DNA from: Aequorivita viscosa
GTDB taxonomy: Bacteria; Bacteroidota; Bacteroidia; Flavobacteriales; Flavobacteriaceae
DNA: 64,000 nt
Assembly: GCF_900106795.1 (NCBI RefSeq)
Contig: NZ_FNNS01000004.1
Span: 62,001-126,000, forward strand
Direction of reading: 5' to 3'
The translations under genes were made by a program, and so were the position numbers. Shown here piece after piece: positions 1-64,000 of the stretch. Under the pieces are notes generated by a model. That model worked only from the letters and a program-made list of their open reading frames with translations. It was not told the origin of the DNA and ran no database searches. Position 1 is the stretch's first letter; each line of letters starts with the position of its first letter.

Positions 1-981
1 TTCTTGATTTTATTCTTCGGCTCGGGCTATTTAAGTGAAACCATATTTGACTCACCTGATTATGTTTATCTAATAAAGCTTCTGGCAGTAATCGTTCCCT
101 TTATCAGTCTGTATCGAATCTTTAATGCTGTTGTAAATGGACTTTCGCGCTATAAAAAGCTAGCGGGCATAGATTTCGTTAGCTATCTATTGAGTGCTGC
201 ACTAACGGTTGTTTTGTTGCTTACCCACAATCTTGATGGGGCACTTATCGCCATCGCGATCACTCCAGCGCTTCAGTTTTTTGTGTTACTATTTATTTTT
301 ATAAAAGTCCTTCGTGAGTACATACAATTCTCTAAGCTGACTTTTAAAATTCCGATGGCAAAGAGCTTATTAGCCTTTTCGCTAATGTCCTTCTTTTCAA
401 CCGTACTGCTCAATTATGTTGAAATCGACATTCGGGTGATGATTCAAAACCGTATTAACATAAACGACGCTGGGACTTGGACAGCAATGACCAATATTTC
501 CAAAAATTATATGGTTTTTTCAGGTGCTATTTTTACCTTATATGTACTTCCGAAGTTCGCTGGCATTCACAATAAAACTGATTTCAAAGCTGAACTTCTA
601 AATATATATAAAACGTTATTGCCTCTTTTTGGCGTAGGAATGTTGTTGATTTACTTCCTGAGAGAATACGTAATCTTAATTATTTATCCCGATTTCCACG
701 GAATGTCTCCCTTATTTAAATGGCAACTGATGGGCGATTTTGTTCGCTTGGCTTCTTTAGTTTTAGGGTATCAATTTTTGGCGAAAAAGATGGTGAAAAA
801 CTTTATATTTTCTGAGATAATATCTTTGGGCTTGTTTTATTTTTTCGCCTATTTTCTTACAGATATATATGGAGTAGAAGGCGTGGTCATAGCACATTTC
901 TTGCGCTATGTAGTTTACTTTTTTGTGGTATTATTTCTGGTATTCCGTTATTTTAAAAAGCAACAAAAGACTGCTGAATAG
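1..981 (+). CDS. Wzx-type O-antigen/polysaccharide flippase, 5' truncated by window
   Basis: The frame is open from the first base, so the true start lies upstream of the window and only the last 326 or so codons are seen. The protein is very hydrophobic with about nine or ten predicted membrane helices, separated by short basic loops, and ends in a charged tail. This is the pattern of the MATE/MOP-superfamily flippases that move undecaprenyl-linked oligosaccharide units across the inner membrane (WzxE/O-antigen translocase type). The neighbouring glycosyltransferases and the FdtA-like ketoisomerase support a role in surface polysaccharide assembly. The family call rests on topology, overall resemblance and context; substrate cannot be inferred. 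Confidence 0.75.
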   Translation, partial: FLILFFGSGYLSETIFDSPDYVYLIKLLAVIVPFISLYRIFNAVVNGLSRYKKLAGIDFVSYLLSAALTVVLLLTHNLDGALIAIAITPALQFFVLLFIFIKVLREYIQFSKLTFKIPMAKSLLAFSLMSFFSTVLLNYVEIDIRVMIQNRININDAGTWTAMTNISKNYMVFSGAIFTLYVLPKFAGIHNKTDFKAELLNIYKTLLPLFGVGMLLIYFLREYVILIIYPDFHGMSPLFKWQLMGDFVRLASLVLGYQFLAKKMVKNFIFSEIISLGLFYFFAYFLTDIYGVEGVVIAHFLRYVVYFFVVLFLVFRYFKKQQKTAE

Positions 982-1072
982 ATTTTAAAACAAAGAGTTT
1001 TTTGAATAACTTTTTATTGTACTTATAATCCTATCTCTACGAAATTCAACTGTAAGGACGCAAGTTTATCAT

Positions 1073-1080
1073 TATCTTTG
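1073..1080 (+). promoter_or_regulatory. -7 box (TATCTTTG) upstream of the 1118 gene
   Basis: TATCTTTG matches the Bacteroidota -7 consensus TAnnTTTG exactly and lies 37 bases before the ATG at 1118. I see no clear TTTG at the -33 position. Inferred promoter. Confidence 0.5.
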
Positions 1081-1117
1081 CCAGAATTTTTATCGAATTT
1101 TATTTTCTGTTATTTCT

Positions 1118-2101
1118 ATGACCCAATCACTGTTTAACCCTTTTGACGACTTAATTTTTGACGAGCATTTTTGCTTTCTCTCGGGAGCATTGACAAATGA
1201 TACAATTTCTGTATTTCCCGAATGGCTGCTAACTCATTTTAAATTTGGCGATGAACGAATTGAAATGATGGATAAAACAAAGGCCTACAAATATTCAGAC
1301 TTAAGGTTACCTTGTTCTCCAGAGGTTATAAAAGCCTATGAAGCATTAGATGTGAAAGTCCAGAGTGCATTTAAGGATGGATTTGAAGGAATGGAAGCGC
1401 TTGAAGAGGTAGAAATATTTCAATGGACTGGGAGAATAGTGTACGGATTGCTATACTACGAAATGGTGTATGAAAAGCAACGTTTGCTAAGACAAGGAAA
1501 GGATTTCGCGATTTCACCCTATTTAAAAGAACGCTTCGGTCATTTTCATTTAATGCTTCAATCTTTGATTGCTCCAGTAAAATTTGTTGGCAGAAAGCCT
1601 TGGAGTATGGTGCTTTTTCCACTTAAATATTCTGCAGATATTTTTAGTTATCGCGATGATACCGTCAATTTACTGTTCTCAATGGGAGTCAATGGGTTTG
1701 GAATAATCGTGTGTTTTCGAGATAATGGGGTTATAGCAGAAAAGGAAAAAGACATTCTCGAAAAAATGAAAGGTCACACCTTGCATCCAGTTCAATTTGA
1801 GGAGTTGTATGCCCGTTTCCATTATTCAGATTACCTATTGCAGTATAAGCCAGAATATAAAATTGAAGAAAACGATAATGAAATTTCAATAGAAGCGCTG
1901 CCAACCAAACTCGTTCCAAACCGACCTCTTTTTGGGGATTGGAGTGATGATATGTTTGCACAGCTGAAAGCCAATTACTGGTCTGTTTATGGAATTGAAA
2001 GGGAGGATATTCTACAATTTCAAAGGCCTCCTCTGAGTTATCTGGAGCATCCTTATACTAAAGATTTCATAAATCCAGAATCTATTGAACTGCCGTTTTA
2101 A
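1118..2101 (+). CDS. conserved hypothetical protein, 327 aa
   Basis: A complete soluble-looking ORF with no signal peptide or membrane helix, preceded by a good -7 box. I recognise it only as resembling uncharacterised Flavobacteriaceae proteins that begin with a segment of the form CFLSG...VFPEWLL followed by a conserved MMDKTKAYKYSDL-like stretch. The early Cys and the P-E-W motif recall the start of some HNH/treble-clef proteins, but I cannot find a complete metal-binding set, so no function is assigned. It stands alone: the flippase ends 136 bases upstream, and a repeat-containing gap follows downstream. Confidence 0.7.
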   Translation: MTQSLFNPFDDLIFDEHFCFLSGALTNDTISVFPEWLLTHFKFGDERIEMMDKTKAYKYSDLRLPCSPEVIKAYEALDVKVQSAFKDGFEGMEALEEVEIFQWTGRIVYGLLYYEMVYEKQRLLRQGKDFAISPYLKERFGHFHLMLQSLIAPVKFVGRKPWSMVLFPLKYSADIFSYRDDTVNLLFSMGVNGFGIIVCFRDNGVIAEKEKDILEKMKGHTLHPVQFEELYARFHYSDYLLQYKPEYKIEENDNEISIEALPTKLVPNRPLFGDWSDDMFAQLKANYWSVYGIEREDILQFQRPPLSYLEHPYTKDFINPESIELPF

Positions 2102-2207
2102 TTCTTTTTTCCGGCATGTTCTCCACCTGTCCGCCGGAGGAGGAATATTTTGTAGGTGTAATTTTCGCTTCCGAATTGACTTAACCTTTCCTCCACATTA
2201 ATAGGGA

Positions 2208-2268
2208 TCTCACCACGAACCTGCCTGCCGGCAGGCAGGTACACGAATAATATTGAAGTAGATTTGTG
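2208..2268. repeat. 61-bp direct repeat, copy 1 (upstream flank of toxin-antitoxin module)
   Basis: Begins TCTCACCACGAAC, contains a perfect GC palindrome built on CCTGCC...GGCAGG, and ends with CACGAAT...ATTTGTG. It matches 3079-3139 at 58 of 61 positions in the same orientation. Outer arms (CACGAA / TTCGTG-like) enclose the inner palindrome, so the whole unit can fold as a compound hairpin. The inner palindrome also occurs near 41764. Confidence 0.85.
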
Positions 2269-2304
2269 GCTTGCTTTTTCAAAAATCTATGCTGAGTTTT
2301 TGGA

Positions 2305-2332
2305 ACTCCAGGCTTATTTAATAGCCTGGAGT
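2305..2332 (-). terminator. hairpin immediately after the PIN toxin gene
   Basis: Perfect 10-bp stem ACTCCAGGCT / AGCCTGGAGT with an 8-nt loop, starting at the base next to the toxin stop codon. Neither strand has a strong T run after it, so it may be an RNA-stabilising or factor-dependent end rather than a classical intrinsic terminator. Confidence 0.5.
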
Positions 2333-2758
2333 CTATTGAGTTGTATTCAAAGATTTTAAAAATTCGTCAGCTGTCATGACAGGTAATAATGATTTTTTAA
2401 AATCCTTGCCGTTTCTTGTTATTATAATTTCACAGTCCGATTCGGTTGCACTAAAATATTGTAAAGCATCTTCAAAATCGGCTATTGAAGAATTAAGTCC
2501 TTTTTCAATCGTTTGTTCGTTTAAGGAACATATTTCACTAATGATTTTGAATTTTCGCAGTTTTTCCCTGGCAATTTTCGGACTCTCAAATTTTGCAAGA
2601 AAATAGTTTACGGTTGCAAATGAAATAGGCGAAACAACCATTGTTAATTTTTGTTTTTCTGCTAAGGTTGCAATTTTCGCAATTGGTAAATAAAAAGGAT
2701 TTCGTTCGCCTAACAAATCCAACATTATATTGGTATCTATAAATATCCTTTTACTCAT
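2333..2758 (-). CDS. type II toxin, PIN-domain (VapC-like) ribonuclease
   Basis: A 141-aa PIN-domain protein. The N-terminal FIDTNIMLDLL carries the first catalytic Asp. The central-to-C-terminal DFEDALQYFSA gives the second acidic cluster, and ITRNGKDF then TADEFLKSL closes the fold as in VapC-family toxins of Bacteroidota. PIN toxins cleave RNA with Mg2+ bound by these acids; the exact target is unknown. Its ATG overlaps the antitoxin stop in an ATGA arrangement (2755-2758), so translation is probably coupled. The toxin is second in the operon, and a stable hairpin follows its stop. The module lies between two near-identical 61-bp repeats. A decayed relative lies at 30820-31016. Confidence 0.88.
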   Translation of the reverse strand: MSKRIFIDTNIMLDLLGERNPFYLPIAKIATLAEKQKLTMVVSPISFATVNYFLAKFESPKIAREKLRKFKIISEICSLNEQTIEKGLNSSIADFEDALQYFSATESDCEIIITRNGKDFKKSLLPVMTADEFLKSLNTTQ

Positions 2759-3003
2759 TTGTATTTCTCAGTTAAATAATCAGAATACTCTTTTTTATAG
2801 TCCAAATCGGTTGGGATTTCATTTCCTGTTGCAATGCTTTTTACAAATGGTGAAATCTCAAAATCAGAGGTGTCGTTTTCGGAAGTCAGGGATTGTAAAT
2901 AAGCCTCAACAAGTCGTGATAAACTCATTTTTCTATTGGAAGCATATTCCTTGGCTTTTTCAATAACGTTTTGATTGAGCTTTAAAGTCAACTTAGTGTC
3001 CAT
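2755..3003 (-). CDS. DUF6364-family antitoxin
   Basis: An 82-aa protein beginning MDTKLTLKLNQNVIEKAKEY, then a MSLSRLVEAYLQSL stretch and a C-terminal SDYLTEKYK. This is the DUF6364 pattern: an N-terminal ribbon-helix-helix-like DNA-binding part and a C-terminal tail that would bind the toxin. It precedes the PIN gene with a 4-base overlap, the usual antitoxin-first order. A promoter with a palindrome over its -7 box sits just upstream, consistent with autorepression by the antitoxin or the complex, which is inferred from the family and not shown here. Confidence 0.85.
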   Translation of the reverse strand: MDTKLTLKLNQNVIEKAKEYASNRKMSLSRLVEAYLQSLTSENDTSDFEISPFVKSIATGNEIPTDLDYKKEYSDYLTEKYK

Positions 3004-3009
3004 AGTTTA

Positions 3010-3056
3010 TTTGTATTATACGTACAAATATAAAGTAATAATCCGTACAATTCAAT
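3010..3056 (-). promoter_or_regulatory. toxin-antitoxin promoter with overlapping palindromic operator
   Basis: On the minus strand ATTG (3056-3053), 20 bases, then TATATTTG (3032-3025) matches the Bacteroidota -33/-7 pattern closely. An inverted repeat TTTGTA-N7-TACAAA (3010-3028) covers the -7 box and the expected start site, and CGTACAA recurs at 3044-3050. The overlap suggests an autorepression operator. Confidence 0.6.
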
Positions 3057-3078
3057 TTTCTCCTTGTGATAATAGAAT

Positions 3079-3139
3079 TCTCACCACGAACCTGCCTACC
3101 GGCAGGCAGGTACATGAATAATATTGAAGTAGATTCGTG
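3079..3139. repeat. 61-bp direct repeat, copy 2
   Basis: Second copy of the 2208-2268 unit, same orientation, three substitutions, 871 bp away. Together the copies bracket the toxin-antitoxin genes. The hairpin arms in this copy read CATGAAT...ATTCGTG. Confidence 0.85.
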
Positions 3140-3150
3140 TAGTGTTATCT

Positions 3151-3284
3151 CCTGCAAGGTCACAAAGACTTTCCTGCAAGGTCTCCAAGACTTTCCTGCA
3201 AGGTCTCCAAGACTTCCTGCAAGGTCTCCAAGACTTCCTGCAAGGTCTCCAAGACTTCCTGCAAGGTCTCCAAGACCTTGTAGG
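3151..3284. repeat. six-copy tandem array of a half-palindrome
   Basis: Units starting CCTGCAAGG at 3151, 3173, 3195, 3216, 3237 and 3258, i.e. spaced 22, 22, 21, 21 and 21 nt. Only the last unit is followed by the matching arm: CCTGCAAGGTCT (3258-3269), loop CCA, AGACCTTGTAGG (3273-3284), a 12-bp stem with one G-T pair. The array is thus one arm of a palindrome repeated five extra times. It lies downstream of the minus-strand glycosyltransferase gene. Confidence 0.9.
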
Positions 3285-3317
3285 TATTTCATCAACCCCG
3301 TGTTTAGATTTTTATCC

Positions 3318-4454
3318 TTACAATTTCCAAGTCTCCAAATATTTCTCAGCAACCGAAATATAGTTATGTTCCCTTTCAATAAATTTCCGAGCATTGTTTG
3401 AGATTTCGATAAGCTGCTTCGGATTTAAAATAAGTTCTTCAAGTTTTTGGAATAAATATTCCAAATCTGGAAGGGCGTTTATGCAGACTTCGTTTTCTTT
3501 TAAATTATAACATTCCAAAAACTCAGTTTCGGCTCCGGTAAAAACTACTTTTCCTTTCGCCATTGCCTCTAAAGCATTATATCCTTGGTCGTAAGAAAAG
3601 ACCTGGTCTAAAAGTATGTGAGCAGAATTATAAGCCGAAATGTATTCTGAATAAGGCAAACTTTCAACGGTGATTATTTCAACTTTTGAAGCATATTTTT
3701 TTTCTATTTTGCTGAGTGCAGCTTCAAAATAATCATTTCCTTTTTTGAAATAATTCACTCTGTTAATGCCGTGAAAGATGATGATTTTCTCATCGATAGA
3801 AAATGGAGGTTGTTCTAAAAGTGAAGTGTTTATAGGGTTTGGAATCAATCCGCGATATTTTTCTTGACCTTTAAGCGGGATGTGATAATCCAAATCGGAT
3901 GCAATTACGCCGTCCATTTTTTTGAAAATAAAATTGTGTAACGCTTTAAAATCAGGATTTAAATACTTTAAGGCAGGAGCAAAGTCCTTTTCAGAAACCT
4001 TACCATCAAACAAAGGGTTGAAAATGGAATATCGCAACTTTTTCTCAAAAGCGAATTTTATACTGCTGTAGTCCGCGCCACAGGAAAGGAGAAACAGCTT
4101 TTTGTTGTGCTTTCTTAAAAAAGAAATGATTTCCTTTTCTTCATTTGCTGCAATAGAAAATGGGCTTTCATTGATTAATTGCACCACATCGAAGTTTTTG
4201 AATTTTTCTTTATGGCTGAAAAATTGCTTTTTTAAAACTATCGAAGTGATGTCAATACCGAATATCTTATAAATCCCAACCTTGAATTTTTTCGTTATTC
4301 CCGAATTGAATCGTCGTTTCAGAAGAATATCTGAAGGAAATTTTTTGAAATGGTCGCCAGTAGAAACCAATATAACTTCGTGCCCAAGCGCCTGCAACCC
4401 TTCTTTTAAAGAGTTGTGCAATCTACTGTATTCGCCTACCAAGAGAATTTTCAT
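3318..4454 (-). CDS. glycosyltransferase, GT-B fold (group 1-like), 378 aa
   Basis: The N-terminus MKILLVGEYSRLHNSLKEGL is the first Rossmann strand and loop of a GT-B glycosyltransferase. The C-terminal half has IIFHGINRVNYFKKG and ALEAMAKGKVVFTGAETEF, matching the nucleotide-sugar-binding part of group 1 enzymes, with a Glu in the place of the E of the EX7E motif. It would transfer a sugar to a lipid-linked or polysaccharide acceptor at the cytoplasmic face. It is divergent from the glycosyltransferase at 4603, with 148 bases between the starts. Donor and acceptor cannot be predicted. Confidence 0.8.
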   Translation of the reverse strand: MKILLVGEYSRLHNSLKEGLQALGHEVILVSTGDHFKKFPSDILLKRRFNSGITKKFKVGIYKIFGIDITSIVLKKQFFSHKEKFKNFDVVQLINESPFSIAANEEKEIISFLRKHNKKLFLLSCGADYSSIKFAFEKKLRYSIFNPLFDGKVSEKDFAPALKYLNPDFKALHNFIFKKMDGVIASDLDYHIPLKGQEKYRGLIPNPINTSLLEQPPFSIDEKIIIFHGINRVNYFKKGNDYFEAALSKIEKKYASKVEIITVESLPYSEYISAYNSAHILLDQVFSYDQGYNALEAMAKGKVVFTGAETEFLECYNLKENEVCINALPDLEYLFQKLEELILNPKQLIEISNNARKFIEREHNYISVAEKYLETWKL

Positions 4455-4542
4455 CTATACCTATTTATGATTAAATGGAAGATTTATTCCTACACTTGAA
4501 GGATTGAAGTGACGTTTGCGGTGGCTCATTTTGGAAATAACT

Positions 4543-4550
4543 TATCTTTG
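4543..4550 (+). promoter_or_regulatory. -7 box (TATCTTTG) for the 4603 glycosyltransferase
   Basis: Exact TAnnTTTG match, 53 bases before the ATG at 4603. It lies downstream of an in-frame ATG at 4516, which argues against that longer start. Confidence 0.5.
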
Positions 4551-4602
4551 TCTGTGGTTTTCCAAAAATACTATAAAATCTACGATGCCTACAGAAAATA
4601 GA

Positions 4603-5691
4603 ATGAAAGTGTGCCTGGTTGCAATTTCTTTGGGAAAGGGTGGTGCAGAACGATCTACTGCACTTCTTTCTCAAATGTTGGATAAGAAAGGCTATGACGT
4701 TCATATCGTAATTTTGAATAATTTGATTGATTATCCGTATGCTGGAAAGCTTTTCAATTTGGGCGAAATTAAAGACGAAAACGATTCTTTAGCGAAAAGG
4801 GTGAAACGCTTTAAAAAACTTCGGGCTTATTTTAAAGAGGAAAACTTTGATTATATAATTGATAACCGAACCCGAGTTTCTGCTGGAAAAGAATGGTATT
4901 ATTTAAATTATTTATACAAAGGTTTTAGAATAATCTACGTTATCCGAAGTGCTAATTTAGACCAGTATCTTCCAAAGGAAAAATGGATTTCTCAACAGAT
5001 GATTAAAAAATCCCATAAGATTGTTGGGGTTTCAAAACATATTGCGAAGGAAATCAATTCACGGTTTTCAACGGATAAAGCTATTGCTATTTACAATCCG
5101 GTAATGGAAATTTCAACCATCGAAAACAATATTAATGATGAGAAATACATCATATTTGTAGGTAGGCTTAAAGATAGCGTTAAAAACATAAGTCTTTTAT
5201 TGGAAGGATATGGTCAATCGGAGTTGCCTCAGAAAAACATTCGGCTAAAGATTTTGGGAAACGGAGAGGATCGTGATAAATTAATCCAAAAGGCAAAAAC
5301 GCTTCGACTTTCAGATACTGTTGAATTTGTATCTTTCAAACCTGATGTTAATCCGTATCTCAAAAATGCGCTATTCACCGTTCTTACTAGCAGATATGAA
5401 GGTTTTCCGCGTGCTTTAGTAGAATCGTTGGCTGTTGGAACTCCAGTAGTTTCCGTAGATTGTGTAAGTGGTCCAAATGAAATTATTGTAAACGAAAAGA
5501 ATGGACTTTTGATTGAAAACTTCAATGTCGAAGCCTTAGCCGAAGCTATGAATCGTATGGTTTTGGATAAGGAATTGTACGAGAGATGTAAAAATAACAG
5601 TGTAGAAAGCATAGCCCATTTGAGCATAGAAAATATAGCAGAAGATTGGGATAAATTATTGAAAAATGAAATATCCTCGATTAATTTGTAA
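4603..5691 (+). CDS. glycosyltransferase family 4 protein, 362 aa
   Basis: The start was set at the ATG opening MKVCLVAISLGKGGAERS, the usual GT4 N-terminus. ATGs at 4585 and 4516 are in frame, but the -7 box at 4543 makes 4516 unlikely. The GGAER loop, the IIFVGRLKDSVKN segment that begins the C-terminal domain, and YEGFPRALVESLAVGTPVV, which contains the EX7E catalytic/nucleotide-binding motif, identify a retaining GT-B enzyme. Probable role: addition of a sugar to a polysaccharide repeat unit. The sugar ketoisomerase follows 63 bases later on the same strand, so the two may be co-transcribed. Confidence 0.85.
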   Translation: MKVCLVAISLGKGGAERSTALLSQMLDKKGYDVHIVILNNLIDYPYAGKLFNLGEIKDENDSLAKRVKRFKKLRAYFKEENFDYIIDNRTRVSAGKEWYYLNYLYKGFRIIYVIRSANLDQYLPKEKWISQQMIKKSHKIVGVSKHIAKEINSRFSTDKAIAIYNPVMEISTIENNINDEKYIIFVGRLKDSVKNISLLLEGYGQSELPQKNIRLKILGNGEDRDKLIQKAKTLRLSDTVEFVSFKPDVNPYLKNALFTVLTSRYEGFPRALVESLAVGTPVVSVDCVSGPNEIIVNEKNGLLIENFNVEALAEAMNRMVLDKELYERCKNNSVESIAHLSIENIAEDWDKLLKNEISSINL

Positions 5692-5754
5692 GCAACGAGA
5701 GAATGATTATTTGGATATTCCGTATGTCCTTTAAAAAACAAATAGTACAGTCAG

Positions 5755-6174
5755 ATGAAAAGTACCGAGCTCGATAAAATTGAACTGTTAGAAATTCCAA
5801 AAATCAGTGACCCTGATGGTCGCGGAAATCTTTCGGTAGTAGAAAAGGATTTGTTGCCCTTTGTGATAAAGCGGGTGTATTATCTTTATGATGTTCCAAG
5901 TTCTTCAACCCGAGGAGGCCACGCCCACAAACAATTGCAACAATTTTTGATTGCCTTGAGCGGAAGTTTCGACGTGGTGCTGGACAATGGAACTCAAAGA
6001 AGAACCATAACCTTAAACCGACCCGATCGAGGCCTTTTAATTCCAAACGGAGTATGGCGTGAATTGGAGAATTTTTCGTCTGGAGCCGTGTGTCTTTCCT
6101 TGGTAAGTGCAGAGTATAATGAGCACGATTACATTCGGGAATATGATGAATATCTACGATTTGTAGGCCGTTAA
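5755..6174 (+). CDS. FdtA/QdtA-type dTDP-4-keto-6-deoxyhexose 3,4-ketoisomerase (cupin)
   Basis: A 139-aa single-domain cupin. The motif TRGGHAHKQLQQFLIALSG (His56 and His58) is the signature of the FdtA/QdtA/WxcM family, in which the His pair drives isomerisation of dTDP-4-keto-6-deoxyglucose to the 3-keto sugar. LLIPNGVWRELENFS and the tail DYIREYDEYL are also typical. The product normally feeds a DegT-type aminotransferase to make 3-amino-3,6-dideoxy sugars; that partner is not in this window and may lie upstream. The 3' end overlaps the convergent glycosyltransferase by 21 bases. FdtA versus QdtA (galacto or gluco product) cannot be decided here. Confidence 0.85.
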   Translation: MKSTELDKIELLEIPKISDPDGRGNLSVVEKDLLPFVIKRVYYLYDVPSSSTRGGHAHKQLQQFLIALSGSFDVVLDNGTQRRTITLNRPDRGLLIPNGVWRELENFSSGAVCLSLVSAEYNEHDYIREYDEYLRFVGR

Positions 6175-7101
6175 TCGCGTTCCAAAGGATTCAAACATAA
6201 CCTTAATCCGAATAAAGAGCATCAAAACGCTCCGTGGTTGCTTCAACAGAAAACGCTGTTTTGAGTTGAGGTTGTTTATATCAATTTTACGCACGTATTC
6301 ATGGAATGAATCTAGGTCTTTGGCCAATTTATGCTGGATGGCAAATGAATACCTATTAATGTCGAGATACTTTTTTAGATATAGATTTTCTCTAGCAACT
6401 TCCTCGTACTTGTCGGGATTGAAAAACACCCTGTTTTTTGTTGGTGTATGCGATATTCGGTTGCTGCCATCTAAATTGTGTCGCGCTGAAATCTGAGTAG
6501 AGAAAACCATCGGTGAAGCAAGGGCCGCCCTTATCCAAAGGTCGGTGTCTTCTCCAGCTCCATTTGTAATTGTTGCGTCAAAACCCTTTAATTGCTGAAA
6601 AAAACTCTTTTTCATACAAACCGCCGATGTCCAAGCCAGCGCATCAATTAAGCTATTTTTGAAATAATCGTCCACAATTCCACTCCATCCCTTCTTTTCT
6701 AGAATTGGTGAAATCATGGAAGTAATCAATTTTTGATTGTGCTTTTTTTCGTAGGCCGTTGCATACCACTGTGCTTCAGGTAACTTTTCAATAAGATTAT
6801 TGAGGTTTTCCAAATGGTGCGGATGCCAATAATCATCAGCATCTAGAAAAGCAATGTGTTTGGAAGTTGCTTGTTTTACGGCGAAATTTCGTGTAAGAGC
6901 AACGCCTTCATTTTTTTTGTTGAACAGCTTTATCCGAGAATCGGTAAGTGACTTAATAACTCTTTCACTTTGGTCCGTAGAACCATCGTTAACAATAATC
7001 ACTTCGAAATCGGAAAAGCGCTGTGCGAAAAGACTTGCCATAGTTTTTTCTATGTCCTTTTCCTTATTGTATAAAGGGATTATAACCGAAAACTTAGGCA
7101 T
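6154..7101 (-). CDS. glycosyltransferase family 2 protein, 315 aa
   Basis: Classic GT-A fold: FSVIIPLYNKEKDIEKT at the N-terminus, VNDGSTDQSE for nucleotide binding, and AFLDADDYWHPHH containing the metal-binding DxD. The middle region TNGAGEDTDLWIRAAL includes the acidic residue used as base in inverting family 2 enzymes. There is no membrane helix. It is the downstream gene of a pair with 7094-7993, overlapping by 8 bases, and its end overlaps the convergent ketoisomerase gene. Probably acts in polysaccharide chain assembly; donor unknown. Confidence 0.87.
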   Translation of the reverse strand: MPKFSVIIPLYNKEKDIEKTMASLFAQRFSDFEVIIVNDGSTDQSERVIKSLTDSRIKLFNKKNEGVALTRNFAVKQATSKHIAFLDADDYWHPHHLENLNNLIEKLPEAQWYATAYEKKHNQKLITSMISPILEKKGWSGIVDDYFKNSLIDALAWTSAVCMKKSFFQQLKGFDATITNGAGEDTDLWIRAALASPMVFSTQISARHNLDGSNRISHTPTKNRVFFNPDKYEEVARENLYLKKYLDINRYSFAIQHKLAKDLDSFHEYVRKIDINNLNSKQRFLLKQPRSVLMLFIRIKVMFESFGTRLTAYKS

Positions 7102-7993
7102 TGTGCTGTTTTTTTAATTTGATATAATAGTTTAAGCGGTACAAATCAAACCAGAATAGATTTGGGTTTTTAGAATTGAAATTCCGCTCCATCGTTGTTT
7201 TAAACGTAGAAATTATTAAGCTAAAAACACTTGATAAATGCAGCTTTTTTAATTTCAAATAGCTTTTTTGAATGGGGCGCATATCGTCATCCATCAACTC
7301 TTTTTTCTCTAAAATCACTGTGGATTCAACTGCTTTTAAAGCTTTTTTAATGAATTTGTCATTTTCCTCCAGTCCAAAGTGAATCACAGGATTGTCAATA
7401 TGAACGACCTTAGTATTCATCTTTTTTAATTGATTAGAGAAGAAGTTATCCAGCCCATAATGATTTTCAAGTAATGTGTTGGCCTGTAAAAAAACACTTC
7501 TTTTAATGCATAAATTCTGCGAAATTATAAAAAACGGCTCTTTTTGTCTAAGCGTAACCGATTTTGCTTCTCGTGCCCGACCGTATTTCCAACGTAGGAT
7601 TTTTTCACGAATTGGTCTGACTTCCTCATAACTAATACCTCCAAAAATTACATCGCAATTATTGTTGCTTATAGCTTTTACGTAGCTTTCAATAAAATTT
7701 GAATTCTTAGGAAGTACATCTGCATCCAAAAACAAAACCCAATCGTATTTTGCTTCAGAAGCCATTAAATTTCGAATTGCTGTGCGCCCAATGTTCTTTT
7801 CCAGCTTCTTATAAACCGAATTTTTAAAATTATTTATACCGTCATTTTCAGGTTCAGGATTTGGCGAACCGTCATCATAAACTCGGATTTCATATTCAAT
7901 ATTGGTTATTTCCAGCTGTTTGTGAATCGCTGAAACCAAAGAGAGAACCTTATAATTATATGTCGGAATAAGAATTGAAATCATTTTTGACAC
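7094..7993 (-). CDS. glycosyltransferase family 2 protein, 299 aa
   Basis: N-terminal ISILIPTYNYKVLSLVSA, VYDDGSPNPEPEN and DWVLFLDADVLPKN (with the DxD) give a GT-A family 2 enzyme. EPFFIISQNLCIKRSVF resembles the acceptor-side part of GT2 proteins. The stop overlaps the start of the next gene (7099-7101) by 8 bases, so the two glycosyltransferases are very likely one transcription unit. The C-terminus is Lys-rich with no clear membrane helix. The substrate is not predictable. Confidence 0.85.
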   Translation of the reverse strand: MSKMISILIPTYNYKVLSLVSAIHKQLEITNIEYEIRVYDDGSPNPEPENDGINNFKNSVYKKLEKNIGRTAIRNLMASEAKYDWVLFLDADVLPKNSNFIESYVKAISNNNCDVIFGGISYEEVRPIREKILRWKYGRAREAKSVTLRQKEPFFIISQNLCIKRSVFLQANTLLENHYGLDNFFSNQLKKMNTKVVHIDNPVIHFGLEENDKFIKKALKAVESTVILEKKELMDDDMRPIQKSYLKLKKLHLSSVFSLIISTFKTTMERNFNSKNPNLFWFDLYRLNYYIKLKKQHNA

Positions 7994-8125
7994 TCGAAAT
8001 TCAATCTGCTAAAATACAGCAATCTTTTTTGGGTTGCGGAATATATAAGTAGAATTCGATGTGATTGCGAATTATAGTTTTCTTCATTTTTGAAAAAATA
8101 AGTACCTTGTGAAAAAGTATTATTC

Positions 8126-9757
8126 GTGCGCAAACTACTCTTGTTTTTATTACTAATTTTTGCTTCTCTTTCTTTGGAAGCCCAAGAAGATGCTTGGTTC
8201 TATCTCCGCGCTCACGATACGGCTTATATTCCTTCCTTTGCGAAAAAAAGTGAGTATTTGGTTTATACAGGAACTGATTCAAAATTAAAGTCAGTTTTGG
8301 ATAAATATAAGGTCAAGACTTTTAAAAAAACCTGGAAACACGCGAAGAAACAAAATCTTAAAAAGACATTTTTCGTGATTTCTGATTCTGATAGTTTGAT
8401 GAACGATTTGCTTAAAAACGCATCACATTTGTTTGAGTTTGGTGAAATAATTGCCGAAGCCGATAAAAAAATATTTGAGCCCAACGATTACGGACTTACT
8501 AGCACGATTGGCGAAAATCTAGGCGCACAAGTAAATTTGGATTATCTCGATGTGTTAGACGTGCCCAAAGCTTGGTATTATACCACAGGTTCGCGTGATG
8601 TAATTATCGGGATTTCAGACGGCGGAATTGATACTTTAGACATCGAATTTGCAGGAAAAACCAAAGTTGTTCGTACTTCACCACTTTCAAAAGGTCACGG
8701 GTATTCTGTTGCAGAAACGGCGGCTGGCCAAGGCGATAATGCTTATGGAATCCCTGGTGTGTGTTATGATTGCAGTATTTATACCACCAATTATTCACAT
8801 TTTCATTCGCTCGAACAATTGGTCGAACTTTCAAGAATGGGTGTGAAAGTTATTAATTGTAGTTGGGGCACCACGACTTTCTATGAAACTGCGCAAGAGG
8901 CAATTTATGAAATGTTAGAAAATGGAACTGTTGTAGTTGCAATAGGCCATAACAGAAGCTTTTCAAAAGGAAAAGGCAAGGTTTATTACTATCCCGCTTC
9001 GTATGACAAAGTTATTGCTGTGTCGTCTGTTACGCACCGTTATGAAGACTTTCGGGAGAATATAAAGATTAGCGATAACAATAAATACTACGTCGAAAAT
9101 GTGCGGTATTATGTAAGTCGAACTGCGGGTTTTAAAGATAATGACACAACGCAAACCCCTTATCTCTACGATCAAAGTATTAAGAATTTGAATGACGAAA
9201 TAGATATCCTTGGGCCATCGGTAGGAATTTTTCGATATGGCGAATTGGCACTTAACGGCAAAGTGGATGTCAGCCAGTTTAATCAAACTTCGGGTGTTGC
9301 GCCTTTAATATCAGGGACTATAGGACTTATGTACTCAGTTTATCCGTGTCTTCCGGCTGAGGAAGTTGAAAGTATTATAAAGTTAACCTCTACTAATATT
9401 GATGATGTAGAGCCTAACAAACCCTATAAAGGATTGTATGGCGCTGGAATGTTGAATACTGGAAAAGCAGTAAAAATGGTTTTTGATATGTTTGCTGAAA
9501 AAGAAGCAGTTAGAATCGAAAATCAGAAATTTAGTCGTTGGGAATTTATACTCACTTCTATTTCGGATGTTGTAATTCAAAATCAAGAATTCACAGAAAA
9601 CGCTACTTTAGAACTCACTTCAAAGAAAGGAATTACCATTTCACAAAACACGGTTCTAAAGCCAAATGAAACAGGTAAAATTCACTTAAAAATTGACCCT
9701 TTACTTGAAAAGGAATGTGAATTGCGTCTTCGCGATCCTAGTATTTTGGAAGATTAA
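8126..9757 (+). CDS. secreted subtilisin-like serine protease (S8 family), 543 aa
   Basis: Starts at GTG; the first 20 residues form a signal peptide ending LEAQ. The catalytic triad is visible as Asp165 in IIGISDGGIDTLD, His191 in SKGHGYSVAETAAG and Ser389 in NQTSGVAPLISG, with the oxyanion Asn276 in VVVAIGHN. The order D-H-S and the spacing are those of subtilases. A region of about 120 residues precedes the catalytic domain, and a beta-rich tail of about 100 residues follows. I see no T9SS sorting motif, so it may stay periplasmic or leave by another route. It stands alone, divergent from the glycosyltransferase pair. Confidence 0.87.
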   Translation: MRKLLLFLLLIFASLSLEAQEDAWFYLRAHDTAYIPSFAKKSEYLVYTGTDSKLKSVLDKYKVKTFKKTWKHAKKQNLKKTFFVISDSDSLMNDLLKNASHLFEFGEIIAEADKKIFEPNDYGLTSTIGENLGAQVNLDYLDVLDVPKAWYYTTGSRDVIIGISDGGIDTLDIEFAGKTKVVRTSPLSKGHGYSVAETAAGQGDNAYGIPGVCYDCSIYTTNYSHFHSLEQLVELSRMGVKVINCSWGTTTFYETAQEAIYEMLENGTVVVAIGHNRSFSKGKGKVYYYPASYDKVIAVSSVTHRYEDFRENIKISDNNKYYVENVRYYVSRTAGFKDNDTTQTPYLYDQSIKNLNDEIDILGPSVGIFRYGELALNGKVDVSQFNQTSGVAPLISGTIGLMYSVYPCLPAEEVESIIKLTSTNIDDVEPNKPYKGLYGAGMLNTGKAVKMVFDMFAEKEAVRIENQKFSRWEFILTSISDVVIQNQEFTENATLELTSKKGITISQNTVLKPNETGKIHLKIDPLLEKECELRLRDPSILED

Positions 9758-10048
9758 AACGTTGGAAACACGACTAAAGGGAAACACGAATCACGACATT
9801 TTGAATCACGGCTACTTGGGAACTTGACCTTTTAAACCTTCTATAAATCTCATCCCTGTCTGCTGCGCTTTGGCAGGCCTAAGCCTTTATCGAGGGAAGG
9901 GAGTTATCGGAATTAAATCACAACAAGTCCCAACGATAAATAAGACGATTTCAAAATGTAAACAGTAATATCAGGGCAAAATTAAAATAGAGCCGTGATT
10001 AATCTACAATCAAAAATCGTATATCGTAAATCTAAAATCGCTGCTTCT
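9758..10048. other. intergenic gap between convergent subtilase and ftsE
   Basis: No ORF supported. It contains two copies of GGAAACACGA 16 bases apart (9764 and 9780), related ATCACG words, a GC-richer stretch near 9855-9905, and the heptamer array at 10002-10043. Confidence 0.5.
10002..10043. repeat. period-7 degenerate array, six units
   Basis: Six consecutive heptamers, each starting ATC: ATCTACA, ATCAAAA, ATCGTAT, ATCGTAA, ATCTAAA, ATCGCTG. It ends five bases from the ftsE stop codon. Confidence 0.75.
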
Positions 10049-10732
10049 CTAAACTGTTTTCTGAACGACTTCAAAAATCTGACTATCCTCGCATTTCAAT
10101 GTTTTTGAAGGATATTTTAAAAGGAGGGCGTAATCGTGTGTTGCCATCAAGATGGTGTTTCCGTTTTTATTGATTTCCCGCAAAACCTCCATAACTTCCA
10201 CGCTTGTTTGTGGGTCTAAATTTCCGGTAGGTTCATCTGCGAGAATCAACTCTGGGTCGTTTAGCAAGGCTCTGGCAATTGCAATACGCTGTTGTTCTCC
10301 ACCCGAAAGTTGGTACGGATATTTAAACGCTTTGGTTTTCATATCTACTTTGGCAAGCACTTCGTTGATTCTGTTTTCTTTCGCTACTTTATCTTTCCAG
10401 CCCGTTGCTTTTAATACAAAGTCGAGGTTGCTATGAACGGTGCGATCGTTCAATAACTTAAAGTCCTGAAATACCACGCCAAGTTTGCGTCTTAAAAACG
10501 GAATGTCCCGCTCTTTTAATGTCGCCAAGTCGTAACCTACAATATGGCCCTGACCTTTTTGTAACGGTAGGTCACCATAGAGGGTTTTCATAAAACTACT
10601 TTTTCCAGTTCCAGTTTTTCCAATTAAATACACAAATTCCCCTTTTTCTATCGAGACCGAAACGTCTGAAAGTACGAGATTGTCGCCTTGAAAAATGGAA
10701 GCATCATTTAGGTATAGAACGTGATTGGACAT
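10049..10732 (-). CDS. ftsE: cell-division ABC transporter ATPase FtsE
   Basis: A 227-aa ABC ATPase: Walker A GKTGTGKSS (38-46), Q-loop FQD (88-90), signature LSGGEQQR (142-149), Walker B LILADEPTG (162-170) and H-loop His199. The length and the VFQDFKLLNDRTVHSNL segment are characteristic of FtsE, the cytoplasmic ATPase that with FtsX controls peptidoglycan hydrolases at the septum. No ftsX gene is beside it; in Bacteroidota the two are often separated. Heptamer repeat arrays flank the gene on both sides. Confidence 0.9.
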   Translation of the reverse strand: MSNHVLYLNDASIFQGDNLVLSDVSVSIEKGEFVYLIGKTGTGKSSFMKTLYGDLPLQKGQGHIVGYDLATLKERDIPFLRRKLGVVFQDFKLLNDRTVHSNLDFVLKATGWKDKVAKENRINEVLAKVDMKTKAFKYPYQLSGGEQQRIAIARALLNDPELILADEPTGNLDPQTSVEVMEVLREINKNGNTILMATHDYALLLKYPSKTLKCEDSQIFEVVQKTV

Positions 10733-10737
10733 TGGAA

Positions 10738-10772
10738 TTTTAGATTTTAGAAGTTAGATTTTAGAATGATAA
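10738..10772. repeat. period-7 degenerate array upstream of ftsE
   Basis: Heptamers TTTTAGA, TTTTAGA, AGTTAGA, TTTTAGA, ATGATAA in the + direction, i.e. TCTAAAA-type words reading with ftsE, beginning six bases from its start codon. The word is shared with the array at the gene's other end. Confidence 0.75.
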
Positions 10773-10860
10773 TTACTTTTTATCCAGATGAATCTTTCAT
10801 ATTCTGGTCAACTGGCCAACCTTAAAGAAGACTGTATTGATGTTGAATTATACAATTGTT

Positions 10861-10972
10861 TTCGATTTCAGTTTCAGTTTCGTTTTCTCGTGTTATGAGT
10901 TCAGAGTTCTCTCAAACATCTGTCAAAAATAAGTTGAATTACTGCGAACTGCAACTGAATACTGCTACTTAT
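10861..10972. repeat. short-period repeats (period 6, then about 13)
   Basis: 10861-10890 is five 6-mers beginning TTC (TTCGAT, TTCAGT, TTCAGT, TTCGTT, TTCTCG). 10941-10972 repeats ACTGCGA / ACTGCA / ACTGAAT / ACTGCT / ACTTATTT, alternating 6-7 nt. The second tract reaches the 3' end of the following minus-strand gene. Confidence 0.6.
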
Positions 10973-11430
10973 TTACTATTCAAAAATTTTTCTTTCAATG
11001 CATCAATTTCTTTTTGTTGCTGAAGTGTATAAAGCGTTAGTTCTTCAATTTTCTGAAGCAGTAGTAAATTCATTTCTTTTAATGATATTCCATCTTCTTC
11101 CATTTGTGCTGCGGATGGAACTTGTGGCAAATGAAGGTTCATCTTCAAAAATGTTTCGAGTTCTTCCAAAGAAATCAATTTGTATTCCGGCAAAGTTTCG
11201 GAAAAACCGTTATAATATTTCTCAAAAACATAGTCGGGTGCAACTGCGCCATCTAAATCTACTTTCACTTCTTGGGTGTGAATTGTACCTTTAACCGTCA
11301 AAAGTTCATCGGGTGTGTCGGTTCCAATACCAATTTTACCGTCCTTTTCGGTAATATTTTTAAATGAATTCCGCTGGGCAGTGGCGGAAATTGAAAATAT
11401 AAGTAAACCGAAAATCAATAATCTTTTCAT
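10969..11430 (-). CDS. exported tail-fibre/S74-like repeat-end protein, 153 aa
   Basis: The start was chosen at the ATG giving MKRLLIFGLLIFSISATAQ, a signal peptide; an upstream ATG at 11454 would add eight residues before it. The body has KIGIGTDTPDELLTVKG, then VDLDGAVAPDYVFE and HLPQVPSAAQMEEDGISLKEMN, and a C-terminal Leu/Glu/Gln helix likely to form a coiled coil. This combination is widespread in Bacteroidota proteins labelled tail-fibre-domain or cell-surface proteins, where it often ends longer proteins; here it is nearly alone. Its function is unknown. The gene stands between repeat-rich gaps. Confidence 0.75.
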   Translation of the reverse strand: MKRLLIFGLLIFSISATAQRNSFKNITEKDGKIGIGTDTPDELLTVKGTIHTQEVKVDLDGAVAPDYVFEKYYNGFSETLPEYKLISLEELETFLKMNLHLPQVPSAAQMEEDGISLKEMNLLLLQKIEELTLYTLQQQKEIDALKEKFLNSK

Positions 11431-11509
11431 AGTTATGTCTTTGTGAATTATCAAAATTTAAAAATACGGATTTTTAAATAAGTGGATTGTATTCTAAGTC
11501 CCAAAGGTT

Positions 11510-11534
11510 TTAAATCCTTTGAGGTTTGAATCTG
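11510..11534. repeat. imperfect palindrome (AAAGG...CCTTT)
   Basis: CCCAAAGG, an AT loop, CCTTTGAGG. It resembles the AACC...AGG/CCT...GG palindromes at 14720 and 18261 in the outer arms. It lies in the 245-base gap between divergent genes, which otherwise holds two CAGCGTTATA-like copies 27 bases or so apart (near 11556) and nothing else recognisable. Confidence 0.5.
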
Positions 11535-11670
11535 AAGATAAAATTAAGATCCAGCGTTATACTTAATCCTAATTTCTAGCGTTATATTCAAACAAAAACA
11601 ACCTAAAAATTTATTCGTTAATAAACTCTAAAAATTTACAGTATAGCCGAAAGTTACATTTAAGATTAAA

Positions 11671-11678
11671 TATCTTTA
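11671..11678 (+). promoter_or_regulatory. -7 like box (TATCTTTA) for the TPR gene
   Basis: One mismatch to TAnnTTTG, 21 bases before the ATG at 11700. Inferred. Confidence 0.4.
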
Positions 11679-11699
11679 CGCAATCAAAAACTGTAAATA

Positions 11700-14600
11700 A
11701 TGATAAAGAACTTTGTTGTTTTTTCGCTTTTTCTCTTCCTTTCAATCTCTTCATATTCGCAACAAACTGCGGTATATACCAACGATTTAGTCGATTTTAA
11801 TCAGGCGCTTGAGCTGTATAACAATAAACAGTATCTGGCAGCACAGACGCTATTCGACAAAATCAAAAATAGCACTGACGACCAAACCATTCAAAGTGAC
11901 TGCGAATATTATATCGCCAATGCTGCGGTACGGCTTAATCAGCGGAATGCAGATCAATTAATGGAAACGTTTGTAGCTAAAAACCCTACGAGCTTAAAGC
12001 GAAATTCGGCCTATTTAGATGTAGCAAATTACTATTTCGACAACCGAAAATATCCGCAAGCCCAAAAATGGTACGAGAAGGTAGATACGAGTAATTTAAG
12101 CCGAAGTGAACAGGAACAGTTCGAATTTAATAACGGATACGTTTATTTTCAGGCAAAACAATTCGACACGGCAAAGAATTATTTTAACAGCGTTTCCACG
12201 TCGCAAAAGTATGGTTCGCAAGCAAAATATTATTTAGGTTTCATCGCGTATGAAGGCGACGATTACGAAGAAGCCAACCAAATGTTTGAAGAGGTAAAAG
12301 GCGAATCCCGTTATTCCGAAGACCTTTCGTATTACCAAGCAGATATGAATTTCAAACTCGGAAAGTTTGATAAAGCTATCGAAATGGGGAAGCAACAATA
12401 CGATAAATCGAGTCCCCAAGAAAAAAGTCAACTCTCAAAAATAATTGGTGAAAGCTATTTCAACCTTGGTCAATATGCCGAGGCGGTTCCGTATTTAAAA
12501 GAATATAAAGGCACTCGTGGCAAATGGAACAATACCGATTATTACCAATTGGGTTACGCATATTACAAACAAGGCGATTTTGAAAAAGCCATTGGCGAGT
12601 TTAATAAAATTATCGATGGAAAGAATGATGTTGCACAAAACGCCTACTATCATTTAGCTGAAAGTTACTTAGAACTGAATAAAAAACAAGAAGCCCTTAA
12701 CGCTTTTAAAAATGCTTCCGAAATGGATTTCAGTTTAGAAATTCAGGAAGACGCATATTACAACTATGCGAAATTGAGTTATGAAATTGGGAACAGCTAC
12801 AAAAGCACTCCGCAGGTTTTGATTGATTTTATGGAAGCATATCCTAAAAACCCTAATAATACTGAATTGAAAGGGCTTTTGATTGATAGCTACATAACTT
12901 CAAAAAACTATAAAGAGGCTTTAAATTTATTGGAAAACAACAAGAATTTTCAAGATAAGGAAGCCTATCAGAAGGTTGCTTTTTTCCATGGCGTAGCGCT
13001 TTATAATGAAGGAAACTACAACGAAGCGATTGTTATTTTGGATAAGAGTTTAAAAGAACCGAAGGATTCAAAATTTACAGCACGTGCCATTTATTGGAAG
13101 GCCGAGAGCAATTATGAACTCTCTGACTTTGAAAGTGCTTTAAGTGGATACAAGCAATTTCAGCAAATGCCCGAAGCGAAATCTTCTCCCGAATTTCAAA
13201 ATCTAAACTATAATTTGGGATACGCTCAGTTTAAGTTAAAAAAATACGCAGAAGCAATTTCCAATTTTAAAGCCTTTGCAGGCGCATCGGCTTCAGATAA
13301 GGTTCGAAAAAAAGATGCATTTATGAGATTGGGCGATAGCTATTTCGTGACCAGTCAATATTGGCCAGCAATGGAAAATTACAATGAAGCTATTAAAATG
13401 GATGGCGCAAATGATTATGCCGAGTTTCAAAAAGCAATTAGTTACGGCTTTGTAGATAGAACCGAAAAGAAGTTGGAAGAGCTTATTGCATTTGTAAAGA
13501 AGCATCAGAACTCTGTATATCGCGACGATGCCTTATACGAATTAGGTAATACCTATGTAGCACAAAATAAAACCGCAGAGGGAATTTCGGCGTACGACCA
13601 ATTGGTTCGAGACATTCCTAATAGTAGCTTCGTGCCAAAAGCATTGATGAAAAAAGCGTTGATTTACGACAACACAGGCAGAAGTAACGAAGCACTCGCT
13701 GTTTTTAAACGAGTTGCAAAAGATTTTCCTTCAACTCCAGAAGCCTTGCAAGCGGTGGCATCGGCAAAAATAATTTATATAGACGAAGGAAAAGTAAGCG
13801 AATACGCCACTTGGGTAAAAACATTAAATTACGTAGAAGTTGAAGATTCGGAATTGGACAACGCAACTTATTTGGCTGCCGAAAAACCGTACTTAGAAAA
13901 CAACCAATCTCAGGCACAAACCCGTTTCGAAGGTTATTTGAAGCAATTTCCCGAAGGAAAAAACGCTATGAAAGCGCATTTCTATCTTGGTCAGATTTTC
14001 TTCTCAAATGAAAAGTCAGACAAAGCGATTCCGCATTTCAAATTTGTTGTGGAACGTGAAAGAAATGAGTTCACCGAACAAGCCTTGGCACGGATTTCAG
14101 AATTGTATTTAGGCAAGAAGGAATATCAAAACGCGCTTTCATATTTAAGTCGATTGGAAAACGAAGCAGATTTCCCACAGAATATAATTTTCGCTCAGAC
14201 CAATATGATGAAGGCTTCGTATGAATTGAAGAAGTATTCTGAAGCAGTTGGTTATGCTGAAAAAGTACTTCAGAATCCAAAAATTGACAACGCTATTAAG
14301 AGCGACGCACAGGTAATCATCGCACGTGCCGCAATGGAAACGAATAATGAGGCAAAAGCAAGATCTGCCTATGCCGAAGTTCAAAAAACCGCGACAGGAA
14401 AACTTGCTGCCGAAGCACTTTATTACGATGCTTATTTTAAAAATAAGGAAGGTAAGTTTGCAGAATCTAACGCGTCTGTTCAGAAATTAGCTAAAGATTA
14501 CTCAGGATATAAAATATACGGAGCCAAAGGTTTGGTAATTATGGCGAAGAACTTTTACGCGTTAAAAGATGCATATCAAGCTACTTATATTCTGGATAGC

Positions 14601-14714
14601 GTTATTAAAAACTTCACAGATTTCCCTGAAGTTGTTGAAGAAGCGAAAGCAGAATTGGCAAGTATAAAAGCTGCCGAAGCAAAAACAAATTCATCTGTAG
14701 AAACCGGAAATTAG
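11700..14714 (+). CDS. large exported tetratricopeptide-repeat protein, 1004 aa
   Basis: A signal peptide (about residues 1-20, ending SSYSQ) is followed by tandem TPR units over nearly the whole length; examples are KYPQAQKWYEKVDTSNLS, QYAEAVPYLKEYKG, DFEKAIGEFNKIIDGKND and KYAEAISNFKAFAGAS, with the usual Gly/Ala/Tyr spacing. It is probably periplasmic or attached to the outer membrane and acts as a protein-binding scaffold. The next gene, 78 bases downstream, encodes an outer-membrane beta-barrel, and the same order is commonly seen in Flavobacteriaceae, so the two may work together. There is no enzymatic motif. A 15-bp-stem palindrome stands between the two genes and could lower transcription of the second. 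Confidence 0.85.
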   Translation: MIKNFVVFSLFLFLSISSYSQQTAVYTNDLVDFNQALELYNNKQYLAAQTLFDKIKNSTDDQTIQSDCEYYIANAAVRLNQRNADQLMETFVAKNPTSLKRNSAYLDVANYYFDNRKYPQAQKWYEKVDTSNLSRSEQEQFEFNNGYVYFQAKQFDTAKNYFNSVSTSQKYGSQAKYYLGFIAYEGDDYEEANQMFEEVKGESRYSEDLSYYQADMNFKLGKFDKAIEMGKQQYDKSSPQEKSQLSKIIGESYFNLGQYAEAVPYLKEYKGTRGKWNNTDYYQLGYAYYKQGDFEKAIGEFNKIIDGKNDVAQNAYYHLAESYLELNKKQEALNAFKNASEMDFSLEIQEDAYYNYAKLSYEIGNSYKSTPQVLIDFMEAYPKNPNNTELKGLLIDSYITSKNYKEALNLLENNKNFQDKEAYQKVAFFHGVALYNEGNYNEAIVILDKSLKEPKDSKFTARAIYWKAESNYELSDFESALSGYKQFQQMPEAKSSPEFQNLNYNLGYAQFKLKKYAEAISNFKAFAGASASDKVRKKDAFMRLGDSYFVTSQYWPAMENYNEAIKMDGANDYAEFQKAISYGFVDRTEKKLEELIAFVKKHQNSVYRDDALYELGNTYVAQNKTAEGISAYDQLVRDIPNSSFVPKALMKKALIYDNTGRSNEALAVFKRVAKDFPSTPEALQAVASAKIIYIDEGKVSEYATWVKTLNYVEVEDSELDNATYLAAEKPYLENNQSQAQTRFEGYLKQFPEGKNAMKAHFYLGQIFFSNEKSDKAIPHFKFVVERERNEFTEQALARISELYLGKKEYQNALSYLSRLENEADFPQNIIFAQTNMMKASYELKKYSEAVGYAEKVLQNPKIDNAIKSDAQVIIARAAMETNNEAKARSAYAEVQKTATGKLAAEALYYDAYFKNKEGKFAESNASVQKLAKDYSGYKIYGAKGLVIMAKNFYALKDAYQATYILDSVIKNFTDFPEVVEEAKAELASIKAAEAKTNSSVETGN

Positions 14715-14719
14715 GAATC

Positions 14720-14752
14720 AAACCTCACAGGTCTCTGAGACCTGTGAGGTTT
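14720..14752. repeat. AGGTCT...AGACCT palindrome, 15-bp stem
   Basis: AAACCTCACAGGTCT, loop CTG, then the complementary arm. It starts five bases after the TPR stop codon and is followed by TTCTTC. It can form a terminator-like hairpin on either strand. It shares the AGGTCT/AGACCT core with 18261-18289 and with the last unit of the 3151-3284 array. Confidence 0.8.
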
Positions 14753-14792
14753 CTTCAAACAAAAACACCACATTAAAAATCTTATAATAAGT

Positions 14793-16505
14793 ATGTCAAA
14801 TAAAGGAATAGTATTGCTCTCGTTCGCGACAACCTTGTTGTTCAATCTTTCAATGTTTTCCCAAGAAAAAGAACTAGGTACAGAAGTGGTAAATATTGTA
14901 AGACCATATACTCCCACAATTTCCGATGCCTTTAAAGTAAAGGAAACTCCAAGTTTAACCGATTCCACGACCACCCAGAAAAAGGAAGTGAAATACAACA
15001 TATTTTCAGTTCCCGTTGCATCTACATTCACGCCAGCAAAGGGAAAGGCAACAGATGTGGAAAAAGTAAAGCGTGAAAAGTTATATAACAACTACGCTAC
15101 CTTAGGTTTTGGAAATTACACAACCATTTTAGGCGAATTGTACAGCAATTTTGAAATCAGCCGTACAGAAAGTGCTGGTTTTTTCTTTCGCCATAATTCT
15201 TCACAGGGCAACATTAAAGGTGTAGAATTGGACAATCAATATTATGACACCAGTTTAGATGCTAATTACACCAATCGTGAAAAAGATTTGACCTACACAA
15301 TCGAAACAGGATTTGAGCATCAAATGTACAATTGGTATGGTGTGCCAACGGGGGTATTTGCACCTCACGTTTTGTCTGATATCGATGCGAAACAAACATA
15401 TTTCAGTGGCTATATTGGCGGCAATTTAACTTTGGCCGATTCGTATTTTGAGAAAAGCGGGCTTACTATCCGCTATTTAGGCGATGCTTTTTCGTCTTCA
15501 GAATTTAATGTGAAGCTTACTCCAGAATTTTCATTTCCTATAGAAAATCTAAATTTGCGAGTAGAAGGAGATATTGATTATTTAAGCGGAAGTTTCGACA
15601 AAAACTATGCGAATACTTCCGATATGAAGTACAGCTTTTTAAATGTAGGCGTTGCGCCATCTATTGCTTTTACAAATGAAGATTTATCAGTTACTTTAGG
15701 AGTAGCAGGGTATTTGGTGATGGATTCAGAAAACAGCGATACCGATTTTTCACTTTATCCAAGATTGAATGCTTCGTATCGCTTAATGGATGAAACTGTT
15801 GTTGTGTATGGAGGAGTAGAAGGCGGAATTCAACAGAATTCATATTACGACTTTAAGGAGGTGAACCCTTTTGTTTCCCCAACCTTATACATTGCGCCAA
15901 CTAAGAATATTTATGAAGGTTTTGGAGGTCTTAAAGGAAAGTTGACAAGTACAGTGGCCTATAATTTTAGAGCGGCTTACGGACAAGACAAAAACAGAGC
16001 GTTGTTTTTAGCGAATCCTAGAAAATCTAATGCACAAGAAGGGTATGAACACGGAAATTCGTTCAATGTTGTTTATGACGAAGTAAACACCTTATCAGTT
16101 TTTGCCGAATTACAAGTGGCTATCTCTAGTGATATCTCATTGGGAATTAATGCAGATTATTTTAATTATAGTACAGACATTCAAAGTGAAGCGTGGAACT
16201 TGCCAAGTTTAAAAGCATCTGTGTTTTCAACTTTTAACATCACAGAACAATTTTATGGAGGCGCTTCCATTTTCTTTGTAGGCGAACGCAAGGATCTTTT
16301 CTTCGGAGACATTCCTACTCCAGAAGTTGTTACGTTGGACGGTTATTTAGATGCCAATGTGCATTTTGGCTACCGATTTACCGACCGACTTTCAGCTTTT
16401 GTAAAAGGAAGCAATCTTTTAAGCGACAACTACCAGAAATGGATGAACTATCCTGTGCAAGGAATCCAAGCATTAGTGGGAGCTACTTATAAGTTTGATT
16501 GGTAA
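14793..16505 (+). CDS. outer-membrane beta-barrel protein (TonB-receptor-like barrel without plug), 570 aa
   Basis: Signal peptide to about residue 24 (FSQ), then a mostly beta-stranded protein with alternating aromatic and polar residues and the C-terminal strand ALVGATYKFDW ending in an aromatic residue, as outer-membrane barrels do. No TonB box or plug domain is apparent; the region 25-100 is Pro/Thr-rich instead. Databases often label such proteins TonB-dependent receptor, but from the sequence it is better called a barrel. Its pairing with the TPR gene upstream suggests a joint envelope function. Confidence 0.75.
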   Translation: MSNKGIVLLSFATTLLFNLSMFSQEKELGTEVVNIVRPYTPTISDAFKVKETPSLTDSTTTQKKEVKYNIFSVPVASTFTPAKGKATDVEKVKREKLYNNYATLGFGNYTTILGELYSNFEISRTESAGFFFRHNSSQGNIKGVELDNQYYDTSLDANYTNREKDLTYTIETGFEHQMYNWYGVPTGVFAPHVLSDIDAKQTYFSGYIGGNLTLADSYFEKSGLTIRYLGDAFSSSEFNVKLTPEFSFPIENLNLRVEGDIDYLSGSFDKNYANTSDMKYSFLNVGVAPSIAFTNEDLSVTLGVAGYLVMDSENSDTDFSLYPRLNASYRLMDETVVVYGGVEGGIQQNSYYDFKEVNPFVSPTLYIAPTKNIYEGFGGLKGKLTSTVAYNFRAAYGQDKNRALFLANPRKSNAQEGYEHGNSFNVVYDEVNTLSVFAELQVAISSDISLGINADYFNYSTDIQSEAWNLPSLKASVFSTFNITEQFYGGASIFFVGERKDLFFGDIPTPEVVTLDGYLDANVHFGYRFTDRLSAFVKGSNLLSDNYQKWMNYPVQGIQALVGATYKFDW

Positions 16506-16618
16506 GTCTAAATAAGGCTGATTTTGATTGATTTAGGTGTGTTCCTGATTAACATAATTGTGTTAGTTGCTTTTAGAAAGCAGATGTTTTCTATTTTTAC
16601 AAATCAATTATACAGATA

Positions 16619-18256
16619 ATGAGAAACATACTATTCGCTTTATTAGCAATTTCAGTTTTTTCCTGTGCCCCAGATAAAATTCCTGCTGACTTACTTATTA
16701 AGAATGCTACAATTTACCTGGTTGACAAAGAATTCAACACCGCCAATTCTCTTGTAGTTAAAGACGGAAAGATTCTCGAAATAGGTTTAAAGCCCGAACT
16801 TGAGTTAAAATATAAAATTAAGGAAACTTACGATGTCAAAGGAAACACTGTTATTCCTGGATTAATTGATGCCCACGCACATTTGTATGGCCTGGGGCTT
16901 GGACTTCAAAATGTGGACTTGATTGGAACAACAAGTTTTGATGAGGTCTTGGGAAGATTGGTTGCCTTTCAGGAAGAAAAACAACTTCCGTATATAATCG
17001 GTCGTGGATGGGATCAAAACAAATGGGAAAACAAGACTTTTCCAAATAAAAAAATGCTCGATTCCTTGTTTCCTAATACACCAGTTGCCCTGCGAAGGGT
17101 AGATGGACATGCTTTATTGGTGAATTCAAAAGCGCTCGAACTTGCTGGTATTACTACAAAAACCAAAGTTGAAGGTGGCGAAATTCACGTTGAAGACGGA
17201 GAACTTACAGGAATTATTATCGATAGTCCAATGGAATTGGTAAACAAAACCTTTCCTAAGATTACTCGAGAAGTTTCTATTAACGCCTTGTTAGAAGCTG
17301 AAAAAATAAGTTTACAATATGGCTTAACAACTGTTAGCGATGCTGGTTTAGACAGAAACATAATCGAGCTTATTGATTCCCTTCAAAAGGAAGAAAAATT
17401 CAAGCTGAGGATGTATGCAATGGTGAGTAATAGTCCTGAAAATGTAGCTTATTATTTACAAAATGGGACTTATAAAACAGACAGGCTGAACGTACGCTCT
17501 TTCAAAGTGTATTCAGACGGCGCTTTGGGGTCGCGAGGTGCGGCAATGCGCGAGCCATACAGTGATAAGCCGCATCATCACGGTGCTATGATTACAACCC
17601 AAGCCAGTTTAGATACCTTGGCTCAGAAACTTGCTAACTCAGAATTTCAGATGAACAGCCACGCAATTGGCGATTCTGCTAATGTTGCTGTTTTACGCGC
17701 TTATGACAAAGCATTAAAAGGTAAAAACGACCGACGTTGGCGAGTGGAACACGCTCAAATAATTTCACCAGAAGATTTTAATTATTTTTCAGCGAATCAT
17801 AACATAATTCCTTCTGTGCAACCAACACACGCTACAAGCGATATGTATTGGGCACAAGATAGGGTAGGCCCCAAAAGAATGAAAGGGGCTTATGCGTATA
17901 AAACATTGCTGGATAAAGCAGGAGTAATTGCCTTAGGTACAGATTTCCCAGTGGAAAACGTAAATCCGATGTACACATTTTACGCAGCTGTTGCGCGAAA
18001 GGATTTAGAAAATTTCCCTGAAAACGGTTTTCAAATGAAAGATGCGCTAACTCGTAAAGAAGCCTTGCGTGGAATGACGATTTGGGCAGCCTTTGCCAAT
18101 TTTGAAGAAAATGAAAAAGGAAGCATTGAAGTTGGAAAATTTGCCGATTTCACCATTCTTGATAAAAACATAATGGAAGTTGATGAAGATGAAATCCCAA
18201 ATACGAAAGTGGTAGCGACCTTTATAAATGGAGAGCTAGTTTTTGAAGCGGAGTAG
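16619..18256 (+). CDS. lipoprotein amidohydrolase (amidohydrolase 3 / YtcJ-like), 545 aa
   Basis: The N-terminus MRNILFALLAISVFSC has a lipobox with Cys16, so the enzyme is likely membrane-anchored outside the cytoplasm. The amidohydrolase metal site is visible: HxH in IPGLIDAHAHLYG, His in MNSHAIGDSANVAV, His in WRVEHAQII and Asp in ALGTDFPVE, together with KVYSDGALGSRGAAM, which is conserved in the YtcJ/amidohydrolase 3 subfamily. The C-terminal IEVGKFADFTILD completes the composite beta-sandwich. Reaction: hydrolysis of an amide or ester of unknown identity. Transcribed alone and convergent with the methyltransferase. Confidence 0.87.
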   Translation: MRNILFALLAISVFSCAPDKIPADLLIKNATIYLVDKEFNTANSLVVKDGKILEIGLKPELELKYKIKETYDVKGNTVIPGLIDAHAHLYGLGLGLQNVDLIGTTSFDEVLGRLVAFQEEKQLPYIIGRGWDQNKWENKTFPNKKMLDSLFPNTPVALRRVDGHALLVNSKALELAGITTKTKVEGGEIHVEDGELTGIIIDSPMELVNKTFPKITREVSINALLEAEKISLQYGLTTVSDAGLDRNIIELIDSLQKEEKFKLRMYAMVSNSPENVAYYLQNGTYKTDRLNVRSFKVYSDGALGSRGAAMREPYSDKPHHHGAMITTQASLDTLAQKLANSEFQMNSHAIGDSANVAVLRAYDKALKGKNDRRWRVEHAQIISPEDFNYFSANHNIIPSVQPTHATSDMYWAQDRVGPKRMKGAYAYKTLLDKAGVIALGTDFPVENVNPMYTFYAAVARKDLENFPENGFQMKDALTRKEALRGMTIWAAFANFEENEKGSIEVGKFADFTILDKNIMEVDEDEIPNTKVVATFINGELVFEAE

Positions 18257-18260
18257 TTAA

Positions 18261-18289
18261 ACCCCAAAGGTCTCTAAGACCTTTGGGGT
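18261..18289. repeat. AGGTCT...AGACCT palindrome between convergent genes
   Basis: ACCCCAAAGGTCT, loop CTA, AGACCTTTGGGGT: a perfect 13-bp stem. The loop CTA is, on the minus strand, the TAG stop codon of the methyltransferase, and the right arm encodes its last codons (RPQRS). It probably acts as a bidirectional transcript end for both genes. Confidence 0.85.
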
Positions 18290-18984
18290 CTAATCCTCGC
18301 TAAGTAATCAAAATTCTCTCCGCGTTCAATCACTTCAAAATGGAGGTTGTTTTCAACGCATAATGCTTCAAACAACTTCTCATCAAGATAAAGCCATTCA
18401 AAAGGCTCGCTTTCCATTTCTTTATAGCGCATTGTGAATTCCAATTCGCCATAATAGCGGTCTGCAGGAACTAAAATTCCGCCTTCTTCGGTAGCATCGT
18501 ACATATATTGCAAATCGCTTGAATCAATCAGAATCTGCCCTTTCGGATGTAATAGCGATTTTAAATGCTGAAGATATTTGGAGGTGGTTTCCAAATTCTG
18601 AAAAATCCCAGTTCCATTCATCAGCATTAATATAGAGTCGAATTTTTCATTTTTCAACTGAAGCAAATCGATATGTTTTGCGTTTTTAAGTCCTCGTAAT
18701 TTACAAACTTCTATCGCACCTTCAGAAGTGTCAATTCCCAAAACATCAAAACCTTTTTCTTGAAGATAAAGCGCATGACCACCAGCGCCACAACCCACAT
18801 CCAAAACTTTTCCTTTGGCAAATTTTAATGCTTTTTGCTCTATTTCAGGCATTTCATTGAAATCTCTGAAAAGATAAGGCAGCGGTAATTCATCTTCTTC
18901 TGAAATATTCGTTTCCGTAATAATATCTTCGGAATAGTTTCCGTTGTAGTAATCCAATAACGCTGTGCCGATTATGTCTTCCAT
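18274..18984 (-). CDS. class I SAM-dependent methyltransferase, 236 aa
   Basis: Motif I is GKVLDVGCGAGGHAL and the acidic end of strand 2 is VLGIDTSEGAI, both diagnostic of a class I Rossmann methyltransferase; FDSILMLMNGTGIFQNLE and LLHPKGQILIDSSD follow. The start was taken at MEDIIGTALLDYYNG; an ATG ten codons upstream (19014) is possible. The last five residues and the stop codon come from a palindromic repeat, so the natural C-terminus was probably altered by that element. Substrate unknown. Confidence 0.82.
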   Translation of the reverse strand: MEDIIGTALLDYYNGNYSEDIITETNISEEDELPLPYLFRDFNEMPEIEQKALKFAKGKVLDVGCGAGGHALYLQEKGFDVLGIDTSEGAIEVCKLRGLKNAKHIDLLQLKNEKFDSILMLMNGTGIFQNLETTSKYLQHLKSLLHPKGQILIDSSDLQYMYDATEEGGILVPADRYYGELEFTMRYKEMESEPFEWLYLDEKLFEALCVENNLHFEVIERGENFDYLARIRPQRS

Positions 18985-19130
18985 AAGTTTGTAAGTTGAG
19001 AAGTTGCTTTTCAATTTAATTTCTCATCACGAAAGTATTGTTATTTGTTGACATTCTTGATAATTATTCAGTTGAGAATAAGAAGATGCGACTGAGAGGT
19101 AGTAGATTTGTATTTTAAAATTAAAATGGT

Positions 19131-19220
19131 CTCTGTGTATCTCTGCGATTTCTCAGCGCAACTCTGTGTAACAACTATTTCGCTGAGTTTCCCAGAGGTA
19201 TGCTGAGGCTCACAGAGAAA
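19131..19220. repeat. period-10 inverted array
   Basis: Four 10-mers CTCTGTGTAT, CTCTGCGATT, TCTCAGCGCA, ACTCTGTGTA (19131-19170), a spacer, then four 10-mers CGCTGAGTTT, CCCAGAGGTA, TGCTGAGGCT, CACAGAGAAA (19181-19220) that are roughly the complement. It lies ten bases upstream of the YkgJ start. A shorter relative is at 33181-33230. Confidence 0.7.
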
Positions 19221-19230
19221 TACGATTTAA

Positions 19231-19779
19231 ATGGAAAAGATTTTAAACGAACTTCCCCAAAAAGCAAAAGAAGCCGAAAAGGAAAACAAAAAGTTTTTCG
19301 CAACGCTGAAGAAAAAGCCGCCAAAGCATTTAGATACTTTGATGCAAGAACTTCACGAGGAAGAATTTGAACGTATCGATTGTCTTACTTGCGCCAATTG
19401 CTGCAAAACAACAGGGCCTTTGTTTACAGACAAAGATGTTGAACGTATTTCAAAACATTTCAGGATGAAGCCGCAGCAGTTTATTGAAACCTATTTGCGG
19501 ATTGATGAGGATAAGGATTATGTTTTACAAAGTGTGCCTTGCACTTTTTTAGGAGCGGATAATTATTGCAGTATTTACGATGTTCGCCCAAAAGCCTGCC
19601 GCGAATTCCCCCATACCGACCGAAAAAAGTTCCAACAAATCTCGAATCTTACAATGAAGAATGTCGCTATTTGCCCAGCGGCTTATAATATTGTAGAGGA
19701 AATGAAGAAACGCTTGGGCGTTAAAAATCCAAATAACAATAAGGCAAATTCCAAATCTCAGTATCCAAATCTCAAATAA
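19231..19779 (+). CDS. YkgJ-family cysteine-cluster protein, 182 aa
   Basis: The Cys cluster CLTCANCC, then VPCTFLGADNYCSIYDVRPKACREFPH, matches the YkgJ/Fe-S or zinc-chelating family. Such proteins bind a metal through eight or so conserved cysteines; their role is not established. An N-terminal Lys/Glu-rich helix precedes the cluster, and FRMKPQQFIETYL lies between the Cys groups as in the family. The last eleven residues are encoded by a heptamer repeat tract that runs past the stop codon, so this tail is unlikely to be conserved. Soluble and cytoplasmic. Confidence 0.85.
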   Translation: MEKILNELPQKAKEAEKENKKFFATLKKKPPKHLDTLMQELHEEEFERIDCLTCANCCKTTGPLFTDKDVERISKHFRMKPQQFIETYLRIDEDKDYVLQSVPCTFLGADNYCSIYDVRPKACREFPHTDRKKFQQISNLTMKNVAICPAAYNIVEEMKKRLGVKNPNNNKANSKSQYPNLK

Positions 19780-19786
19780 ATCACAA
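19745..19786. repeat. period-7 array overlapping the YkgJ 3' end
   Basis: Six heptamers in register: CAAATTC, CAAATCT, CAGTATC, CAAATCT, CAAATAA, ATCACAA. The first five encode the end of YkgJ and its stop codon. Confidence 0.75.
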
Positions 19787-19882
19787 ATTACAAGCTAGAA
19801 AGGGCAAAAGAAATATAAACCCTAATCTTCAATTAACGATAATACAAATTTCAAATCCTCTTTTTTAGAGCGCGCACGGGCT

Positions 19883-19930
19883 TTGAAAATTGAATTTTTG
19901 AATTTTGAGTTTTATTTGGAATTTGTCATT
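19883..19930. repeat. inverse-oriented TTTGAAT/TTTGGAA array near the namZ 3' end
   Basis: Words TTGAAAA, TTGAATT, TTTGAATT, TTGAGTT, then TTTGGAATTTG, which is the exact complement of the opening of the array at 19745. Period 7-8. The two arrays face each other across the gap between convergent genes. Confidence 0.6.
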
Positions 19931-19936
19931 AGGAAC

Positions 19937-21235
19937 TTAATTATATAGCAAATACTTCCCCCGTACCTTCTCAAACTTCCCCAGTCCTTCCTTCCAAGAA
20001 TCCCGAATTTCTTCGGCGGATAATCCTTGTTCAATTTGCTGCTGTAGTTGTTTGGTTCCTGCCAATTTCACAAAAAACGAATTGAAGAAATCTTTCTTTT
20101 TGCCATTGGCGTTATAAGCATCAATCAGCCATTCCAAGTTGATTTTATTTAAGCGTGGTTCTTTCCGAAGGTCTTTTCCATAACAAAGTTGCCCTTTGAA
20201 TTTTGGTTCTTTCGAACCTTCATTGGGTTGAGGAGTATATTGAAAAGAATATTTGGAAGCAGGTAAACTCGGAGCACCAAAAACCTGAAATTGCATTTCC
20301 GTTCCGCGACCCGCATTTATAAAAGTACCCTCAAAAAAACAAAGACTTGGATACAAGTTTATGGATTGGTCGTTTGGTAAATTTGGTGATGGTTTTATCG
20401 GAAGTGAGTATAGAGTTTTGCGTGTATAATTCTCCATTTCAATTACGCTCAAATCACATTTCAACCTGTTGTTAAGCCATCCTTCTCCATTTATCATTTT
20501 TGCATATTCACCAATCGTCATTCCGTGAACTATCGGAATTGGGTGCATTCCCACAAAACTTTGATGTTCTTTTTCCAAAATAGGGCCGTCAATATAATGT
20601 CCGTTGGGGTTTGGACGGTCCAGAACGATTACAGAAATCCCCAACTCTGCACAAGCTTCCATTACATAATGCAACGTCGATATATAGGTGTAAAACCGAG
20701 CGCCAACATCTTGAATATCAAAAACCACTACATCAATTCCTTTTAGCTGTTCTGGAGATGGTTTTTTATTGCTTCCGTAAAGCGATATTAATGGAACGCC
20801 CGTTTTGGAGTCAATTCCGTCTTTTACATGCTCGCCTGCATCGGCAGTTCCGCGAAAGCCATGTTCGGGTGCAAATACTTTTTTCACTGAAATTCCATTT
20901 TTTATTAGATAATCTACTAAATGAAATTCCATATAAAAAGTATGTTGAGGTGAGGTTTGATATTCTTCTTCAGCGATATCTTCAACCATCGAGGTCTGAT
21001 TCGCCACAACGCCCACATTTTTTCCTTTCAACAATTTGGAATAAACCTCAAACCGCTCGGCTCCCACAATAATTTTGGAGGCCTGAATCTCTTTTATCTC
21101 TATTTCCTGTTCTCTATTCTCTATTCTTTGCTCTTCATTCTCTTCTCTTTGTTCTTTTTTCTCCACAGAACTTCCACATGAAAAAATAGTCAGAACAATC
21201 AATAAAACTGTATTTTTGAAAAAAGTTAACTTCAT
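19937..21235 (-). CDS. NamZ-type exo-beta-N-acetylmuramidase (DUF1343) lipoprotein, 432 aa
   Basis: The start was set at MKLTFFKNTVLLIVLTIFSC, a lipoprotein signal with Cys20; the longer open frame upstream has no signal and would run into the divergent permease gene. After a highly charged linker (24-51) comes the DUF1343 body: VGVVANQTSMV, FAPEHGFRGTADAGE, SLYGSNKKPSPEQL, VFDIQDVGARFYTYISTL, VLDRPNPNG and GRGTEMQFQVFGAP. NamZ-family enzymes remove MurNAc from the non-reducing end of peptidoglycan fragments, so a role in muropeptide recycling at the outer or inner membrane is likely. The start is nine bases from the divergent permease start. The linker is encoded by a 12-unit heptamer array. 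Confidence 0.85.
   Translation of the reverse strand: MKLTFFKNTVLLIVLTIFSCGSSVEKKEQREENEEQRIENREQEIEIKEIQASKIIVGAERFEVYSKLLKGKNVGVVANQTSMVEDIAEEEYQTSPQHTFYMEFHLVDYLIKNGISVKKVFAPEHGFRGTADAGEHVKDGIDSKTGVPLISLYGSNKKPSPEQLKGIDVVVFDIQDVGARFYTYISTLHYVMEACAELGISVIVLDRPNPNGHYIDGPILEKEHQSFVGMHPIPIVHGMTIGEYAKMINGEGWLNNRLKCDLSVIEMENYTRKTLYSLPIKPSPNLPNDQSINLYPSLCFFEGTFINAGRGTEMQFQVFGAPSLPASKYSFQYTPQPNEGSKEPKFKGQLCYGKDLRKEPRLNKINLEWLIDAYNANGKKKDFFNSFFVKLAGTKQLQQQIEQGLSAEEIRDSWKEGLGKFEKVRGKYLLYN
21082..21165 (-). repeat. coding period-7 array, 12 units, within the NamZ lipoprotein linker
   Basis: Twelve heptamers in perfect register; on the coding strand typical units are TAGAGAA, TAGAGAA, CAAAGAA, CAAAGAG, AAGAGAA. 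Three units span 21 nt, so the protein shows a 7-residue repeat: VEKKEQR, EENEEQR, IENREQE, IEIKEIQ (residues 24-51). Confidence 0.85.
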
Positions 21236-21244
21236 AAGATTTAA

Positions 21245-22480
21245 GTGAATTTCGAATTTTTCATCGCTCGGCGCATCATTGCTTCTAAGGACTATAAAAG
21301 TAGTATTTCGGCACCGATAATAAAAATTGCGATTACTGCTATTGCTATTGGGGTAATTATGATGTTGATCTCCATTGCAACTGGCATTGGACTTCAACAA
21401 AAGATTCGCGAAAAGGTTTCGGCTTTTAATGGCGATATCATCATAACCAATTTTGATACCAACTTTTCCAACGATTCTCAAAACCCCATTTCAAAAGAAC
21501 AACCTTTTTACCCTAAATTTAAAAATGTTGATGGTATAAAGCACGTGCAGGTAACGGCTTCCAAAGGTGGTGTAATCCGCACTGAAACTGATTTTGAAGG
21601 CGTGGTCGTAAAAGGTGTGGGCCACGATTACAACTGGGATTATTTTCAAGATTATCTTGTTAAAGGAAAACTTCCCGATTTTAAAAACGATTTAAATGCA
21701 GACATTTTAATTTCAGAATATCTTGCAAATAGGCTTCATCTAAAACTAGACGACAAGATTGCTACGTTTTTTTTAAACGATGAAGTTTCAAAAGTTCCAA
21801 GACCATTGGGACTTAAAATTGTTGGAATTTATAATAGCGGCTTTCAACAGTTTGATGAACAGTTTATCATTGCTGATATTAGGCATATTCAAAGATTGAA
21901 CAAATGGGATGAAAACCAAATTGGGGCGTTTGAAGTTTTTGTAAACGATTTTGATGAAATTGTTCCCATCGGAGAGGCGGTTTACAACGAAACAGGAAGT
22001 ACACTCGACACCCAAACCATTCGCTACAAATACGCTTCCATTTTTGAATGGTTGGATTTATTCGACTTTAATATTTTGGCAATTATCGGGATTATGATTT
22101 TGGTGGCAGGTATCAATATGATTACCGCGCTTTTGGTTTTGATTTTGGAACGCACGCAAATGATAGGAATCCTAAAAGCAATGGGAAGTAGCGATGGCAG
22201 CGTTCGGAAGATTTTTATTTACAATGCAATGTACCTTATAGCTGTTGGTTTGTTTTGGGGCAATTTAATAGGAATTGGATTGTTGTTAATTCAAAAATAT
22301 GGAAAGGTCTTTAAGCTAAATCCAGACACGTATTACGTAAACGAAGCCCCTGTATACCTGAGTTTGGATTATATTTTAATTTTAAATGCAGGGACCTTTG
22401 TGCTCTGCCTCTTAATGCTTTTAATTCCTTCGTTTATTATTTCCAAAATATCCCCAGTGAAGGCGATTCGGTTTGAATAA
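21245..22480 (+). CDS. LolC/LolE-like ABC transporter permease (FtsX family), 411 aa
   Basis: Starts at GTG with MNFEFFIARRIIASKDYKSS, the usual opening of LolC/E-type permeases in this phylum. There are four predicted membrane helices: one near residues 25-50, a long periplasmic region (about 50-270), then three in the C-terminal half, including ILVAGINMITALLVLILERTQMIGILKAMGSS, the FtsX/LolE signature loop. It would, with an ATPase encoded elsewhere, release lipoproteins from the inner membrane. No LolD-like ATPase is adjacent. Only nine bases separate its start from that of namZ. Confidence 0.83.
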   Translation: MNFEFFIARRIIASKDYKSSISAPIIKIAITAIAIGVIMMLISIATGIGLQQKIREKVSAFNGDIIITNFDTNFSNDSQNPISKEQPFYPKFKNVDGIKHVQVTASKGGVIRTETDFEGVVVKGVGHDYNWDYFQDYLVKGKLPDFKNDLNADILISEYLANRLHLKLDDKIATFFLNDEVSKVPRPLGLKIVGIYNSGFQQFDEQFIIADIRHIQRLNKWDENQIGAFEVFVNDFDEIVPIGEAVYNETGSTLDTQTIRYKYASIFEWLDLFDFNILAIIGIMILVAGINMITALLVLILERTQMIGILKAMGSSDGSVRKIFIYNAMYLIAVGLFWGNLIGIGLLLIQKYGKVFKLNPDTYYVNEAPVYLSLDYILILNAGTFVLCLLMLLIPSFIISKISPVKAIRFE

Positions 22481-22573
22481 GGATTTCAAAATTTAAAGAC
22501 TTCTGTTTTTTTTGATGCTTTTAAGGAGTGTAATGGAAACCTATCTAAATCTTTTATTTTCATCAATAAATTG

Positions 22574-22581
22574 TACCTTTG
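22574..22581 (+). promoter_or_regulatory. -7 box (TACCTTTG) for cysteine synthase
   Basis: Exact TAnnTTTG match, 17 bases before the ATG at 22599. It supports that start over the in-frame ATG at 22512. Confidence 0.55.
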
Positions 22582-22598
22582 CCGCTTCAAAATATACT

Positions 22599-23588
22599 AT
22601 GGACTACGCAGAAAACATCTTAGGAACTATTGGTAACACGCCAATGGTGAAAATCAACAAAATTATAGGCGACATTCCTGCTTTGGTACTTGCCAAATAT
22701 GAAACTTTTAACCCAGGAAATTCGGTTAAAGATCGTATGGCGGTAAAGATGATTGAAGATGCAGAAGCCGATGGAAGACTTAAACCCGGAGGTACTATTA
22801 TTGAAGGGACATCTGGAAATACAGGAATGGGCTTAGCACTTGCTGCTATTGTAAAAGGCTATAAAATGGTCTGCGTAATTAGCGACAAACAAAGTAAAGA
22901 AAAAGTTGATATACTTAGAGCTGTTGGAAGTGAAGTAGTTGTTTGCCCAACCGATGTTGCTCCCGAAGATCCACGTAGTTATTATTCCGTTTCTAAAAGA
23001 TTAGCGGAAGAAACGCCAAATAGTTGGTATGTGAACCAATATGACAATCCGAGTAACGCCAAAGCACACTACGAAAGCACAGGTCCTGAAATCTGGAAAC
23101 AGACCGACGGAAAAGTAACGCATTTTGTGGTAGGAGTAGGTACTGGCGGAACCATAAGCGGCGTTGGAAAATATCTGAAAGAACAAAATCCAAATGTGAA
23201 AATTTGGGGTATTGATACCTACGGAAGTGTTTTCAAAAAATACCACGAAACGGGAATTTTTGACGAAAATGAAATATATCCTTATATCACTGAAGGTATT
23301 GGTGAAGATATTCTGCCTAAAAATGTTGATTTTAGTATAATTGATGGTTTCACGAAAGTAACCGATAAAGACGCTGCTATCTACACGCAAAAGCTTGCCA
23401 AAATGGAAGGCTTCTTTTTAGGAAATTCCGCTGGAGCCGCGATAAAAGGCTTGTTGCAATTAAAAGAACACTTCACCAAAGACGACGTAGTTGTGGTTCT
23501 CTTCCACGATCACGGAAGTCGCTATGTTGGTAAAATGTACAACGACGAGTGGATGCGCGAGCAAGGCTTTGTTGAAGAAGAAGCGTAA
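22599..23588 (+). CDS. PLP-dependent cysteine synthase / cystathionine beta-synthase-like, 329 aa
   Basis: The start at MDYAENILGTIGNTPMV is the family's usual N-terminus and fits the -7 box at 22574. The PLP lysine is Lys44 in NPGNSVKDRMA. The substrate loop EGTSGNTGMG (69-78) and the phosphate-binding GVGTGGTISGVG are both intact. These mark the O-acetylserine sulfhydrylase / cystathionine beta-synthase fold family. It makes cysteine from O-acetylserine and sulfide, or cystathionine from serine and homocysteine; there is no CBS domain, so synthase (CysK/CysM-type) is favoured. A small hairpin (23600-23620) follows the stop codon. Confidence 0.87.
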   Translation: MDYAENILGTIGNTPMVKINKIIGDIPALVLAKYETFNPGNSVKDRMAVKMIEDAEADGRLKPGGTIIEGTSGNTGMGLALAAIVKGYKMVCVISDKQSKEKVDILRAVGSEVVVCPTDVAPEDPRSYYSVSKRLAEETPNSWYVNQYDNPSNAKAHYESTGPEIWKQTDGKVTHFVVGVGTGGTISGVGKYLKEQNPNVKIWGIDTYGSVFKKYHETGIFDENEIYPYITEGIGEDILPKNVDFSIIDGFTKVTDKDAAIYTQKLAKMEGFFLGNSAGAAIKGLLQLKEHFTKDDVVVVLFHDHGSRYVGKMYNDEWMREQGFVEEEA

Positions 23589-23627
23589 AAGCCTTTACTT
23601 TGGCTTAAAGATTCAGCCAATTCGCTT

Positions 23628-23635
23628 TATATTTG
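23628..23635 (+). promoter_or_regulatory. -7 box (TATATTTG) upstream of the DUF202 gene
   Basis: Exact consensus match, 83 bases before the ATG at 23719, which would leave a leader of about 80 nt. Confidence 0.4.
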
Positions 23636-23718
23636 TATATTAAGTAATTCACGCTCTGGAAATTTTTATTGCATTTCGAGCTTGAATACGTAACAACAAA
23701 TTACTTTTAGCAATTATC

Positions 23719-24084
23719 ATGAAAAAAGAAGCCAAAAAACTTTTTCGTTTTCTGCGTACGAAACCTGTGCCTGCAAATACTAACGAAATTTTGGCTCTGG
23801 AGCGTACAAAATTAGCCAATGAACGCACCTTGCTTTCTTATATCCGGTCTTCACTTTACTTGCTAATTGGCGGAATAGGAATTTTACAACTAAAAGATTT
23901 TGAAAGTATAAAATGGCTGGGTTATTTGTCACTCGGCGTTTGTGTAATATTTTTAACTGTTGGCATTTTTCGATATATGCTTTTAATGCGAAGGCTTTAC
24001 AAATGGAATCGGATACTTTTTGTAGATACTATTTCAGAAAAAGTCAGTAAACAAGCTGATGCTCAGGATAAAGCGAATGATTAA
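23719..24084 (+). CDS. DUF202-family membrane protein, 121 aa
   Basis: A small inner-membrane protein with the DUF202 signature LALERTKLANERTLLSYIRSSL just before two membrane helices (about 46-62 and 69-91). A basic N-terminus and a charged C-terminal tail both appear cytoplasmic. The function of the family is not known. It is followed by a 222-base gap with heptamer repeats, so it is probably monocistronic. Confidence 0.83.
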   Translation: MKKEAKKLFRFLRTKPVPANTNEILALERTKLANERTLLSYIRSSLYLLIGGIGILQLKDFESIKWLGYLSLGVCVIFLTVGIFRYMLLMRRLYKWNRILFVDTISEKVSKQADAQDKAND

Positions 24085-24193
24085 AGAGTTGTGAGAAGGA
24101 TTCTTTTTCATATATTTACGTAATCTTTATTTACACCTCCCTAGAATACTATTTTAAGTTTATCTGTCAAGAAACCTAAAAGGGCTCAAAGCA

Positions 24194-24291
24194 GTTAGGC
24201 GTTAGGCATCGTAGTAAATAGCTTCAAAATAGCCGCTTATTTCGTGAAAATCGATGTCTTACGTTCTATATCTTATAGTCTTATGTCATAA
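24194..24291. repeat. period-7 repeats upstream of the DUF2851 gene
   Basis: 24194-24214: GTTAGGC, GTTAGGC, ATCGTAG. 24256-24291: GTCTTAC, GTTCTAT, ATCTTAT, AGTCTTAT, GTCATAA (one 8-mer). The second tract resembles 60112-60148. The rest of the 24085-24306 gap shows nothing recognisable. Confidence 0.7.
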
Positions 24292-24306
24292 ATATTATGG
24301 ATTGCT

Positions 24307-25608
24307 ATGAAAGAGGATTTTCTTCATTATGTATGGAAATTTCAAAAGTTTGAAGCATCTAATTTTAAAACTTCGGATGGCGAAAATCTCCATATTAAAA
24401 ATCAAGGGGCACACAACTTAAATTCAGGTCCCGACTTTTTCAATGCCCAAATCGAACTCGATGGTCAATTATGGGCTGGGAATGTCGAAATTCATATAAA
24501 GTCTTCAGATTGGTATGCGCACGGCCACGAAACAGACGCTGCTTATGACAATGTAATTCTGCACGTAGTCTGGGAACACGACGCCGAAATTTTTAGAAAA
24601 GATGGCTCTGTTGTTCCCACGTTAGTTTTAAAAGAACTTGTCCCAAAATTTACTCTAGTTCGCTATCAAAAACTATTTTCAAAAGAGAAGAAATGGATTA
24701 ATTGTGAAAACGATTTTGCCGATGTAAATTCTTTTATAATTGAAAACTGGTTGGAGCGACTTTATATTGAAAGATTGCAAAAGAAGGGTAAAGTGCTGCT
24801 TCAGGAATTGGAAGAAACACAAAACCATTGGGAAGCTCTTTTGTTTCGAATGTTATGTAAAAATTTTGGCCTGAATATTAATGGCGAATCTTTCTTTAGT
24901 ATTGCGAAATCGGTTGATTTTTCTGTTGTGAAAAAGTCTAGTCCAAATCATCAGAATTTAGAAGCTTTGTTGTTGGGACAAGCTGGATTGCTCGATGGAG
25001 AAAAAGAAGATGGCTATTTTCACTTATTGAAAAAGGATTACGAATATTTAAAACGAAAATTCAATCTTCAAAATGAAGGCATTATCACTCCATTGTTTTT
25101 CAGATTGCGCCCACCAAACTTTCCGACCATTCGGCTTGCTCAGTTAGCAGCACTTTACAATCAACAAGATAATTTGTTTTCGAAAATAATTTCCCTTAAA
25201 AACACTTCAGATTTTTATACACTTTTAGATATTACGGCTAGTGAATATTGGAATACACATTATAATTTTGGAGTGGCTTCAAAAGACAGTAAAAAGCGCA
25301 TTACAAAGAGCTTCATAAACTTGTTAATAATTAATACAGTGCTTCCTATAAAGTTCTGCTACGCGGTTCAACAAGGTCAAGATGCTTCCGAAGAAATATT
25401 GAAAATAGCTTCCGAAATTCCTTCTGAAAAAAATGGAATTGTCGATAAGTTTAATTCATTAAAAAGTATTTCAAAAGCTGCTTATCAAAGCCAAGCCTTG
25501 CTTCAGTTAAAAAGTGAGTACTGCGATAAACACCGCTGTTTGCAATGTGCCATAGGAAACGCTATCGTAGGTTCTGGAATTAAATCAATAGACAACAATG
25601 TTACCTAA
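24307..25608 (+). CDS. DUF2851 family protein, 433 aa
   Basis: The N-terminal MKEDFLHYVWKFQKFE and LNSGPDFFNAQIELDGQLWAGNVEIHIKSSDWY are the diagnostic DUF2851 segments conserved in Bacteroidota. AAYDNVILHVVWEHD follows. Near the C-terminus YCDKHRCLQCAIGN has a three-Cys cluster that could bind a metal. There is no signal peptide or membrane helix, so it is likely cytoplasmic. Function unknown. Its resemblance to restriction-endonuclease-like folds (an early V-E-I-H within a beta strand) is only a suggestion. Confidence 0.85.
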   Translation: MKEDFLHYVWKFQKFEASNFKTSDGENLHIKNQGAHNLNSGPDFFNAQIELDGQLWAGNVEIHIKSSDWYAHGHETDAAYDNVILHVVWEHDAEIFRKDGSVVPTLVLKELVPKFTLVRYQKLFSKEKKWINCENDFADVNSFIIENWLERLYIERLQKKGKVLLQELEETQNHWEALLFRMLCKNFGLNINGESFFSIAKSVDFSVVKKSSPNHQNLEALLLGQAGLLDGEKEDGYFHLLKKDYEYLKRKFNLQNEGIITPLFFRLRPPNFPTIRLAQLAALYNQQDNLFSKIISLKNTSDFYTLLDITASEYWNTHYNFGVASKDSKKRITKSFINLLIINTVLPIKFCYAVQQGQDASEEILKIASEIPSEKNGIVDKFNSLKSISKAAYQSQALLQLKSEYCDKHRCLQCAIGNAIVGSGIKSIDNNVT

Positions 25609-25669
25609 AATCATTTTTTTTCGCGAAGTGGTTTTAGCTTTTTAAAAGTAAAAGCCGTAATTTGCGTGT

Positions 25670-25900
25670 ATGTTACAAGCTGTTTATTCTTTACGTCATT
25701 ACCTTGAGAAGCGCGGCTTTTATGTTTCTTCCCGCTTTGCAGATAGATTAGGAATGCGAGCCAAAAGTGTTCGTTTGTTTTTTATTTATGTATCCTTCGC
25801 CACTTTGGGTGTAGGGTTTGCCATTTATCTTACGATGGCTTTTCTTCTCAAATTAAAAGACCTTGTGAATACTAAACGCAGCTCTGTTTTTGATTTATGA
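25670..25900 (+). CDS. PspC-domain protein, 76 aa
   Basis: A short protein with the PspC arrangement: an N-terminal amphipathic region (RFADRLGMRAKSVRLFFIYVS) and one membrane helix. PspC proteins sense envelope stress or anchor regulators in the inner membrane; this short form lacks any extra domain. Its stop overlaps the start of the potassium channel gene in an ATGA (25897-25900), so the two are translationally coupled and may function together. Confidence 0.8.
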   Translation: MLQAVYSLRHYLEKRGFYVSSRFADRLGMRAKSVRLFFIYVSFATLGVGFAIYLTMAFLLKLKDLVNTKRSSVFDL

Positions 25901-26904
25901 AAAATCTTTTCGGTTCAAAAATATTCATCGCACTGCTTTTGCTATTTATTGTTTTCTTGATAGGTGTTTTTGGATTTTATTTTTTTTCAGACTACAGTTG
26001 GATAGATGCATTCTATATGACGGTTATAACTGTGGCAACCGTTGGTTTTGGAGAAGTTAAGCCACTAAGCCCTCAGGAAAAAGTTTTTGTTTCGCTTCTT
26101 ATTATTTCCAGTATCTTTATTTTAGCTTATGCTATCTCTGTAATAACCGAGTATATTTTAAGTAAAAAATTGGGCGAATCAAGAGATAGTGTAGTGCAGA
26201 AAAAAATGAAATTTATGCAAAATCATGTAATAGTTTGTGGTTACGGAAGAAATGGAAAGCAAGCATCGCAAAAATTACTAGCTTATAACCAACCATTTGT
26301 AATTATCGAGAAAAACGAAGAGGTGGTTGAACGTTCCTCTAATAATGAAACGCTATTTGTTTTGGGAGATGCTACGGAAGATGAGATTTTGCTGAAAGCA
26401 GGAATTAAAAAGGCTTCTACTTTAATTTGCGCTACACCCAATGATGCCGATAATTTATTTGTAGTGCTTTCGGCTAGACAATTGAACAAAAAACTTAAAA
26501 TTATAAGTCGTGCCAGTGAAGAGACAAGTTATAAAAAAATGAAATTAGCTGGGGCTGACGATGTAATAATGCCAGAGAAAATTGGTGGCGATCACATGGC
26601 TTCATTAGTAGTAGTTCCAGATTTAGTGGAATTTTTAGGAAACCTTACCGTGTCTGGCGAGCAGGACAGTATTAATGTAGAGCAAATACCGTTCGAGAAA
26701 ATTTGTCCGTCTGGGCAAGAATTAGCTATAAAAGATTTGGACATACGTAAAAAAACAGGTTGCTCAATTATTGGCTACCGTTCCGAAACAGGAGAATATA
26801 TTGTTAATCCCGGAGCATCGCTTGTACTTCGTAGAAAATCAAATTTGATTTTGATAGGTCGTCCGGATCAGATTGAAAGCCTTAAAAGAGAGTATGGGGT
26901 TTAA
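25897..26904 (+). CDS. potassium channel with RCK (TrkA-N/TrkA-C) domain, 335 aa
   Basis: Two membrane helices flank a pore loop with the selectivity filter TVGFG (48-52). A cytoplasmic RCK domain begins at HVIVCGYGRNGKQASQKL (GxGxxG at 115-120) and a TrkA-C part follows to residue 335. This is the MthK-like design of a K+ channel gated by a ligand (Ca2+ or nucleotide) at the RCK ring. It is coupled to the upstream PspC gene. The stop codon lies in a small TTAACG-TAG-CGTTAA hairpin (26901-26915). Confidence 0.9.
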   Translation: MKNLFGSKIFIALLLLFIVFLIGVFGFYFFSDYSWIDAFYMTVITVATVGFGEVKPLSPQEKVFVSLLIISSIFILAYAISVITEYILSKKLGESRDSVVQKKMKFMQNHVIVCGYGRNGKQASQKLLAYNQPFVIIEKNEEVVERSSNNETLFVLGDATEDEILLKAGIKKASTLICATPNDADNLFVVLSARQLNKKLKIISRASEETSYKKMKLAGADDVIMPEKIGGDHMASLVVVPDLVEFLGNLTVSGEQDSINVEQIPFEKICPSGQELAIKDLDIRKKTGCSIIGYRSETGEYIVNPGASLVLRRKSNLILIGRPDQIESLKREYGV

Positions 26905-27003
26905 CGTAGCGTTAACAAGTTTCTTCTCAATTCTTTGAAATTCTTATTTTTTTTCGGCATCTTGCTACGCCTTAATTACTGAAGTTTCATCAAAAAATCT
27001 TTT

Positions 27004-28629
27004 ATGAAGAAATATCTTCTTTCGCTTTTAGCATTCCTAATTCCAATTTTAACTTTCGCTCAAGAGCAAACGGCCTCAGATAAAATTGATACAATCTTTA
27101 GAGATTATACTGGTTGGTTTGTTGAAGGTATATTTTATGAAATTCCGTTTTCTGAGTCATTCCAAATTCCTTGGGTTCTCATTGTGCTAATTGGAGGTGC
27201 TACTTATTTTACTATTTACTTTAAATTTATAAACTTCACTGGTTTTAGAACCGCATTTCGTGTTGTTCGTGGAAAATACGAAGACATTGAAAAACACGGG
27301 GCCGATACGCTTTATGGGGATATGACCCCAAATGAACAAGAAGATTTAATTGAAACTATTCGTGACGATAGCGCCGATGGTGAAGTTTCACACTTTCAAG
27401 CTCTTACCGCAGCGCTTTCTGCAACGGTAGGTTTAGGGAATATTGCGGGAGTTGCTGTGGCATTGTCCATCGGTGGGCCAGGAGCTACTTTTTGGATGAT
27501 TGTTGCTGGTTTATTGGGTATGGCCTCTAAGTTTGCTGAATGTACACTTGGTGTAAAATATCGCGATGTAGGACCGGACGGTACAGTATATGGTGGCCCA
27601 ATGTATTATTTAAAGAAAGGTTTAGCCTCAAAAGGTATGGGGAAGCTCGGAAAGCTTCTAGCAATTGTTTTTGCTGTCTTCGTAATTGGAGGTTCCTTTG
27701 GTGGTGGAAATATGTTTCAAGCCAATCAAGCTTCTGCACAATTTGTACAACTATTCGAACTACAAGGTACTAGCGGTGCAATGTGGTTTGGAGCTGTAAT
27801 GGCTATAGTTGTGGCCTTCGTAATTATTGGTGGAATTAAAAGAATTGCCAAGGTTACAGAGAAAATTGTTCCGTTTATGGCAGGAACTTACGTAGTTGGG
27901 GGATTAATCGTTTTAGCGGTAAATTATCACCATATTGGGGACGCTTTTGCTTTAATTTTTGAAGGTGCTTTTTCAGGACTGGGTATTGCTGGTGGATTGG
28001 TAGGGGTTATGATTCAAGGTATTCGTCGTGGTGCTTTTTCAAACGAAGCCGGAGTTGGATCTGCAGCAATTGCACACTCTGCAGTTCGTACTAAATATCC
28101 TGCTTCCGAAGGAATTGTGGCGCTTTTAGAGCCTTTTATTGATACTGTTATTATTTGTACAATGACTGCGCTGGTAATTATCATTACCAACTTCGATAAT
28201 AATATTTTACAATATGGCGTGCCAGTAAATGAAGGAGTAGAAATAACCGCTGTGGCATTTGATACGGTAATCCCTCACTTTTCAATTATATTGACAATTG
28301 CTGTAATATTATTTGCGGTATCAACAATGATTTCTTGGTCATATTATGGCTTACAAGGATGGATTTTTCTTTTTGGAAGAGGGAAAGTTGTAGAGCTCGT
28401 TTATAAAACCATATTTTGTATCTTTATCTGGATTGGTTCTGTAATAAGTCTCGGTTCAGTTATCGATTTCTCCGATGCCATGATTTTTGCTATGGTAGTA
28501 CCGAATATAATTGGCGTTATAATCCTAACTCCAATTATTCGCAAAGAATTGAAACGATATATGAGCGCCATACGCACCAAGCACGAAGCCCTAGATGAAG
28601 GCTTAGAAGATATGTCGAAACATTTGTAG
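27004..28629 (+). CDS. sodium:alanine symporter (AGCS family), 541 aa
   Basis: Highly hydrophobic with about ten or eleven membrane helices. Family signatures: HFQALTAALSATVGLGNIAGVAVALSIGGPGATFWM, FAECTLGVKYR, GPMYYLKKGL, GGNMFQANQ, and GAFSNEAGVGSAAIAHSA. These match AGCS transporters, which import alanine or glycine with Na+. The N-terminal MKKYLLSLLAFLIPILTFAQ looks like a signal peptide, as often seen in flavobacterial members. It stands 99 bases from the channel gene and 11 before the HhH gene. Confidence 0.9.
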   Translation: MKKYLLSLLAFLIPILTFAQEQTASDKIDTIFRDYTGWFVEGIFYEIPFSESFQIPWVLIVLIGGATYFTIYFKFINFTGFRTAFRVVRGKYEDIEKHGADTLYGDMTPNEQEDLIETIRDDSADGEVSHFQALTAALSATVGLGNIAGVAVALSIGGPGATFWMIVAGLLGMASKFAECTLGVKYRDVGPDGTVYGGPMYYLKKGLASKGMGKLGKLLAIVFAVFVIGGSFGGGNMFQANQASAQFVQLFELQGTSGAMWFGAVMAIVVAFVIIGGIKRIAKVTEKIVPFMAGTYVVGGLIVLAVNYHHIGDAFALIFEGAFSGLGIAGGLVGVMIQGIRRGAFSNEAGVGSAAIAHSAVRTKYPASEGIVALLEPFIDTVIICTMTALVIIITNFDNNILQYGVPVNEGVEITAVAFDTVIPHFSIILTIAVILFAVSTMISWSYYGLQGWIFLFGRGKVVELVYKTIFCIFIWIGSVISLGSVIDFSDAMIFAMVVPNIIGVIILTPIIRKELKRYMSAIRTKHEALDEGLEDMSKHL

Positions 28630-28640
28630 ATACCACTATT

Positions 28641-29525
28641 ATGAATATCAAATCCCACTTCACGTTCAATAAAGAGCAGCGAAGTGGGATTTTGCTTTTG
28701 CTGCTACTCATCACTGCTTTACTCTGCGTCTACTGTTTTGTCGATTTTTCTAATGAAGATACATTAGACACCTCGTCCGAAGAAATTGTAACTATACAAA
28801 AACAATTAGATTCCCTCCGATTAGCCGAAGTAGAAAAGCGAAAGCCGAAAATATTTCCATTCAATCCTAATTTCATAACCGATTATAAAGGATATACGTT
28901 AGGAATGTCTAACGAGGAGATAGACCGATTACTCAAGTTTAGAGAAGAAGGAAAGTGGATAAACTCTGCAGCCGAATTTAAAAATGTAACCAACGTTTCA
29001 GATTCACTTTTAAACAAAATTAGTCCATATTTCAAATTTCCTGAATGGGTGACTAATCCAAAACCCAAAAATAATTTCAACAATCAAAAAAGTAATAAAG
29101 GGTTTGTAGAAAAACCATTCAATCAAAAAATTGATTTAAATATAGCCACAGAAGCGCAACTGCAGCAAGTTAGTGGAATAGGGAAGACACTTAGCAAGCG
29201 AATAGTTTTGTACCGCGAAAAACTCAACGGCTTTTCAAACGACAAGCAATTGTATGCAGTCTATGGCTTGGATAGTGTAGTTATAAAACGAACCTTAAAT
29301 TTATTTACAGTTAAAGAACCCAAAGAAATAGTAAAAATGAATGTGAATATTGCATCAGCTTCTGATATTTCAACCATACCGGGAATCTCTTTTGATTTGG
29401 CTAAGAAGATTTGGGAATATCGAAGACTACGCGAAAAAATCACAAACTTTGAGGAGCTAAAAAAAATTGAAGGAATCAGCGAAAGTAAATTAAAGCTAAT
29501 TCAGCTATATTTGTCAATTGATTAA
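28641..29525 (+). CDS. helix-hairpin-helix (ComEA-like) membrane-anchored protein, 294 aa
   Basis: One N-terminal membrane helix (about 16-35), then helix-hairpin-helix units: VSGIGKTLSKRIVLYREKL, IPGISFDLAKKIWEYRRL and IEGISESKLKLIQLYL, plus an earlier, weaker one around residues 90-128 (MSNEEIDRLLKF...). HhH motifs bind DNA non-specifically; ComEA-type proteins hold incoming DNA in the periplasm during transformation. Here the function is inferred from the fold only. It follows the symporter by 11 bases and may share its transcript. Confidence 0.82.
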   Translation: MNIKSHFTFNKEQRSGILLLLLLITALLCVYCFVDFSNEDTLDTSSEEIVTIQKQLDSLRLAEVEKRKPKIFPFNPNFITDYKGYTLGMSNEEIDRLLKFREEGKWINSAAEFKNVTNVSDSLLNKISPYFKFPEWVTNPKPKNNFNNQKSNKGFVEKPFNQKIDLNIATEAQLQQVSGIGKTLSKRIVLYREKLNGFSNDKQLYAVYGLDSVVIKRTLNLFTVKEPKEIVKMNVNIASASDISTIPGISFDLAKKIWEYRRLREKITNFEELKKIEGISESKLKLIQLYLSID

Positions 29526-29573
29526 CATAAATAGATCGCCAAAAGGCTTATAAATAATAGTTTCAAGAGAAGT

Positions 29574-30740
29574 ATGGATAAAATGTATTTTACAGAAGAG
29601 CACGATTTTTTCAGAAAGAGTTTTCAAGATTTTCTTCAAAAAGAAGTAGTGCCACATATTGATAAATGGGAAAAAACAGGTCAAATCGAACGATTTATTT
29701 GGGAAAAATTTGGCGAAATGGGCTACTTCGGAATCTATCAACCTGAAGCGTATGGCGGTATGGACCTTGACCTTTTCTATACTGTAATTTTTTTAGAAGA
29801 GCTTCAAAAAGTGAACTCTGGAGGATTTGCGGCCGCAATGTGGGCACATGCGTATTTGGCTATGACTCATTTAAAGAAAGAAGCCAATCACGAACAAAAA
29901 GAAAAGTATTTGGCGCCAAGTATCACTGGCGAAAAAATTGGATGCTTATGTATTACCGAACCTTTTGGAGGAAGCGATGTTTCTGGTATGCGAACCACAG
30001 CTGTTAAAAAAGGGGATAAGTATGTTATTAATGGTTCAAAAACTTTTATAACTAACGGAATTTATAGCGATTACTTAGTCGTTGCGGCTAAAACTGCACC
30101 AGAATTAGGAAACAAAGGGATTAGCATCTTTGTTATGGATCGTGATATTAAAGGAATTTCTGCTACAAAACTGAATAAATTAGGCTGGAGAGCTAGTGAT
30201 ACCGGCGAAATTGCATTCGATAATGTTGAAATCCCTGCCTCAAGCTTAATGGGTGAAGAAAATATGGGCTTCCCTTACATTATGCAACATTTTGCGCTAG
30301 AACGCTTGATAATGGGGATTAACGCCCACGCTAGAAGTGAATTTGCGTTGGAATACACCATTCAGTATATGAAAGATCGTTTTGCATTTGGAAAGAGTAT
30401 TTCAAAATTCCAGGCATTACGTCACCGTGTTGCACAACTAGCAAGCGAAATTGAAGTAAGCAAGACCTTTAATTACGTTACCGCAAAACGTCTTAACGAT
30501 GGCGAATACGTGGTAAAGGAAGCTACAATGAGTAAACTTATTTCCACAAAAGTAGCGGATGAGGTGATGACCGAATGTCTTCAGTTTTTAGGCGGATACG
30601 GTTATATGGAAGAGTATCCGTTGGCAAGACTTTTACGCGATAGTAGACTTGGGCCAATTGGAGGAGGAACTTCCGAAATTCTTCGCGAGATTATCTCTAA
30701 AATGGTAATTGAAGGAGTTTCATACAAGCCAGCTACCTAA
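29574..30740 (+). CDS. acyl-CoA dehydrogenase, 388 aa
   Basis: A full-length ACAD: CITEPFGGSDVSGMRTT and INGSKTFITNG for FAD and substrate binding, and FLGGYGYMEEYPLARLLRDSRL near the C-terminus. The Glu normally present in the terminal YEGT motif is absent (IGGGTSEILRE). Instead Glu243 in ALERLIMGINAH is where isovaleryl- and long-chain-type dehydrogenases carry their catalytic base. So an isovaleryl-like or long-chain-type ACAD is more likely than a short-chain one. There is an alternative start at Met4. No beta-oxidation gene is adjacent. Confidence 0.87.
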   Translation: MDKMYFTEEHDFFRKSFQDFLQKEVVPHIDKWEKTGQIERFIWEKFGEMGYFGIYQPEAYGGMDLDLFYTVIFLEELQKVNSGGFAAAMWAHAYLAMTHLKKEANHEQKEKYLAPSITGEKIGCLCITEPFGGSDVSGMRTTAVKKGDKYVINGSKTFITNGIYSDYLVVAAKTAPELGNKGISIFVMDRDIKGISATKLNKLGWRASDTGEIAFDNVEIPASSLMGEENMGFPYIMQHFALERLIMGINAHARSEFALEYTIQYMKDRFAFGKSISKFQALRHRVAQLASEIEVSKTFNYVTAKRLNDGEYVVKEATMSKLISTKVADEVMTECLQFLGGYGYMEEYPLARLLRDSRLGPIGGGTSEILREIISKMVIEGVSYKPAT

Positions 30741-30819
30741 TTTAGGGAAATAAAACTTGTCGTTAAAACCGTCTAACTTTGTATGTCTTGCATATTTAGT
30801 AGCAAACTCGTATTTTTAA

Positions 30820-31016
30820 AATTCAAGTGGTTTAAACGTAATAGCCCATATTGTCCAGACGACTCGTGATGAAATAGTGCAAGCGCTAAAAAATGGATTT
30901 AGTGACTTTGAAGATTCAATACATTATGCAACAGCGTTAAGGATTGATGACATTCCATAAAAAAATCTGAAATTGGGGTGTATACGCCTGAAAATTTTTT
31001 TAAAATTGAAAGATGA
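30820..31016 (+). pseudogene. remnant of a PIN-domain (VapC-like) toxin gene
   Basis: The frame 30820-30960 has no start codon and reads TRDEIVQALKNGFSDFEDSIHYATALRIDDI before a stop. This aligns with LNEQTIEKGLNSSIADFEDALQYFSATE of the intact toxin at 2333-2758, including the DFED catalytic cluster. After a frame change, 30966-31016 reads SEIGVYTPENFFKIER, matching the toxin's C-terminal SLLPVMTADEFLKSL. The ITRNxKDF segment between them is missing. The N-terminal half of the gene and any antitoxin are gone. A TAACTTTG box at 30774-30781 may be a leftover promoter. Confidence 0.75.
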
Positions 31017-31099
31017 TAGGAAGTATTGACTCGATTTCTAAGCAAATCTGTTGCTCAAATTATATAAGTTCAGAATATTTTACAAAATCAAAAGCTATA

Positions 31100-32524
31100 A
31101 TGACTACTTTCCGTTTAAAGAACCTTTTAAGAGTATTAATCTTTTTCGTCTCCGCAACCACTTTTGCACAAACAGAACTTAAAGGTACAGTAGCGGATTT
31201 TATGACGTTTATGCCAATTGAAAACGCAAGTGTTTACATAAAAAATACCACTGTGGGAACCATTACAAATGCCGATGGGAAATTTGCTTTAATGGTTCCA
31301 GAGAAAAATATATCTGATACTTTGGTTATTTCTTCTATCGGATTTAGGAGTTATGAAACAGCAATTAACGATTATGAAAATGGAACTGATATCTATTTAG
31401 AAGAAGATGTAGCATCGCTAGATGAAGTCGTTCTAGTGGCCGACAATCGTCCCAAAACAGGAAACGATATTATGGTGCGAACCATAGAACGATTGCCAAA
31501 TAACTTTCCCGAAGAACCTTATTTACAAAAAGGATTTTTACGCCATAAGGAACGAAACAAGAAAGAGTACAAGTGGCTTATTGAAGCTGCAATTACCATT
31601 TATGACTCCGACTATGCGGCAGGGGCAAAGAATAACTTAAAAATTAATGTAGATGAAACCAGAAAGAGCTACGACCTTAGGGATGTTGATAGTCTGTTTA
31701 CGTTTTCAGCATATTTAAAAAGTATAGGCCGCGGTCCAAAAAGCGGAGTTATTAGCAGGAATTCGGTTAAAACTTCAGCGTTAGTCGATGCAATAAAATG
31801 GAATGATAGTAGGGTAAATGGACTTGATAACCTCTTTAAAGGAAAGCTCAATTTAGTGAGAAATGCTGGTGCTGTGGGCGCTTTATTTGGAAAGAACATG
31901 CTAGAGCGACACCAATTCAATTTAGATACTATTCTGGTGGACGATGGTAGAAAGCTTTATAAATTAAAAATAACAAAAGGTGCTGATTATGTTGGGCTAA
32001 GCACGCCAGGTATCTATAACGAGGGCTTTGAGCCTCAAGGATGGGTGTATGTTTATTACGATAATTATGCTATTAAAAAAGTTGAATATGAGCTAATAGC
32101 ATCATCCGATATTCAAAAAAGAAGAAGTAAAAGCCTTTTCGCAACTCAGAATATTCATAAGCTAGTAGTAACCTATCGTGAGTACAATGACAAAATGTAT
32201 CCTAACTACATTTATTATGAAACCCCGAAACTGGTAAATACAGGCGACCGATCTTCAGATAGAGCCAAAACTGAGTCGGAGCCAGGATTTGATAAAGACG
32301 AACAGTATTACTTCACAATTCAGGAAATTCTCTTTTCCGATATCATCCAAGATCCAGAGCTTATTAAAGAAGAATTGCGCGACAATCAATGGACAGCCGA
32401 TATCTTTTCACCTAAACCGTATAATGCCGAATTCTGGAAAAACTACAACGTACTTTTAGAAAGTCAAGAGGAAGAAAAACTTATTTTGGACCTAAGCAAA
32501 CGTGCGACTCTGTTTAAGGAATAA
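31100..32524 (+). CDS. exported CarboxypepD_reg-like domain protein, 474 aa
   Basis: The start was chosen at MTTFRLKNLLRVLIFFVSATTFAQ (signal peptide); an ATG at 31013 would put 29 non-signal residues first and overlaps the decayed toxin. Next comes a carboxypeptidase regulatory-like beta-sandwich (about 25-110: LKGTVADFMTFMPIENASVYI, DGKFALMVP, DTLVISSIGFRSYE), ending with LDEVVLVA. The remaining 350 residues are a beta-rich region seen in Bacteroidota envelope proteins of unknown function. It is not a TonB receptor: there is no plug or barrel end. Probably periplasmic or outer-membrane associated. Confidence 0.8.
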   Translation: MTTFRLKNLLRVLIFFVSATTFAQTELKGTVADFMTFMPIENASVYIKNTTVGTITNADGKFALMVPEKNISDTLVISSIGFRSYETAINDYENGTDIYLEEDVASLDEVVLVADNRPKTGNDIMVRTIERLPNNFPEEPYLQKGFLRHKERNKKEYKWLIEAAITIYDSDYAAGAKNNLKINVDETRKSYDLRDVDSLFTFSAYLKSIGRGPKSGVISRNSVKTSALVDAIKWNDSRVNGLDNLFKGKLNLVRNAGAVGALFGKNMLERHQFNLDTILVDDGRKLYKLKITKGADYVGLSTPGIYNEGFEPQGWVYVYYDNYAIKKVEYELIASSDIQKRRSKSLFATQNIHKLVVTYREYNDKMYPNYIYYETPKLVNTGDRSSDRAKTESEPGFDKDEQYYFTIQEILFSDIIQDPELIKEELRDNQWTADIFSPKPYNAEFWKNYNVLLESQEEEKLILDLSKRATLFKE

Positions 32525-32655
32525 ATCGACAAACACTTATTGGATTAATATAGCACTTCGGCCAAATAGCTGAGTAACCCAATAAATTATGGATTAGTAG
32601 ATTTTTTAGTTCAGAATGTTCGTATGGCCTTGCACGTTGGGATTGCTTGAATGAT

Positions 32656-32697
32656 ACCTACAAGGAGCCTCGCCGAAAAACGGGAACACCTTGCAGG
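32656..32697 (-). repeat. CCTGCAAGG/CCTTGTAGG-arm palindrome, reverse orientation
   Basis: ACCTACAAGGAGCC, a purine-rich loop, then CCTTGCAGG. Read on the minus strand it pairs with a G-U, whereas on the plus strand it has a mismatch. It is the reverse complement, with small changes, of the element at 38709-38752. Confidence 0.7.
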
Positions 32698-32783
32698 ATA
32701 AAGGACTATCATCTAACTTCTTTTTTAAATTGACAAAAAATCATCAAAATAGGAATCGGAGTTTTCAGTTAAATGAAAAGGTT

Positions 32784-32940
32784 CGGCTAAAGCCGGGTTT
32801 TCGGTCAGCATTTACCCACGGGCTAAAGCCCGTTGTTATTCAATTCAATGCCGTGCTTTAAATAGCCCCATGCCCCTCCTGACGAAACGGGCAGGTTTAG
32901 CTCGAGGAAATAATGAAAGCGGTCTTTGGCTTTAGCCAAA
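32784..32940. repeat. cluster of three GGCTWWAGCC palindromes
   Basis: CGGCTAAAGCCG (32784-32795), ACGGGCTAAAGCCCGT (32818-32833) and TTTGGCTTTAGCCAAA (32925-32940). The centre is shared while the flanking arms differ. REP-like; function unknown. Confidence 0.75.
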
Positions 32941-33180
32941 TTCCCTTCACTTAATGTTTTCGTAAAAATTATCAATCAGTATTTTGAAAATCCATCAGGA
33001 TTAAAAGCACAAATCCAACATTCACATTTCAAGTTAGATAAAGCTCGTTGTATCTGGCGGGTTCGAGCGAAGAGCTTTCGTCAATTTTGCAAACATTAAT
33101 ATCAAGTTATTCCCAAAACATTTGTGTTAATGCTAACAACAGTACTATTTTCTAGATAAATACGAGCAAAATTCTCAATT

Positions 33181-33230
33181 CTCTGTGTTCTCTGCGCCTT
33201 TGTGGGAAAATTCACCGCTGAGCCGCTGAG
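33181..33230. repeat. CTCTGTGT / GCTGAG element, short copy
   Basis: CTCTGTGTT, CTCTGCGCC, then GCTGAGCC, GCTGAGG. It shares its words and their order with the period-10 array at 19131-19220, 14 kb away. Confidence 0.5.
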
Positions 33231-33290
33231 GTTGGCAAAGAAAAGAGGGCTTGTTAAAAAAGATGAAGTTCTATTGCTCCATCGTCCACA

Positions 33291-33938
33291 CTAAGCTTCT
33301 ATCTTTTCAAGTTCTTCATAATTTCGCTTTAATCTTCGAAGTAATATTCCATAAACTAAACGATAAAAGAGGACTATTAGCGCAATAAATACCAAACCTA
33401 TAATGGCTTGAGTCCAGAAGAATATAGTTATAAACTGTTGTTTATCCATAGTGGATAGCACACCATAATCCGCTACCATTAAATCGAATACAAGATCTTG
33501 ATTTGTGTAGTAGAAGATGTTTATAGCTAACATCATTACACTAGCACCTGCAATGTTGTAGATTATAAAGTATTTTACAGTCTTCCGGGTTCGGATGATG
33601 TTGCCCATTAAATCCTTTATTGAATCTGTAGTAGAGATTTTCTTGTAATTCCTATAAAAGATAATTATAAAGAAAACGAACACTATATAATACAATATAT
33701 TGGCTGTAAACATTATGTCGTGTAAACCGAGATCATCAGTAAATTCGTGGCTCGAATCAGGTAGTGAAAAAGCAAGAATCGTCCAGAAAACAATCTCTGC
33801 AATGCTTATAAAAAGTATCCACTTCACTATGGAAGAAGATTTTTTCAAAAGCATCTTATAAATCTCCCCATACGTCAAACGGGGCAGTTCTTCGTCTCGG
33901 CTATGCCATTGACTTTTTAATAATTCCAGTTCATCCAT
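33291..33938 (-). CDS. membrane protein encoded with an ECF sigma factor, 215 aa
   Basis: An N-terminal cytoplasmic segment of about 38 residues (MDELELLKSQWHSRDEELPRLTYGEIYKML) is followed by four predicted membrane helices (about 39-58, 74-92, 122-142, 175-200) and a charged C-terminus. The gene begins seven bases after the sigma-factor stop codon, so they form one operon. The position and cytoplasmic N-terminus suggest an anti-sigma-like role, but there is no zinc-finger HxxxCxxC motif or RskA domain. The function is inferred from context only. Confidence 0.75.
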   Translation of the reverse strand: MDELELLKSQWHSRDEELPRLTYGEIYKMLLKKSSSIVKWILFISIAEIVFWTILAFSLPDSSHEFTDDLGLHDIMFTANILYYIVFVFFIIIFYRNYKKISTTDSIKDLMGNIIRTRKTVKYFIIYNIAGASVMMLAINIFYYTNQDLVFDLMVADYGVLSTMDKQQFITIFFWTQAIIGLVFIALIVLFYRLVYGILLRRLKRNYEELEKIEA

Positions 33939-33944
33939 AATAGG

Positions 33945-34439
33945 TCACGGATTTAAAATCTTTCGTATTTTGTCTTTTATCCTGTTCATTTTCACGCGTG
34001 CATTCACTTCACTAATTCCTAATGTTTCGGATATTTCTTTATAATTTTTGTCTTCCAAATAAAGGAAGACTAAAGCCTTATCAATATCGTTCAATTCCTT
34101 AACCGCACTGTACATAAGCGAAAGCTGCTTTTCCTCAGTATTGTCATACTCTTCCGAAGCAATCTTAAAGCTTACCCCTTCAAAATCTTGGGTCTTGATG
34201 CTGCGCTTTGATTTTCTGTATAATGTAATAGCAGTGTTAAGCGCCACCCGGTACATCCAAGTGCTAAACTTTGAATCTCCCCGGAATTTCGGGTAGGCTT
34301 TCCACAACTGAATGGTGATTTCCTGAAACAAATCGTTGTGTGAATCTTGGTCATTGGTGTATAAACGACAGATTTTGTGAACGATGTTTTGGTTGTCTTC
34401 CAGCTCTTTTACAAACTTATGTTCGAGGTGCTTCTCCAA
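33945..34439 (-). CDS. ECF-type RNA polymerase sigma-70 factor, 164 aa
   Basis: Region 2 is seen in DLFQEITIQLWKAYPKFRGDSKFSTWMYRVALN. The region 4 helix-turn-helix is ALVFLYLEDKNYKEISETLGISEVNARVKMNRIKDKIRKIL. The length and absence of region 3 are those of an extracytoplasmic-function sigma factor. It would direct RNA polymerase to its own regulon under control of a partner protein, probably the membrane protein just downstream. The start faces the divergent NDH-2 gene across 116 bases. Confidence 0.9.
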   Translation of the reverse strand: MEKHLEHKFVKELEDNQNIVHKICRLYTNDQDSHNDLFQEITIQLWKAYPKFRGDSKFSTWMYRVALNTAITLYRKSKRSIKTQDFEGVSFKIASEEYDNTEEKQLSLMYSAVKELNDIDKALVFLYLEDKNYKEISETLGISEVNARVKMNRIKDKIRKILNP

Positions 34440-34530
34440 GGGTTGGTTTTGATTGGCAATAGGTTAGTATCGCTATGGACTACTTTGTTACAAAAGTCAG
34501 AAAAATCCATGCGAACTAGTTAAACTAAAC

Positions 34531-34538
34531 TATTTTTG
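34531..34538 (+). promoter_or_regulatory. -7 box (TATTTTTG) for NDH-2
   Basis: Exact TAnnTTTG match, 17 bases before the ATG at 34556. No good -33 element seen. Confidence 0.5.
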
Positions 34539-34555
34539 TATAATATTTTCTAGCT

Positions 34556-35830
34556 ATGAATATACCAGACACCAAATTGCCTCGAATTATTGTCATAGGT
34601 GGCGGTTTTGCCGGAATTTCTTTTATTAAGAAACTCAAAGGCGTAAATGTACAAATAGTGCTTTTTGATCGTCATAACTACCACACGTTTCAGCCTTTGC
34701 TTTATCAGGTATCTACTGGTGGGTTAGAACCTGATTCTATAGCATATCCACTTCGGAAAATTTTCAGAAAGCATACAGACTTCCATTTTAGAATGGCGGA
34801 AGTGGAACATATTAATACAAAAGAAAATATTATTTCGACTACTGTAGGAAGTTTACCTTATGATTATTTGGTTATTGCCACAGGCACCCGAACCAATTAT
34901 TTTGGAAATGAAAACATTGCCAATAATAGTATGCCGATGAAAACGGTACCGCAAGCTTTAAATATTCGGAGTTTGATTTTGCAGAATATTGAAGATGCAG
35001 ATAGGGCCACGACTGAAAGTGAACGACTGCGTTATCTAAACTTTGTGATTGCTGGCGCTGGTCCCACTGGTGTTGAACTGGCTGGTGCTTTGGCGGAATT
35101 CAGAAAGGGAATCCTAGAAAATGACTATCCCGAACTGGAAGAAGAGGATATGGAAGTACACTTGATTGAAGGTCAAGACCGTGTTTTGCCCCCAATGAGT
35201 GAGCAGGTTTCCAAAAAAGCACATCGCTTTTTGGAAAAACTTGGTGTTCAAATTCATTTAAATACGCTGATTAGCGATTACGACGGCACAACGGTCACTA
35301 CCAAAGACGGAAAAACATACAAGACCGCGACATTTATTTGGGCGGCGGGAGTAACAGGAGCTCCTATTTCTGGTATAAAAGCAGAAGCTTTAGTAGAAAG
35401 AGCAAATCGGTACAAAGTAGATCAGTTCAATAAAATTGAAGGTTTTGACAATATTTATGCCTTGGGTGATATAGCTTTAATGAGCACTAAAGATTTCCCC
35501 AAAGGCCATCCTCAAGTTGCTCAACCTGCCATTCAGCAAGGGGATCGTCTCGGTAAGAATTTTAAAAAAATGTTGAAGGGTGAAAAAATGGAACCCTTTA
35601 AATATTTTGATAAAGGCTCCATGGCCACAGTGGGTCGCAACAAAGCAGTCGTAGACCTTGGAAACCTACATTTTGGAGGCGCAATAGCTTGGTTTATGTG
35701 GATGTTTGTTCACCTTTGGTTTTTGGTGGGCTTCCGAAATAGAGTGGTAACCTTCTTTAATTGGACCTACAATTATATCAATTTCGACAAAGCCGCACGA
35801 TTGATAATTAGACCGTTTAAAAGAATTTAA
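34556..35830 (+). CDS. type II NADH dehydrogenase (NDH-2), 424 aa
   Basis: Two dinucleotide-binding folds: IIVIGGGFAGISF (FAD, GGGFAG at 15-20) and FVIAGAGPTGVELAGALAEF (NADH). Also typical are RHNYHTFQPLLYQVSTGGLEP, which follows the FAD site in NDH-2, and FDNIYALGDIAL for the second FAD contact. The C-terminal third has a hydrophobic stretch (IAWFMWMFVHLWFLVGF) for monotopic membrane attachment. It oxidises NADH and reduces quinone without pumping protons. Monocistronic, divergent from the sigma operon. Confidence 0.9.
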   Translation: MNIPDTKLPRIIVIGGGFAGISFIKKLKGVNVQIVLFDRHNYHTFQPLLYQVSTGGLEPDSIAYPLRKIFRKHTDFHFRMAEVEHINTKENIISTTVGSLPYDYLVIATGTRTNYFGNENIANNSMPMKTVPQALNIRSLILQNIEDADRATTESERLRYLNFVIAGAGPTGVELAGALAEFRKGILENDYPELEEEDMEVHLIEGQDRVLPPMSEQVSKKAHRFLEKLGVQIHLNTLISDYDGTTVTTKDGKTYKTATFIWAAGVTGAPISGIKAEALVERANRYKVDQFNKIEGFDNIYALGDIALMSTKDFPKGHPQVAQPAIQQGDRLGKNFKKMLKGEKMEPFKYFDKGSMATVGRNKAVVDLGNLHFGGAIAWFMWMFVHLWFLVGFRNRVVTFFNWTYNYINFDKAARLIIRPFKRI

Positions 35831-35886
35831 GAGATATTGAGTATTTCTTAACCTTAGCCAGAAATGAGAATCTGAAACCGAAATTC

Positions 35887-36243
35887 TTATTCAATCTTCA
35901 CGGGAAGCGCTCCATACGAAAGCCAACGCCCGCCCAATTCCTTTAGGTTTACATCCAATTTATCAGAAGTTTCAATCTTTTTTAAATTCACCTTAATGGG
36001 GTCGTAAGTGCTCACGCTTTTTAAATTTACATTCAACTCCTTATAAGTGTTCACATCGACAATTCGCACATCCATTATGGAACTATTAATAGGAACCAAC
36101 TTAAATCCTTCTGGAACCGAGGCGTCATTCGTTGCTTCATTCGCATAAGCTGCTGGCAGAAAATTGAATTCTTTTACAACATTTATCGTTAAGCAAACTG
36201 CAATTACCGTTAACACGATTTTCGTGTATTTATCTGTTTTCAT
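35887..36243 (-). CDS. small exported hypothetical protein, 118 aa
   Basis: An N-terminal signal or anchor helix (KIVLTVIAVCLTINVVKEF) is followed by about 80 residues with three repeats of a VNLK motif (ELNVNLKSV, IKVNLKKI, LDVNLKEL). I do not recognise the family; proteins of this look are scattered through Flavobacteriaceae. It is convergent with the NDH-2 gene, and 299 bases separate its start from the TonB receptor gene on the other side. In that gap I see only the -7 box at 36511. Confidence 0.65.
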   Translation of the reverse strand: MKTDKYTKIVLTVIAVCLTINVVKEFNFLPAAYANEATNDASVPEGFKLVPINSSIMDVRIVDVNTYKELNVNLKSVSTYDPIKVNLKKIETSDKLDVNLKELGGRWLSYGALPVKIE

Positions 36244-36510
36244 AATTAAAAAGTTTAAAGTTCGTATGAATTTACACTATTCTGGAGTTATGAACAAACA
36301 CTGCCTTTTTAATTCCAATTCATAAATCTCTAATTTTTATAACAGTCCTTATTCCTAATATTCAATGGATAATCTTAATCAAAAATAACTGAGTGAATTT
36401 GAAAATTGCGACAGCCCATTTCAAATTTGTACCGAAGCCCTGAAAATACATTTCACCCATAATATTTTACAACTCAGTTTAATTTTTTCTGAAAGAATTA
36501 CTCAAAATTT

Positions 36511-36518
36511 CATCTTTG
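36511..36518 (+). promoter_or_regulatory. -7 like box (CATCTTTG) for the TonB receptor gene
   Basis: One mismatch to TAnnTTTG, 24 bases before the ATG at 36543. It overlaps the in-frame ATG at 36516, which argues for the later start. Confidence 0.4.
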
Positions 36519-36542
36519 AATCGTAAATTAACATCGAACAAT

Positions 36543-38696
36543 ATGAAAATTTTAGTCATTTCTTTTTTATTGAGCTTTGTCCCTTCCTTGCTCACGTCGC
36601 AAACTATAATCTCTGGCACAGTTACAGACCCTAAAGGCATTCCGTTAATTGGCGCCAATGTTTATCTGGATGGAACTTACGATGGCGCAAGTACCGATGA
36701 GTTCGGGAAGTTTTCCTTTGAAACTTCGGAAGTCGGTTCTCAAATATTGATGGTTTCGTACGTTTCTTTTGAGCCCTTCAATTTGGTGAAAAATGTTTCA
36801 GAAATGAAAGATTTAAAAATTATTCTTCGTGAAGATGTTAACTCCTTAGAAACCGTAACCCTTTCCGCAGGAAGTTTCTCAGCGGGCGATAACAGCAAGA
36901 TTTCGGTCTTAAAACCTTTAGATATAGTAACCACGGCAAGTGCGATGGGCGATTTTGTTGGTGCTTTGCAAACATTGCCTGGAACGACAACGGTTGCCGA
37001 GGATGGTCGACTATTCGTAAGAGGTGGCGAGGCAAGCGAAACCCAGATTTTTATCGATGGCATTCGGGTATTTACGCCTTATTCACCCACAGCCAACAAC
37101 GTTCCAACTCGTGGGCGATACAGTCCGTTTTTGTTTGATGGAATTACATTTTCTACAGGCGGCTATTCGGCGGAATACGGGCAAGCTTTATCATCTGTTT
37201 TATTATTGAATACCATAGATGAACCCGTTCAAAACAAAACAGATATTTCGATTATGAGCGTTGGTGGGGGATTGGGTCATACCAAAAAATGGGAGAAAAG
37301 TTCCTTGAGTGTAAACGCTACGTATATAAACCTAGCGCCTTACATCGCATTGTTTCCCGATAGAAACGATTGGATAAAACCTTTTGAAACGATGGCGGGT
37401 GAAGCAGTTTTTCGCCAGAAAATTGGAGATGGTCTTCTGAAAATTTATGGAGCTTTTGATACTTCCGATTTCGAATTAAATCAGGAAGACATCAACCAAC
37501 CTGAAGGAGTTCATTTTAAGTTGAACAATCAAAATTTTTACACCAATGCCAGTTTCAGCGAAATGCTTAACAACGGATGGAGCGTCTTTGCCGGTGGAAG
37601 TTATACATACGGAAAAACAAAGGTTGGGATTGATGAAGCCGATAGTAAAGATGTTGAAAATTCAGCACATCTTAAATTAAAACTCACAAAGCGTTTCAGT
37701 AATCGCTTCAAGCTTAATTTTGGAGCGGAACAGTTGATAACTGATTTTGATGAAGACTATACTGAACCATTACTTAATGCTAATCTTGGCTTCAACAATA
37801 ACATCACATCTGCATTTACCGAAGCCGATATTATCTTTTCGCGAAAATTAGCATTGAAAGTGGGCGTTCGAGGAGAATATAGCGAAATGACAGATGAATT
37901 TACAATATCGCCAAGGACTTCCCTTGCTTATAAAACAGGAAAAAACAGTCAGATTTCTGTGGCTTATGGCGATTTCTTCCAGCAGGCAGAAAATGAAATC
38001 CTTAAGTTCAGCGACCATTTGGAGGTGCAACACGCGCAACATTATATAGTGAACTATCAATATGCTGCAAACAACAGAATTTTCCGAGCCGAAGCATATC
38101 GGAAAAACTATAGTAACCTTGTGATGTATAATGATTCGCAACCAAATGTTGATACCGAGTTTTCAAGTAATGGAACAGGATATGCCCAGGGATTAGACTT
38201 GTTTTGGCGTGATAATGAAAGCATCAGAAATGTGGACTATTGGGTGAGTTATTCCTATTTGGATACCGAAAGAAAATACAAGAATTACCCAATCCAAACC
38301 ACGCCTTCCTTTGTAAATACGCATAATGTTTCGGTAGTTGGTAAATATTGGATTAATGACTGGAAAAGCCAGGTTGGAATTAGTTATCAACTTGCTAGTG
38401 GGCGTCATTACACAGATTTGAATTCTCCAGGATTCCTTCAAAGTAAAACGAAAAGCTATAACAGCGTGAGTTTGAACTGGGCGTATTTAATTTCACCACA
38501 AAAAATAGTATACGCTTCTGTAAACAATGTTTTCGCTTTTAAAAATGTAAATGGTTACCAATACGCAAGTACTCCAGACGCAAACGGAAATTTCGCCAGA
38601 AGGGAACTGCGGCCATCGGCAGATCAATTTTTTATGATTGGCTTCTTTTGGACTATTAGCGACGACGGAAAGGACAATCAGTTGGATAATCTGTAG
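36543..38696 (+). CDS. TonB-dependent outer-membrane receptor, 717 aa
   Basis: The start at MKILVISFLLSFVPSLLTSQ gives a signal peptide. A carboxypeptidase-regulatory-like domain follows (TIISGTVTDPKGIPLIGANVYLDG ... ETVTLSAG). Next is the plug: GDFVGALQTLPGTTTVAEDGRLFVRGGEASETQIFIDGI and STGGYSAEYGQALSSVLLL. The C-terminal barrel ends ADQFFMIGFFWTISDDGKDNQLDNL. It takes up an unknown substrate with energy from TonB/ExbBD. A hairpin element follows at 38709, then the TPR, kinase and LytTR genes, so it may be the target or the sensor input of that signalling cluster. Confidence 0.87.
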   Translation: MKILVISFLLSFVPSLLTSQTIISGTVTDPKGIPLIGANVYLDGTYDGASTDEFGKFSFETSEVGSQILMVSYVSFEPFNLVKNVSEMKDLKIILREDVNSLETVTLSAGSFSAGDNSKISVLKPLDIVTTASAMGDFVGALQTLPGTTTVAEDGRLFVRGGEASETQIFIDGIRVFTPYSPTANNVPTRGRYSPFLFDGITFSTGGYSAEYGQALSSVLLLNTIDEPVQNKTDISIMSVGGGLGHTKKWEKSSLSVNATYINLAPYIALFPDRNDWIKPFETMAGEAVFRQKIGDGLLKIYGAFDTSDFELNQEDINQPEGVHFKLNNQNFYTNASFSEMLNNGWSVFAGGSYTYGKTKVGIDEADSKDVENSAHLKLKLTKRFSNRFKLNFGAEQLITDFDEDYTEPLLNANLGFNNNITSAFTEADIIFSRKLALKVGVRGEYSEMTDEFTISPRTSLAYKTGKNSQISVAYGDFFQQAENEILKFSDHLEVQHAQHYIVNYQYAANNRIFRAEAYRKNYSNLVMYNDSQPNVDTEFSSNGTGYAQGLDLFWRDNESIRNVDYWVSYSYLDTERKYKNYPIQTTPSFVNTHNVSVVGKYWINDWKSQVGISYQLASGRHYTDLNSPGFLQSKTKSYNSVSLNWAYLISPQKIVYASVNNVFAFKNVNGYQYASTPDANGNFARRELRPSADQFFMIGFFWTISDDGKDNQLDNL

Positions 38697-38708
38697 CTGA
38701 GTACTCGA

Positions 38709-38752
38709 CCTGCAAGGTATTCCCCCACTTTTTCAGCGGGGCTCCTTGTAGG
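38709..38752 (+). repeat. CCTGCAAGG...CCTTGTAGG palindrome, terminator-like
   Basis: Outer arms CCTGCAAGG (38709-38717) and CCTTGTAGG (38744-38752) with an inner CCCC/GGGG stem. It lies 12 bases after the TonB receptor stop codon. Outer arms are shared with the 3258-3284 hairpin and, reversed, with 32656-32697. The rest of the gap to 38926 shows nothing further. Confidence 0.7.
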
Positions 38753-38926
38753 TCTAATGCGGTGCTTCCCTGCCAAATTTCGGGAGAAAGCACAATTCAA
38801 CCTAAAATTTCAACAGTTGAGTGAATTTAAGTAAGCTGCTCCCAAGTTTTTTACGAAATTTGAATCAACCTTACACATATCAAGTAACACTTAACAAATA
38901 ATAATAACCAATAAAACATCAAAAAA

Positions 38927-39589
38927 ATGCAAACCGTATTCACTTATCTCACTATTTTCTTTACCGTATTGGTAATGCAAGCCCAGACTAAAACAGCCTC
39001 AGATGAAACCAGTGCTACTCCAACAAAATACGAAAAAGGAATGGTCGAAGCGTTTCGTTTGTGGGAAGAAGGCAAACAATGGGACGCCGCCAATATGTTT
39101 GAACGTATTGCGAGTGCCGAACCTGATAATTGGTTGCCAGCCTACTATGCAGCACAAATAAACGTAATTTACAGCTTTGGTGAAAAAGATAAATCTAAGT
39201 TGTCTGAACAATTAGCCAAAGCGCAGGACTTTATTAATGATGCGACTACAATTTCTAAAGATAACCCCGATATTATGGTGCTGCAGGCGCAATTATATAC
39301 GGCTTGGATTGTTTTTGACGGTCAGCAATTTGGAATGCAATATTCCCAAAAAGCTTCTGGACTTTATGAAAAAGCATTGGCAATTGAACCCGAAAACCCA
39401 CGGGTAATATTTGCAAAAGCCGAATGGGATATGGGAAGTGCTAAGTATTTTGGACAGTCTATTGAATCGCATTGTAAGAATGTGGAATATGCAATCGAAC
39501 TTTCACACAATTTTCCAACTAAAGGAAAATTCTATCCTTCATTTAACCTAGACAGAGCTAAAAAAGTACTTGCTGAAAACTGTCATTAA
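38927..39589 (+). CDS. exported TPR-like protein, 220 aa
   Basis: A signal peptide of about 19 residues ends MQAQ. The mature part has helix pairs of TPR type: AFRLWEEGKQWDAANMFERIASAEPDNWLPAYYAAQI and ASGLYEKALAIEPENPRVIFAKAEWD. It would be periplasmic and bind other proteins. It precedes the 2TM/LytS kinase gene by 76 bases on the same strand; this order recurs in Flavobacteriaceae to my knowledge, suggesting a link to the signalling system. Confidence 0.77.
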   Translation: MQTVFTYLTIFFTVLVMQAQTKTASDETSATPTKYEKGMVEAFRLWEEGKQWDAANMFERIASAEPDNWLPAYYAAQINVIYSFGEKDKSKLSEQLAKAQDFINDATTISKDNPDIMVLQAQLYTAWIVFDGQQFGMQYSQKASGLYEKALAIEPENPRVIFAKAEWDMGSAKYFGQSIESHCKNVEYAIELSHNFPTKGKFYPSFNLDRAKKVLAENCH

Positions 39590-39665
39590 TCTTTAGTTTC
39601 TTGCACTCGTTTTTAAAACTGACGAAGATTAAAAACACATTTTTTAACATTCCAACAACACAATC

Positions 39666-40994
39666 ATGGATCTTATAAAACATATTATAAAAGCATTTTT
39701 TGTTGGTGTTTTGGTATTTGTTATACTAACAATTGTACAGTACGTCAACGGATATGTGTTTTCGAGTATTCGGGAAGCTACAATTTGGTTTGCATATAAT
39801 CAATTATACGCTGTTACTTTATATATGGTCAACGCCTACTATTTTCATTTTTTGCTTAGTAGGTTTTCTGATGAAGTTTTTAAATCTAAAAACTTGCTGA
39901 AAGGAGCTTTTGGCGGAGTTTTTCTTACGGTGCTTACATTGTTTCTAATTCGGGTTTTTACTGAAACTTTAATTGGAGGAAGAAGTTTTGTGGATTTTAT
40001 ATCAAATGAACATTTGGGTAATTACTACATTAGTTTTATAATCTCTATCGTTGTTACAGCAATTTTTTATACAGTTTATTACTATAAAAATAAGCAGGAA
40101 ACTAAAGTTACCCAACAGAAAATAATAGCTGGTACCGCTTCCGCACAATTTGATGCGCTTAAAAACCAGTTAGATCCACATTTCCTATTTAACAGTTTAA
40201 ATGTACTCACTAGCTTAATCGAAGAAAACCCGGAGGCTGCAACCCGTTTTACTACTGCACTTTCAAAAGTATATCGTTATGTATTAGAGCAGAAAAGCAA
40301 AGAGTTAGTAACTCTTGAAGAAGAAATGAAATTCGCGCAACTTTATATGTCGCTCCTTAGCGTTCGGTTTGAAGATAGCATTGTTTTCAGTGCACCCGAG
40401 CAATTAAAAAATCCCTTGGGAAAAGTAGTGCCATTATCGCTTCAGTTGTTGCTGGAAAATGCTGTAAAACACAATCGTGTTTCGTCTTCAAAAAAACTAT
40501 ACATCACCATTTCTGAAACGGATGATATGTTGATAATAACGAATAATCTTCAGCCTAAACGAGCTTTACGAGAGAGTACGGGAGTGGGACTAAAAAACAT
40601 TCGCGATCGCTACGGATTACTTACTGACCGCTCAGTTTGTATAGACGAAAACAGAAAGGAATTTAGCGTCGCCATTCCAATTTTAACAGAGAATATTAAA
40701 ATAATGAATACACAAGAAACATACATATCTGAAAAACGATACAAACAAGCCAAAAAACGTGTTGAAGAAATAAAAGTGTTTTATGTTCACTTTGTTATTT
40801 ACCTGCTATTTATTCCAATTTTTATATACCTTAATATTATTTCAAATGCAGGATTTCCGTGGGCATTATTTCCAATTTTTGGTTGGGGATTTGGTGTTGT
40901 CAGTCACGCAGCAGAAACTTTCAATTACAATCCGTTTTTTGGAAAAAACTGGGAAGAACGTAAGATCCGCGAATTAATGGATAAGGAAGATTAA
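39666..40994 (+). CDS. LytS-type histidine kinase fused to a C-terminal 2TM domain, 442 aa
   Basis: Residues 1-145 contain four predicted membrane helices. The His_kinase (PF06580) region follows: H-box LDPHFLFNSLNVLTSLIEE with His172, N-box LQLLLENAVKHNRVS and G-box STGVGLKNIRDRYGLL. After an EN linker, residues 347-442 form a 2TM domain (RYKQAKKRVEEIKVFYVHFVIYLL ... FGVVSHAAETFNYNPFFGKNWEERKI). An internal in-frame ATG at 40704 begins exactly this domain, so separate translation is possible. The kinase would phosphorylate the LytTR regulator encoded three genes downstream. Confidence 0.87.
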   Translation: MDLIKHIIKAFFVGVLVFVILTIVQYVNGYVFSSIREATIWFAYNQLYAVTLYMVNAYYFHFLLSRFSDEVFKSKNLLKGAFGGVFLTVLTLFLIRVFTETLIGGRSFVDFISNEHLGNYYISFIISIVVTAIFYTVYYYKNKQETKVTQQKIIAGTASAQFDALKNQLDPHFLFNSLNVLTSLIEENPEAATRFTTALSKVYRYVLEQKSKELVTLEEEMKFAQLYMSLLSVRFEDSIVFSAPEQLKNPLGKVVPLSLQLLLENAVKHNRVSSSKKLYITISETDDMLIITNNLQPKRALRESTGVGLKNIRDRYGLLTDRSVCIDENRKEFSVAIPILTENIKIMNTQETYISEKRYKQAKKRVEEIKVFYVHFVIYLLFIPIFIYLNIISNAGFPWALFPIFGWGFGVVSHAAETFNYNPFFGKNWEERKIRELMDKED

Positions 40995-41091
40995 TAACAG
41001 TTCAGCCTATAAAATCAACGGTTCGGGAGACTTTATTATTTATGTAAGCCTTTCATTCTTATTTTTATATGCAACCTAAAAAACAATTAAT

Positions 41092-41394
41092 ATGGAACTT
41101 TCTGAAAAGGAAAATAGATATTTAAAAGCTAAGAAACGTGTAGCCGAAATTAAAAAGTTTTATACCAGTCTAATTTCCTATGTGGTCTTTATCGCTTTTC
41201 TTGCAGCTTTAAATTATTATGTAAATGAATTTAGGCATCCATGGTTTTTGTGGGCCGCTTTTGGTTGGGGAATTGGGCTTTTATTTCAAGGAATGAAAGC
41301 GTTTCAATGGTTTTCTTTCTTCGGAAAAGATTGGGAAGAGAAGAAGCTGAAAAAGTTTATGGAAGAGGAAAAACAAAATAGTAGAAACTTCTGA
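41092..41394 (+). CDS. 2TM-domain protein, 100 aa
   Basis: A stand-alone 2TM domain: NRYLKAKKRVAEIKKFYTSL, two membrane helices, then WEEKKLKKFMEEEK. It is clearly related to the C-terminal domain of the kinase upstream (shared KAKKRV-EIK-FY, FGWGxG and KxWEExKI). The helices are joined by a short loop. Function unknown; probably a membrane partner of the kinase. It lies 97 bases after the kinase gene and 13 bases before the next 2TM gene. Confidence 0.83.
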   Translation: MELSEKENRYLKAKKRVAEIKKFYTSLISYVVFIAFLAALNYYVNEFRHPWFLWAAFGWGIGLLFQGMKAFQWFSFFGKDWEEKKLKKFMEEEKQNSRNF

Positions 41395-41407
41395 AAATAG
41401 CATAATT

Positions 41408-41713
41408 ATGGAAATCGAAAAAAGTTTAAGTTATCTCAGGGCAGAGAAAAAAGTAGAAACACTTAAAGGATTTTACGGACATTTATCAGCTTATATAATT
41501 GTTAATATTGTAATTATCCTTATCTCAGCAAATGTTTTTGGCAAAGGCAAAGCAGACTTTTCAGGTTGGGGAATTTATGCTACTGCTTTATTTTGGGGCA
41601 TTGGTTTGGTTGCACACGCCATTTATGTATTCTTCGAAATTTATGTGAGAAATAATTTCCTAAAACGTTGGGAAGAAAAGAAAATCAAACAGTTTCTGGA
41701 AGAAGATTTTTAA
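41408..41713 (+). CDS. 2TM-domain protein, 101 aa
   Basis: The third 2TM domain in a row: YLRAEKKVETLKGFYGHLSAYIIVNIV, a second helix with LFWGIGLVAHAIYVFF, and NFLKRWEEKKIKQFLEEDF. The loop between helices is longer than in the other two copies (GKGKADFSGWG). The three copies have diverged strongly while keeping the charged ends, as expected of an old duplication with retained contacts. Confidence 0.83.
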   Translation: MEIEKSLSYLRAEKKVETLKGFYGHLSAYIIVNIVIILISANVFGKGKADFSGWGIYATALFWGIGLVAHAIYVFFEIYVRNNFLKRWEEKKIKQFLEEDF

Positions 41714-41763
41714 AAAAGTATCCAGTATTAGTTCGCAGTGCTCTGAATTTAATAAATGTCAAA

Positions 41764-41779
41764 CCTGCCTACCGGCAGG
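41764..41779. repeat. GC palindrome CCTGCC-TACC-GGCAGG
   Basis: A 6-bp stem, similar to the centre of the 61-bp repeats at 2208 and 3079, in the gap between the 2TM gene and the LytTR gene. Confidence 0.6.
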
Positions 41780-41835
41780 AAGGTAAATTCCAGAAAGGGC
41801 TAAATTCCAAATAACAAACCTAATGGTAAGCATAG

Positions 41836-41870
41836 ACCTGTAACTTGAAACCTAAAACCTGAAACAAGAC
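41836..41870. repeat. period-7 array abutting the LytTR start codon
   Basis: Five heptamers in register: ACCTGTA, ACTTGAA, ACCTAAA, ACCTGAA, ACAAGAC. Three bases then precede the ATG at 41874. Confidence 0.75.
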
Positions 41871-41873
41871 CAC

Positions 41874-42629
41874 ATGAACGTCATTATCATTGAAGATGAA
41901 AAGCCTTCTGCTCGCTATTTAAAGCGAATGCTTGAAAAGGAAAATGTAACTGTACACCAAATGTTGCACAGTGTTGGTGAAGCCATTGCGTGGTTTCAAA
42001 ACAATCCGCATCCTGATTTAATTTTCTTGGACATTCAATTAAGCGACGGACTTTCTTTTGAGATTTTTGATGTGATACAAATAAAGAGCGCAATCATTTT
42101 CACAACTGCTTTTGATGAGTACGCCCTTCAAGCATTTAAACTTAATAGCATTGATTATTTATTGAAACCTATAGACCAAGACGATCTACATACAGCGGTT
42201 ACTAAATACAAAACATTTCAGCCTACTTCGCAAAACGTGCAATTTGATTTTGAAGATATTAAAAAGCTGCTTGTAAACCCTGTTGCTCAAGAATATAAAA
42301 AGCGGTTTACAACCAAAATCGGTCAGCATATCAAAATGATTGCTGTAGATGACATTGAGTGTTTTTATTCCGAAAATAAAGGTACTTATGCGCACACTAC
42401 AGAAGGTCGCGACTATTTGTTAGAAACGACCTTAGAACAATTAGAATCGGAACTATCTCCAGAATTCTTCTTTAGGATTAGTAGAAAATTTTATGTGAAT
42501 ATCAATTCAATAAAAGATATCATCTCCTATACCAATTCACGCTTACAATTAAAGATGAATAGCTACAAAGACCAAGAAGTAATTGTCGCTCGGGAACGAG
42601 TAAAAGATTTTAAACTTTGGTTGGAGTAG
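41874..42629 (+). CDS. LytTR-family response regulator, 251 aa
   Basis: A CheY-like receiver: acidic pocket IIIEDEKPSAR, phospho-acceptor Asp53 in DLIFLDIQLSDG, Thr in IIFTTAFDEYA, and Lys in DYLLKPI. A linker leads to a LytTR DNA-binding domain (about 147-251) with FTTKIGQHIKMIAVDDIECFYSENKGTY and FFRISRKFYVNINSI. It is the likely partner of the LytS kinase. A heptamer array directly abuts its start codon, so the translation-initiation region lies within a repeat. Confidence 0.9.
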   Translation: MNVIIIEDEKPSARYLKRMLEKENVTVHQMLHSVGEAIAWFQNNPHPDLIFLDIQLSDGLSFEIFDVIQIKSAIIFTTAFDEYALQAFKLNSIDYLLKPIDQDDLHTAVTKYKTFQPTSQNVQFDFEDIKKLLVNPVAQEYKKRFTTKIGQHIKMIAVDDIECFYSENKGTYAHTTEGRDYLLETTLEQLESELSPEFFFRISRKFYVNINSIKDIISYTNSRLQLKMNSYKDQEVIVARERVKDFKLWLE

Positions 42630-42724
42630 GTAGGGAAGGGAAAATGAAGTTAAAGATGAATTCGAAACTAAAAGCCTTCGCTTTGGCGAGAGGATAAAAC
42701 TTGTAAAATCAATCCGTTTCAGCG

Positions 42725-43939
42725 TTATTTCTTCGGAGGATTTATTCTGTTATCTTGAAAAGCTGAAGGCAACATTTTTGGTATAAATTTCACTAATAGT
42801 GGCATCAATACACTTCCGCCAGGCAATAAGAAAATTGTAAGACTCGGGATGGTTTTGCAAATATCAAGCAGTTGGTCCTTTACTTTTGTTTTTTCTTCAG
42901 CCGACAAGTCCCTAAGTGTAGATTGTCCTAAAAGCACTACCAATTCACCACTTTCTTCTAATTCCCGAGCTAATCGATCCTTATTGCGAATAATCAACAA
43001 CTTTACAGTAGCAGAGGATTGTTTGTAAAATTGTTTTACAGGATTGGTGTATTCAAACAGCACTATTTTAGCAGTATAGTTTTCCGAAAATCTTCGCAAA
43101 TCGGTAAGACTTGCATCGAGTTCTTTTTCAGGAAAATCTAGAATTGTAATTATTTGGAGCAAATACTCATATTCAGACTCGTCCATTTTAAAATCTTCCC
43201 AAATGGTTAAACAACACATATCGAGGATGTATTTTTTTTCTGCGGCATTTGCCTGTTTAAGATATTTCGTTTTTTCTAAAAAGGTAGCGCTTCCATCTGG
43301 CGTATTATCTAAAACATAACCACTTGAAGATTCATAAAGTTCAATTAATAAATTATCGTATTTCGACTTGTTTTGTTTAGATTTTAATGTGAAAAAACAA
43401 TAATTCAACACGCCATCTTCTAAGTGTCGATATACTTCCTTAATTGTTTTAGGCTCATTAAGCCAGTGCTTGTAGGCCAAAACATCTAAAAATAAAAGCG
43501 CATACGTTAATAAGGAAAGAGAATTTTTTTTCAGCAAGGCATTTGCATCTTGCAATCTAGCCGAAAGTATGTTTTCTAAGCTGTGAGAAGGGCTGTGTGA
43601 AAGGGAAAACTTATGAAAAAATCCTGTTTTGCCTTTCTCCAATTCTCTATAAAAAGAAAGAATATTCTGGATGGCATCCTGGTCTGAAGCTTCGGGATTG
43701 TTTTGAAAAAATTGATAAATCAGTGCATGAAATAGATTGACTTTGGTGAGTTCTTCTTTCGTCAGCTTTAAAGTAAGTATGTTTTGTGTAGGTAAAAATG
43801 AATTTGATAAACCATAGATAAAACCAGCCTTTTTTAATGCCTTATAAAACTCTTCCTCATTCTTAAAACGACCTACAAGCTCTGTTCTATCAAAAAGATT
43901 CAAAAATTTCAAAATCCAGTCAGGTGCCGAGGGGTTCAT
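42725..43939 (-). CDS. LETM1-related protein, 404 aa
   Basis: A soluble, helix-rich protein whose C-terminus (IPSLTIFLLPGGSVLMPLLVKFIPKMLPSAFQDNR) is the LETM1-like motif LPGG...LVKFIPK...LPSAF. Bacteroidota proteins of this type are often named LETM1-related biofilm-associated protein. There is one hydrophobic stretch at the motif. The mitochondrial LETM1 acts in cation/proton exchange; whether the bacterial proteins do is unknown. It stands alone, convergent with lytTR and divergent from the DUF4331 genes. Confidence 0.8.
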   Translation of the reverse strand: MNPSAPDWILKFLNLFDRTELVGRFKNEEEFYKALKKAGFIYGLSNSFLPTQNILTLKLTKEELTKVNLFHALIYQFFQNNPEASDQDAIQNILSFYRELEKGKTGFFHKFSLSHSPSHSLENILSARLQDANALLKKNSLSLLTYALLFLDVLAYKHWLNEPKTIKEVYRHLEDGVLNYCFFTLKSKQNKSKYDNLLIELYESSSGYVLDNTPDGSATFLEKTKYLKQANAAEKKYILDMCCLTIWEDFKMDESEYEYLLQIITILDFPEKELDASLTDLRRFSENYTAKIVLFEYTNPVKQFYKQSSATVKLLIIRNKDRLARELEESGELVVLLGQSTLRDLSAEEKTKVKDQLLDICKTIPSLTIFLLPGGSVLMPLLVKFIPKMLPSAFQDNRINPPKK

Positions 43940-44064
43940 ATCTTTCAGAATGATTATTTTTACCGCAATGAAGCTAAGTTTTTGGTTGGTCGATTTTCTT
44001 CTTAAATCATATCCGTACTTTTAACACGAATAGCTGCAGCAAAAATAATTAATAAAAACTAACA

Positions 44065-44757
44065 ATGATTAAATCTAAGTTATTTGCCAGAATAAGTTCC
44101 GTAGGACTTGTAATACTGGCCATTGTATTAATGAGCGGAGATCATAATGATGCGCCAACTCTAACAGGTACTTCAGCAGATATCGCTGATTTTTATGCTT
44201 TTGAAGCTCCCGATTCAGACAATTTAGTGCTGATTATGAACTTGCAAGGATTGATTCCTGCAGGAGCTCCAACAGAATTTGCTGAGTTTGATGAACATGT
44301 ATTAATGGAATTTAACATTGACCTGAACAACGATTTAAAGGAAGATGTTCTAATTCAGGCTATAAAACGTAGAGATTCGATGTTCTTTTTTGGACCATTC
44401 CCTACTTTAGAAACAGGATTGGAAAGCACCATTAATACAGATATTATGCACAAGGTGAAAATTTCCAGTAAAGATGATGTTCATATTTCTGAAGAAGATG
44501 GAATGAAGTTTTTTGCCGGCCCACGAGATGATTCCTTTTTCTTTGATAGAATTCAGTTTGATATGTATATGGCGGGAAATGCTAACGGCGGTTTTACAGA
44601 TCCTGGAATTGATACCTATGCCGGAAAAAATACGCTTTCAATAGTAGTAGAGCTTCCAAAATCAATGCTCGGGACGCCAGTGGCAAATGTGAATCCTTTT
44701 GCACCCAATACGCCAACCTACAATATGTGGGTAGAAACAAAAAGAAAAATACAATAA
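44065..44757 (+). CDS. DUF4331 protein, N-terminal half, 230 aa
   Basis: The signal-peptide-like N-terminus (LFARISSVGLVILAIVLMSG) is followed by HNDAPTLTGTSADIADFYAFEAPDSDNLVLIMNLQGLI, the start of DUF4331. FFAGPRDDSFFFD also belongs to the family. The segment that would follow in a full-length DUF4331 protein (about 400-500 aa) is encoded by the next gene. The stop and the next start share a base (TAATG at 44755-44759). Exported; function unknown. Confidence 0.8.
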   Translation: MIKSKLFARISSVGLVILAIVLMSGDHNDAPTLTGTSADIADFYAFEAPDSDNLVLIMNLQGLIPAGAPTEFAEFDEHVLMEFNIDLNNDLKEDVLIQAIKRRDSMFFFGPFPTLETGLESTINTDIMHKVKISSKDDVHISEEDGMKFFAGPRDDSFFFDRIQFDMYMAGNANGGFTDPGIDTYAGKNTLSIVVELPKSMLGTPVANVNPFAPNTPTYNMWVETKRKIQ

Positions 44758-45416
44758 TGAACTATCAGGGTATTATGAATAATATAAAGTATTTTAAAAT
44801 AGTGTCGTTAGTCTGCATTTCGGTTCTTTTGGTACAATGTTATAATGAAGATAAATTCGGAACTCCAATTTTTCAGGAAAGATGTTTTGACGGAATCCAA
44901 AATGGAGATGAAACAGGTATTGATTGCGGTGGTAGTGAGTGCAAACCTTGTTCTGTTGAATCTGAATTTGCCGGCACATATAGACAAGTAGACCAAATGG
45001 GGCGCCCTGCGGTAAACCTTTTGTTGAATGTTGAAGGTCGTCGCGATAGTTTAAATTTAACAGTGCCGTCTAAAATGCATGCCAAATTTCAGCAGGTTTT
45101 TAAAAATAAAATAATGATATTGGATACGACGTACACAACAAACGTGCTTGGGCTTGACGCTGAAGCTTTGGCTACTCTTTTTTCTAAAGACGTACTGTGG
45201 GTGGCTGAAAACGGTCCTACCAATTATTATAACGGATCGACGATTATGACTGGTCGCGCCCTCGGTGAAGATGTAATGGATGCAAACCTATTGTGGATTT
45301 TTGGCGGTCCAGGTGGTACTAAAAACAACAACGATCCATTGCTAATTCAAGATGGAGTGCCTACAAACGACGTACCTTTTTTAAATACATTTCCGTATTT
45401 GGCACCGCCCTTCTAG
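44757..45416 (+). CDS. DUF4331-like lipoprotein, C-terminal half, 219 aa
   Basis: The ATG overlaps the previous stop; a second ATG at 44775 gives MNNIKYFKIVSLVCISVLLVQC, a lipoprotein signal. After the Cys comes CFDGIQNGDETGIDCGGSECKPC, a disulfide-like or metal-binding motif known from many secreted bacterial proteins. Then FAGTYRQVDQMGRPAVNLLL and LLWIFGGPGGTKNNNDPLLIQDGVP ... FLNTFPYLAPPF match the C-terminal half of DUF4331. Together with the preceding gene it rebuilds one DUF4331 module as two exported chains, one soluble and one lipid-anchored. Confidence 0.78.
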   Translation: MNYQGIMNNIKYFKIVSLVCISVLLVQCYNEDKFGTPIFQERCFDGIQNGDETGIDCGGSECKPCSVESEFAGTYRQVDQMGRPAVNLLLNVEGRRDSLNLTVPSKMHAKFQQVFKNKIMILDTTYTTNVLGLDAEALATLFSKDVLWVAENGPTNYYNGSTIMTGRALGEDVMDANLLWIFGGPGGTKNNNDPLLIQDGVPTNDVPFLNTFPYLAPPF

Positions 45417-45491
45417 TTGAATTAGGTTTTAAACAAACAATTCCAAAACACTAGTTTGTCTTAATCTACTCTACGAGTTTCATATCTTTTT

Positions 45492-45524
45492 AAAAAGCAC
45501 TCTTCATTTTATAGGGTGCTTTTT
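45492..45524 (+). terminator. intrinsic terminator after the DUF4331 genes
   Basis: AAAAAGCACTC / GGGTGCTTTTT, an 11-bp stem with one G-U pair, 11-nt loop, T-rich on both strands. It can serve both directions. The rest of the 45417-45618 gap shows nothing. Confidence 0.8.
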
Positions 45525-45618
45525 GTATTGAAAAATTGCCGCAGTTAATTAAAAAATAATTTTGTTTGTTACACAAGATTTATTTTTAAAATTCGAAAGA
45601 GTATAATCCAGAATTTCG

Positions 45619-46209
45619 CTACATCGCATTCAGGACATAAATTTGAGACATTGTAGGCATTTCACTACCTCCCAAAGGTTCTAAGGTAATGCATAGCGGT
45701 TCTGTGCTTAGGAAGTTTTCAATTTTATGAATTTCGGTTCCACTTCGGTTCGATTCAGTTAAAACATCAATATTTGTAGCTGAAAAAGGATCCATTTTTA
45801 ATGACCACAGCTGATAAACTTTTCCTTCTGGAGGGGCAGGAAGTCCTTTTATATCAATATACGCGAACTTCTCTTTTTTATTCAAATACACTTTTGCAAA
45901 AGCTTGTGGAGCAACTGCTTGATTTCCTATTAAGGTAGAAGCTTGAAATTCCTTAGACCTCACGATATTCGAAATTGTACTGCTTTCGATTAATTGATTT
46001 TCCAAATTGGCCAATTCACCTTTCAATATTTCATTTTGTGAAGCACTCGCTTTAATTGCGGTTTCTAGTTCTTCATTTTGTTTTTGCATCCACAGCGTTG
46101 CTGCCAGAAACAGAATGGATAATCCCCATCCAATTAGTAATAGCCAGTTTGGACTGTTTTTTTTGTTACTTTCTTGAGTTTTTACTGGCGTAGTTTCAGG
46201 TTGTTTCAT
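45619..46209 (-). CDS. RskA C-terminal domain membrane protein, 196 aa
   Basis: A cytoplasmic N-terminus of about 20 residues, one membrane helix (about 22-42), a coiled-coil-like stretch (NEELETAIKASASQNEILKGELANLENQLIE), then the RskA extracytoplasmic domain: FAKVYLNKKEKFAYIDIKGLPAPPEGKVYQLWSLK ... ITLEPLGGSEMP. In true RskA anti-sigma factors a zinc-binding sigma-interaction domain of 80 or so residues precedes the helix; it is missing here, and no sigma gene is adjacent. So it is probably not a classical anti-sigma factor. Confidence 0.8.
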   Translation of the reverse strand: MKQPETTPVKTQESNKKNSPNWLLLIGWGLSILFLAATLWMQKQNEELETAIKASASQNEILKGELANLENQLIESSTISNIVRSKEFQASTLIGNQAVAPQAFAKVYLNKKEKFAYIDIKGLPAPPEGKVYQLWSLKMDPFSATNIDVLTESNRSGTEIHKIENFLSTEPLCITLEPLGGSEMPTMSQIYVLNAM

Positions 46210-46398
46210 CTGTTTATTTTAGAATCTAAAAATACTTAAAATTTTAAATCTCTTGTAAAATATCATCAATCGGTCTCATTGAAAAAATCACAGCGATATT
46301 GATTTCTTCAAAAAATAAATTCTCTTGGAAAATAAATTTTCTCTAGATTTACCAAAATGATAGTAAACTAACTATTTCCATCAAAAACATTCATCAAA

Positions 46399-49300
46399 AT
46401 GAAGAAATTTACAATACTTCTGCTTCTTGCACTAAGTTTTCTTGTTACACCTTCCTTAACTGCACAAGATTTTTCTAACACAATCGCACAACAGTTAAAC
46501 GACTTAGTCGAAAAAAACAAGCTCCTTAAACAAGATTCTGAATGGCGCATAACGAGTGAAAGCTTGAGTCGTACTAGTGGAATTCAGCACATTTATTTTA
46601 GGCAATCGCTCAACGGTCTTGATGTGTATGGAACAGAATCTAGTGTTCATATTTCAAGAGAGGGGAAACTCATTTCACAAAACAATCATTTCATAAAAAA
46701 TACAGCTCAGAAACTTGTTGGAACTACTACGCCAACATTATCTGCAGCTCAGGCGGTTCACGCAGCGGCAAACCGACTGAATTATCGAATCTCTGAACCG
46801 CTTCAAACTATAACACCTAATCGAGGAGTGTCGTCGGAAACCCTTTTGAGCGATGGTGGAATTTCTAAAAGACCCATTCCCGCAAAGTTGATGTATGCGT
46901 TGGCCGAAAGTGGCGAATTAGTGCTTGCTTGGGATATTTCGATTGAATCTATTTCTGAGACTAATTGGTGGAGTCTTCGAATTGATGCTACAACAGGGGC
47001 AATCGTCAACAAAGCAAATTGGATGTCCAGCTGCAATTTTGATCATGACCATAGTAATGATGTTGTTAACTTAGATTTCAATGCTAACTTATACGATATT
47101 CCGAATTACCGCGAAATCGAGGATGCTACTCAAGCAAATTGTACAGAATGTTATGAAGTTTTTGCCCTTCCTTTAGAAAGCCCATATTATGGCAATCGTT
47201 CTATTGTAACCCAAGTAGCCGATCCCATTGCGTCACCTTTTGGATGGCATGATACCAATGGTGTAGCCGGTGCAGAATATACAGTTACTCGAGGAAATAA
47301 CGTTAATGCGTATGAAGATGGTGATAATCCAGGGTATCAACCCGATGGTGGTGCGAACTTAGACTTTAGCGGTTTTCCATTTAGTCAAACCTACTCTAGT
47401 TCTAATCAATATGAAGAAGCAGCAATAACCAATCTTTTTTATTTAAACAATGTGTTTCACGATATTATGTATCAGTATGGTTTTGATGAAGTGAGCGGTA
47501 ATTTTCAAGAAAACAATTACGGAAATGGCGGTTTGGGCAATGATGCCGTAAATGCCGAAGCCCAAGATGGTTCTGGAACCTGCAATGCAAACTTTGGAAC
47601 CGGTCCCGATGGTGAAATTCCAACCATGCAAATGTATATATGCGATGATAAAGATGGAGATTTTGATGCACTGGTAGTTATCCACGAATACGGTCACGGA
47701 GTGTCGGTAAGATTAACAGGGGGTGCAAGCTCATCAGGATGTCTGGACAATTTGGAACAAATGGGTGAGGGTTGGAGTGACTTCTTCGCCACCATTCTTA
47801 CTATTAAGCCCAGCGATGTTGGAACAACTCCAAGAGGCGTTGGAACATACCTTGTAGGTCAAGGTATGGGGGGTAATGGAATTCGCGACTATCCGTACAG
47901 CACCGATATGGCTGTTAACCCGCAAACTTACGATTTTATTAAAACGGCGGCTATTCCGCATGGAGTTGGCTCAGTTTGGGCACAAATGTTATGGGAGATG
48001 ACTTGGGCGTTGATAGACCAACATGGTTTTGATGCAAATCCTTATAATTTTACTGGAAACGTAAATATTGATAAAGGAAACACGCAAGCTTTGGCGTTAG
48101 TAACGGAAGGCCTCAAACTTCAGCCATGCAGCCCTGGCTTTATTGATGGTCGAGATGCTATACTTGCTGCCGATCAAGCTATTTATGGTGGTGCAAATCA
48201 GTGTTTAATCTGGGATGCGTTCGCAAAAAGAGGTTTAGGAGCTAGTGCTAGTCAAGGTTCGTCGAATAATCCCAATGACGGGGTAGAAGCTTTTGACACA
48301 CCGTCTGATTTAGCTTCTTTAAATGTACTTGAAGAAGTTTGTGAATCCTCAGATGCCATAAGCGGGTTGACAGGAGGATTTCCGTTTGGAGGAGTATACA
48401 GTGGGCCAGGTGTTACAGATAGCGGCAACGGTTCAAGCTTTACCTTCGATCCAGCGGTTGCTGGCGTTGGGACGCATACCATTACCTATAGTGTAGCTGC
48501 CGGACCTTGTTCCGGAGCGTCTTCTGCCACAGATACAGTAGAAGTTTTAGAAATACCTGATGGCCCTACCACGACAGGGGTAACTAACTTTTGTGTTGGA
48601 GAGCCTATAACCGTTTCGGCAACGCCACAAGATTCGTCTAATGTAATTAGATGGTATGATGCACCAATAGGAGGAAACTTCCTTTCTGAAGGAAATTCTT
48701 ACACGTTTATACCTACAGGTTCTACAAATGTATATGCGTTAGAAACTCCTCCAGGACCACTTTCATCCCTATTGATTTCTGAGATTGGCTTCGGTTTCCC
48801 GAATCAGCTGGAAATACAAAACGTTGGAGTTGCTACAGATTACACGGGCTATAAAGTTGCTGTAAACGGATTTCCGTTATTTGGAATTAATTTCATGAAC
48901 AATATTGTGCAAACCCTAGACAATATGAGCGCCGATTCGGTTATCAATTATAACGACGGTGAGGGTGACGGATATTGGGGAAATAATTTCTGGTGGGATA
49001 CTTCCTTCCCAGGTTGGATTTTAATAATAGACATCTCTGGGAATGTTGTCGATTCTGTTTTTTGGAATTATAGTGCCACGGAAATAGCCGATTTTAACGT
49101 TACAATAGATGGTTTTAATATTACTGCCGCCGATCTTGATTGGACAGGCGGGGGAGCCAATCTTGTTTTGGGCTGCGACAACGAATCGTATAGAAGGCAT
49201 GGCAATACCCATTCAGCAGCTGATTGGAATGGGATTTGTGAACCATCCGATTTTGGTATTCCTAATACCGATCTTTATATCGGGCCAGAGGGTTGTATAG

Positions 49301-49845
49301 CAGATCGTTCCGAAGCTCAGGTAATAGCCGAAACTGAATCGCCAGTAATCACTTGCCCTTCAGATATGTCTGTTTCAATTCGTACAGGAGAACAATTTAC
49401 AATTCCAGATTATACCGGTACTGCAACTGCCACCGACAATTGTCCAAATTTTGTGGTTTCACAATCTCCCGTGATAGGAACGCAAGTTGGTTTGGGAGCT
49501 ACAACAATTACGCTAACAGTAACCGATGCTGCAAATAATTCAGCTAGCTGCACTTTTACTGTAACAGTCGATGATTTGCTGGGAATAAGTGAAAACGAAT
49601 TTTATAATAACATCCTATTGTATCCAAACCCAACGACTGGTGTTGTTAATATAAAAAACAACTCAACGGCCAACTTACAAAGTGCGAGGATTACTGATGT
49701 AAATGGAAGGACAATAAAAGTAATCGATCTTTCGAAAGTGGGCGAAGATTCAACTATATCACTAGAAAATTTGGCTTCTGGAATGTATTTTGTTGAAATA
49801 AATTCTGAAACTACAAGTGTTGTAAAAAACATCGTGAAGCATTAA
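46399..49845 (+). CDS. secreted M36-family (fungalysin) metalloprotease with T9SS sorting domain, 1148 aa
   Basis: Signal peptide (1-23), a propeptide region to about residue 220, then the M36 catalytic domain with the zinc motif HEYGH (His429, Glu430, His433) and third ligand Glu457 in MGEGWSDFFA. After it come Ig-like segments (about 645-790), a lamin-tail-like domain (LLISEIGFGFPNQLEIQNVG), a HYR domain (ITCPSDMSVSI ... DNCPNF) and a C-terminal T9SS type A sorting signal from about 1062 (LLYPNPTTGVVNIKN, LASGMYFVEI). It is exported across both membranes and degrades proteins outside the cell. Monocistronic, with a strong terminator. Confidence 0.93.
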   Translation: MKKFTILLLLALSFLVTPSLTAQDFSNTIAQQLNDLVEKNKLLKQDSEWRITSESLSRTSGIQHIYFRQSLNGLDVYGTESSVHISREGKLISQNNHFIKNTAQKLVGTTTPTLSAAQAVHAAANRLNYRISEPLQTITPNRGVSSETLLSDGGISKRPIPAKLMYALAESGELVLAWDISIESISETNWWSLRIDATTGAIVNKANWMSSCNFDHDHSNDVVNLDFNANLYDIPNYREIEDATQANCTECYEVFALPLESPYYGNRSIVTQVADPIASPFGWHDTNGVAGAEYTVTRGNNVNAYEDGDNPGYQPDGGANLDFSGFPFSQTYSSSNQYEEAAITNLFYLNNVFHDIMYQYGFDEVSGNFQENNYGNGGLGNDAVNAEAQDGSGTCNANFGTGPDGEIPTMQMYICDDKDGDFDALVVIHEYGHGVSVRLTGGASSSGCLDNLEQMGEGWSDFFATILTIKPSDVGTTPRGVGTYLVGQGMGGNGIRDYPYSTDMAVNPQTYDFIKTAAIPHGVGSVWAQMLWEMTWALIDQHGFDANPYNFTGNVNIDKGNTQALALVTEGLKLQPCSPGFIDGRDAILAADQAIYGGANQCLIWDAFAKRGLGASASQGSSNNPNDGVEAFDTPSDLASLNVLEEVCESSDAISGLTGGFPFGGVYSGPGVTDSGNGSSFTFDPAVAGVGTHTITYSVAAGPCSGASSATDTVEVLEIPDGPTTTGVTNFCVGEPITVSATPQDSSNVIRWYDAPIGGNFLSEGNSYTFIPTGSTNVYALETPPGPLSSLLISEIGFGFPNQLEIQNVGVATDYTGYKVAVNGFPLFGINFMNNIVQTLDNMSADSVINYNDGEGDGYWGNNFWWDTSFPGWILIIDISGNVVDSVFWNYSATEIADFNVTIDGFNITAADLDWTGGGANLVLGCDNESYRRHGNTHSAADWNGICEPSDFGIPNTDLYIGPEGCIADRSEAQVIAETESPVITCPSDMSVSIRTGEQFTIPDYTGTATATDNCPNFVVSQSPVIGTQVGLGATTITLTVTDAANNSASCTFTVTVDDLLGISENEFYNNILLYPNPTTGVVNIKNNSTANLQSARITDVNGRTIKVIDLSKVGEDSTISLENLASGMYFVEINSETTSVVKNIVKH

Positions 49846-49867
49846 TCACAAAAAAATAATATTTTTT

Positions 49868-49903
49868 AAACCCGCATCAAACATTTTGATACGGGTTTTT
49901 TTT
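49868..49903 (+). terminator. intrinsic terminator of the M36 protease gene
   Basis: AAACCCG-C-ATCAAA, short loop, TTTGAT-A-CGGGTTT followed by a run of T. Starts 22 bases after the stop codon. Confidence 0.88.
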
Positions 49904-49956
49904 AGCTCATATTTCAATACTTTTGAAACGAGAATTGCTTTTCTAACAAATATAGA

Positions 49957-51264
49957 ATGCGAACAATAAAAAAACATTCACTTTCCGACCTCGAAATGTT
50001 GAAACCCAAAATTTTAAATTGGGCGCAACAATATGAAGAAGTAATTTGGTTAGATGGAAATGATTATCCTCAAAAAGAACAGAACTATCGTGCCGTTTTG
50101 GCGATTGATGCTTTTACTGCTCTAAAGACCGATGCTTATAAAGGCTTCGATAAACTAAGGGAATATCAAAGCACAGCCAAAGATTGGGTTTTCGGTTATC
50201 TCACTTACGACCTTAAAAATGATGTCGAAAATCTTAATTCACAAAATAGTGATGAACTTGATTTTCCAGATTTATACTTTTTCCAACCCAAAAAAGTGTT
50301 TCTGTTTTCAGAAGATTTCGTTGAGGTGCAATACCTGAATATGGTTGCCGATGAAATAGAATCGGACTGGGTATCTATTTTAGAAAACAATTCTTTTGAA
50401 AACAATTCTTTTGAAAATAATTCTTTTGAAAACAAAATTGAAATTCAGAATCGTACATCAAAAAAAGAGTATATTGAAAAGGTCAATAAAGCACTTGAAT
50501 ACATAAAACGAGGAGATATTTATGAAGTGAACTTGTGCCAGGAATTTTATGCAGAAACTACTACCATAGACCCTCTACCAACATTTTTACAGTTGAATGA
50601 AATTTCTAAACCACCTTTTTCGGCATTTCTGAAATTGAATGAATTTTTCGCCCTTTCGGCATCGCCAGAACGTTATATAAAAAAAACTGGAACACGCGTC
50701 ATTTCGCAACCAATTAAAGGAACTGCGAAACGATCAAAAAATAATGAGGAAGATTTAGAATTGGCAAAACAATTAGCCAACGACCCAAAGGAACGTAGTG
50801 AAAATATAATGATTACCGATTTGGTACGAAATGACCTTTCCAAATTTGCAGAAAAAGGAAGTGTTCAAGTAGAAGAACTCTGTGGCGTATATAGTTTTAA
50901 ACAAGTGCATCAGTTAATTTCTACAATAATCTGCGAAGTATCTCCAAGTTCTGAAAGTGTGGATATAATAAGAAATACCTTTCCAATGGGCAGTATGACT
51001 GGCGCACCAAAAGTTTCAGCAATGAAAATTATTGAAGAAATAGAAGATGCAAAAAGAGGGCTTTACAGTGGTGCCATTGGTTATTTTTCACCCAATGGCG
51101 ATTTCGATTTCAACGTTGTTATTCGGAGTATTCTATATAATTCGCTTATAGAATATGTGAGTTTTTCGGTTGGGGGAGCCATCACAACAAACTCAATTCC
51201 TGAAAAAGAATATGAAGAATGTATGTTGAAAGCAAAAGCTATGCGACAGGTTTTGAATAGATAA
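49957..51264 (+). CDS. pabB: aminodeoxychorismate synthase component I (PabB-like), 435 aa
   Basis: The chorismate-binding fold is complete: YIEKVNKALEYIKRGDIYEVNLCQEF, FALSASPERYIKKTG, ISQPIKGTAKRS, NIMITDLVRNDLSKFAEKGSV, FPMGSMTGAPKVSAMKIIEEIE and GLYSGAIGYFSPNGDFDFNVVIRS. It makes 4-amino-4-deoxychorismate for folate; anthranilate synthase is the alternative. tilS follows on the same strand after 95 bases. Residues 143-158 carry an in-frame repeat (ENNSF three times) from a 15-nt DNA repeat, lying between the N-terminal and catalytic parts, probably a surface loop. Confidence 0.85.
   Translation: MRTIKKHSLSDLEMLKPKILNWAQQYEEVIWLDGNDYPQKEQNYRAVLAIDAFTALKTDAYKGFDKLREYQSTAKDWVFGYLTYDLKNDVENLNSQNSDELDFPDLYFFQPKKVFLFSEDFVEVQYLNMVADEIESDWVSILENNSFENNSFENNSFENKIEIQNRTSKKEYIEKVNKALEYIKRGDIYEVNLCQEFYAETTTIDPLPTFLQLNEISKPPFSAFLKLNEFFALSASPERYIKKTGTRVISQPIKGTAKRSKNNEEDLELAKQLANDPKERSENIMITDLVRNDLSKFAEKGSVQVEELCGVYSFKQVHQLISTIICEVSPSSESVDIIRNTFPMGSMTGAPKVSAMKIIEEIEDAKRGLYSGAIGYFSPNGDFDFNVVIRSILYNSLIEYVSFSVGGAITTNSIPEKEYEECMLKAKAMRQVLNR
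50383..50435 (+). repeat. 15-nt in-frame tandem repeat inside pabB
   Basis: Three units GAAAACAATTCTTTT (50383-50427, one substitution in the third) plus a partial fourth. Each unit adds ENNSF, so copy-number change keeps the frame. Confidence 0.9.
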
Positions 51265-51359
51265 TTTATCCTTTCTGCCTTATTCGCGTTTTAACGTATA
51301 TTTATATTTAGTAAGGGGATAACCGATGAATAACTTTTTGGTTTTAAAACACGTTTCAA

Positions 51360-52673
51360 TTGATTCAAAAATTTAAAAAACATATCAATCAACATTTCCC
51401 ATTTTTGGATGGAAAGAAATTACTCATAGCCTGTAGTGGAGGATTGGACAGTGTCGTGTTGACTCACTTAATGAACAAACTTAATTTTGAAATTGCATTG
51501 GCTCATTGCAATTTTTCGTTACGAAATAAAGAGAGTGATGGCGACGAAATGTTTGTAATTGGCTTGGCAGAACAAATGAATATTCCGGTTTTCGCCGAAA
51601 CATTTAACACGCATAAATTCGCAGACGAGCATAAGGTTTCTACTCAAATGGCAGCACGAACATTGCGATACGAATGGTTTGAACAAATCCTTGCCAATTT
51701 TAAATACGACCATTTGTTAACCGCGCACCATTTAGATGACGACTTGGAAACCTTTTTTATAAACCTGTCAAGAGGCACTGGAATAAACGGACTTACCGGA
51801 ATTCCGTCAGTAAACGGAAATATAATTAGGCCATTGCTCGTTTTTTCACGTGAAGAAATCGTTACGTACGCCAAGAAAAACAACTTAAAATGGCGAGAAG
51901 ACAGCAGCAATCAAAAAGCGGATTATCTTCGGAATAAACTCAGATTAGAAGTCCTTCCGCTTTTTAAGGAAACGCACGATTCACTGTTAAATAATTTCAA
52001 GACCACCCAAAATAATCTGCAGTCTTCAAAAAAATTAATTGAAGATTATATGGCTTTAATTTATAAGCTGGCAGTTTCAGAAGATGAAGATTTCTATAGA
52101 ATTAATATTCAAAAATTAAAAGAACTTCCGAATACTAAAGACTTGCTTTATGAACTATTAAACGGTTTTGGTTTTACAGAATGGAATGATGTTTCGGCCT
52201 TGCTCAATGCTCAAACAGGAAAACAGCTTTTTTCAAAAACCCATCAACTTCTTAAAAATCGCGATGAACTTTTACTGTCGAAAATTGATTTTAATAGTCA
52301 AATGAAGGAATTTTTTGTTTCTGAAATCGGAATTGATTCACCTATAAAGTTGAAGATAGAACTAGCAGATTCCATGGATGAAACAACAAAAAACCTGATA
52401 TATTTGGATTCTGAAAAATTAAACTTTCCTTTGAAAATTCGAAAGTGGCAAGAAGGAGATAGTTTTCATCCTTTTGGGCTAAACGGAAGGAAGAAATTGA
52501 GCAAATTCTTCAAAGATGAAAAAATGTCTATTTTGCAGAAAAATAAAACCTGGTTGCTGCTAAATGAAGATAAAATTGTTTGGGTAATAGGTCACCGAAT
52601 GGACAATCGTTTTAGAGTAAATGAAGACACACAAAGTATAACTAAAATCACCTTTATAGGGCATTCACAATAA
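51360..52673 (+). CDS. tilS: tRNA(Ile)-lysidine synthase TilS, 437 aa
   Basis: The PP-loop SGGLDS (26-31) is in the N-terminal ATP-binding domain; LAHCNFSLRNKESDGDE, ATRTLRYEWF-like ARTLRYEWFEQI and LTAHHLDDDLETFFINLSRGTGINGLTGI are also characteristic of TilS. A C-terminal domain with LKIRKWQEGDSFHPFGLNGRKKLSKFFKDEK follows. It makes lysidine at C34 of the AUA-reading isoleucine tRNA, so it is essential. The start is TTG at 51360; no ATG is nearby in frame. Confidence 0.9.
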   Translation: MIQKFKKHINQHFPFLDGKKLLIACSGGLDSVVLTHLMNKLNFEIALAHCNFSLRNKESDGDEMFVIGLAEQMNIPVFAETFNTHKFADEHKVSTQMAARTLRYEWFEQILANFKYDHLLTAHHLDDDLETFFINLSRGTGINGLTGIPSVNGNIIRPLLVFSREEIVTYAKKNNLKWREDSSNQKADYLRNKLRLEVLPLFKETHDSLLNNFKTTQNNLQSSKKLIEDYMALIYKLAVSEDEDFYRINIQKLKELPNTKDLLYELLNGFGFTEWNDVSALLNAQTGKQLFSKTHQLLKNRDELLLSKIDFNSQMKEFFVSEIGIDSPIKLKIELADSMDETTKNLIYLDSEKLNFPLKIRKWQEGDSFHPFGLNGRKKLSKFFKDEKMSILQKNKTWLLLNEDKIVWVIGHRMDNRFRVNEDTQSITKITFIGHSQ

Positions 52674-52692
52674 ATTTACTGGATAAAAAAAA

Positions 52693-52718
52693 GAATCCCA
52701 GTCATGCGACCAGGATTC
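52693..52718 (-). terminator. hairpin GAATCC...GGATTC with T8 on the minus strand
   Basis: A 6-bp stem, 14-nt loop, preceded on + by eight A. It is terminator-like on the minus strand; on + it is a weak end for tilS. The rest of 52674-52890 shows nothing recognised. Confidence 0.4.
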
Positions 52719-52890
52719 CTTAACAAACCTAACTTAGTAAACCTTATAATGCATTAAGATTATTTATTATCCCCACAAAAAATAATCTTTAAGACATCAA
52801 TCCACTAATTCTATACTACAAATGTAGTGCTTATCTAGAATTGCGCTATACGTGTAAACACTTATTTTTAAGTGATCAAAATCATTTTAA

Positions 52891-52915
52891 GACAATTAAA
52901 ATTGTCGTAATTTTG
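52891..52915 (+). promoter_or_regulatory. pfkA promoter with palindrome between -33 and -7
   Basis: A -7 box TAATTTTG (52908-52915) sits only four bases before the ATG at 52920. TTTT at 52885-52888 is the best -33 candidate with 19-base spacing. The inverted repeat GACAATT-AA-AATTGTC (52891-52906) fills the space between, a plausible operator. Confidence 0.55.
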
Positions 52916-52919
52916 AAAT

Positions 52920-53903
52920 ATGAAGGATATAAATAAAGTCGCAGTACTCACTAGCGGTGGTGATGCTCCTGGAATGAATGCCGCTATACGAGCAGTTGTT
53001 CGCGCTTGTGCCTACAATGGTTTAAAATGTGTTGGCGTTTATCGAGGATTTGCAGGGCTAATTGAAGCCGATTTTAAAGATTTAGATGCTAGATCCGTAA
53101 AAAACTTGGTAAATCGTGGCGGGACTTTTTTAAAATCTGCGCGGTCAAAAGAATTTAGAACAGCCGAAGGTCGATTAAAAGCATTCCAAAACCTTAAAAA
53201 AGAAAGCATTGATGCCTTAGTGGTCATTGGGGGAGATGGTTCTTTTGCGGGAGCCTCAACTTTTGTTAAAGAATTTGGGTTTCCGGTTGTCGGTATTCCT
53301 GCAACTATCGACAACGATATTAATGGAACCGATTATACAATTGGCTACGATACCGCTTTAAATACGGTAGTTGAAGCTGTAGATAAAATTCGTGATACCG
53401 CAAACTCTCACAATCGGTTGTTCTTAGTCGAGGTTATGGGGCGTGATGCCGGCGATATTGCTCTAAATGCTGGTATTGGCGCAGGTGCCGAAGAAATATT
53501 GATCCCTGAACAAGACATGGGGCGAGAGCGTTTGTTAGAATCGTTAAGCCGAAGTAAAGAATCAGGTAAAACATCAAGCATAGTTGTAGTTTCCGAAGGT
53601 GACCAAATAGGTAAAAACATCTTTGACCTAGCGAGCTTTATAGAAACCAATTTAACCGAATACGAAGTTAGGGTTACGGTTTTAGGGCACATTCAGCGCG
53701 GTGGATCACCAAGTTGTTATGATCGCGTACTCGCAAGCCGTTTAGGTGTTGGCGCAATAGATGCCCTTCTTCGAGGTGAAAGCAGTGTGATGATGGGCAT
53801 AGTTCACAATAAAGTAATTTCCGTTTCATTCTCCGAGGCAAACAAAGGCGATAATGATTTTGATCGAGACTTAATTCGAGTGGCCGATATTATTTCAATT
53901 TAA
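52920..53903 (+). CDS. pfkA: ATP-dependent 6-phosphofructokinase
   Basis: 327 aa with TSGGDAPGMNAAIR (11-24), GGDGS (104-108), IPATIDNDINGTDYTIGYDTA (126-146) containing the catalytic Asp131, and RGGSPSCYDRVLASRLG near the C-terminus. Gly at the GGDGS position of ATP-type enzymes favours ATP over pyrophosphate as donor. It phosphorylates fructose 6-phosphate. It is first of four glycolysis-related genes (pfkA-gapA-kinase-pgi). The promoter's -7 box is so near the ATG that the mRNA may be leaderless. Confidence 0.93.
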   Translation: MKDINKVAVLTSGGDAPGMNAAIRAVVRACAYNGLKCVGVYRGFAGLIEADFKDLDARSVKNLVNRGGTFLKSARSKEFRTAEGRLKAFQNLKKESIDALVVIGGDGSFAGASTFVKEFGFPVVGIPATIDNDINGTDYTIGYDTALNTVVEAVDKIRDTANSHNRLFLVEVMGRDAGDIALNAGIGAGAEEILIPEQDMGRERLLESLSRSKESGKTSSIVVVSEGDQIGKNIFDLASFIETNLTEYEVRVTVLGHIQRGGSPSCYDRVLASRLGVGAIDALLRGESSVMMGIVHNKVISVSFSEANKGDNDFDRDLIRVADIISI

Positions 53904-53991
53904 AGCAATAAACTCTAAACATTAGGACGAACTTTTAAGAAATGATGTTTTTAGGGTTTGGTACATTAACAATAAAAAACAATAAGATATA

Positions 53992-54987
53992 ATGATAAAA
54001 GTAGCAATAAACGGTTTTGGCCGAATTGGACGATTAGCGTTCAGAATAGCAGCGCAACGAAAAGATATGGAAATAGTGGCGGTTAACGATTTGTTAGAAG
54101 TAGACCACCTTGCTTATCTGTTGCAATATGACTCCGTTCATGGAAAGTATCCAGGTAAAGTCGAAGTGAAAGACGGCTATTTAATGGTAGATGGTAAAAA
54201 AATAAGGGTCTCTGCGCAAAAAGACCCAGAATTATTAAAATGGGATGAAGTAGAAGCGAGCTTGGTTATCGATTGTACGGGAGTTTTTAAAGATGTAGAT
54301 TCGGCCTCTGCGCATTTAAAAGCTGGAGCTAAAAAAGTTGTGCTTTCTGCACCGTCAAAAACAGCTCCAATGTACGTAATGGGCGTAAATCATACATCAA
54401 TCAAACCTTCCGATACAATTATTTCGGCATCTTCGTGTACCACAAACTGTTTAGCGCCAATGGCAAAAATAATACACGACGAATATGGTATAGAAGAAGC
54501 TTTAATGACGACAGTTCATGCAGTTACTGCTTCACAATCTACAGTAGATCAACCATCAAAAAAGAATTATCGTATTGGTAGAAGTGCTTTAAACAATATT
54601 ATTCCAACAACAACAGGCGCAGCAATTGCGGTTACAAAGGTAATTCCTGAACTTAAAGGAAAAATAACAGGAATGGCTTTTAGGGTTCCTACCGCTAATA
54701 TTTCAGTAGTCGATTTAACCCTTCGCACCGAAAAAGCTACTTCTTATGAAGAAATTAAAGCACTTTTCAAAAAAGCTTCTGAAAATGAATATAAAGGAAT
54801 TGTAAATTATACAGAAGACGCCGTAGTTTCACAGGATTTTATTTCCGATACACATATATGCACCTTTGATGCCAATGCTGGAATTGAACTTAATCAGAAT
54901 TTTTTTAAGTTAGTAGGCTGGTACGATAATGAGTATGGGTATTCAGCAAAACTGGTTGATTTAGCTGCTTACTTCTCAAAAATGTAA
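53992..54987 (+). CDS. gapA: type I glyceraldehyde-3-phosphate dehydrogenase
   Basis: 331 aa. The NAD fold is [13 protein letters not shown] with Asp33 in AVNDL, and the catalytic Cys149 is in [26 protein letters not shown] and [14 protein letters not shown] are conserved in the catalytic domain. It converts glyceraldehyde 3-phosphate to 1,3-bisphosphoglycerate with NAD. It follows pfkA by 88 bases and precedes the kinase gene by only two, so co-transcription with the next gene is almost certain. Confidence 0.94.
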
Positions 54988-54989
54988 AA

Positions 54990-55844
54990 ATGACTTTAAT
55001 TACTGATGGGGGATCAACAAAATGCGATTGGGTGCTGCTCGACGCAATGGGTGAGGTAATTTTCAAAACCACTACGCCTGGATTGAACCCCACAGTGGTT
55101 AATAAGGAGGAATTGCATTCACGAATTCTCCAAAACAAATCTTTAAAAGAGGTTTTTCATAAAATAAAAACACTCGATTTTTATGGTGCAGGTTGTGGAA
55201 CTGTGACTCCAAGAAATATTCTAAAAATCGTTTTGAGCAGTTTATTTCCTTTTGCAGAAGTAACTGTTTCTGAAGATTTGGCCGCAGCAGTTTTTGCTGT
55301 AACCAATGAACCGGGAATAGTCTGTATTCTTGGCACGGGCAGTAATAGCTGTTATTTCGATGGCAAAGAAATTCACGCTCCAATTCCAGCTTTAGGGTAT
55401 GCACTTATGGATGAGGCCAGCGGAAACTACTTCGGAAAAAGATTAATCCGGGATTATTATTACAATCGAATGCCTGCAAATATTGCGTCTGAATTTTCAT
55501 TGCAGCATAATTTGAAAGCAGATAGCATTAAAATGAAACTTTATACCGAGCCAAATCCCACAGCATATTTAGCTTCTTTTGCGCAATTTATTTTCTCTCA
55601 AGAACAAATAAACCCATACTTTTACCAGTTGATTAAGGACGGAATTTTAAATTTCATGGAATGCCGAATTCTTAGTTTTGAAAATGCACATCAAGTGCCA
55701 GTTCATTTTATTGGTTCTATTGCTCATTTTTCCAAAGATATAATTGCAGACTGTTTTAAAGATAATAATTTAATCCTCGGAAATATAGTGCAGCGCCCAA
55801 TAGACGGACTGGTTGAACATTATAAAAGAAATATTCTAGCTTAA
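54990..55844 (+). CDS. BadF/BadG/BcrA/BcrD-type ATPase, probable N-acetylglucosamine kinase
   Basis: 284 aa of ASKHA fold: phosphate-1 motif LITDGGSTKCDWVLLD, phosphate-2/adenosine segment IVCILGTGSNSCYFDGK, and DEASGNYFGKRLIRDYYY. This family includes GlcNAc kinases, and members in Bacteroidota are so annotated. The location between gapA and pgi (spacers of 2 and 7 bases) fits a role bringing sugar into glycolysis or in cell-wall amino-sugar recycling; substrate identity is inferred. The nearby NamZ-type muramidase would release amino sugars, but at 33 kb distance this is only a thought. Confidence 0.8.
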   Translation: MTLITDGGSTKCDWVLLDAMGEVIFKTTTPGLNPTVVNKEELHSRILQNKSLKEVFHKIKTLDFYGAGCGTVTPRNILKIVLSSLFPFAEVTVSEDLAAAVFAVTNEPGIVCILGTGSNSCYFDGKEIHAPIPALGYALMDEASGNYFGKRLIRDYYYNRMPANIASEFSLQHNLKADSIKMKLYTEPNPTAYLASFAQFIFSQEQINPYFYQLIKDGILNFMECRILSFENAHQVPVHFIGSIAHFSKDIIADCFKDNNLILGNIVQRPIDGLVEHYKRNILA

Positions 55845-55851
55845 AATCAAA

Positions 55852-57417
55852 ATGTCTTTACCTTCGATTAATCCTACGAATACCGAATCTTGGAAGCTTT
55901 TACTTAACCATTACAAGGAAATAAAAAACCTTGCCGTGCAGGATGTTTTTACAAAAGAATCTAATCGTGCTTTAAACTTTACTGTAGAATGGCAGGATTT
56001 TTATTTGGATTATTCTAAAAACCGTTTGACTGGTGAAACTAGAAAACTGTTGCTAGATCTTGCAGAAGAGGTAAAGTTGAAAGAAGCTATCGAACAACAA
56101 TTTGAAGGTAAAAAAATAAATGAAACAGAAGGCAGGGCAGTTCTTCACACCGCTCTTCGCGATTTTGACACTATGAAACCTGAAGTGAAATCGACACTTC
56201 ACAAAATGAAACTTTTTTCCGAAGAAGTTATTGATGGTACTCACAAAGGCTTCACAGGAAAACCCATTACAGATATCGTAAATATTGGAATTGGAGGTAG
56301 TCATCTTGGACCCGATATGGTTGTTGATGCCCTTAAATTCTATGGTAATCATTTAAAAATTCATTTTATTGCCAACGTTGATGGCGACCATGTTTCTGAA
56401 ACCTTAAAATCCCTAAATCCAGAGACAACTCTTTTCATTGTTGTTTCTAAAAGCTTTACCACACAAGAAACCCTTGTTAATGCTAAGGTTTTGAAGGATT
56501 GGTTTTTAACTAAAGCTGAACCCCAAGACGTTCAAAAGCATTTTGTTGCTGTTTCTGTAAATATTGCTGCAGCGGAAGCATTCGGTATATCAGAAAAGAA
56601 TATTTTTCCAATGCAAGATTGGGTTGGGGGAAGGTTTTCACTTTGGAGTTCGGTAGGACTTTCGATATGCTGTGCCGTTGGGTATCAAAATTTCGAAGAA
56701 CTATTACAAGGAGCTTTCGAAATGGATAAGCATTTCAAAAGTGCAGAATTTGATCAAAACCTACCTGTCATTCTTGCTTTGATTTCTGTTTGGTATAACA
56801 ATTTTTTTGAGGCCGAAACCGAAGCTATTGTAGCCTATTCGCAATACCTAAATAAGTTAGTGCCATACCTTCAGCAAGCAATTATGGAAAGCAACGGTAA
56901 GAGTACTGACCGAAATGGCAATAAAATTAATTACCAAACAGGTACAATTGTTTGGGGTAATGTGGGAACAAATTCGCAACATGCTTATTTTCAGCTTTTG
57001 CATCAAGGAACGAAATTAATTCCTACAGATTTTATTGGTTTTTCGGAGTCCTTAAACGGAAATATTGGAAATCACAATATTTTAATGGCAAATTTCTTCG
57101 CACAAACCGAAGCACTTTGGGCAGGAACTTATAATCAAGATGTTCAAAATTCTTTCAAAACTTTTGATGGTTGTAAGCCAACCAATACACTTCTCATTAA
57201 AAAATTAACGCCCAAAAACCTCGGAAGTCTAATTGCTCTCTACGAACATAAGCTTTTTGCTCAAGGAATTATTTGGAATATTTTTAGCTACGACCAATGG
57301 GGCGTGGAACTTGGTAAAACGGTAGCAAAAGATACTTTAAGTGCCATTGAAAACAAGGATTCAGGCTTGATGGAAAATGAATCAACCCAAAACTTGATAA
57401 AGAAGTTTCTTGAGTAG
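55852..57417 (+). CDS. pgi: glucose-6-phosphate isomerase
   Basis: 521 aa. PGI signatures: VNIGIGGSHLGPDMVVDALKF, VVSKSFTTQETLVNA, MQDWVGGRFSLWSSVGL, MESNGKSTD (catalytic Glu region), GTNSQHAYFQLLHQG with the catalytic His, and the C-terminal SYDQWGVELGK with the catalytic Lys region. It interconverts glucose 6-phosphate and fructose 6-phosphate. It is last in the glycolytic operon, seven bases after the kinase gene. Confidence 0.94.
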   Translation: MSLPSINPTNTESWKLLLNHYKEIKNLAVQDVFTKESNRALNFTVEWQDFYLDYSKNRLTGETRKLLLDLAEEVKLKEAIEQQFEGKKINETEGRAVLHTALRDFDTMKPEVKSTLHKMKLFSEEVIDGTHKGFTGKPITDIVNIGIGGSHLGPDMVVDALKFYGNHLKIHFIANVDGDHVSETLKSLNPETTLFIVVSKSFTTQETLVNAKVLKDWFLTKAEPQDVQKHFVAVSVNIAAAEAFGISEKNIFPMQDWVGGRFSLWSSVGLSICCAVGYQNFEELLQGAFEMDKHFKSAEFDQNLPVILALISVWYNNFFEAETEAIVAYSQYLNKLVPYLQQAIMESNGKSTDRNGNKINYQTGTIVWGNVGTNSQHAYFQLLHQGTKLIPTDFIGFSESLNGNIGNHNILMANFFAQTEALWAGTYNQDVQNSFKTFDGCKPTNTLLIKKLTPKNLGSLIALYEHKLFAQGIIWNIFSYDQWGVELGKTVAKDTLSAIENKDSGLMENESTQNLIKKFLE

Positions 57418-57501
57418 ATAGTGCAAAAGTTTCTAAGTTGAAATACTACTAGCAACCTATTGAAAATCCATAGTTCTTAACGCTGAACTTATATTTTAAA
57501 A

Positions 57502-59904
57502 ATGCAACATCGTTTTTTATTTTGTTTATTTTTAATATGCAACTTTGGTATTTATGCCCAAACTGTAACTATAATCGATGAAGAAACCAATGTGCCCATT
57601 GAGTTGGTAACTTTAACTAGCGGGACAAAACTTTATACTACTACAAATAGTGAAGGGCAGGCAGACGTCTCAAAATTTAAAGATGCAGAAATCATCGAAA
57701 TCCGAAGCCTTGGATACAAAACCATTGTCAAAAGTTTTCATGAATTGACAACCGATTCTTTCTTACTACTTCTAAAACCAAGCAATCTAAATCTGGATGA
57801 AGTAGTGATTTCTGCTTCAAAATGGAGAAGAAGTAGTGATGATGTGCCCGCGAAGGTCATTTCTATAAGTCCAAGAGAAGTTGCCATACAAAACACCCAA
57901 ACCGCTGCCGATTTATTGGCGATTTCAGGGAAGGTATTTATTCAGAAAAGTCAGCAGGGCGGAGGTAGCCCAATGATTCGAGGGTTTTCCACTAGTCGAT
58001 TGCTTTATTCAGTAGATGGTGTGCGGATGAATACCGCGATTTTCCGTTCGGGCAATTTGCAGAATGTTATCAGTCTAGATCCATTCGCTATAGAAAACAC
58101 CGAAGTGGTCTTTGGCCCAGGTTCGGTGGTTTATGGTAGTGATGCCGTTGGTGGTGTGATGAGTTTCCAAACGCTAACACCCCAATTTTCATTGACCGAT
58201 TCGCCTTTGATACGCGGGAAGGCAAACACGCGCTATTCTTCTGCAAACAATGAGAAAACTGGACATTTTGATGTGAATGTGGGCTTTAAAAAATGGAGTT
58301 TTTTAACAAGTATTAGTGCGTGGGATTACGACAACCTGCGTCAAGGAAGCCACGGCCTAGACGATTATATAAAAGATTATTACGTGCAGCGGCAAAATAA
58401 CGTTGACGTGGTAATTACTCAAGAAGATGAATTACTGCAGATTCCTACGGCATATTCACAGCTTAACATGATGCAGAAAATTCGGTTTCAACCCAATGAA
58501 AAGTGGGATTTTCAATTCGGGTTTCATTATTCAGAAACTTCACCTTATGGGCGTTACGACAGACATCAACGTGTTAAAAATGGAACAGCCCGTTACGCCG
58601 AATGGGATTACGGCCCGCAAATTTGGATGATGAACAATCTAGGAATTGGTTATAATGAATCGAATTTTATTTTTGATCAGATGAACATTCGTTTAGCACA
58701 CCAATGGTTTGAAGAAAGCCGAATAGACAGAGGTTTCAACCAACCAGACCGAAACATTTCTGAAGAAGAAGTAAGCGCATATTCAATAAATGCTGATTTC
58801 ATAAAAGCAACGAGCAACAGGAATACAGTTTTCTACGGACTGGAATACGTTTTAAACGATGTTAAATCCGTTGGCGAAATAACCGATATTACAACAGGAA
58901 TAACTGAAGCAGGGCCAGCGCGCTACCCAAAAAGCACTTGGCAATCAATAGCCGCCTATGTAACGGATGAATTCAAAATGACCGATCGGTTTACGTTAAG
59001 CGCGGGAGCTCGTTACAACCAAATTTTATTGGATTCTGAATTTGATACAACCTTTTATCCCTTTCCCTTTACTGAAGCAAAACTTAACAATGGTGCGTTA
59101 ACGGGAAGTTTGGGATGTGTTTACCGTCCCAGTGGTTCTTGGGTTTTCAGCACCAATCTAGGCACCGCATTTCGCGCGCCCAATGTAGATGATGTAGGAA
59201 AAGTGTTCGATTCTGCCCCGGGACAAGTGGTAGTTCCCAATCCAGATCTTAAACCCGAATACGCTTACAATGTCGATTTAGGTGTTGCGAAGGTATTTGG
59301 AGATGTAGTGAAAATAGATATAACGGGTTATTATACGCATTTAAAAAATTCGATGTTGCGTCGCGACTATCAACTCAACGGTCAGGACAGCATTATGTTT
59401 CAAGGCGAAATGAGTAAGGTGCAAGCCATTCAGAATTCTGCGGTTGCCAATATTTATGGAGTGCAGTTTGGTCTTGAACTAAAATTGCCAAAAGGCTTTG
59501 GGTTTCATACCGACTTCAATTTCCAAAAGGGAGAAGAAGAACTTGAAAATGGCGAGACCAGTCGAATGCGTCACGCAGCACCATTTTTTGGCACCTCTCG
59601 TTTAAATTATAGAAAGGATAAGTTGAGTATGGAGTTCAATGTCGTATTCAATGGGAAAAAGGATTTTGAAGATATGCCTGATGGTGAAAAGAGTAAAAAG
59701 GAAATCTACGCCCTCGACGAAAACGGAAACATTTATTCCCCAGCATGGTACACGCTTAATTTTAAAAGTCTTTATAAACTGAGTAAAACGATTGATGTAA
59801 GTGGAGGAATCGAAAACCTAACCGATCAACGCTACCGACCTTTTGCTTCAGGTATTTCAGGGGCTGGAAGAAATTTTATCTTGGCATTAACTGCTCATTT
59901 TTAA
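57502..59904 (+). CDS. TonB-dependent outer-membrane receptor (heme/hemin-receptor-like plug), 800 aa
   Basis: Signal peptide (1-19, ending YAQ), a short carboxypeptidase-regulatory-like domain (about 20-95), then a plug with EVVISASKWRRSS, QQGGGSPMIRGFSTSRLLYSVDGVRMNTAIF-type sequence and EVVFGPGSVVYGSDAVGGV, and a 22-strand-type barrel ending GAGRNFILALTAHF. GGGSPMIRGF with RLLYSVDGVRMN resembles heme and hemoglobin receptors, but no heme-specific FRAP/NPNL-like pair is certain (ATAFRAPNVDDV and VPNPDLKPEYAY are present). The neighbours give no substrate hint. Confidence 0.87.
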   Translation: MQHRFLFCLFLICNFGIYAQTVTIIDEETNVPIELVTLTSGTKLYTTTNSEGQADVSKFKDAEIIEIRSLGYKTIVKSFHELTTDSFLLLLKPSNLNLDEVVISASKWRRSSDDVPAKVISISPREVAIQNTQTAADLLAISGKVFIQKSQQGGGSPMIRGFSTSRLLYSVDGVRMNTAIFRSGNLQNVISLDPFAIENTEVVFGPGSVVYGSDAVGGVMSFQTLTPQFSLTDSPLIRGKANTRYSSANNEKTGHFDVNVGFKKWSFLTSISAWDYDNLRQGSHGLDDYIKDYYVQRQNNVDVVITQEDELLQIPTAYSQLNMMQKIRFQPNEKWDFQFGFHYSETSPYGRYDRHQRVKNGTARYAEWDYGPQIWMMNNLGIGYNESNFIFDQMNIRLAHQWFEESRIDRGFNQPDRNISEEEVSAYSINADFIKATSNRNTVFYGLEYVLNDVKSVGEITDITTGITEAGPARYPKSTWQSIAAYVTDEFKMTDRFTLSAGARYNQILLDSEFDTTFYPFPFTEAKLNNGALTGSLGCVYRPSGSWVFSTNLGTAFRAPNVDDVGKVFDSAPGQVVVPNPDLKPEYAYNVDLGVAKVFGDVVKIDITGYYTHLKNSMLRRDYQLNGQDSIMFQGEMSKVQAIQNSAVANIYGVQFGLELKLPKGFGFHTDFNFQKGEEELENGETSRMRHAAPFFGTSRLNYRKDKLSMEFNVVFNGKKDFEDMPDGEKSKKEIYALDENGNIYSPAWYTLNFKSLYKLSKTIDVSGGIENLTDQRYRPFASGISGAGRNFILALTAHF

Positions 59905-60050
59905 AGGAGAGAAATTCTTCATATTATTATATTTCGTCCAAAGTCTTGTCACAGATAATCATAAATTTTTCAGACGTTATTCCTTGAAGTGTTTCCCATC
60001 AACTTCTTTTTAATAATTTTGCAGCTTTTTAAAAGGGATTTAAAAAAGTA

Positions 60051-60148
60051 GCAGTTTTCAGTGGCAGTTGGCAGTAGTTTTTTTTTTGATGCTCAGTCGT
60101 TAAGAGAATTAGTCTTACGTCCTATGTCCTAGCAGTCCTACGTCATAA
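60051..60148. repeat. period-7 repeats upstream of the ABC-F gene
   Basis: 60051-60077: CAGT words every 7, 6, 7 nt (GCAGTTG, GCAGTAG). 60112-60148: GTCTTAC, GTCCTAT, GTCCTAGCA, GTCCTAC, GTCATAA. The second tract is close to 24256-24291. It ends 17 bases before the ATG. The rest of 59905-60165 shows no gene. Confidence 0.7.
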
Positions 60149-60165
60149 AAAACACATATAACAAC

Positions 60166-61803
60166 ATGATTTCAATAGATAACCTAGTAGTAGAATTCAG
60201 TGGTGATACACTTTTTAGTGATGTCTCTTTCGTGGTAAACGAAAACGACAAAATCGCTTTAATGGGAAAGAATGGCGCAGGAAAAAGTACGATGATGAAG
60301 ATAATCGCTGGCGTTCAAAAACCTACTCGTGGGAATGTACGTGCACCAAAAGATGCCGTAATTGCATACCTTCCCCAACATTTATTGACAGATGATGATT
60401 GTACTGTTTTTGAAGAAGCTTCTAAAGCTTTTAAGCAAATTTTTGAGATGCGTGACGAAATGGATCGCCTTAACAAAGAGCTGGAAACTAGAACCGATTA
60501 CGAAAGTGATGCCTATATGAACATCATTACCAAAGTGGCAGAACTAGGTGAAAAGTATTATTCCCTTGAAGAAATAAACTACGAAGCTGAAGTAGAAAAG
60601 GCATTGCGCGGACTTGGCTTTAAAAGAAGTGATCTTCACAGACAAACCAATGAGTTTAGTGGTGGATGGCGCATGCGGATTGAATTGGCAAAATTGCTTC
60701 TTAAAAAACCTGATTTAATTTTGCTGGATGAACCAACAAACCACGTTGATATTGAATCGGTAATCTGGTTGGAAGATTTCTTGCTGAACAAAGCAAAAGC
60801 CGTAATCGTAATCTCGCACGACAGAGCTTTTATCGATAACATCACCAACCGAACCATTGAGGTAACAATGGGGCGTATATACGATTACAAAGCCAATTAC
60901 AGTCACTATTTGCAATTGCGGGCCGATAGAAGAGCACACCAAATAAAAGCTTACGAAGAGCAGCATAAATTCATCGCTGAAACCCAACAGTTTATTGAGC
61001 GTTTTAAAGGAACTTATTCAAAGACCAACCAAGTAAACTCTCGCGAGCGAATGTTGGAAAAACTTCAAATCATTGAGATTGATGAAATAGACACTTCCGC
61101 CTTGGCACTTCGGTTTCCGCCAGCGCAACGTAGTGGCGATTATCCTGTTATTGCGGAAGGACTTACCAAGAAATACGGCGACCACGTGGTTTTTAACGAT
61201 GCGAATATGAGTATCTCTCGCGGTCAGAAAGTTAGTTTTGTGGGACGAAATGGCGAAGGGAAATCAACAATGATTAAAGCCATAATGGGCGAAATTGATT
61301 TTGAGGGAACTTGCGCCTTGGGTCACAATGCCAAAGTAGGATATTTTGCCCAAAACCAAGCCGCACTTTTAGATAAAGACCTCACAGTTTTTCAAACGGT
61401 AGATGAGGTTGCCAAAGGCGAAATAAGAACACAGATAAAAAACATTCTCGGTCGTTTTATGTTTAGCGGCGATGATATTGATAAAAAAGTAGGTTTGCTT
61501 TCCGGTGGTGAAAAAACCCGTTTGGCAATGGTGAAATTGTTGTTGGAACCAGTAAATGTTTTGATTCTCGATGAGCCAACAAACCACTTAGATTTAAAAT
61601 CGAAGGATGTTTTAAAAGAGGCGCTTCTTCAGTTTGACGGTACTTTAATTCTTGTTTCCCACGACCGTGACTTCCTTCAGGGACTTTCAGAAAAAGTATT
61701 TGAATTTAAAGACAAACGTGTTATTGAGCATTTTGAAACCATCGACGATTTTCTTCTTCGCAATAGAATTGAGAATTTGAAGGAGATTGACTTGAAGGCA
61801 TAA
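60166..61803 (+). CDS. ABC-F family ATPase (ribosome-associated), 545 aa
   Basis: Two ABC domains without membrane helices: Walker A GKNGAGKSTM and GRNGEGKSTM, signatures FSGGWRMR and LSGGEKTR, Walker B LILLDEPTNHVD and VLILDEPTNHLD. The ABC-F linker (about 235-300, with YSKTNQVNSRERMLEKLQIIE) joins them. Members bind the ribosomal E site and affect elongation or give antibiotic protection; EttA/YbiT-like is most likely, and resistance is not indicated. Monocistronic. Confidence 0.9.
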   Translation: MISIDNLVVEFSGDTLFSDVSFVVNENDKIALMGKNGAGKSTMMKIIAGVQKPTRGNVRAPKDAVIAYLPQHLLTDDDCTVFEEASKAFKQIFEMRDEMDRLNKELETRTDYESDAYMNIITKVAELGEKYYSLEEINYEAEVEKALRGLGFKRSDLHRQTNEFSGGWRMRIELAKLLLKKPDLILLDEPTNHVDIESVIWLEDFLLNKAKAVIVISHDRAFIDNITNRTIEVTMGRIYDYKANYSHYLQLRADRRAHQIKAYEEQHKFIAETQQFIERFKGTYSKTNQVNSRERMLEKLQIIEIDEIDTSALALRFPPAQRSGDYPVIAEGLTKKYGDHVVFNDANMSISRGQKVSFVGRNGEGKSTMIKAIMGEIDFEGTCALGHNAKVGYFAQNQAALLDKDLTVFQTVDEVAKGEIRTQIKNILGRFMFSGDDIDKKVGLLSGGEKTRLAMVKLLLEPVNVLILDEPTNHLDLKSKDVLKEALLQFDGTLILVSHDRDFLQGLSEKVFEFKDKRVIEHFETIDDFLLRNRIENLKEIDLKA

Positions 61804-61900
61804 GTTATAAGTGGAGGAGTTTAAAGTATGGGAATTGGTTGTTGAAAATTTAATTTCGGTATAATAATTGCTTTTTCTCTTCTTTTAAAATGATAGAATT

Positions 61901-62398
61901 ATGAAAATACACACATTTTTATTGACTGCACTTTTTTGTTTTATTCTCGGAAACGTTTCGGCACAGGAAAAAGCCAAGAAATCACAAGAAACAGTCGAAA
62001 CCGATATGGGTCGGGTCGAAAGTTTATTACAATCAAAAAACTTTGAATTTAAAGCTAGCACGGTAACTCCAGCAAACGGAACGCCTAAGAATTTAGTTGG
62101 AAGTGGCTATTCCGTTATCTTTTCTCCAGAAGAGGTTATTAGTAATCTTCCTTTTTACGGAAGAGCTTATAGCGGCATGAAATTAGGAAAAGATAAGGGC
62201 TTAAAATTTCAAGGAAAACCTGAAAATTTTAGCATCGAAAACGCAAAAGGATACCAAATAAGCACTACGGTAAATGATGACGAGGTTTATGAAATAGTAC
62301 TTTCGGTTAGTAAATCGGGGTATGCTACACTTACTGTTACCAGCAATGCTCGAGGTACTATAAATTACCAGGGAGAAATTGCTAAGGTTTCTAGGTAA
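61901..62398 (+). CDS. DUF4251 exported protein, 165 aa
   Basis: Signal peptide MKIHTFLLTALFCFILGNVSAQ, then the DUF4251 pattern: VESLLQSKNFEFKASTVTPANG, LVGSGYSVIFSPEEVISNLPFYGRAY and YEIVLSVSKSGYATLTVTSNARGTINYQGEI. Function unknown; probably periplasmic, beta-rich. It is convergent with the PepSY-like lipoprotein gene, and both end at a shared hairpin. Confidence 0.83.
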   Translation: MKIHTFLLTALFCFILGNVSAQEKAKKSQETVETDMGRVESLLQSKNFEFKASTVTPANGTPKNLVGSGYSVIFSPEEVISNLPFYGRAYSGMKLGKDKGLKFQGKPENFSIENAKGYQISTTVNDDEVYEIVLSVSKSGYATLTVTSNARGTINYQGEIAKVSR

Positions 62399-62422
62399 AT
62401 TAAAACTGTATTTAAAAGAAGA

Positions 62423-62461
62423 ACAGCGGTCTAAGTACAATACTTAGGCCGCTGTGTTTTT
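62423..62461. terminator. bidirectional terminator between convergent genes
   Basis: ACAGCGG-T-CTAAGTA, loop CAA, TACTTAG-G-CCGCTGT followed by GTTTTT; on the minus strand it is followed by TCTTCTTTT. A 14-bp stem with one mismatch. Confidence 0.85.
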
Positions 62462-62486
62462 AAACAATTAGGAAGAAAATCTTCTG

Positions 62487-63716
62487 TTAGTCATTATCAA
62501 CTCGTATAAATACTCCATCTAAAGTGAATTCAAGCTCTGTTTCATCGTTCAACTCAACTTGTTGGTGGTTGTCTTCTAACTCCCAGTTGGTTATAACATT
62601 ATTAGGATAATTTTGAGCCACATAATCTAAGATTGCCGCAGGAATAACCGAATCAGGAAGTTGTGTGGTTCCGTCGATTTCAATAATTTGAAAAGTATTA
62701 TTGAAGGTTAATTCAACGTTTTCACTTAAATACAATTCATAAGTAATCACATTTTCATCTGTTTCTTTAATTGCCCGTACAATCGTACTATTTGGAAAGT
62801 GGGTGGTAACGTAGGTTCTAATTTCAGTAGGTATTTCATTTTCTGTTAGCACCACTTCATTCTCGTCGCCATCGTTGTTATCTTCATCTACACGAATAAA
62901 AACTCCTTCTAGGGTGAATTCTAGTTCTAGCCCATTGTTAAGCTCTATTTCTTGATAATTGGTTTTTAATTCCCAATCGGTTATAAAGTTGGTTGCATAA
63001 TTTTGAGCAACATAATCTAAAATTGCCTGTGGAATTACTGAGTTTGGAAGCTGTGTGTCTCCTTCAATTTCAATAATTTCAAAATCTGAATTGAATGTTA
63101 ACTCAAAATTATCGCTTAAATACACTTCATAAGAAATAATATTGTCATCAGTTTCTTTAATAGCTCTTATAATGGAACTATCTGGAAAATGCGTTGTAAT
63201 ATATGTGCTTATTTCAGCAGGAATTTCACTAGCTGTTAGCACTATTTCGTTGTCATCATCATCGTCATTGTTATCGTCCATACGAATAAATATACCGTCT
63301 AACGTAAACTCAAGCTCAATTCCATTATCAAGTTCTACTTCCTGATAGCCGTCTTCTATTTCCCATTCGGTTATAAAATTATTGGGATAATTTTGAGACA
63401 CATAATCTCGTATTGGTTGCGGAATAACCGAATCTGGGAGTTCAGTTTCAGCATCGATATCTGTTATGTCGAATTGGCTATTAAATTCTAAATTCAGGTT
63501 TCCGCTTAAAAATACGGTGTAGAAAGTTTCGTTTTGTACGGTGTTTTTTTCTGCGCTATTAATCGAATTTGAAGGGAAATGGTCGATAATGTAGCTTTTT
63601 ATTTCTACAGGAATTTCTGCTTCGGTTAGCGTAGTTTCTTCAGTCATTGAATCTTCTTTACTACAAGAGACCAAAGTGAGTGAAAGTGTAAGGATTATGA
63701 ATGCTAATTTTTTCAT
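62487..63716 (-). CDS. PepSY-like (DUF2874) lipoprotein with three tandem repeats, 409 aa
   Basis: Lipoprotein signal with Cys18 (LTLVSC). Three repeats of about 125 residues each follow (about 30-150, 158-278 and 285-409), each with EIPxEIxxYIxxHFP, a central beta region and ELEFTLDGxFIR. They are PepSY-like units of the type found in putative beta-lactamase-inhibitor-like periplasmic proteins of Bacteroidota. Asp/Asn-rich linkers (for example DDNNDDDDDNE) separate the repeats and could bind calcium. The gene is 29 bases downstream of another PepSY-like gene on the same strand, so they are likely one operon. Function unknown. Confidence 0.83.
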   Translation of the reverse strand: MKKLAFIILTLSLTLVSCSKEDSMTEETTLTEAEIPVEIKSYIIDHFPSNSINSAEKNTVQNETFYTVFLSGNLNLEFNSQFDITDIDAETELPDSVIPQPIRDYVSQNYPNNFITEWEIEDGYQEVELDNGIELEFTLDGIFIRMDDNNDDDDDNEIVLTASEIPAEISTYITTHFPDSSIIRAIKETDDNIISYEVYLSDNFELTFNSDFEIIEIEGDTQLPNSVIPQAILDYVAQNYATNFITDWELKTNYQEIELNNGLELEFTLEGVFIRVDEDNNDGDENEVVLTENEIPTEIRTYVTTHFPNSTIVRAIKETDENVITYELYLSENVELTFNNTFQIIEIDGTTQLPDSVIPAAILDYVAQNYPNNVITNWELEDNHQQVELNDETELEFTLDGVFIRVDND

Positions 63717-63745
63717 AGGTTAAGAATTATTGTGGTTTAAAAGGT

Positions 63746-64000
63746 TTAAATTAATTTTCCGTTTTTAGAAAAAGTTACATATCGTTCATCATTTCCTTTT
63801 TCTATTTCAACGCGATACGTTTCTATATTATTCTCTGTAATTTTCTCTACATCGTCAATTCGATACCCGTCAAATTGTTTCTTAACGGTATCTTTTACTG
63901 CTTGAGGAAGGTCTTTTTCAGAAATTTCTTCTGAGTATTTAATCAATTTTCCAGAAGCATCAAACCATGCTTCGTAATCTGTAAAGTATCCTATTTCAAA
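63746..64000 (-). CDS. PepSY-like protein, 5' part cut off by window end
   Basis: The frame stays open to the last base of the window, so the start lies beyond. The visible 84 residues include YFTDYEAWFDASGKLIKYSEEI, DLPQAVKDTVKKQFDGYRIDDVEKI and YRVEIEKGNDERYVTFSKNG, a PepSY-like/DUF2874 unit related to those in the next gene. A TTG inside the frame (63946) is not a credible start because the sequence on its 5' side keeps the family pattern. It is probably an exported protein, first gene of the pair. Confidence 0.75.
   Translation of the reverse strand, partial: FEIGYFTDYEAWFDASGKLIKYSEEISEKDLPQAVKDTVKKQFDGYRIDDVEKITENNIETYRVEIEKGNDERYVTFSKNGKLI

Follow-up and report, generated by a model that had tools for sequence, protein, structure and literature searches.

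S23p (PF05635/TIGR02436, also named 23S rRNA IVP) is the four-helix bundle protein of 23S rRNA intervening sequences (IVSs), although an S23p ORF is not present in all IVSs; RNase III excises IVSs from the transcript, and the ends are not ligated. The rRNA IVSs of Coxiella and Leptospira have complementary borders capable of forming a stem, are patchy in occurrence, and enclose a possibly decaying ORF for S23p, a protein without a known function according to the same source (PMC4990558). Heptanucleotides are described separately as the commonest repeat category in most genomes, and slippage set by the polymerase footprint has been put forward for bacteria (Mrazek 2007, as cited in PMC4679880 and PMC4692102). 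These long simple sequence repeats (SSRs), and the cyanobacterial repeats that include a Calothrix report, are tandem, intergenic, diverse in word and patchy among lineages; the passages of PMC4692102 and PMC4679880 that cite them present them as repeats or slippage products, with no link to S23p. The GGGAATC and GGGGA(T/C)T heptamers of Xanthomonas and Nostoc are likewise intergenic and variable between close species, with inverted repeats mentioned, and are studied as G-quadruplex formers (PMC4692102). Closest by host are the TAACTGA arrays and other heptamers reported 5' of start codons in Aequorivita sublithincola, Gramella forsetii and Elizabethkingia, the counterpart spacers of A. capsosiphonis having no obvious array (MacGregor 2015, PMC4679880; its main text does not contain the terms S23, 23S, four helix or intervening). 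Aequorivita heptamers are thus already in print, and the view of the first-pass annotation that they were undescribed in Flavobacteriaceae was mistaken; literature searches aimed at other questions showed no link to S23p.

The window analysed here is a 64,000-nt stretch of Aequorivita viscosa (GCF_900106795.1, contig NZ_FNNS01000004.1, positions 62,001-126,000, forward strand), and its relevant features are as follows.

10001-10043, unstranded: heptad array ATC+4 (ATCTACA ATCAAAA ATCGTAT ATCGTAA ATCTAAA ATCG) between convergent genes; lag-7 p=0.0005
10049-10732, minus: ABC transporter ATPase gene with the TCTAAAA array upstream
10724-10772, minus: heptad array TCTAAAA, 5' of the ABC transporter ATPase gene; p=0.0005 (10738-10772), scan segment 10724-10765
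19745-19786, plus: CAAATYY array of the first-pass annotation, at the 3' end of the CxxCxxCC-domain gene 19231-19779; period 7 unsupported
19883-19930, minus: TTGAAT-like heptad array immediately 3' of the NamZ gene 19937-21481; scan score 13; newly found
21082-21165, unstranded: pyrimidine heptad array TTCTCTA, lying in the 5' portion of the minus-strand NamZ ORF as called; p=0.0005, score 20
24162-24291, plus, limits approximate: insert in the 5' leader of the DUF2851 gene, with GTTAGGC twice and GTCTTAC-type heptads
24307-25608, plus: DUF2851 gene (PF11013, 2.4e-147), its leader carrying the insert
38874-38926, plus: CACATAT-like heptad array; scan score 11 at 38878-38923; newly found
41836-41870, plus: heptad array ACCTGAA, its end 3 nt 5' of the LytTR response regulator start codon (gene 41874-42629); p=0.0005
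60051-60148, plus: insert of CAGT heptads followed by GTCTTACGTCCTATGTCC heptads, in the 5' leader of the ABC-F gene
60166-61803, plus: ABC-F type ATPase gene (two ABC_tran stretches and ABC_tran_Xtn), its leader carrying the insert

Each interval was tested for lag-7 self-matching against shuffles of its own surroundings, with lags 4-12 compared. Of the seven arrays first noted, four are strong (10002-10043, 10738-10772, 21082-21165 and 41836-41870, with 7 the best lag in each), 60051-60148 is moderate (p=0.0045) and 24194-24291 is weak (p=0.033); the seventh, 19745-19786, falls away (p=0.08, with lag 11 higher). A scan of the whole window at a single threshold returns six lag-7 segments against 0.7 expected, including two that had been missed (19883-19930 and 38878-38923); lags 5, 6, 8, 9 and 10 give 0-2 segments. 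The 21082-21165 array precedes the NamZ Pfam domain, as NamZ_N begins at residue 156 of the ORF, and the ORF after NamZ, an FtsX permease, is at 21245.

The signal extends across the genus. Sampled spacers of five Aequorivita genomes contain 66 strong arrays (score >=14) with 54 distinct words, against 0.7 arrays in shuffles, and lag 7 is the top lag in all intergenic DNA of each genome (z = 7.7, 10.5, 8.8, 4.8 and 6.7), bearing out the earlier description of a common period with unshared words. Lag 14 is raised in four of the five and lag 21 in three, with smaller excesses at lags 6 and 8 and, in the genome of the window (5.9), at lag 11. The autocorrelation check that had been proposed thus succeeds in intergenic DNA. 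In coding DNA the lag-7 match rate is not raised (25.94%, versus 25.45-25.96% at lags 4, 10, 13, 16, 19 and 22), though step 7 has a few more in-register chains (210) than the other steps counted (159-183). No intergenic lag-7 excess is seen in sampled E. coli DNA or in six of seven non-Aequorivita genomes sampled singly. As tandem 7-nt units beyond chance in non-coding DNA, the arrays qualify as heptanucleotide SSRs (or STRRs). They do not belong to the TAACTGA class, which is one fixed word (PMC4679880), whereas these have many words, paired arms and an S23p partner (see below); two of the 66 have a consensus within one mismatch of TAACTGA, neither in the genome of the window. Their words are also mostly not the G-runs of the Xanthomonas and Nostoc heptamers.

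Much of this is what polymerase-footprint slippage predicts, if a 7-nt step were favoured for any word in unconstrained DNA and its products later decayed, with S23p irrelevant; we regard this as unlikely, but as a serious alternative. The words are no more alike than chance, since single linkage at one mismatch gives 12 clusters (the largest with 52 of the 66 arrays) against 16 (range 9-24) for random words of the same composition. Arrays range from perfect to decayed, coding DNA is spared a raised match rate, and across spacers in general direct and inverted partners of an array are similarly frequent (10/97 and 12/97 respectively, p<=0.01). Mismatches within units are spread as expected from neutral duplication plus mutation, so slippage alone could produce arrays that have no ORF. 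The arrays are also species-specific: among 937 orthologous spacer pairs, one (score >=12) is present in a single member in 29 and in both members in 1. Slippage must however invoke a lineage-specific polymerase, since heptads are missing in the sampled E. coli DNA and in all but one of the seven other genomes.

Array-bearing inserts vary between species. By eye, the 24162-24291 insert is missing in 19 of 19 Aequorivita or near relatives, whose short DUF2851 leaders retain similar promoter-like and CTCCCC stretches. The ABC-F leaders of 17 relatives, also compared by eye, have a similar promoter-like stretch followed by either a leader of a few nucleotides (8/17, in which the 60051-60148 insert is absent) or a long insert (9/17). 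Inserts of ~100 nt between a promoter-like stretch and a start codon are not predicted by slippage.

The positions of arrays relative to genes bear on two further explanations. Tandem arrays end <=10 nt before a start codon in 22 of 53 cases against 9.1 expected, and the lag-7 excess is greatest in the last 20 nt 5' of the start, as would be expected of binding sites for a post-transcriptional regulator (ribosomal protein S1 or a cold-shock protein, for example), which is MacGregor's proposal for TAACTGA (PMC4679880). Such translational control is improbable as a general explanation, as the stop-codon side is enriched too (15/53 just after stops, against 9.1), the arrays are rarely retained at orthologous genes, and their words differ widely. 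Rho utilisation sites, with YC dinucleotides every 7 nt in nascent RNA, seemed plausible while a first sample appeared sense-specific (TC ratio 1.6 in co-directional spacers, divergent spacers having no YC excess), and a Rho protein is present. In a larger sample the sense-strand enrichment of GA at lag 7 equals that of TC (ratios 1.64 and 1.54), with GA heptads in the 5' part of spacers and TC heptads in the 3' part, and the YC spacings given in a rut descriptor are 9-13 nt (PMC9160355). The strand-specific C-rich and G-poor composition is thus lacking, which refutes Rho sites as the general cause and leaves them scarcely credible.

S23p genes outside the window are found as extra ORFs among operon genes, bordered by heptad arrays, and the proteins of these flanked loci exceed the curated cut-off for PF05635/TIGR02436. 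Each of 28 Aequorivita genomes has 5-21 S23p matches and 14 control genomes have none. In the first set of flanks, comprising the loci that prompted the idea and the remaining ones (14 distinct loci, 25 flanks >=20 nt), lag 7 reaches p<=0.01 in 13 flanks and other lags in 0-2. The later sets were chosen by S23p alone, before their flanks had been seen: 12 Aequorivita loci (23 flanks) have lag 7 in 7, lag 8 in 12, and lags 5, 6, 9 and 10 in 0-1; eight loci of other genera or families (13 flanks) have lag 7 in 9 and others in 0-1; and 16 plasmid loci, 14 of them cyanobacterial (30 flanks), have lag 7 in 21, lag 8 in 8 and others in 0-2. Among other small genes of Aequorivita lag 7 is found in 26/356 flanks and lag 8 in 8/356, and on four of the same plasmids lag 7 is found in 5/40 small-gene flanks and 6/82 spacers. 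Arrays of period 7 (or 8) are therefore much commoner beside S23p genes than beside other small genes, and cyanobacteria including Calothrix have S23p genes with heptad flanks. Slippage predicts neither this enrichment next to one protein family across several phyla nor the period of 8, whose presence at a number of S23p loci means that the value 7 is not invariant. Locus L235 has no array, and the flanks of L234 are not significant at lag 7 (p 0.08 and 0.09) but are at lag 6. The window shares its word with L234. Period 7 or 8 tracks the S23p tree (4 changes versus 7.3 shuffled, p=0.0045), a pattern that descent can explain too. Copy number does not map simply onto genome-wide heptads: one genome with heptads (G056) has 3 S23p matches, and three (G021, G050 and G055) have no heptad excess despite 5, 4 and 4.

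Both arrays of an S23p locus have a common word, mostly inverted and in a minority direct. The inverted score of a locus's own 5' and 3' flanks is 17.7 versus 8.8 for mismatched pairs at 28 loci, and 19.0 versus 9.9 at 14 plasmid loci (permutation p=2e-4 for both; 2e-4 to 1.4e-3 across the locus sets), and for other small genes the paired-arm score is 10.3 versus 9.6. Direct matching is also above chance (13.7 versus 8.2, and 13.5 versus 6.9 respectively); inverted is clearly superior at 19/28 and 10/14 loci, and direct at 7/28 and 3/14. Arms with a common word on both sides of an ORF are not predicted by slippage. They would also arise if an S23p ORF inserted within a single array or hairpin. 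On this hot-spot alternative, heptad hairpins form by themselves in operon spacers, and S23p genes are inserted or tolerated there. The paa operon has hairpins with different words at several junctions in two species (paa genes, presumably, are also among the S23p neighbours), and 60 of the 66 strong arrays lack an adjacent S23p gene. We consider this origin doubtful, as arms around S23p ORFs match far above mismatched pairs, and related S23p genes at unrelated sites have the same word in two cases (L259 with L234, and L255 with L080_4874). Word sharing is otherwise mostly among close S23p pairs, in most of which the insertion site is common by descent, and flank word and protein identity show no overall correlation (Mantel p=0.27).

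The ORF-less arrays have words in common with S23p flanks beyond chance: at E<=1e-3, 29 of the 60 have a counterpart among the sampled S23p flanks, where arrays with permuted words give 12.3 (8-21), and the other 31 have none. PF05635 has no match on the window's contig, and three of its nine arrays (10002, 24194 and 60051) share words with S23p flanks. The 10001-10043 array is identical over 19/19 nt, as reverse complement, to the 5' flank of locus L240 in the same genome (E=4e-5), and the 24162-24291 insert matches the 3' flank of L250 over 36 nt at 81% (E=4.7e-6). For the 60051-60148 insert there are matches to L234, an S23p locus of the same genome, on its 5' and 3' sides alike (E=1.2e-4 and 3.7e-4), and again to L250 in its 3' flank (40 nt, 82.5%, E=4.7e-6). 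Matches are borderline for 19883-19930 (L242, E=0.001) and weak for 10724-10772 (L256, E=0.007) and 38874-38926 (L262, E=0.004); 21082-21165 and 41836-41870 have none to sampled S23p flanks at E<=0.01.

These loci differ from the rRNA IVSs in that their arms are tandem 7- or 8-mers and in that they adjoin protein-coding genes rather than sitting in rRNA genes (PMC4990558). S23p neighbours, where called or annotated, are protein-coding (e.g. cas6/cas4 and cas10/cmr3), an Rfam scan of the window gives no match, and identity with rRNA IVSs, which calls for a 16S or 23S insertion, is rejected. Complementary stem-forming borders characterise the S23p loci as a group but not the window's two array-bearing leaders, which fold no better than shuffles (z 0.58 and -1.04); an enclosed S23p ORF is absent from the window and present by construction at S23p loci elsewhere. 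Sense-strand hairpin arms have 49 G-U and 77 A-C mismatches, with no G-U excess. Two of five S23p proteins match Avd, a protein of diversity-generating retroelements (DGRs) encoded beside a reverse transcriptase, weakly (NF033474, E=1e-5 and 1e-7); their bit scores of 25.5 and 31.8 fall short of the curated cut-off of 80 for Avd.

The likeness of the window's heptamers to the S23p-gene borders of very different bacteria suggests a common origin, and we favour, with a probability of roughly 0.6, the reading that the heptad arrays represent repeat arms, for the most part without an ORF or decayed, belonging to a dispersed class of S23p-gene elements. A complete element would consist of a 5' array, one S23p gene and a 3' array that repeats the 5' word, in most cases reverse-complemented. 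Such elements would lie in transcribed spacers and leaders, as a rule 3' of a co-directional gene; the upstream neighbour is co-directional at 14/14 and 16/16 determined loci and 12/14 annotated plasmid loci, over a high baseline of 231/283 small genes. Once transcribed the arms would fold as a hairpin, as in rRNA IVSs, which RNase III may cut. S23p relatives in the PDB (2gsc and 2rld) have five chains each, and an S23p ring probably touches the arms with one subunit per repeat unit, which would retain the period even as the word changes. Units would be spread and homogenised through slippage and through exchange between arms, and copies lacking an ORF would either survive in hairpin form or be reduced by decay to lone arms like the ones in the window. 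A mobile element had been dismissed for want of shared sequence, yet the arrays resemble the borders of a class of element that keeps period and pairing while the word varies by copy. Of the two causes offered in its place, a bare period is probably not the cause, and a repeat-reading protein is an option that stands, with S23p, we infer, as the reader.

Heptamers are on record from cyanobacteria, Xanthomonas, Beggiatoaceae and Bacteroidetes, and their length has so far been explained by the slippage idea alone. Tentatively, and with less than even confidence, heptamer (and octamer) repeats from Flavobacteriaceae to Nostocales could be largely the arms of one S23p superfamily, whose ring-shaped proteins would read and set a period of 7 or 8 but leave the word to vary, with the ORF-less hairpins of operon spacers, mRNA leaders and CRISPR operons as their non-autonomous dependants. 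Joining the repeats to S23p, a family with solved structures, makes them candidate binding or boundary arms and gives the protein a candidate ligand. The link predicts in which genomes heptamers should be present, and suggests that a class of small elements lives inside operons, CRISPR operons included.

Seven arrays sharing a 7-nt period were proposed for the window in the first-pass annotation; four of these are strong, one is moderate and one weak, the remaining one is unsupported, and two further arrays had been missed. The arrays and genes discussed here, and other repeats of the window, are:

3150-3276, 21-nt tandem repeat in six copies (97% match) among small overlapping ORFs
10002, start of a heptad array
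14715-14852, palindromes in a spacer, around AGACCTGTGAGGTTT and CCTTGTAGG
19883, start of a heptad array
24194, start of a heptad array
24307-25608, + strand, DUF2851 gene
50379-50435, 15-nt repeat, 3.8 copies, within ORF 49957-51264
60051, start of a heptad array
60166-61803, + strand, ABC-F gene
62573-63434, 390-nt direct repeat, 2.2 copies, 73%, within ORF 62487-63716, the product of which is thus internally repetitive

The palindromes are dispersed, recurring in the sampled stretches L034, L035, L041 and L044, and look like a repeat class separate from the heptads. An Rfam scan of the window at gathering thresholds gave no match.

In the autocorrelation test that the first-pass annotation proposed, lag 7 is raised in the intergenic DNA of all five Aequorivita genomes sampled (z = 7.7 in the A. 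viscosa genome, 10.5 in G001, 8.8 in G016, 4.8 in G015 and 6.7 in G002, from 697 kb including the window, 480 kb, 400 kb, 200 kb and 200 kb respectively; one A. viscosa convergent spacer containing N was left out), and no comparable peak was found in 150 kb of E. coli K-12 (z -0.1) or in three genomes from outside the family (z 2.3, 0.1 and -0.6). Intergenic DNA of the window alone gives z 2.9 at lag 7 and 3.8 at lag 21, the latter value being inflated by the tandem repeat at 3150-3276; with 12 more 20-kb stretches of the same genome, lag 7 reaches z 7.15 and the next-highest lags ~3.5. Chains, defined as in-register runs of at least four copies of a G/C-containing dinucleotide, number 75, 61, 51, 11 and 36 at step 7 in the five genomes (same order) versus 5.8, 2.4, 1.8, 1.0 and 2.6 in shuffled DNA; counts are low at steps 5 and 6, and three of these genomes have a clear excess at step 8. 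The lag-7 match rate of coding DNA is not raised. Weak lag-7 peaks are seen in pooled short loci of other Flavobacteriaceae (z 3.3) and other Bacteroidota (z 2.9). Three of four other Flavobacteriaceae genera sampled have no lag-7 excess (z 2.0, -0.9 and -0.3), and intergenic DNA of the fourth (G056, stretches L224-L228) has z 8.1 with excesses also at lags 8, 11 and 22, a richer mix than in Aequorivita.

The arrays favor co-directional spacers, with densities at score at least 14 of 3.85 per 10 kb of spacer, compared to 1.59 where the genes converge and 1.12 where they diverge. The end of an array is no more than 10 nt from the next start codon in 22 of 53 cases, and its beginning no more than 10 nt from the previous stop in 15 (9.1 expected for each). 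Of the 97 arrays tested from the first three genomes, 12 are partnered at p<=0.01 by a reverse-complement copy within their spacer, where 1 is expected (p<=0.005 for 10 of the 12); direct partners at the same p<=0.01 cut-off number 10. GA-heptads lie toward the 5' side of the spacer and TC-heptads toward the 3' side, as hairpin arms would give; among spacers 45-130 nt long, 17 GA chains average a relative position of 0.33 and 12 TC chains one of 0.67 (p=4e-4). Folding of two examples is much more favorable than that of shuffled sequence (z -7.8 and -5.1), and the two array-bearing leaders of the window fold no better than shuffles (z 0.58 and -1.04). Rho utilisation sites, to which the first sample pointed, were rejected when a larger sample showed GA to be as periodic as TC, and selection on hairpin arms at the RNA level was rejected for want of a G-U excess over A-C mismatches (49 versus 77).

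The arrays turn over between relatives. The spacer before the DUF2851 gene, whose protein is 69-74% shared with records named Aequorivita, is 222 nt in the window, with the heptads within the extra length, and measures 45-57 nt in each of 12 listed relatives; all 19 leaders compared from relatives are short. By eye, the ABC-F leaders of 17 relatives keep a similar promoter-like stretch followed by a few nt (eight) or by a long insert (nine), several of the inserts carrying inverted GGACGTAAGAC/GTCTTACGTCC arms. Among 937 orthologous spacer pairs, arrays (score at least 12) are present in one member of 29 and in both members of only one (0.26 expected); this pair, from G001 and G016, has spacers of 91 and 89 nt with a common hairpin plan and different words. 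At this score a spacer with an array exceeds its orthologue in length in 22 cases and is shorter in seven, and at score at least 10 there is hardly a difference (21 and 17). Lengths of orthologous spacers show no clear peak of differences at multiples of 7 (four pairs differ by 7 nt, 13 by 3 nt and eight by 1 nt).

The operon around the shared pair in G001 and G016 contains what we take to be paa genes, and the S23p link arose here; an extra OR​F in the operon matches PF05635, the 23S rRNA-intervening sequence protein (S23p). S23p ORFs lie between genes of this operon in two Aequorivita species (L061 12536-17781 and L080 3873-9355), and several of its junctions carry hairpins of differing words. 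PF05635 matches number 5-21 in each of 28 Aequorivita genomes, and there are none in 14 control genomes. In the sampled DNA an array is present in 6/13 spacers beside S23p genes, a count that takes in the loci from which the idea arose, versus 80/1242 other spacers. Among 25 flanks of at least 20 nt at 14 distinct S23p loci (three found twice were entered once, L242 and L243 fell below the profile threshold, and a few have 5' flanks that include some S23p coding sequence owing to the choice of start codon), 13 are periodic at lag 7 at p<=0.01 and 0-2 at other lags, and in 7 of 11 cases the 3' flank of a locus outscores all others as inverted partner for its 5' flank (permutation p=2e-4). Stop codons interrupt S23p in L235, L236, L239, L242 and other copies in the genus, as expected of decaying element genes.

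The association extends to loci chosen blind. Twenty of 78 S23p matches, mostly high-scoring and all outside the stretches already read, were picked before their flanks were seen. In Aequorivita (12 loci, 23 flanks) seven flanks show lag 7, 12 show lag 8 and 0-1 show others, and in other genera and families (eight loci, 13 flanks) nine show lag 7 and 0-1 others; inverted arm matching is 19.95 versus 8.6 for mismatched pairs (p=2e-4) and 18.6 versus 9.1 (p=1.4e-3) respectively. A protein search with one S23p query found S23p in 40 of 72,556 plasmid records, 38 of them cyanobacterial by name (including Nostoc 17 and Calothrix 4) and the others from Azospirillum and Gemmatirosa; phage records searched with one query protein gave none. 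In 30 flanks from 16 of the 40 plasmids, mostly the longest matches, lag 7 is present in 21, lag 8 in eight, and lags 5, 6, 9 and 10 in 0-2, with inverted arms at p=2e-4 and the arm from the locus itself the best partner in 8 of 15; some of these loci are not independent of each other (L265 is nearly a copy of L266, and L274 and L275 are alike), and two lack gene annotation and were therefore given fixed flank limits. As controls, Aequorivita flanks of small genes other than S23p show lag 7 in 26/356 and lag 8 in 8/356, and across 100 kb taken from four of these plasmids lag 7 occurs in 5/40 small-gene flanks and 6/82 spacers; inverted matching in controls is 10.3 versus 9.6 (Aequorivita) and 8.6 versus 7.9 (plasmids). 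At loci L270, L271 and L273 of cyanobacterial plasmids the S23p genes lie within CRISPR operons, at cas6-cas4 and cas10-cmr3-family junctions, with flank periods of 7 or 8.

Taking every S23p locus with two usable flanks, inverted matching of own versus mismatched arms is 17.7 versus 8.8 at 28 loci and 19.0 versus 9.9 at 14 plasmid loci, and direct matching, too, exceeds chance (13.7 versus 8.2 and 13.5 versus 6.9; p=2e-4 for each of the four), showing that the two sides have one word in common. Inverted order is clearly better at 19/28 and 10/14 loci and direct order at 7/28 and 3/14; inversion is the rule, though not universal. Because direct partners are common too, we hold slightly less firmly to an origin in S23p elements, and slightly more to slippage set by a polymerase footprint or to hot-spot spacers. 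PMC4679880 and PMC4692102, citing Mrazek 2007, give heptamers as the commonest long SSR category and relay the polymerase-footprint idea, and the former reports heptamer arrays in Aequorivita. We favor the arrays being arms of S23p elements, mostly ORF-less or decayed, with a probability of about 0.6.

The window's contig has no S23p gene. At E<=1.3e-4, three of the window's nine arrays have matches among S23p flanks, that at 10002 to L240, that at 24194 to L250, and that at 60051 to both L250 and L234. The array at 19883 is borderline (E 0.001); shuffled arrays match at 0.001 in a mean of 0.33 of nine, with a maximum of one. Genus-wide, matches to a sampled S23p flank exist for 29 of the 60 ORF-less arrays, versus 12.3 when words are permuted. 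The other arrays may derive from S23p types outside the sample or have arisen by simple slippage.

The best period (7 or 8 in 30 of 35 loci, 6 in two, 9 in one and none in two) follows the S23p tree, with four changes between 7 and 8 versus 7.3 when shuffled (p=0.0045). This could reflect descent, since pairs above 70% identity have words and mostly the insertion site in common. Pure descent is disfavored, as L254 and L244 (51% protein identity) both have period 8 with unrelated words, and two of the pairs checked have a common word at sites whose neighbours do not match. Flank words show no overall correlation with S23p protein identity (p=0.27). The pattern of constant and variable positions within units, considered as a sign of a reading protein, is significant in 7/45 arrays at p<=0.05 (16%) versus 13.5% in a neutral duplicate-and-mutate simulation, and so provides no evidence for one. 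That S23p reads the repeat period is a hypothesis, to which the five chains in PDB entries of S23p relatives, and the toroidal homopentamer of Lin 2006 as cited in PMC4990558, lend indirect support.

For rRNA genes, PMC4990558 already describes elements in which complementary borders enclose an S23p ORF. The literature listings, from searches on the two subjects separately, do not contain the S23p-heptamer link. Within that scope, the pairing of tandem heptamers or octamers as borders on either side of operon-borne S23p genes, across several phyla, may be new.
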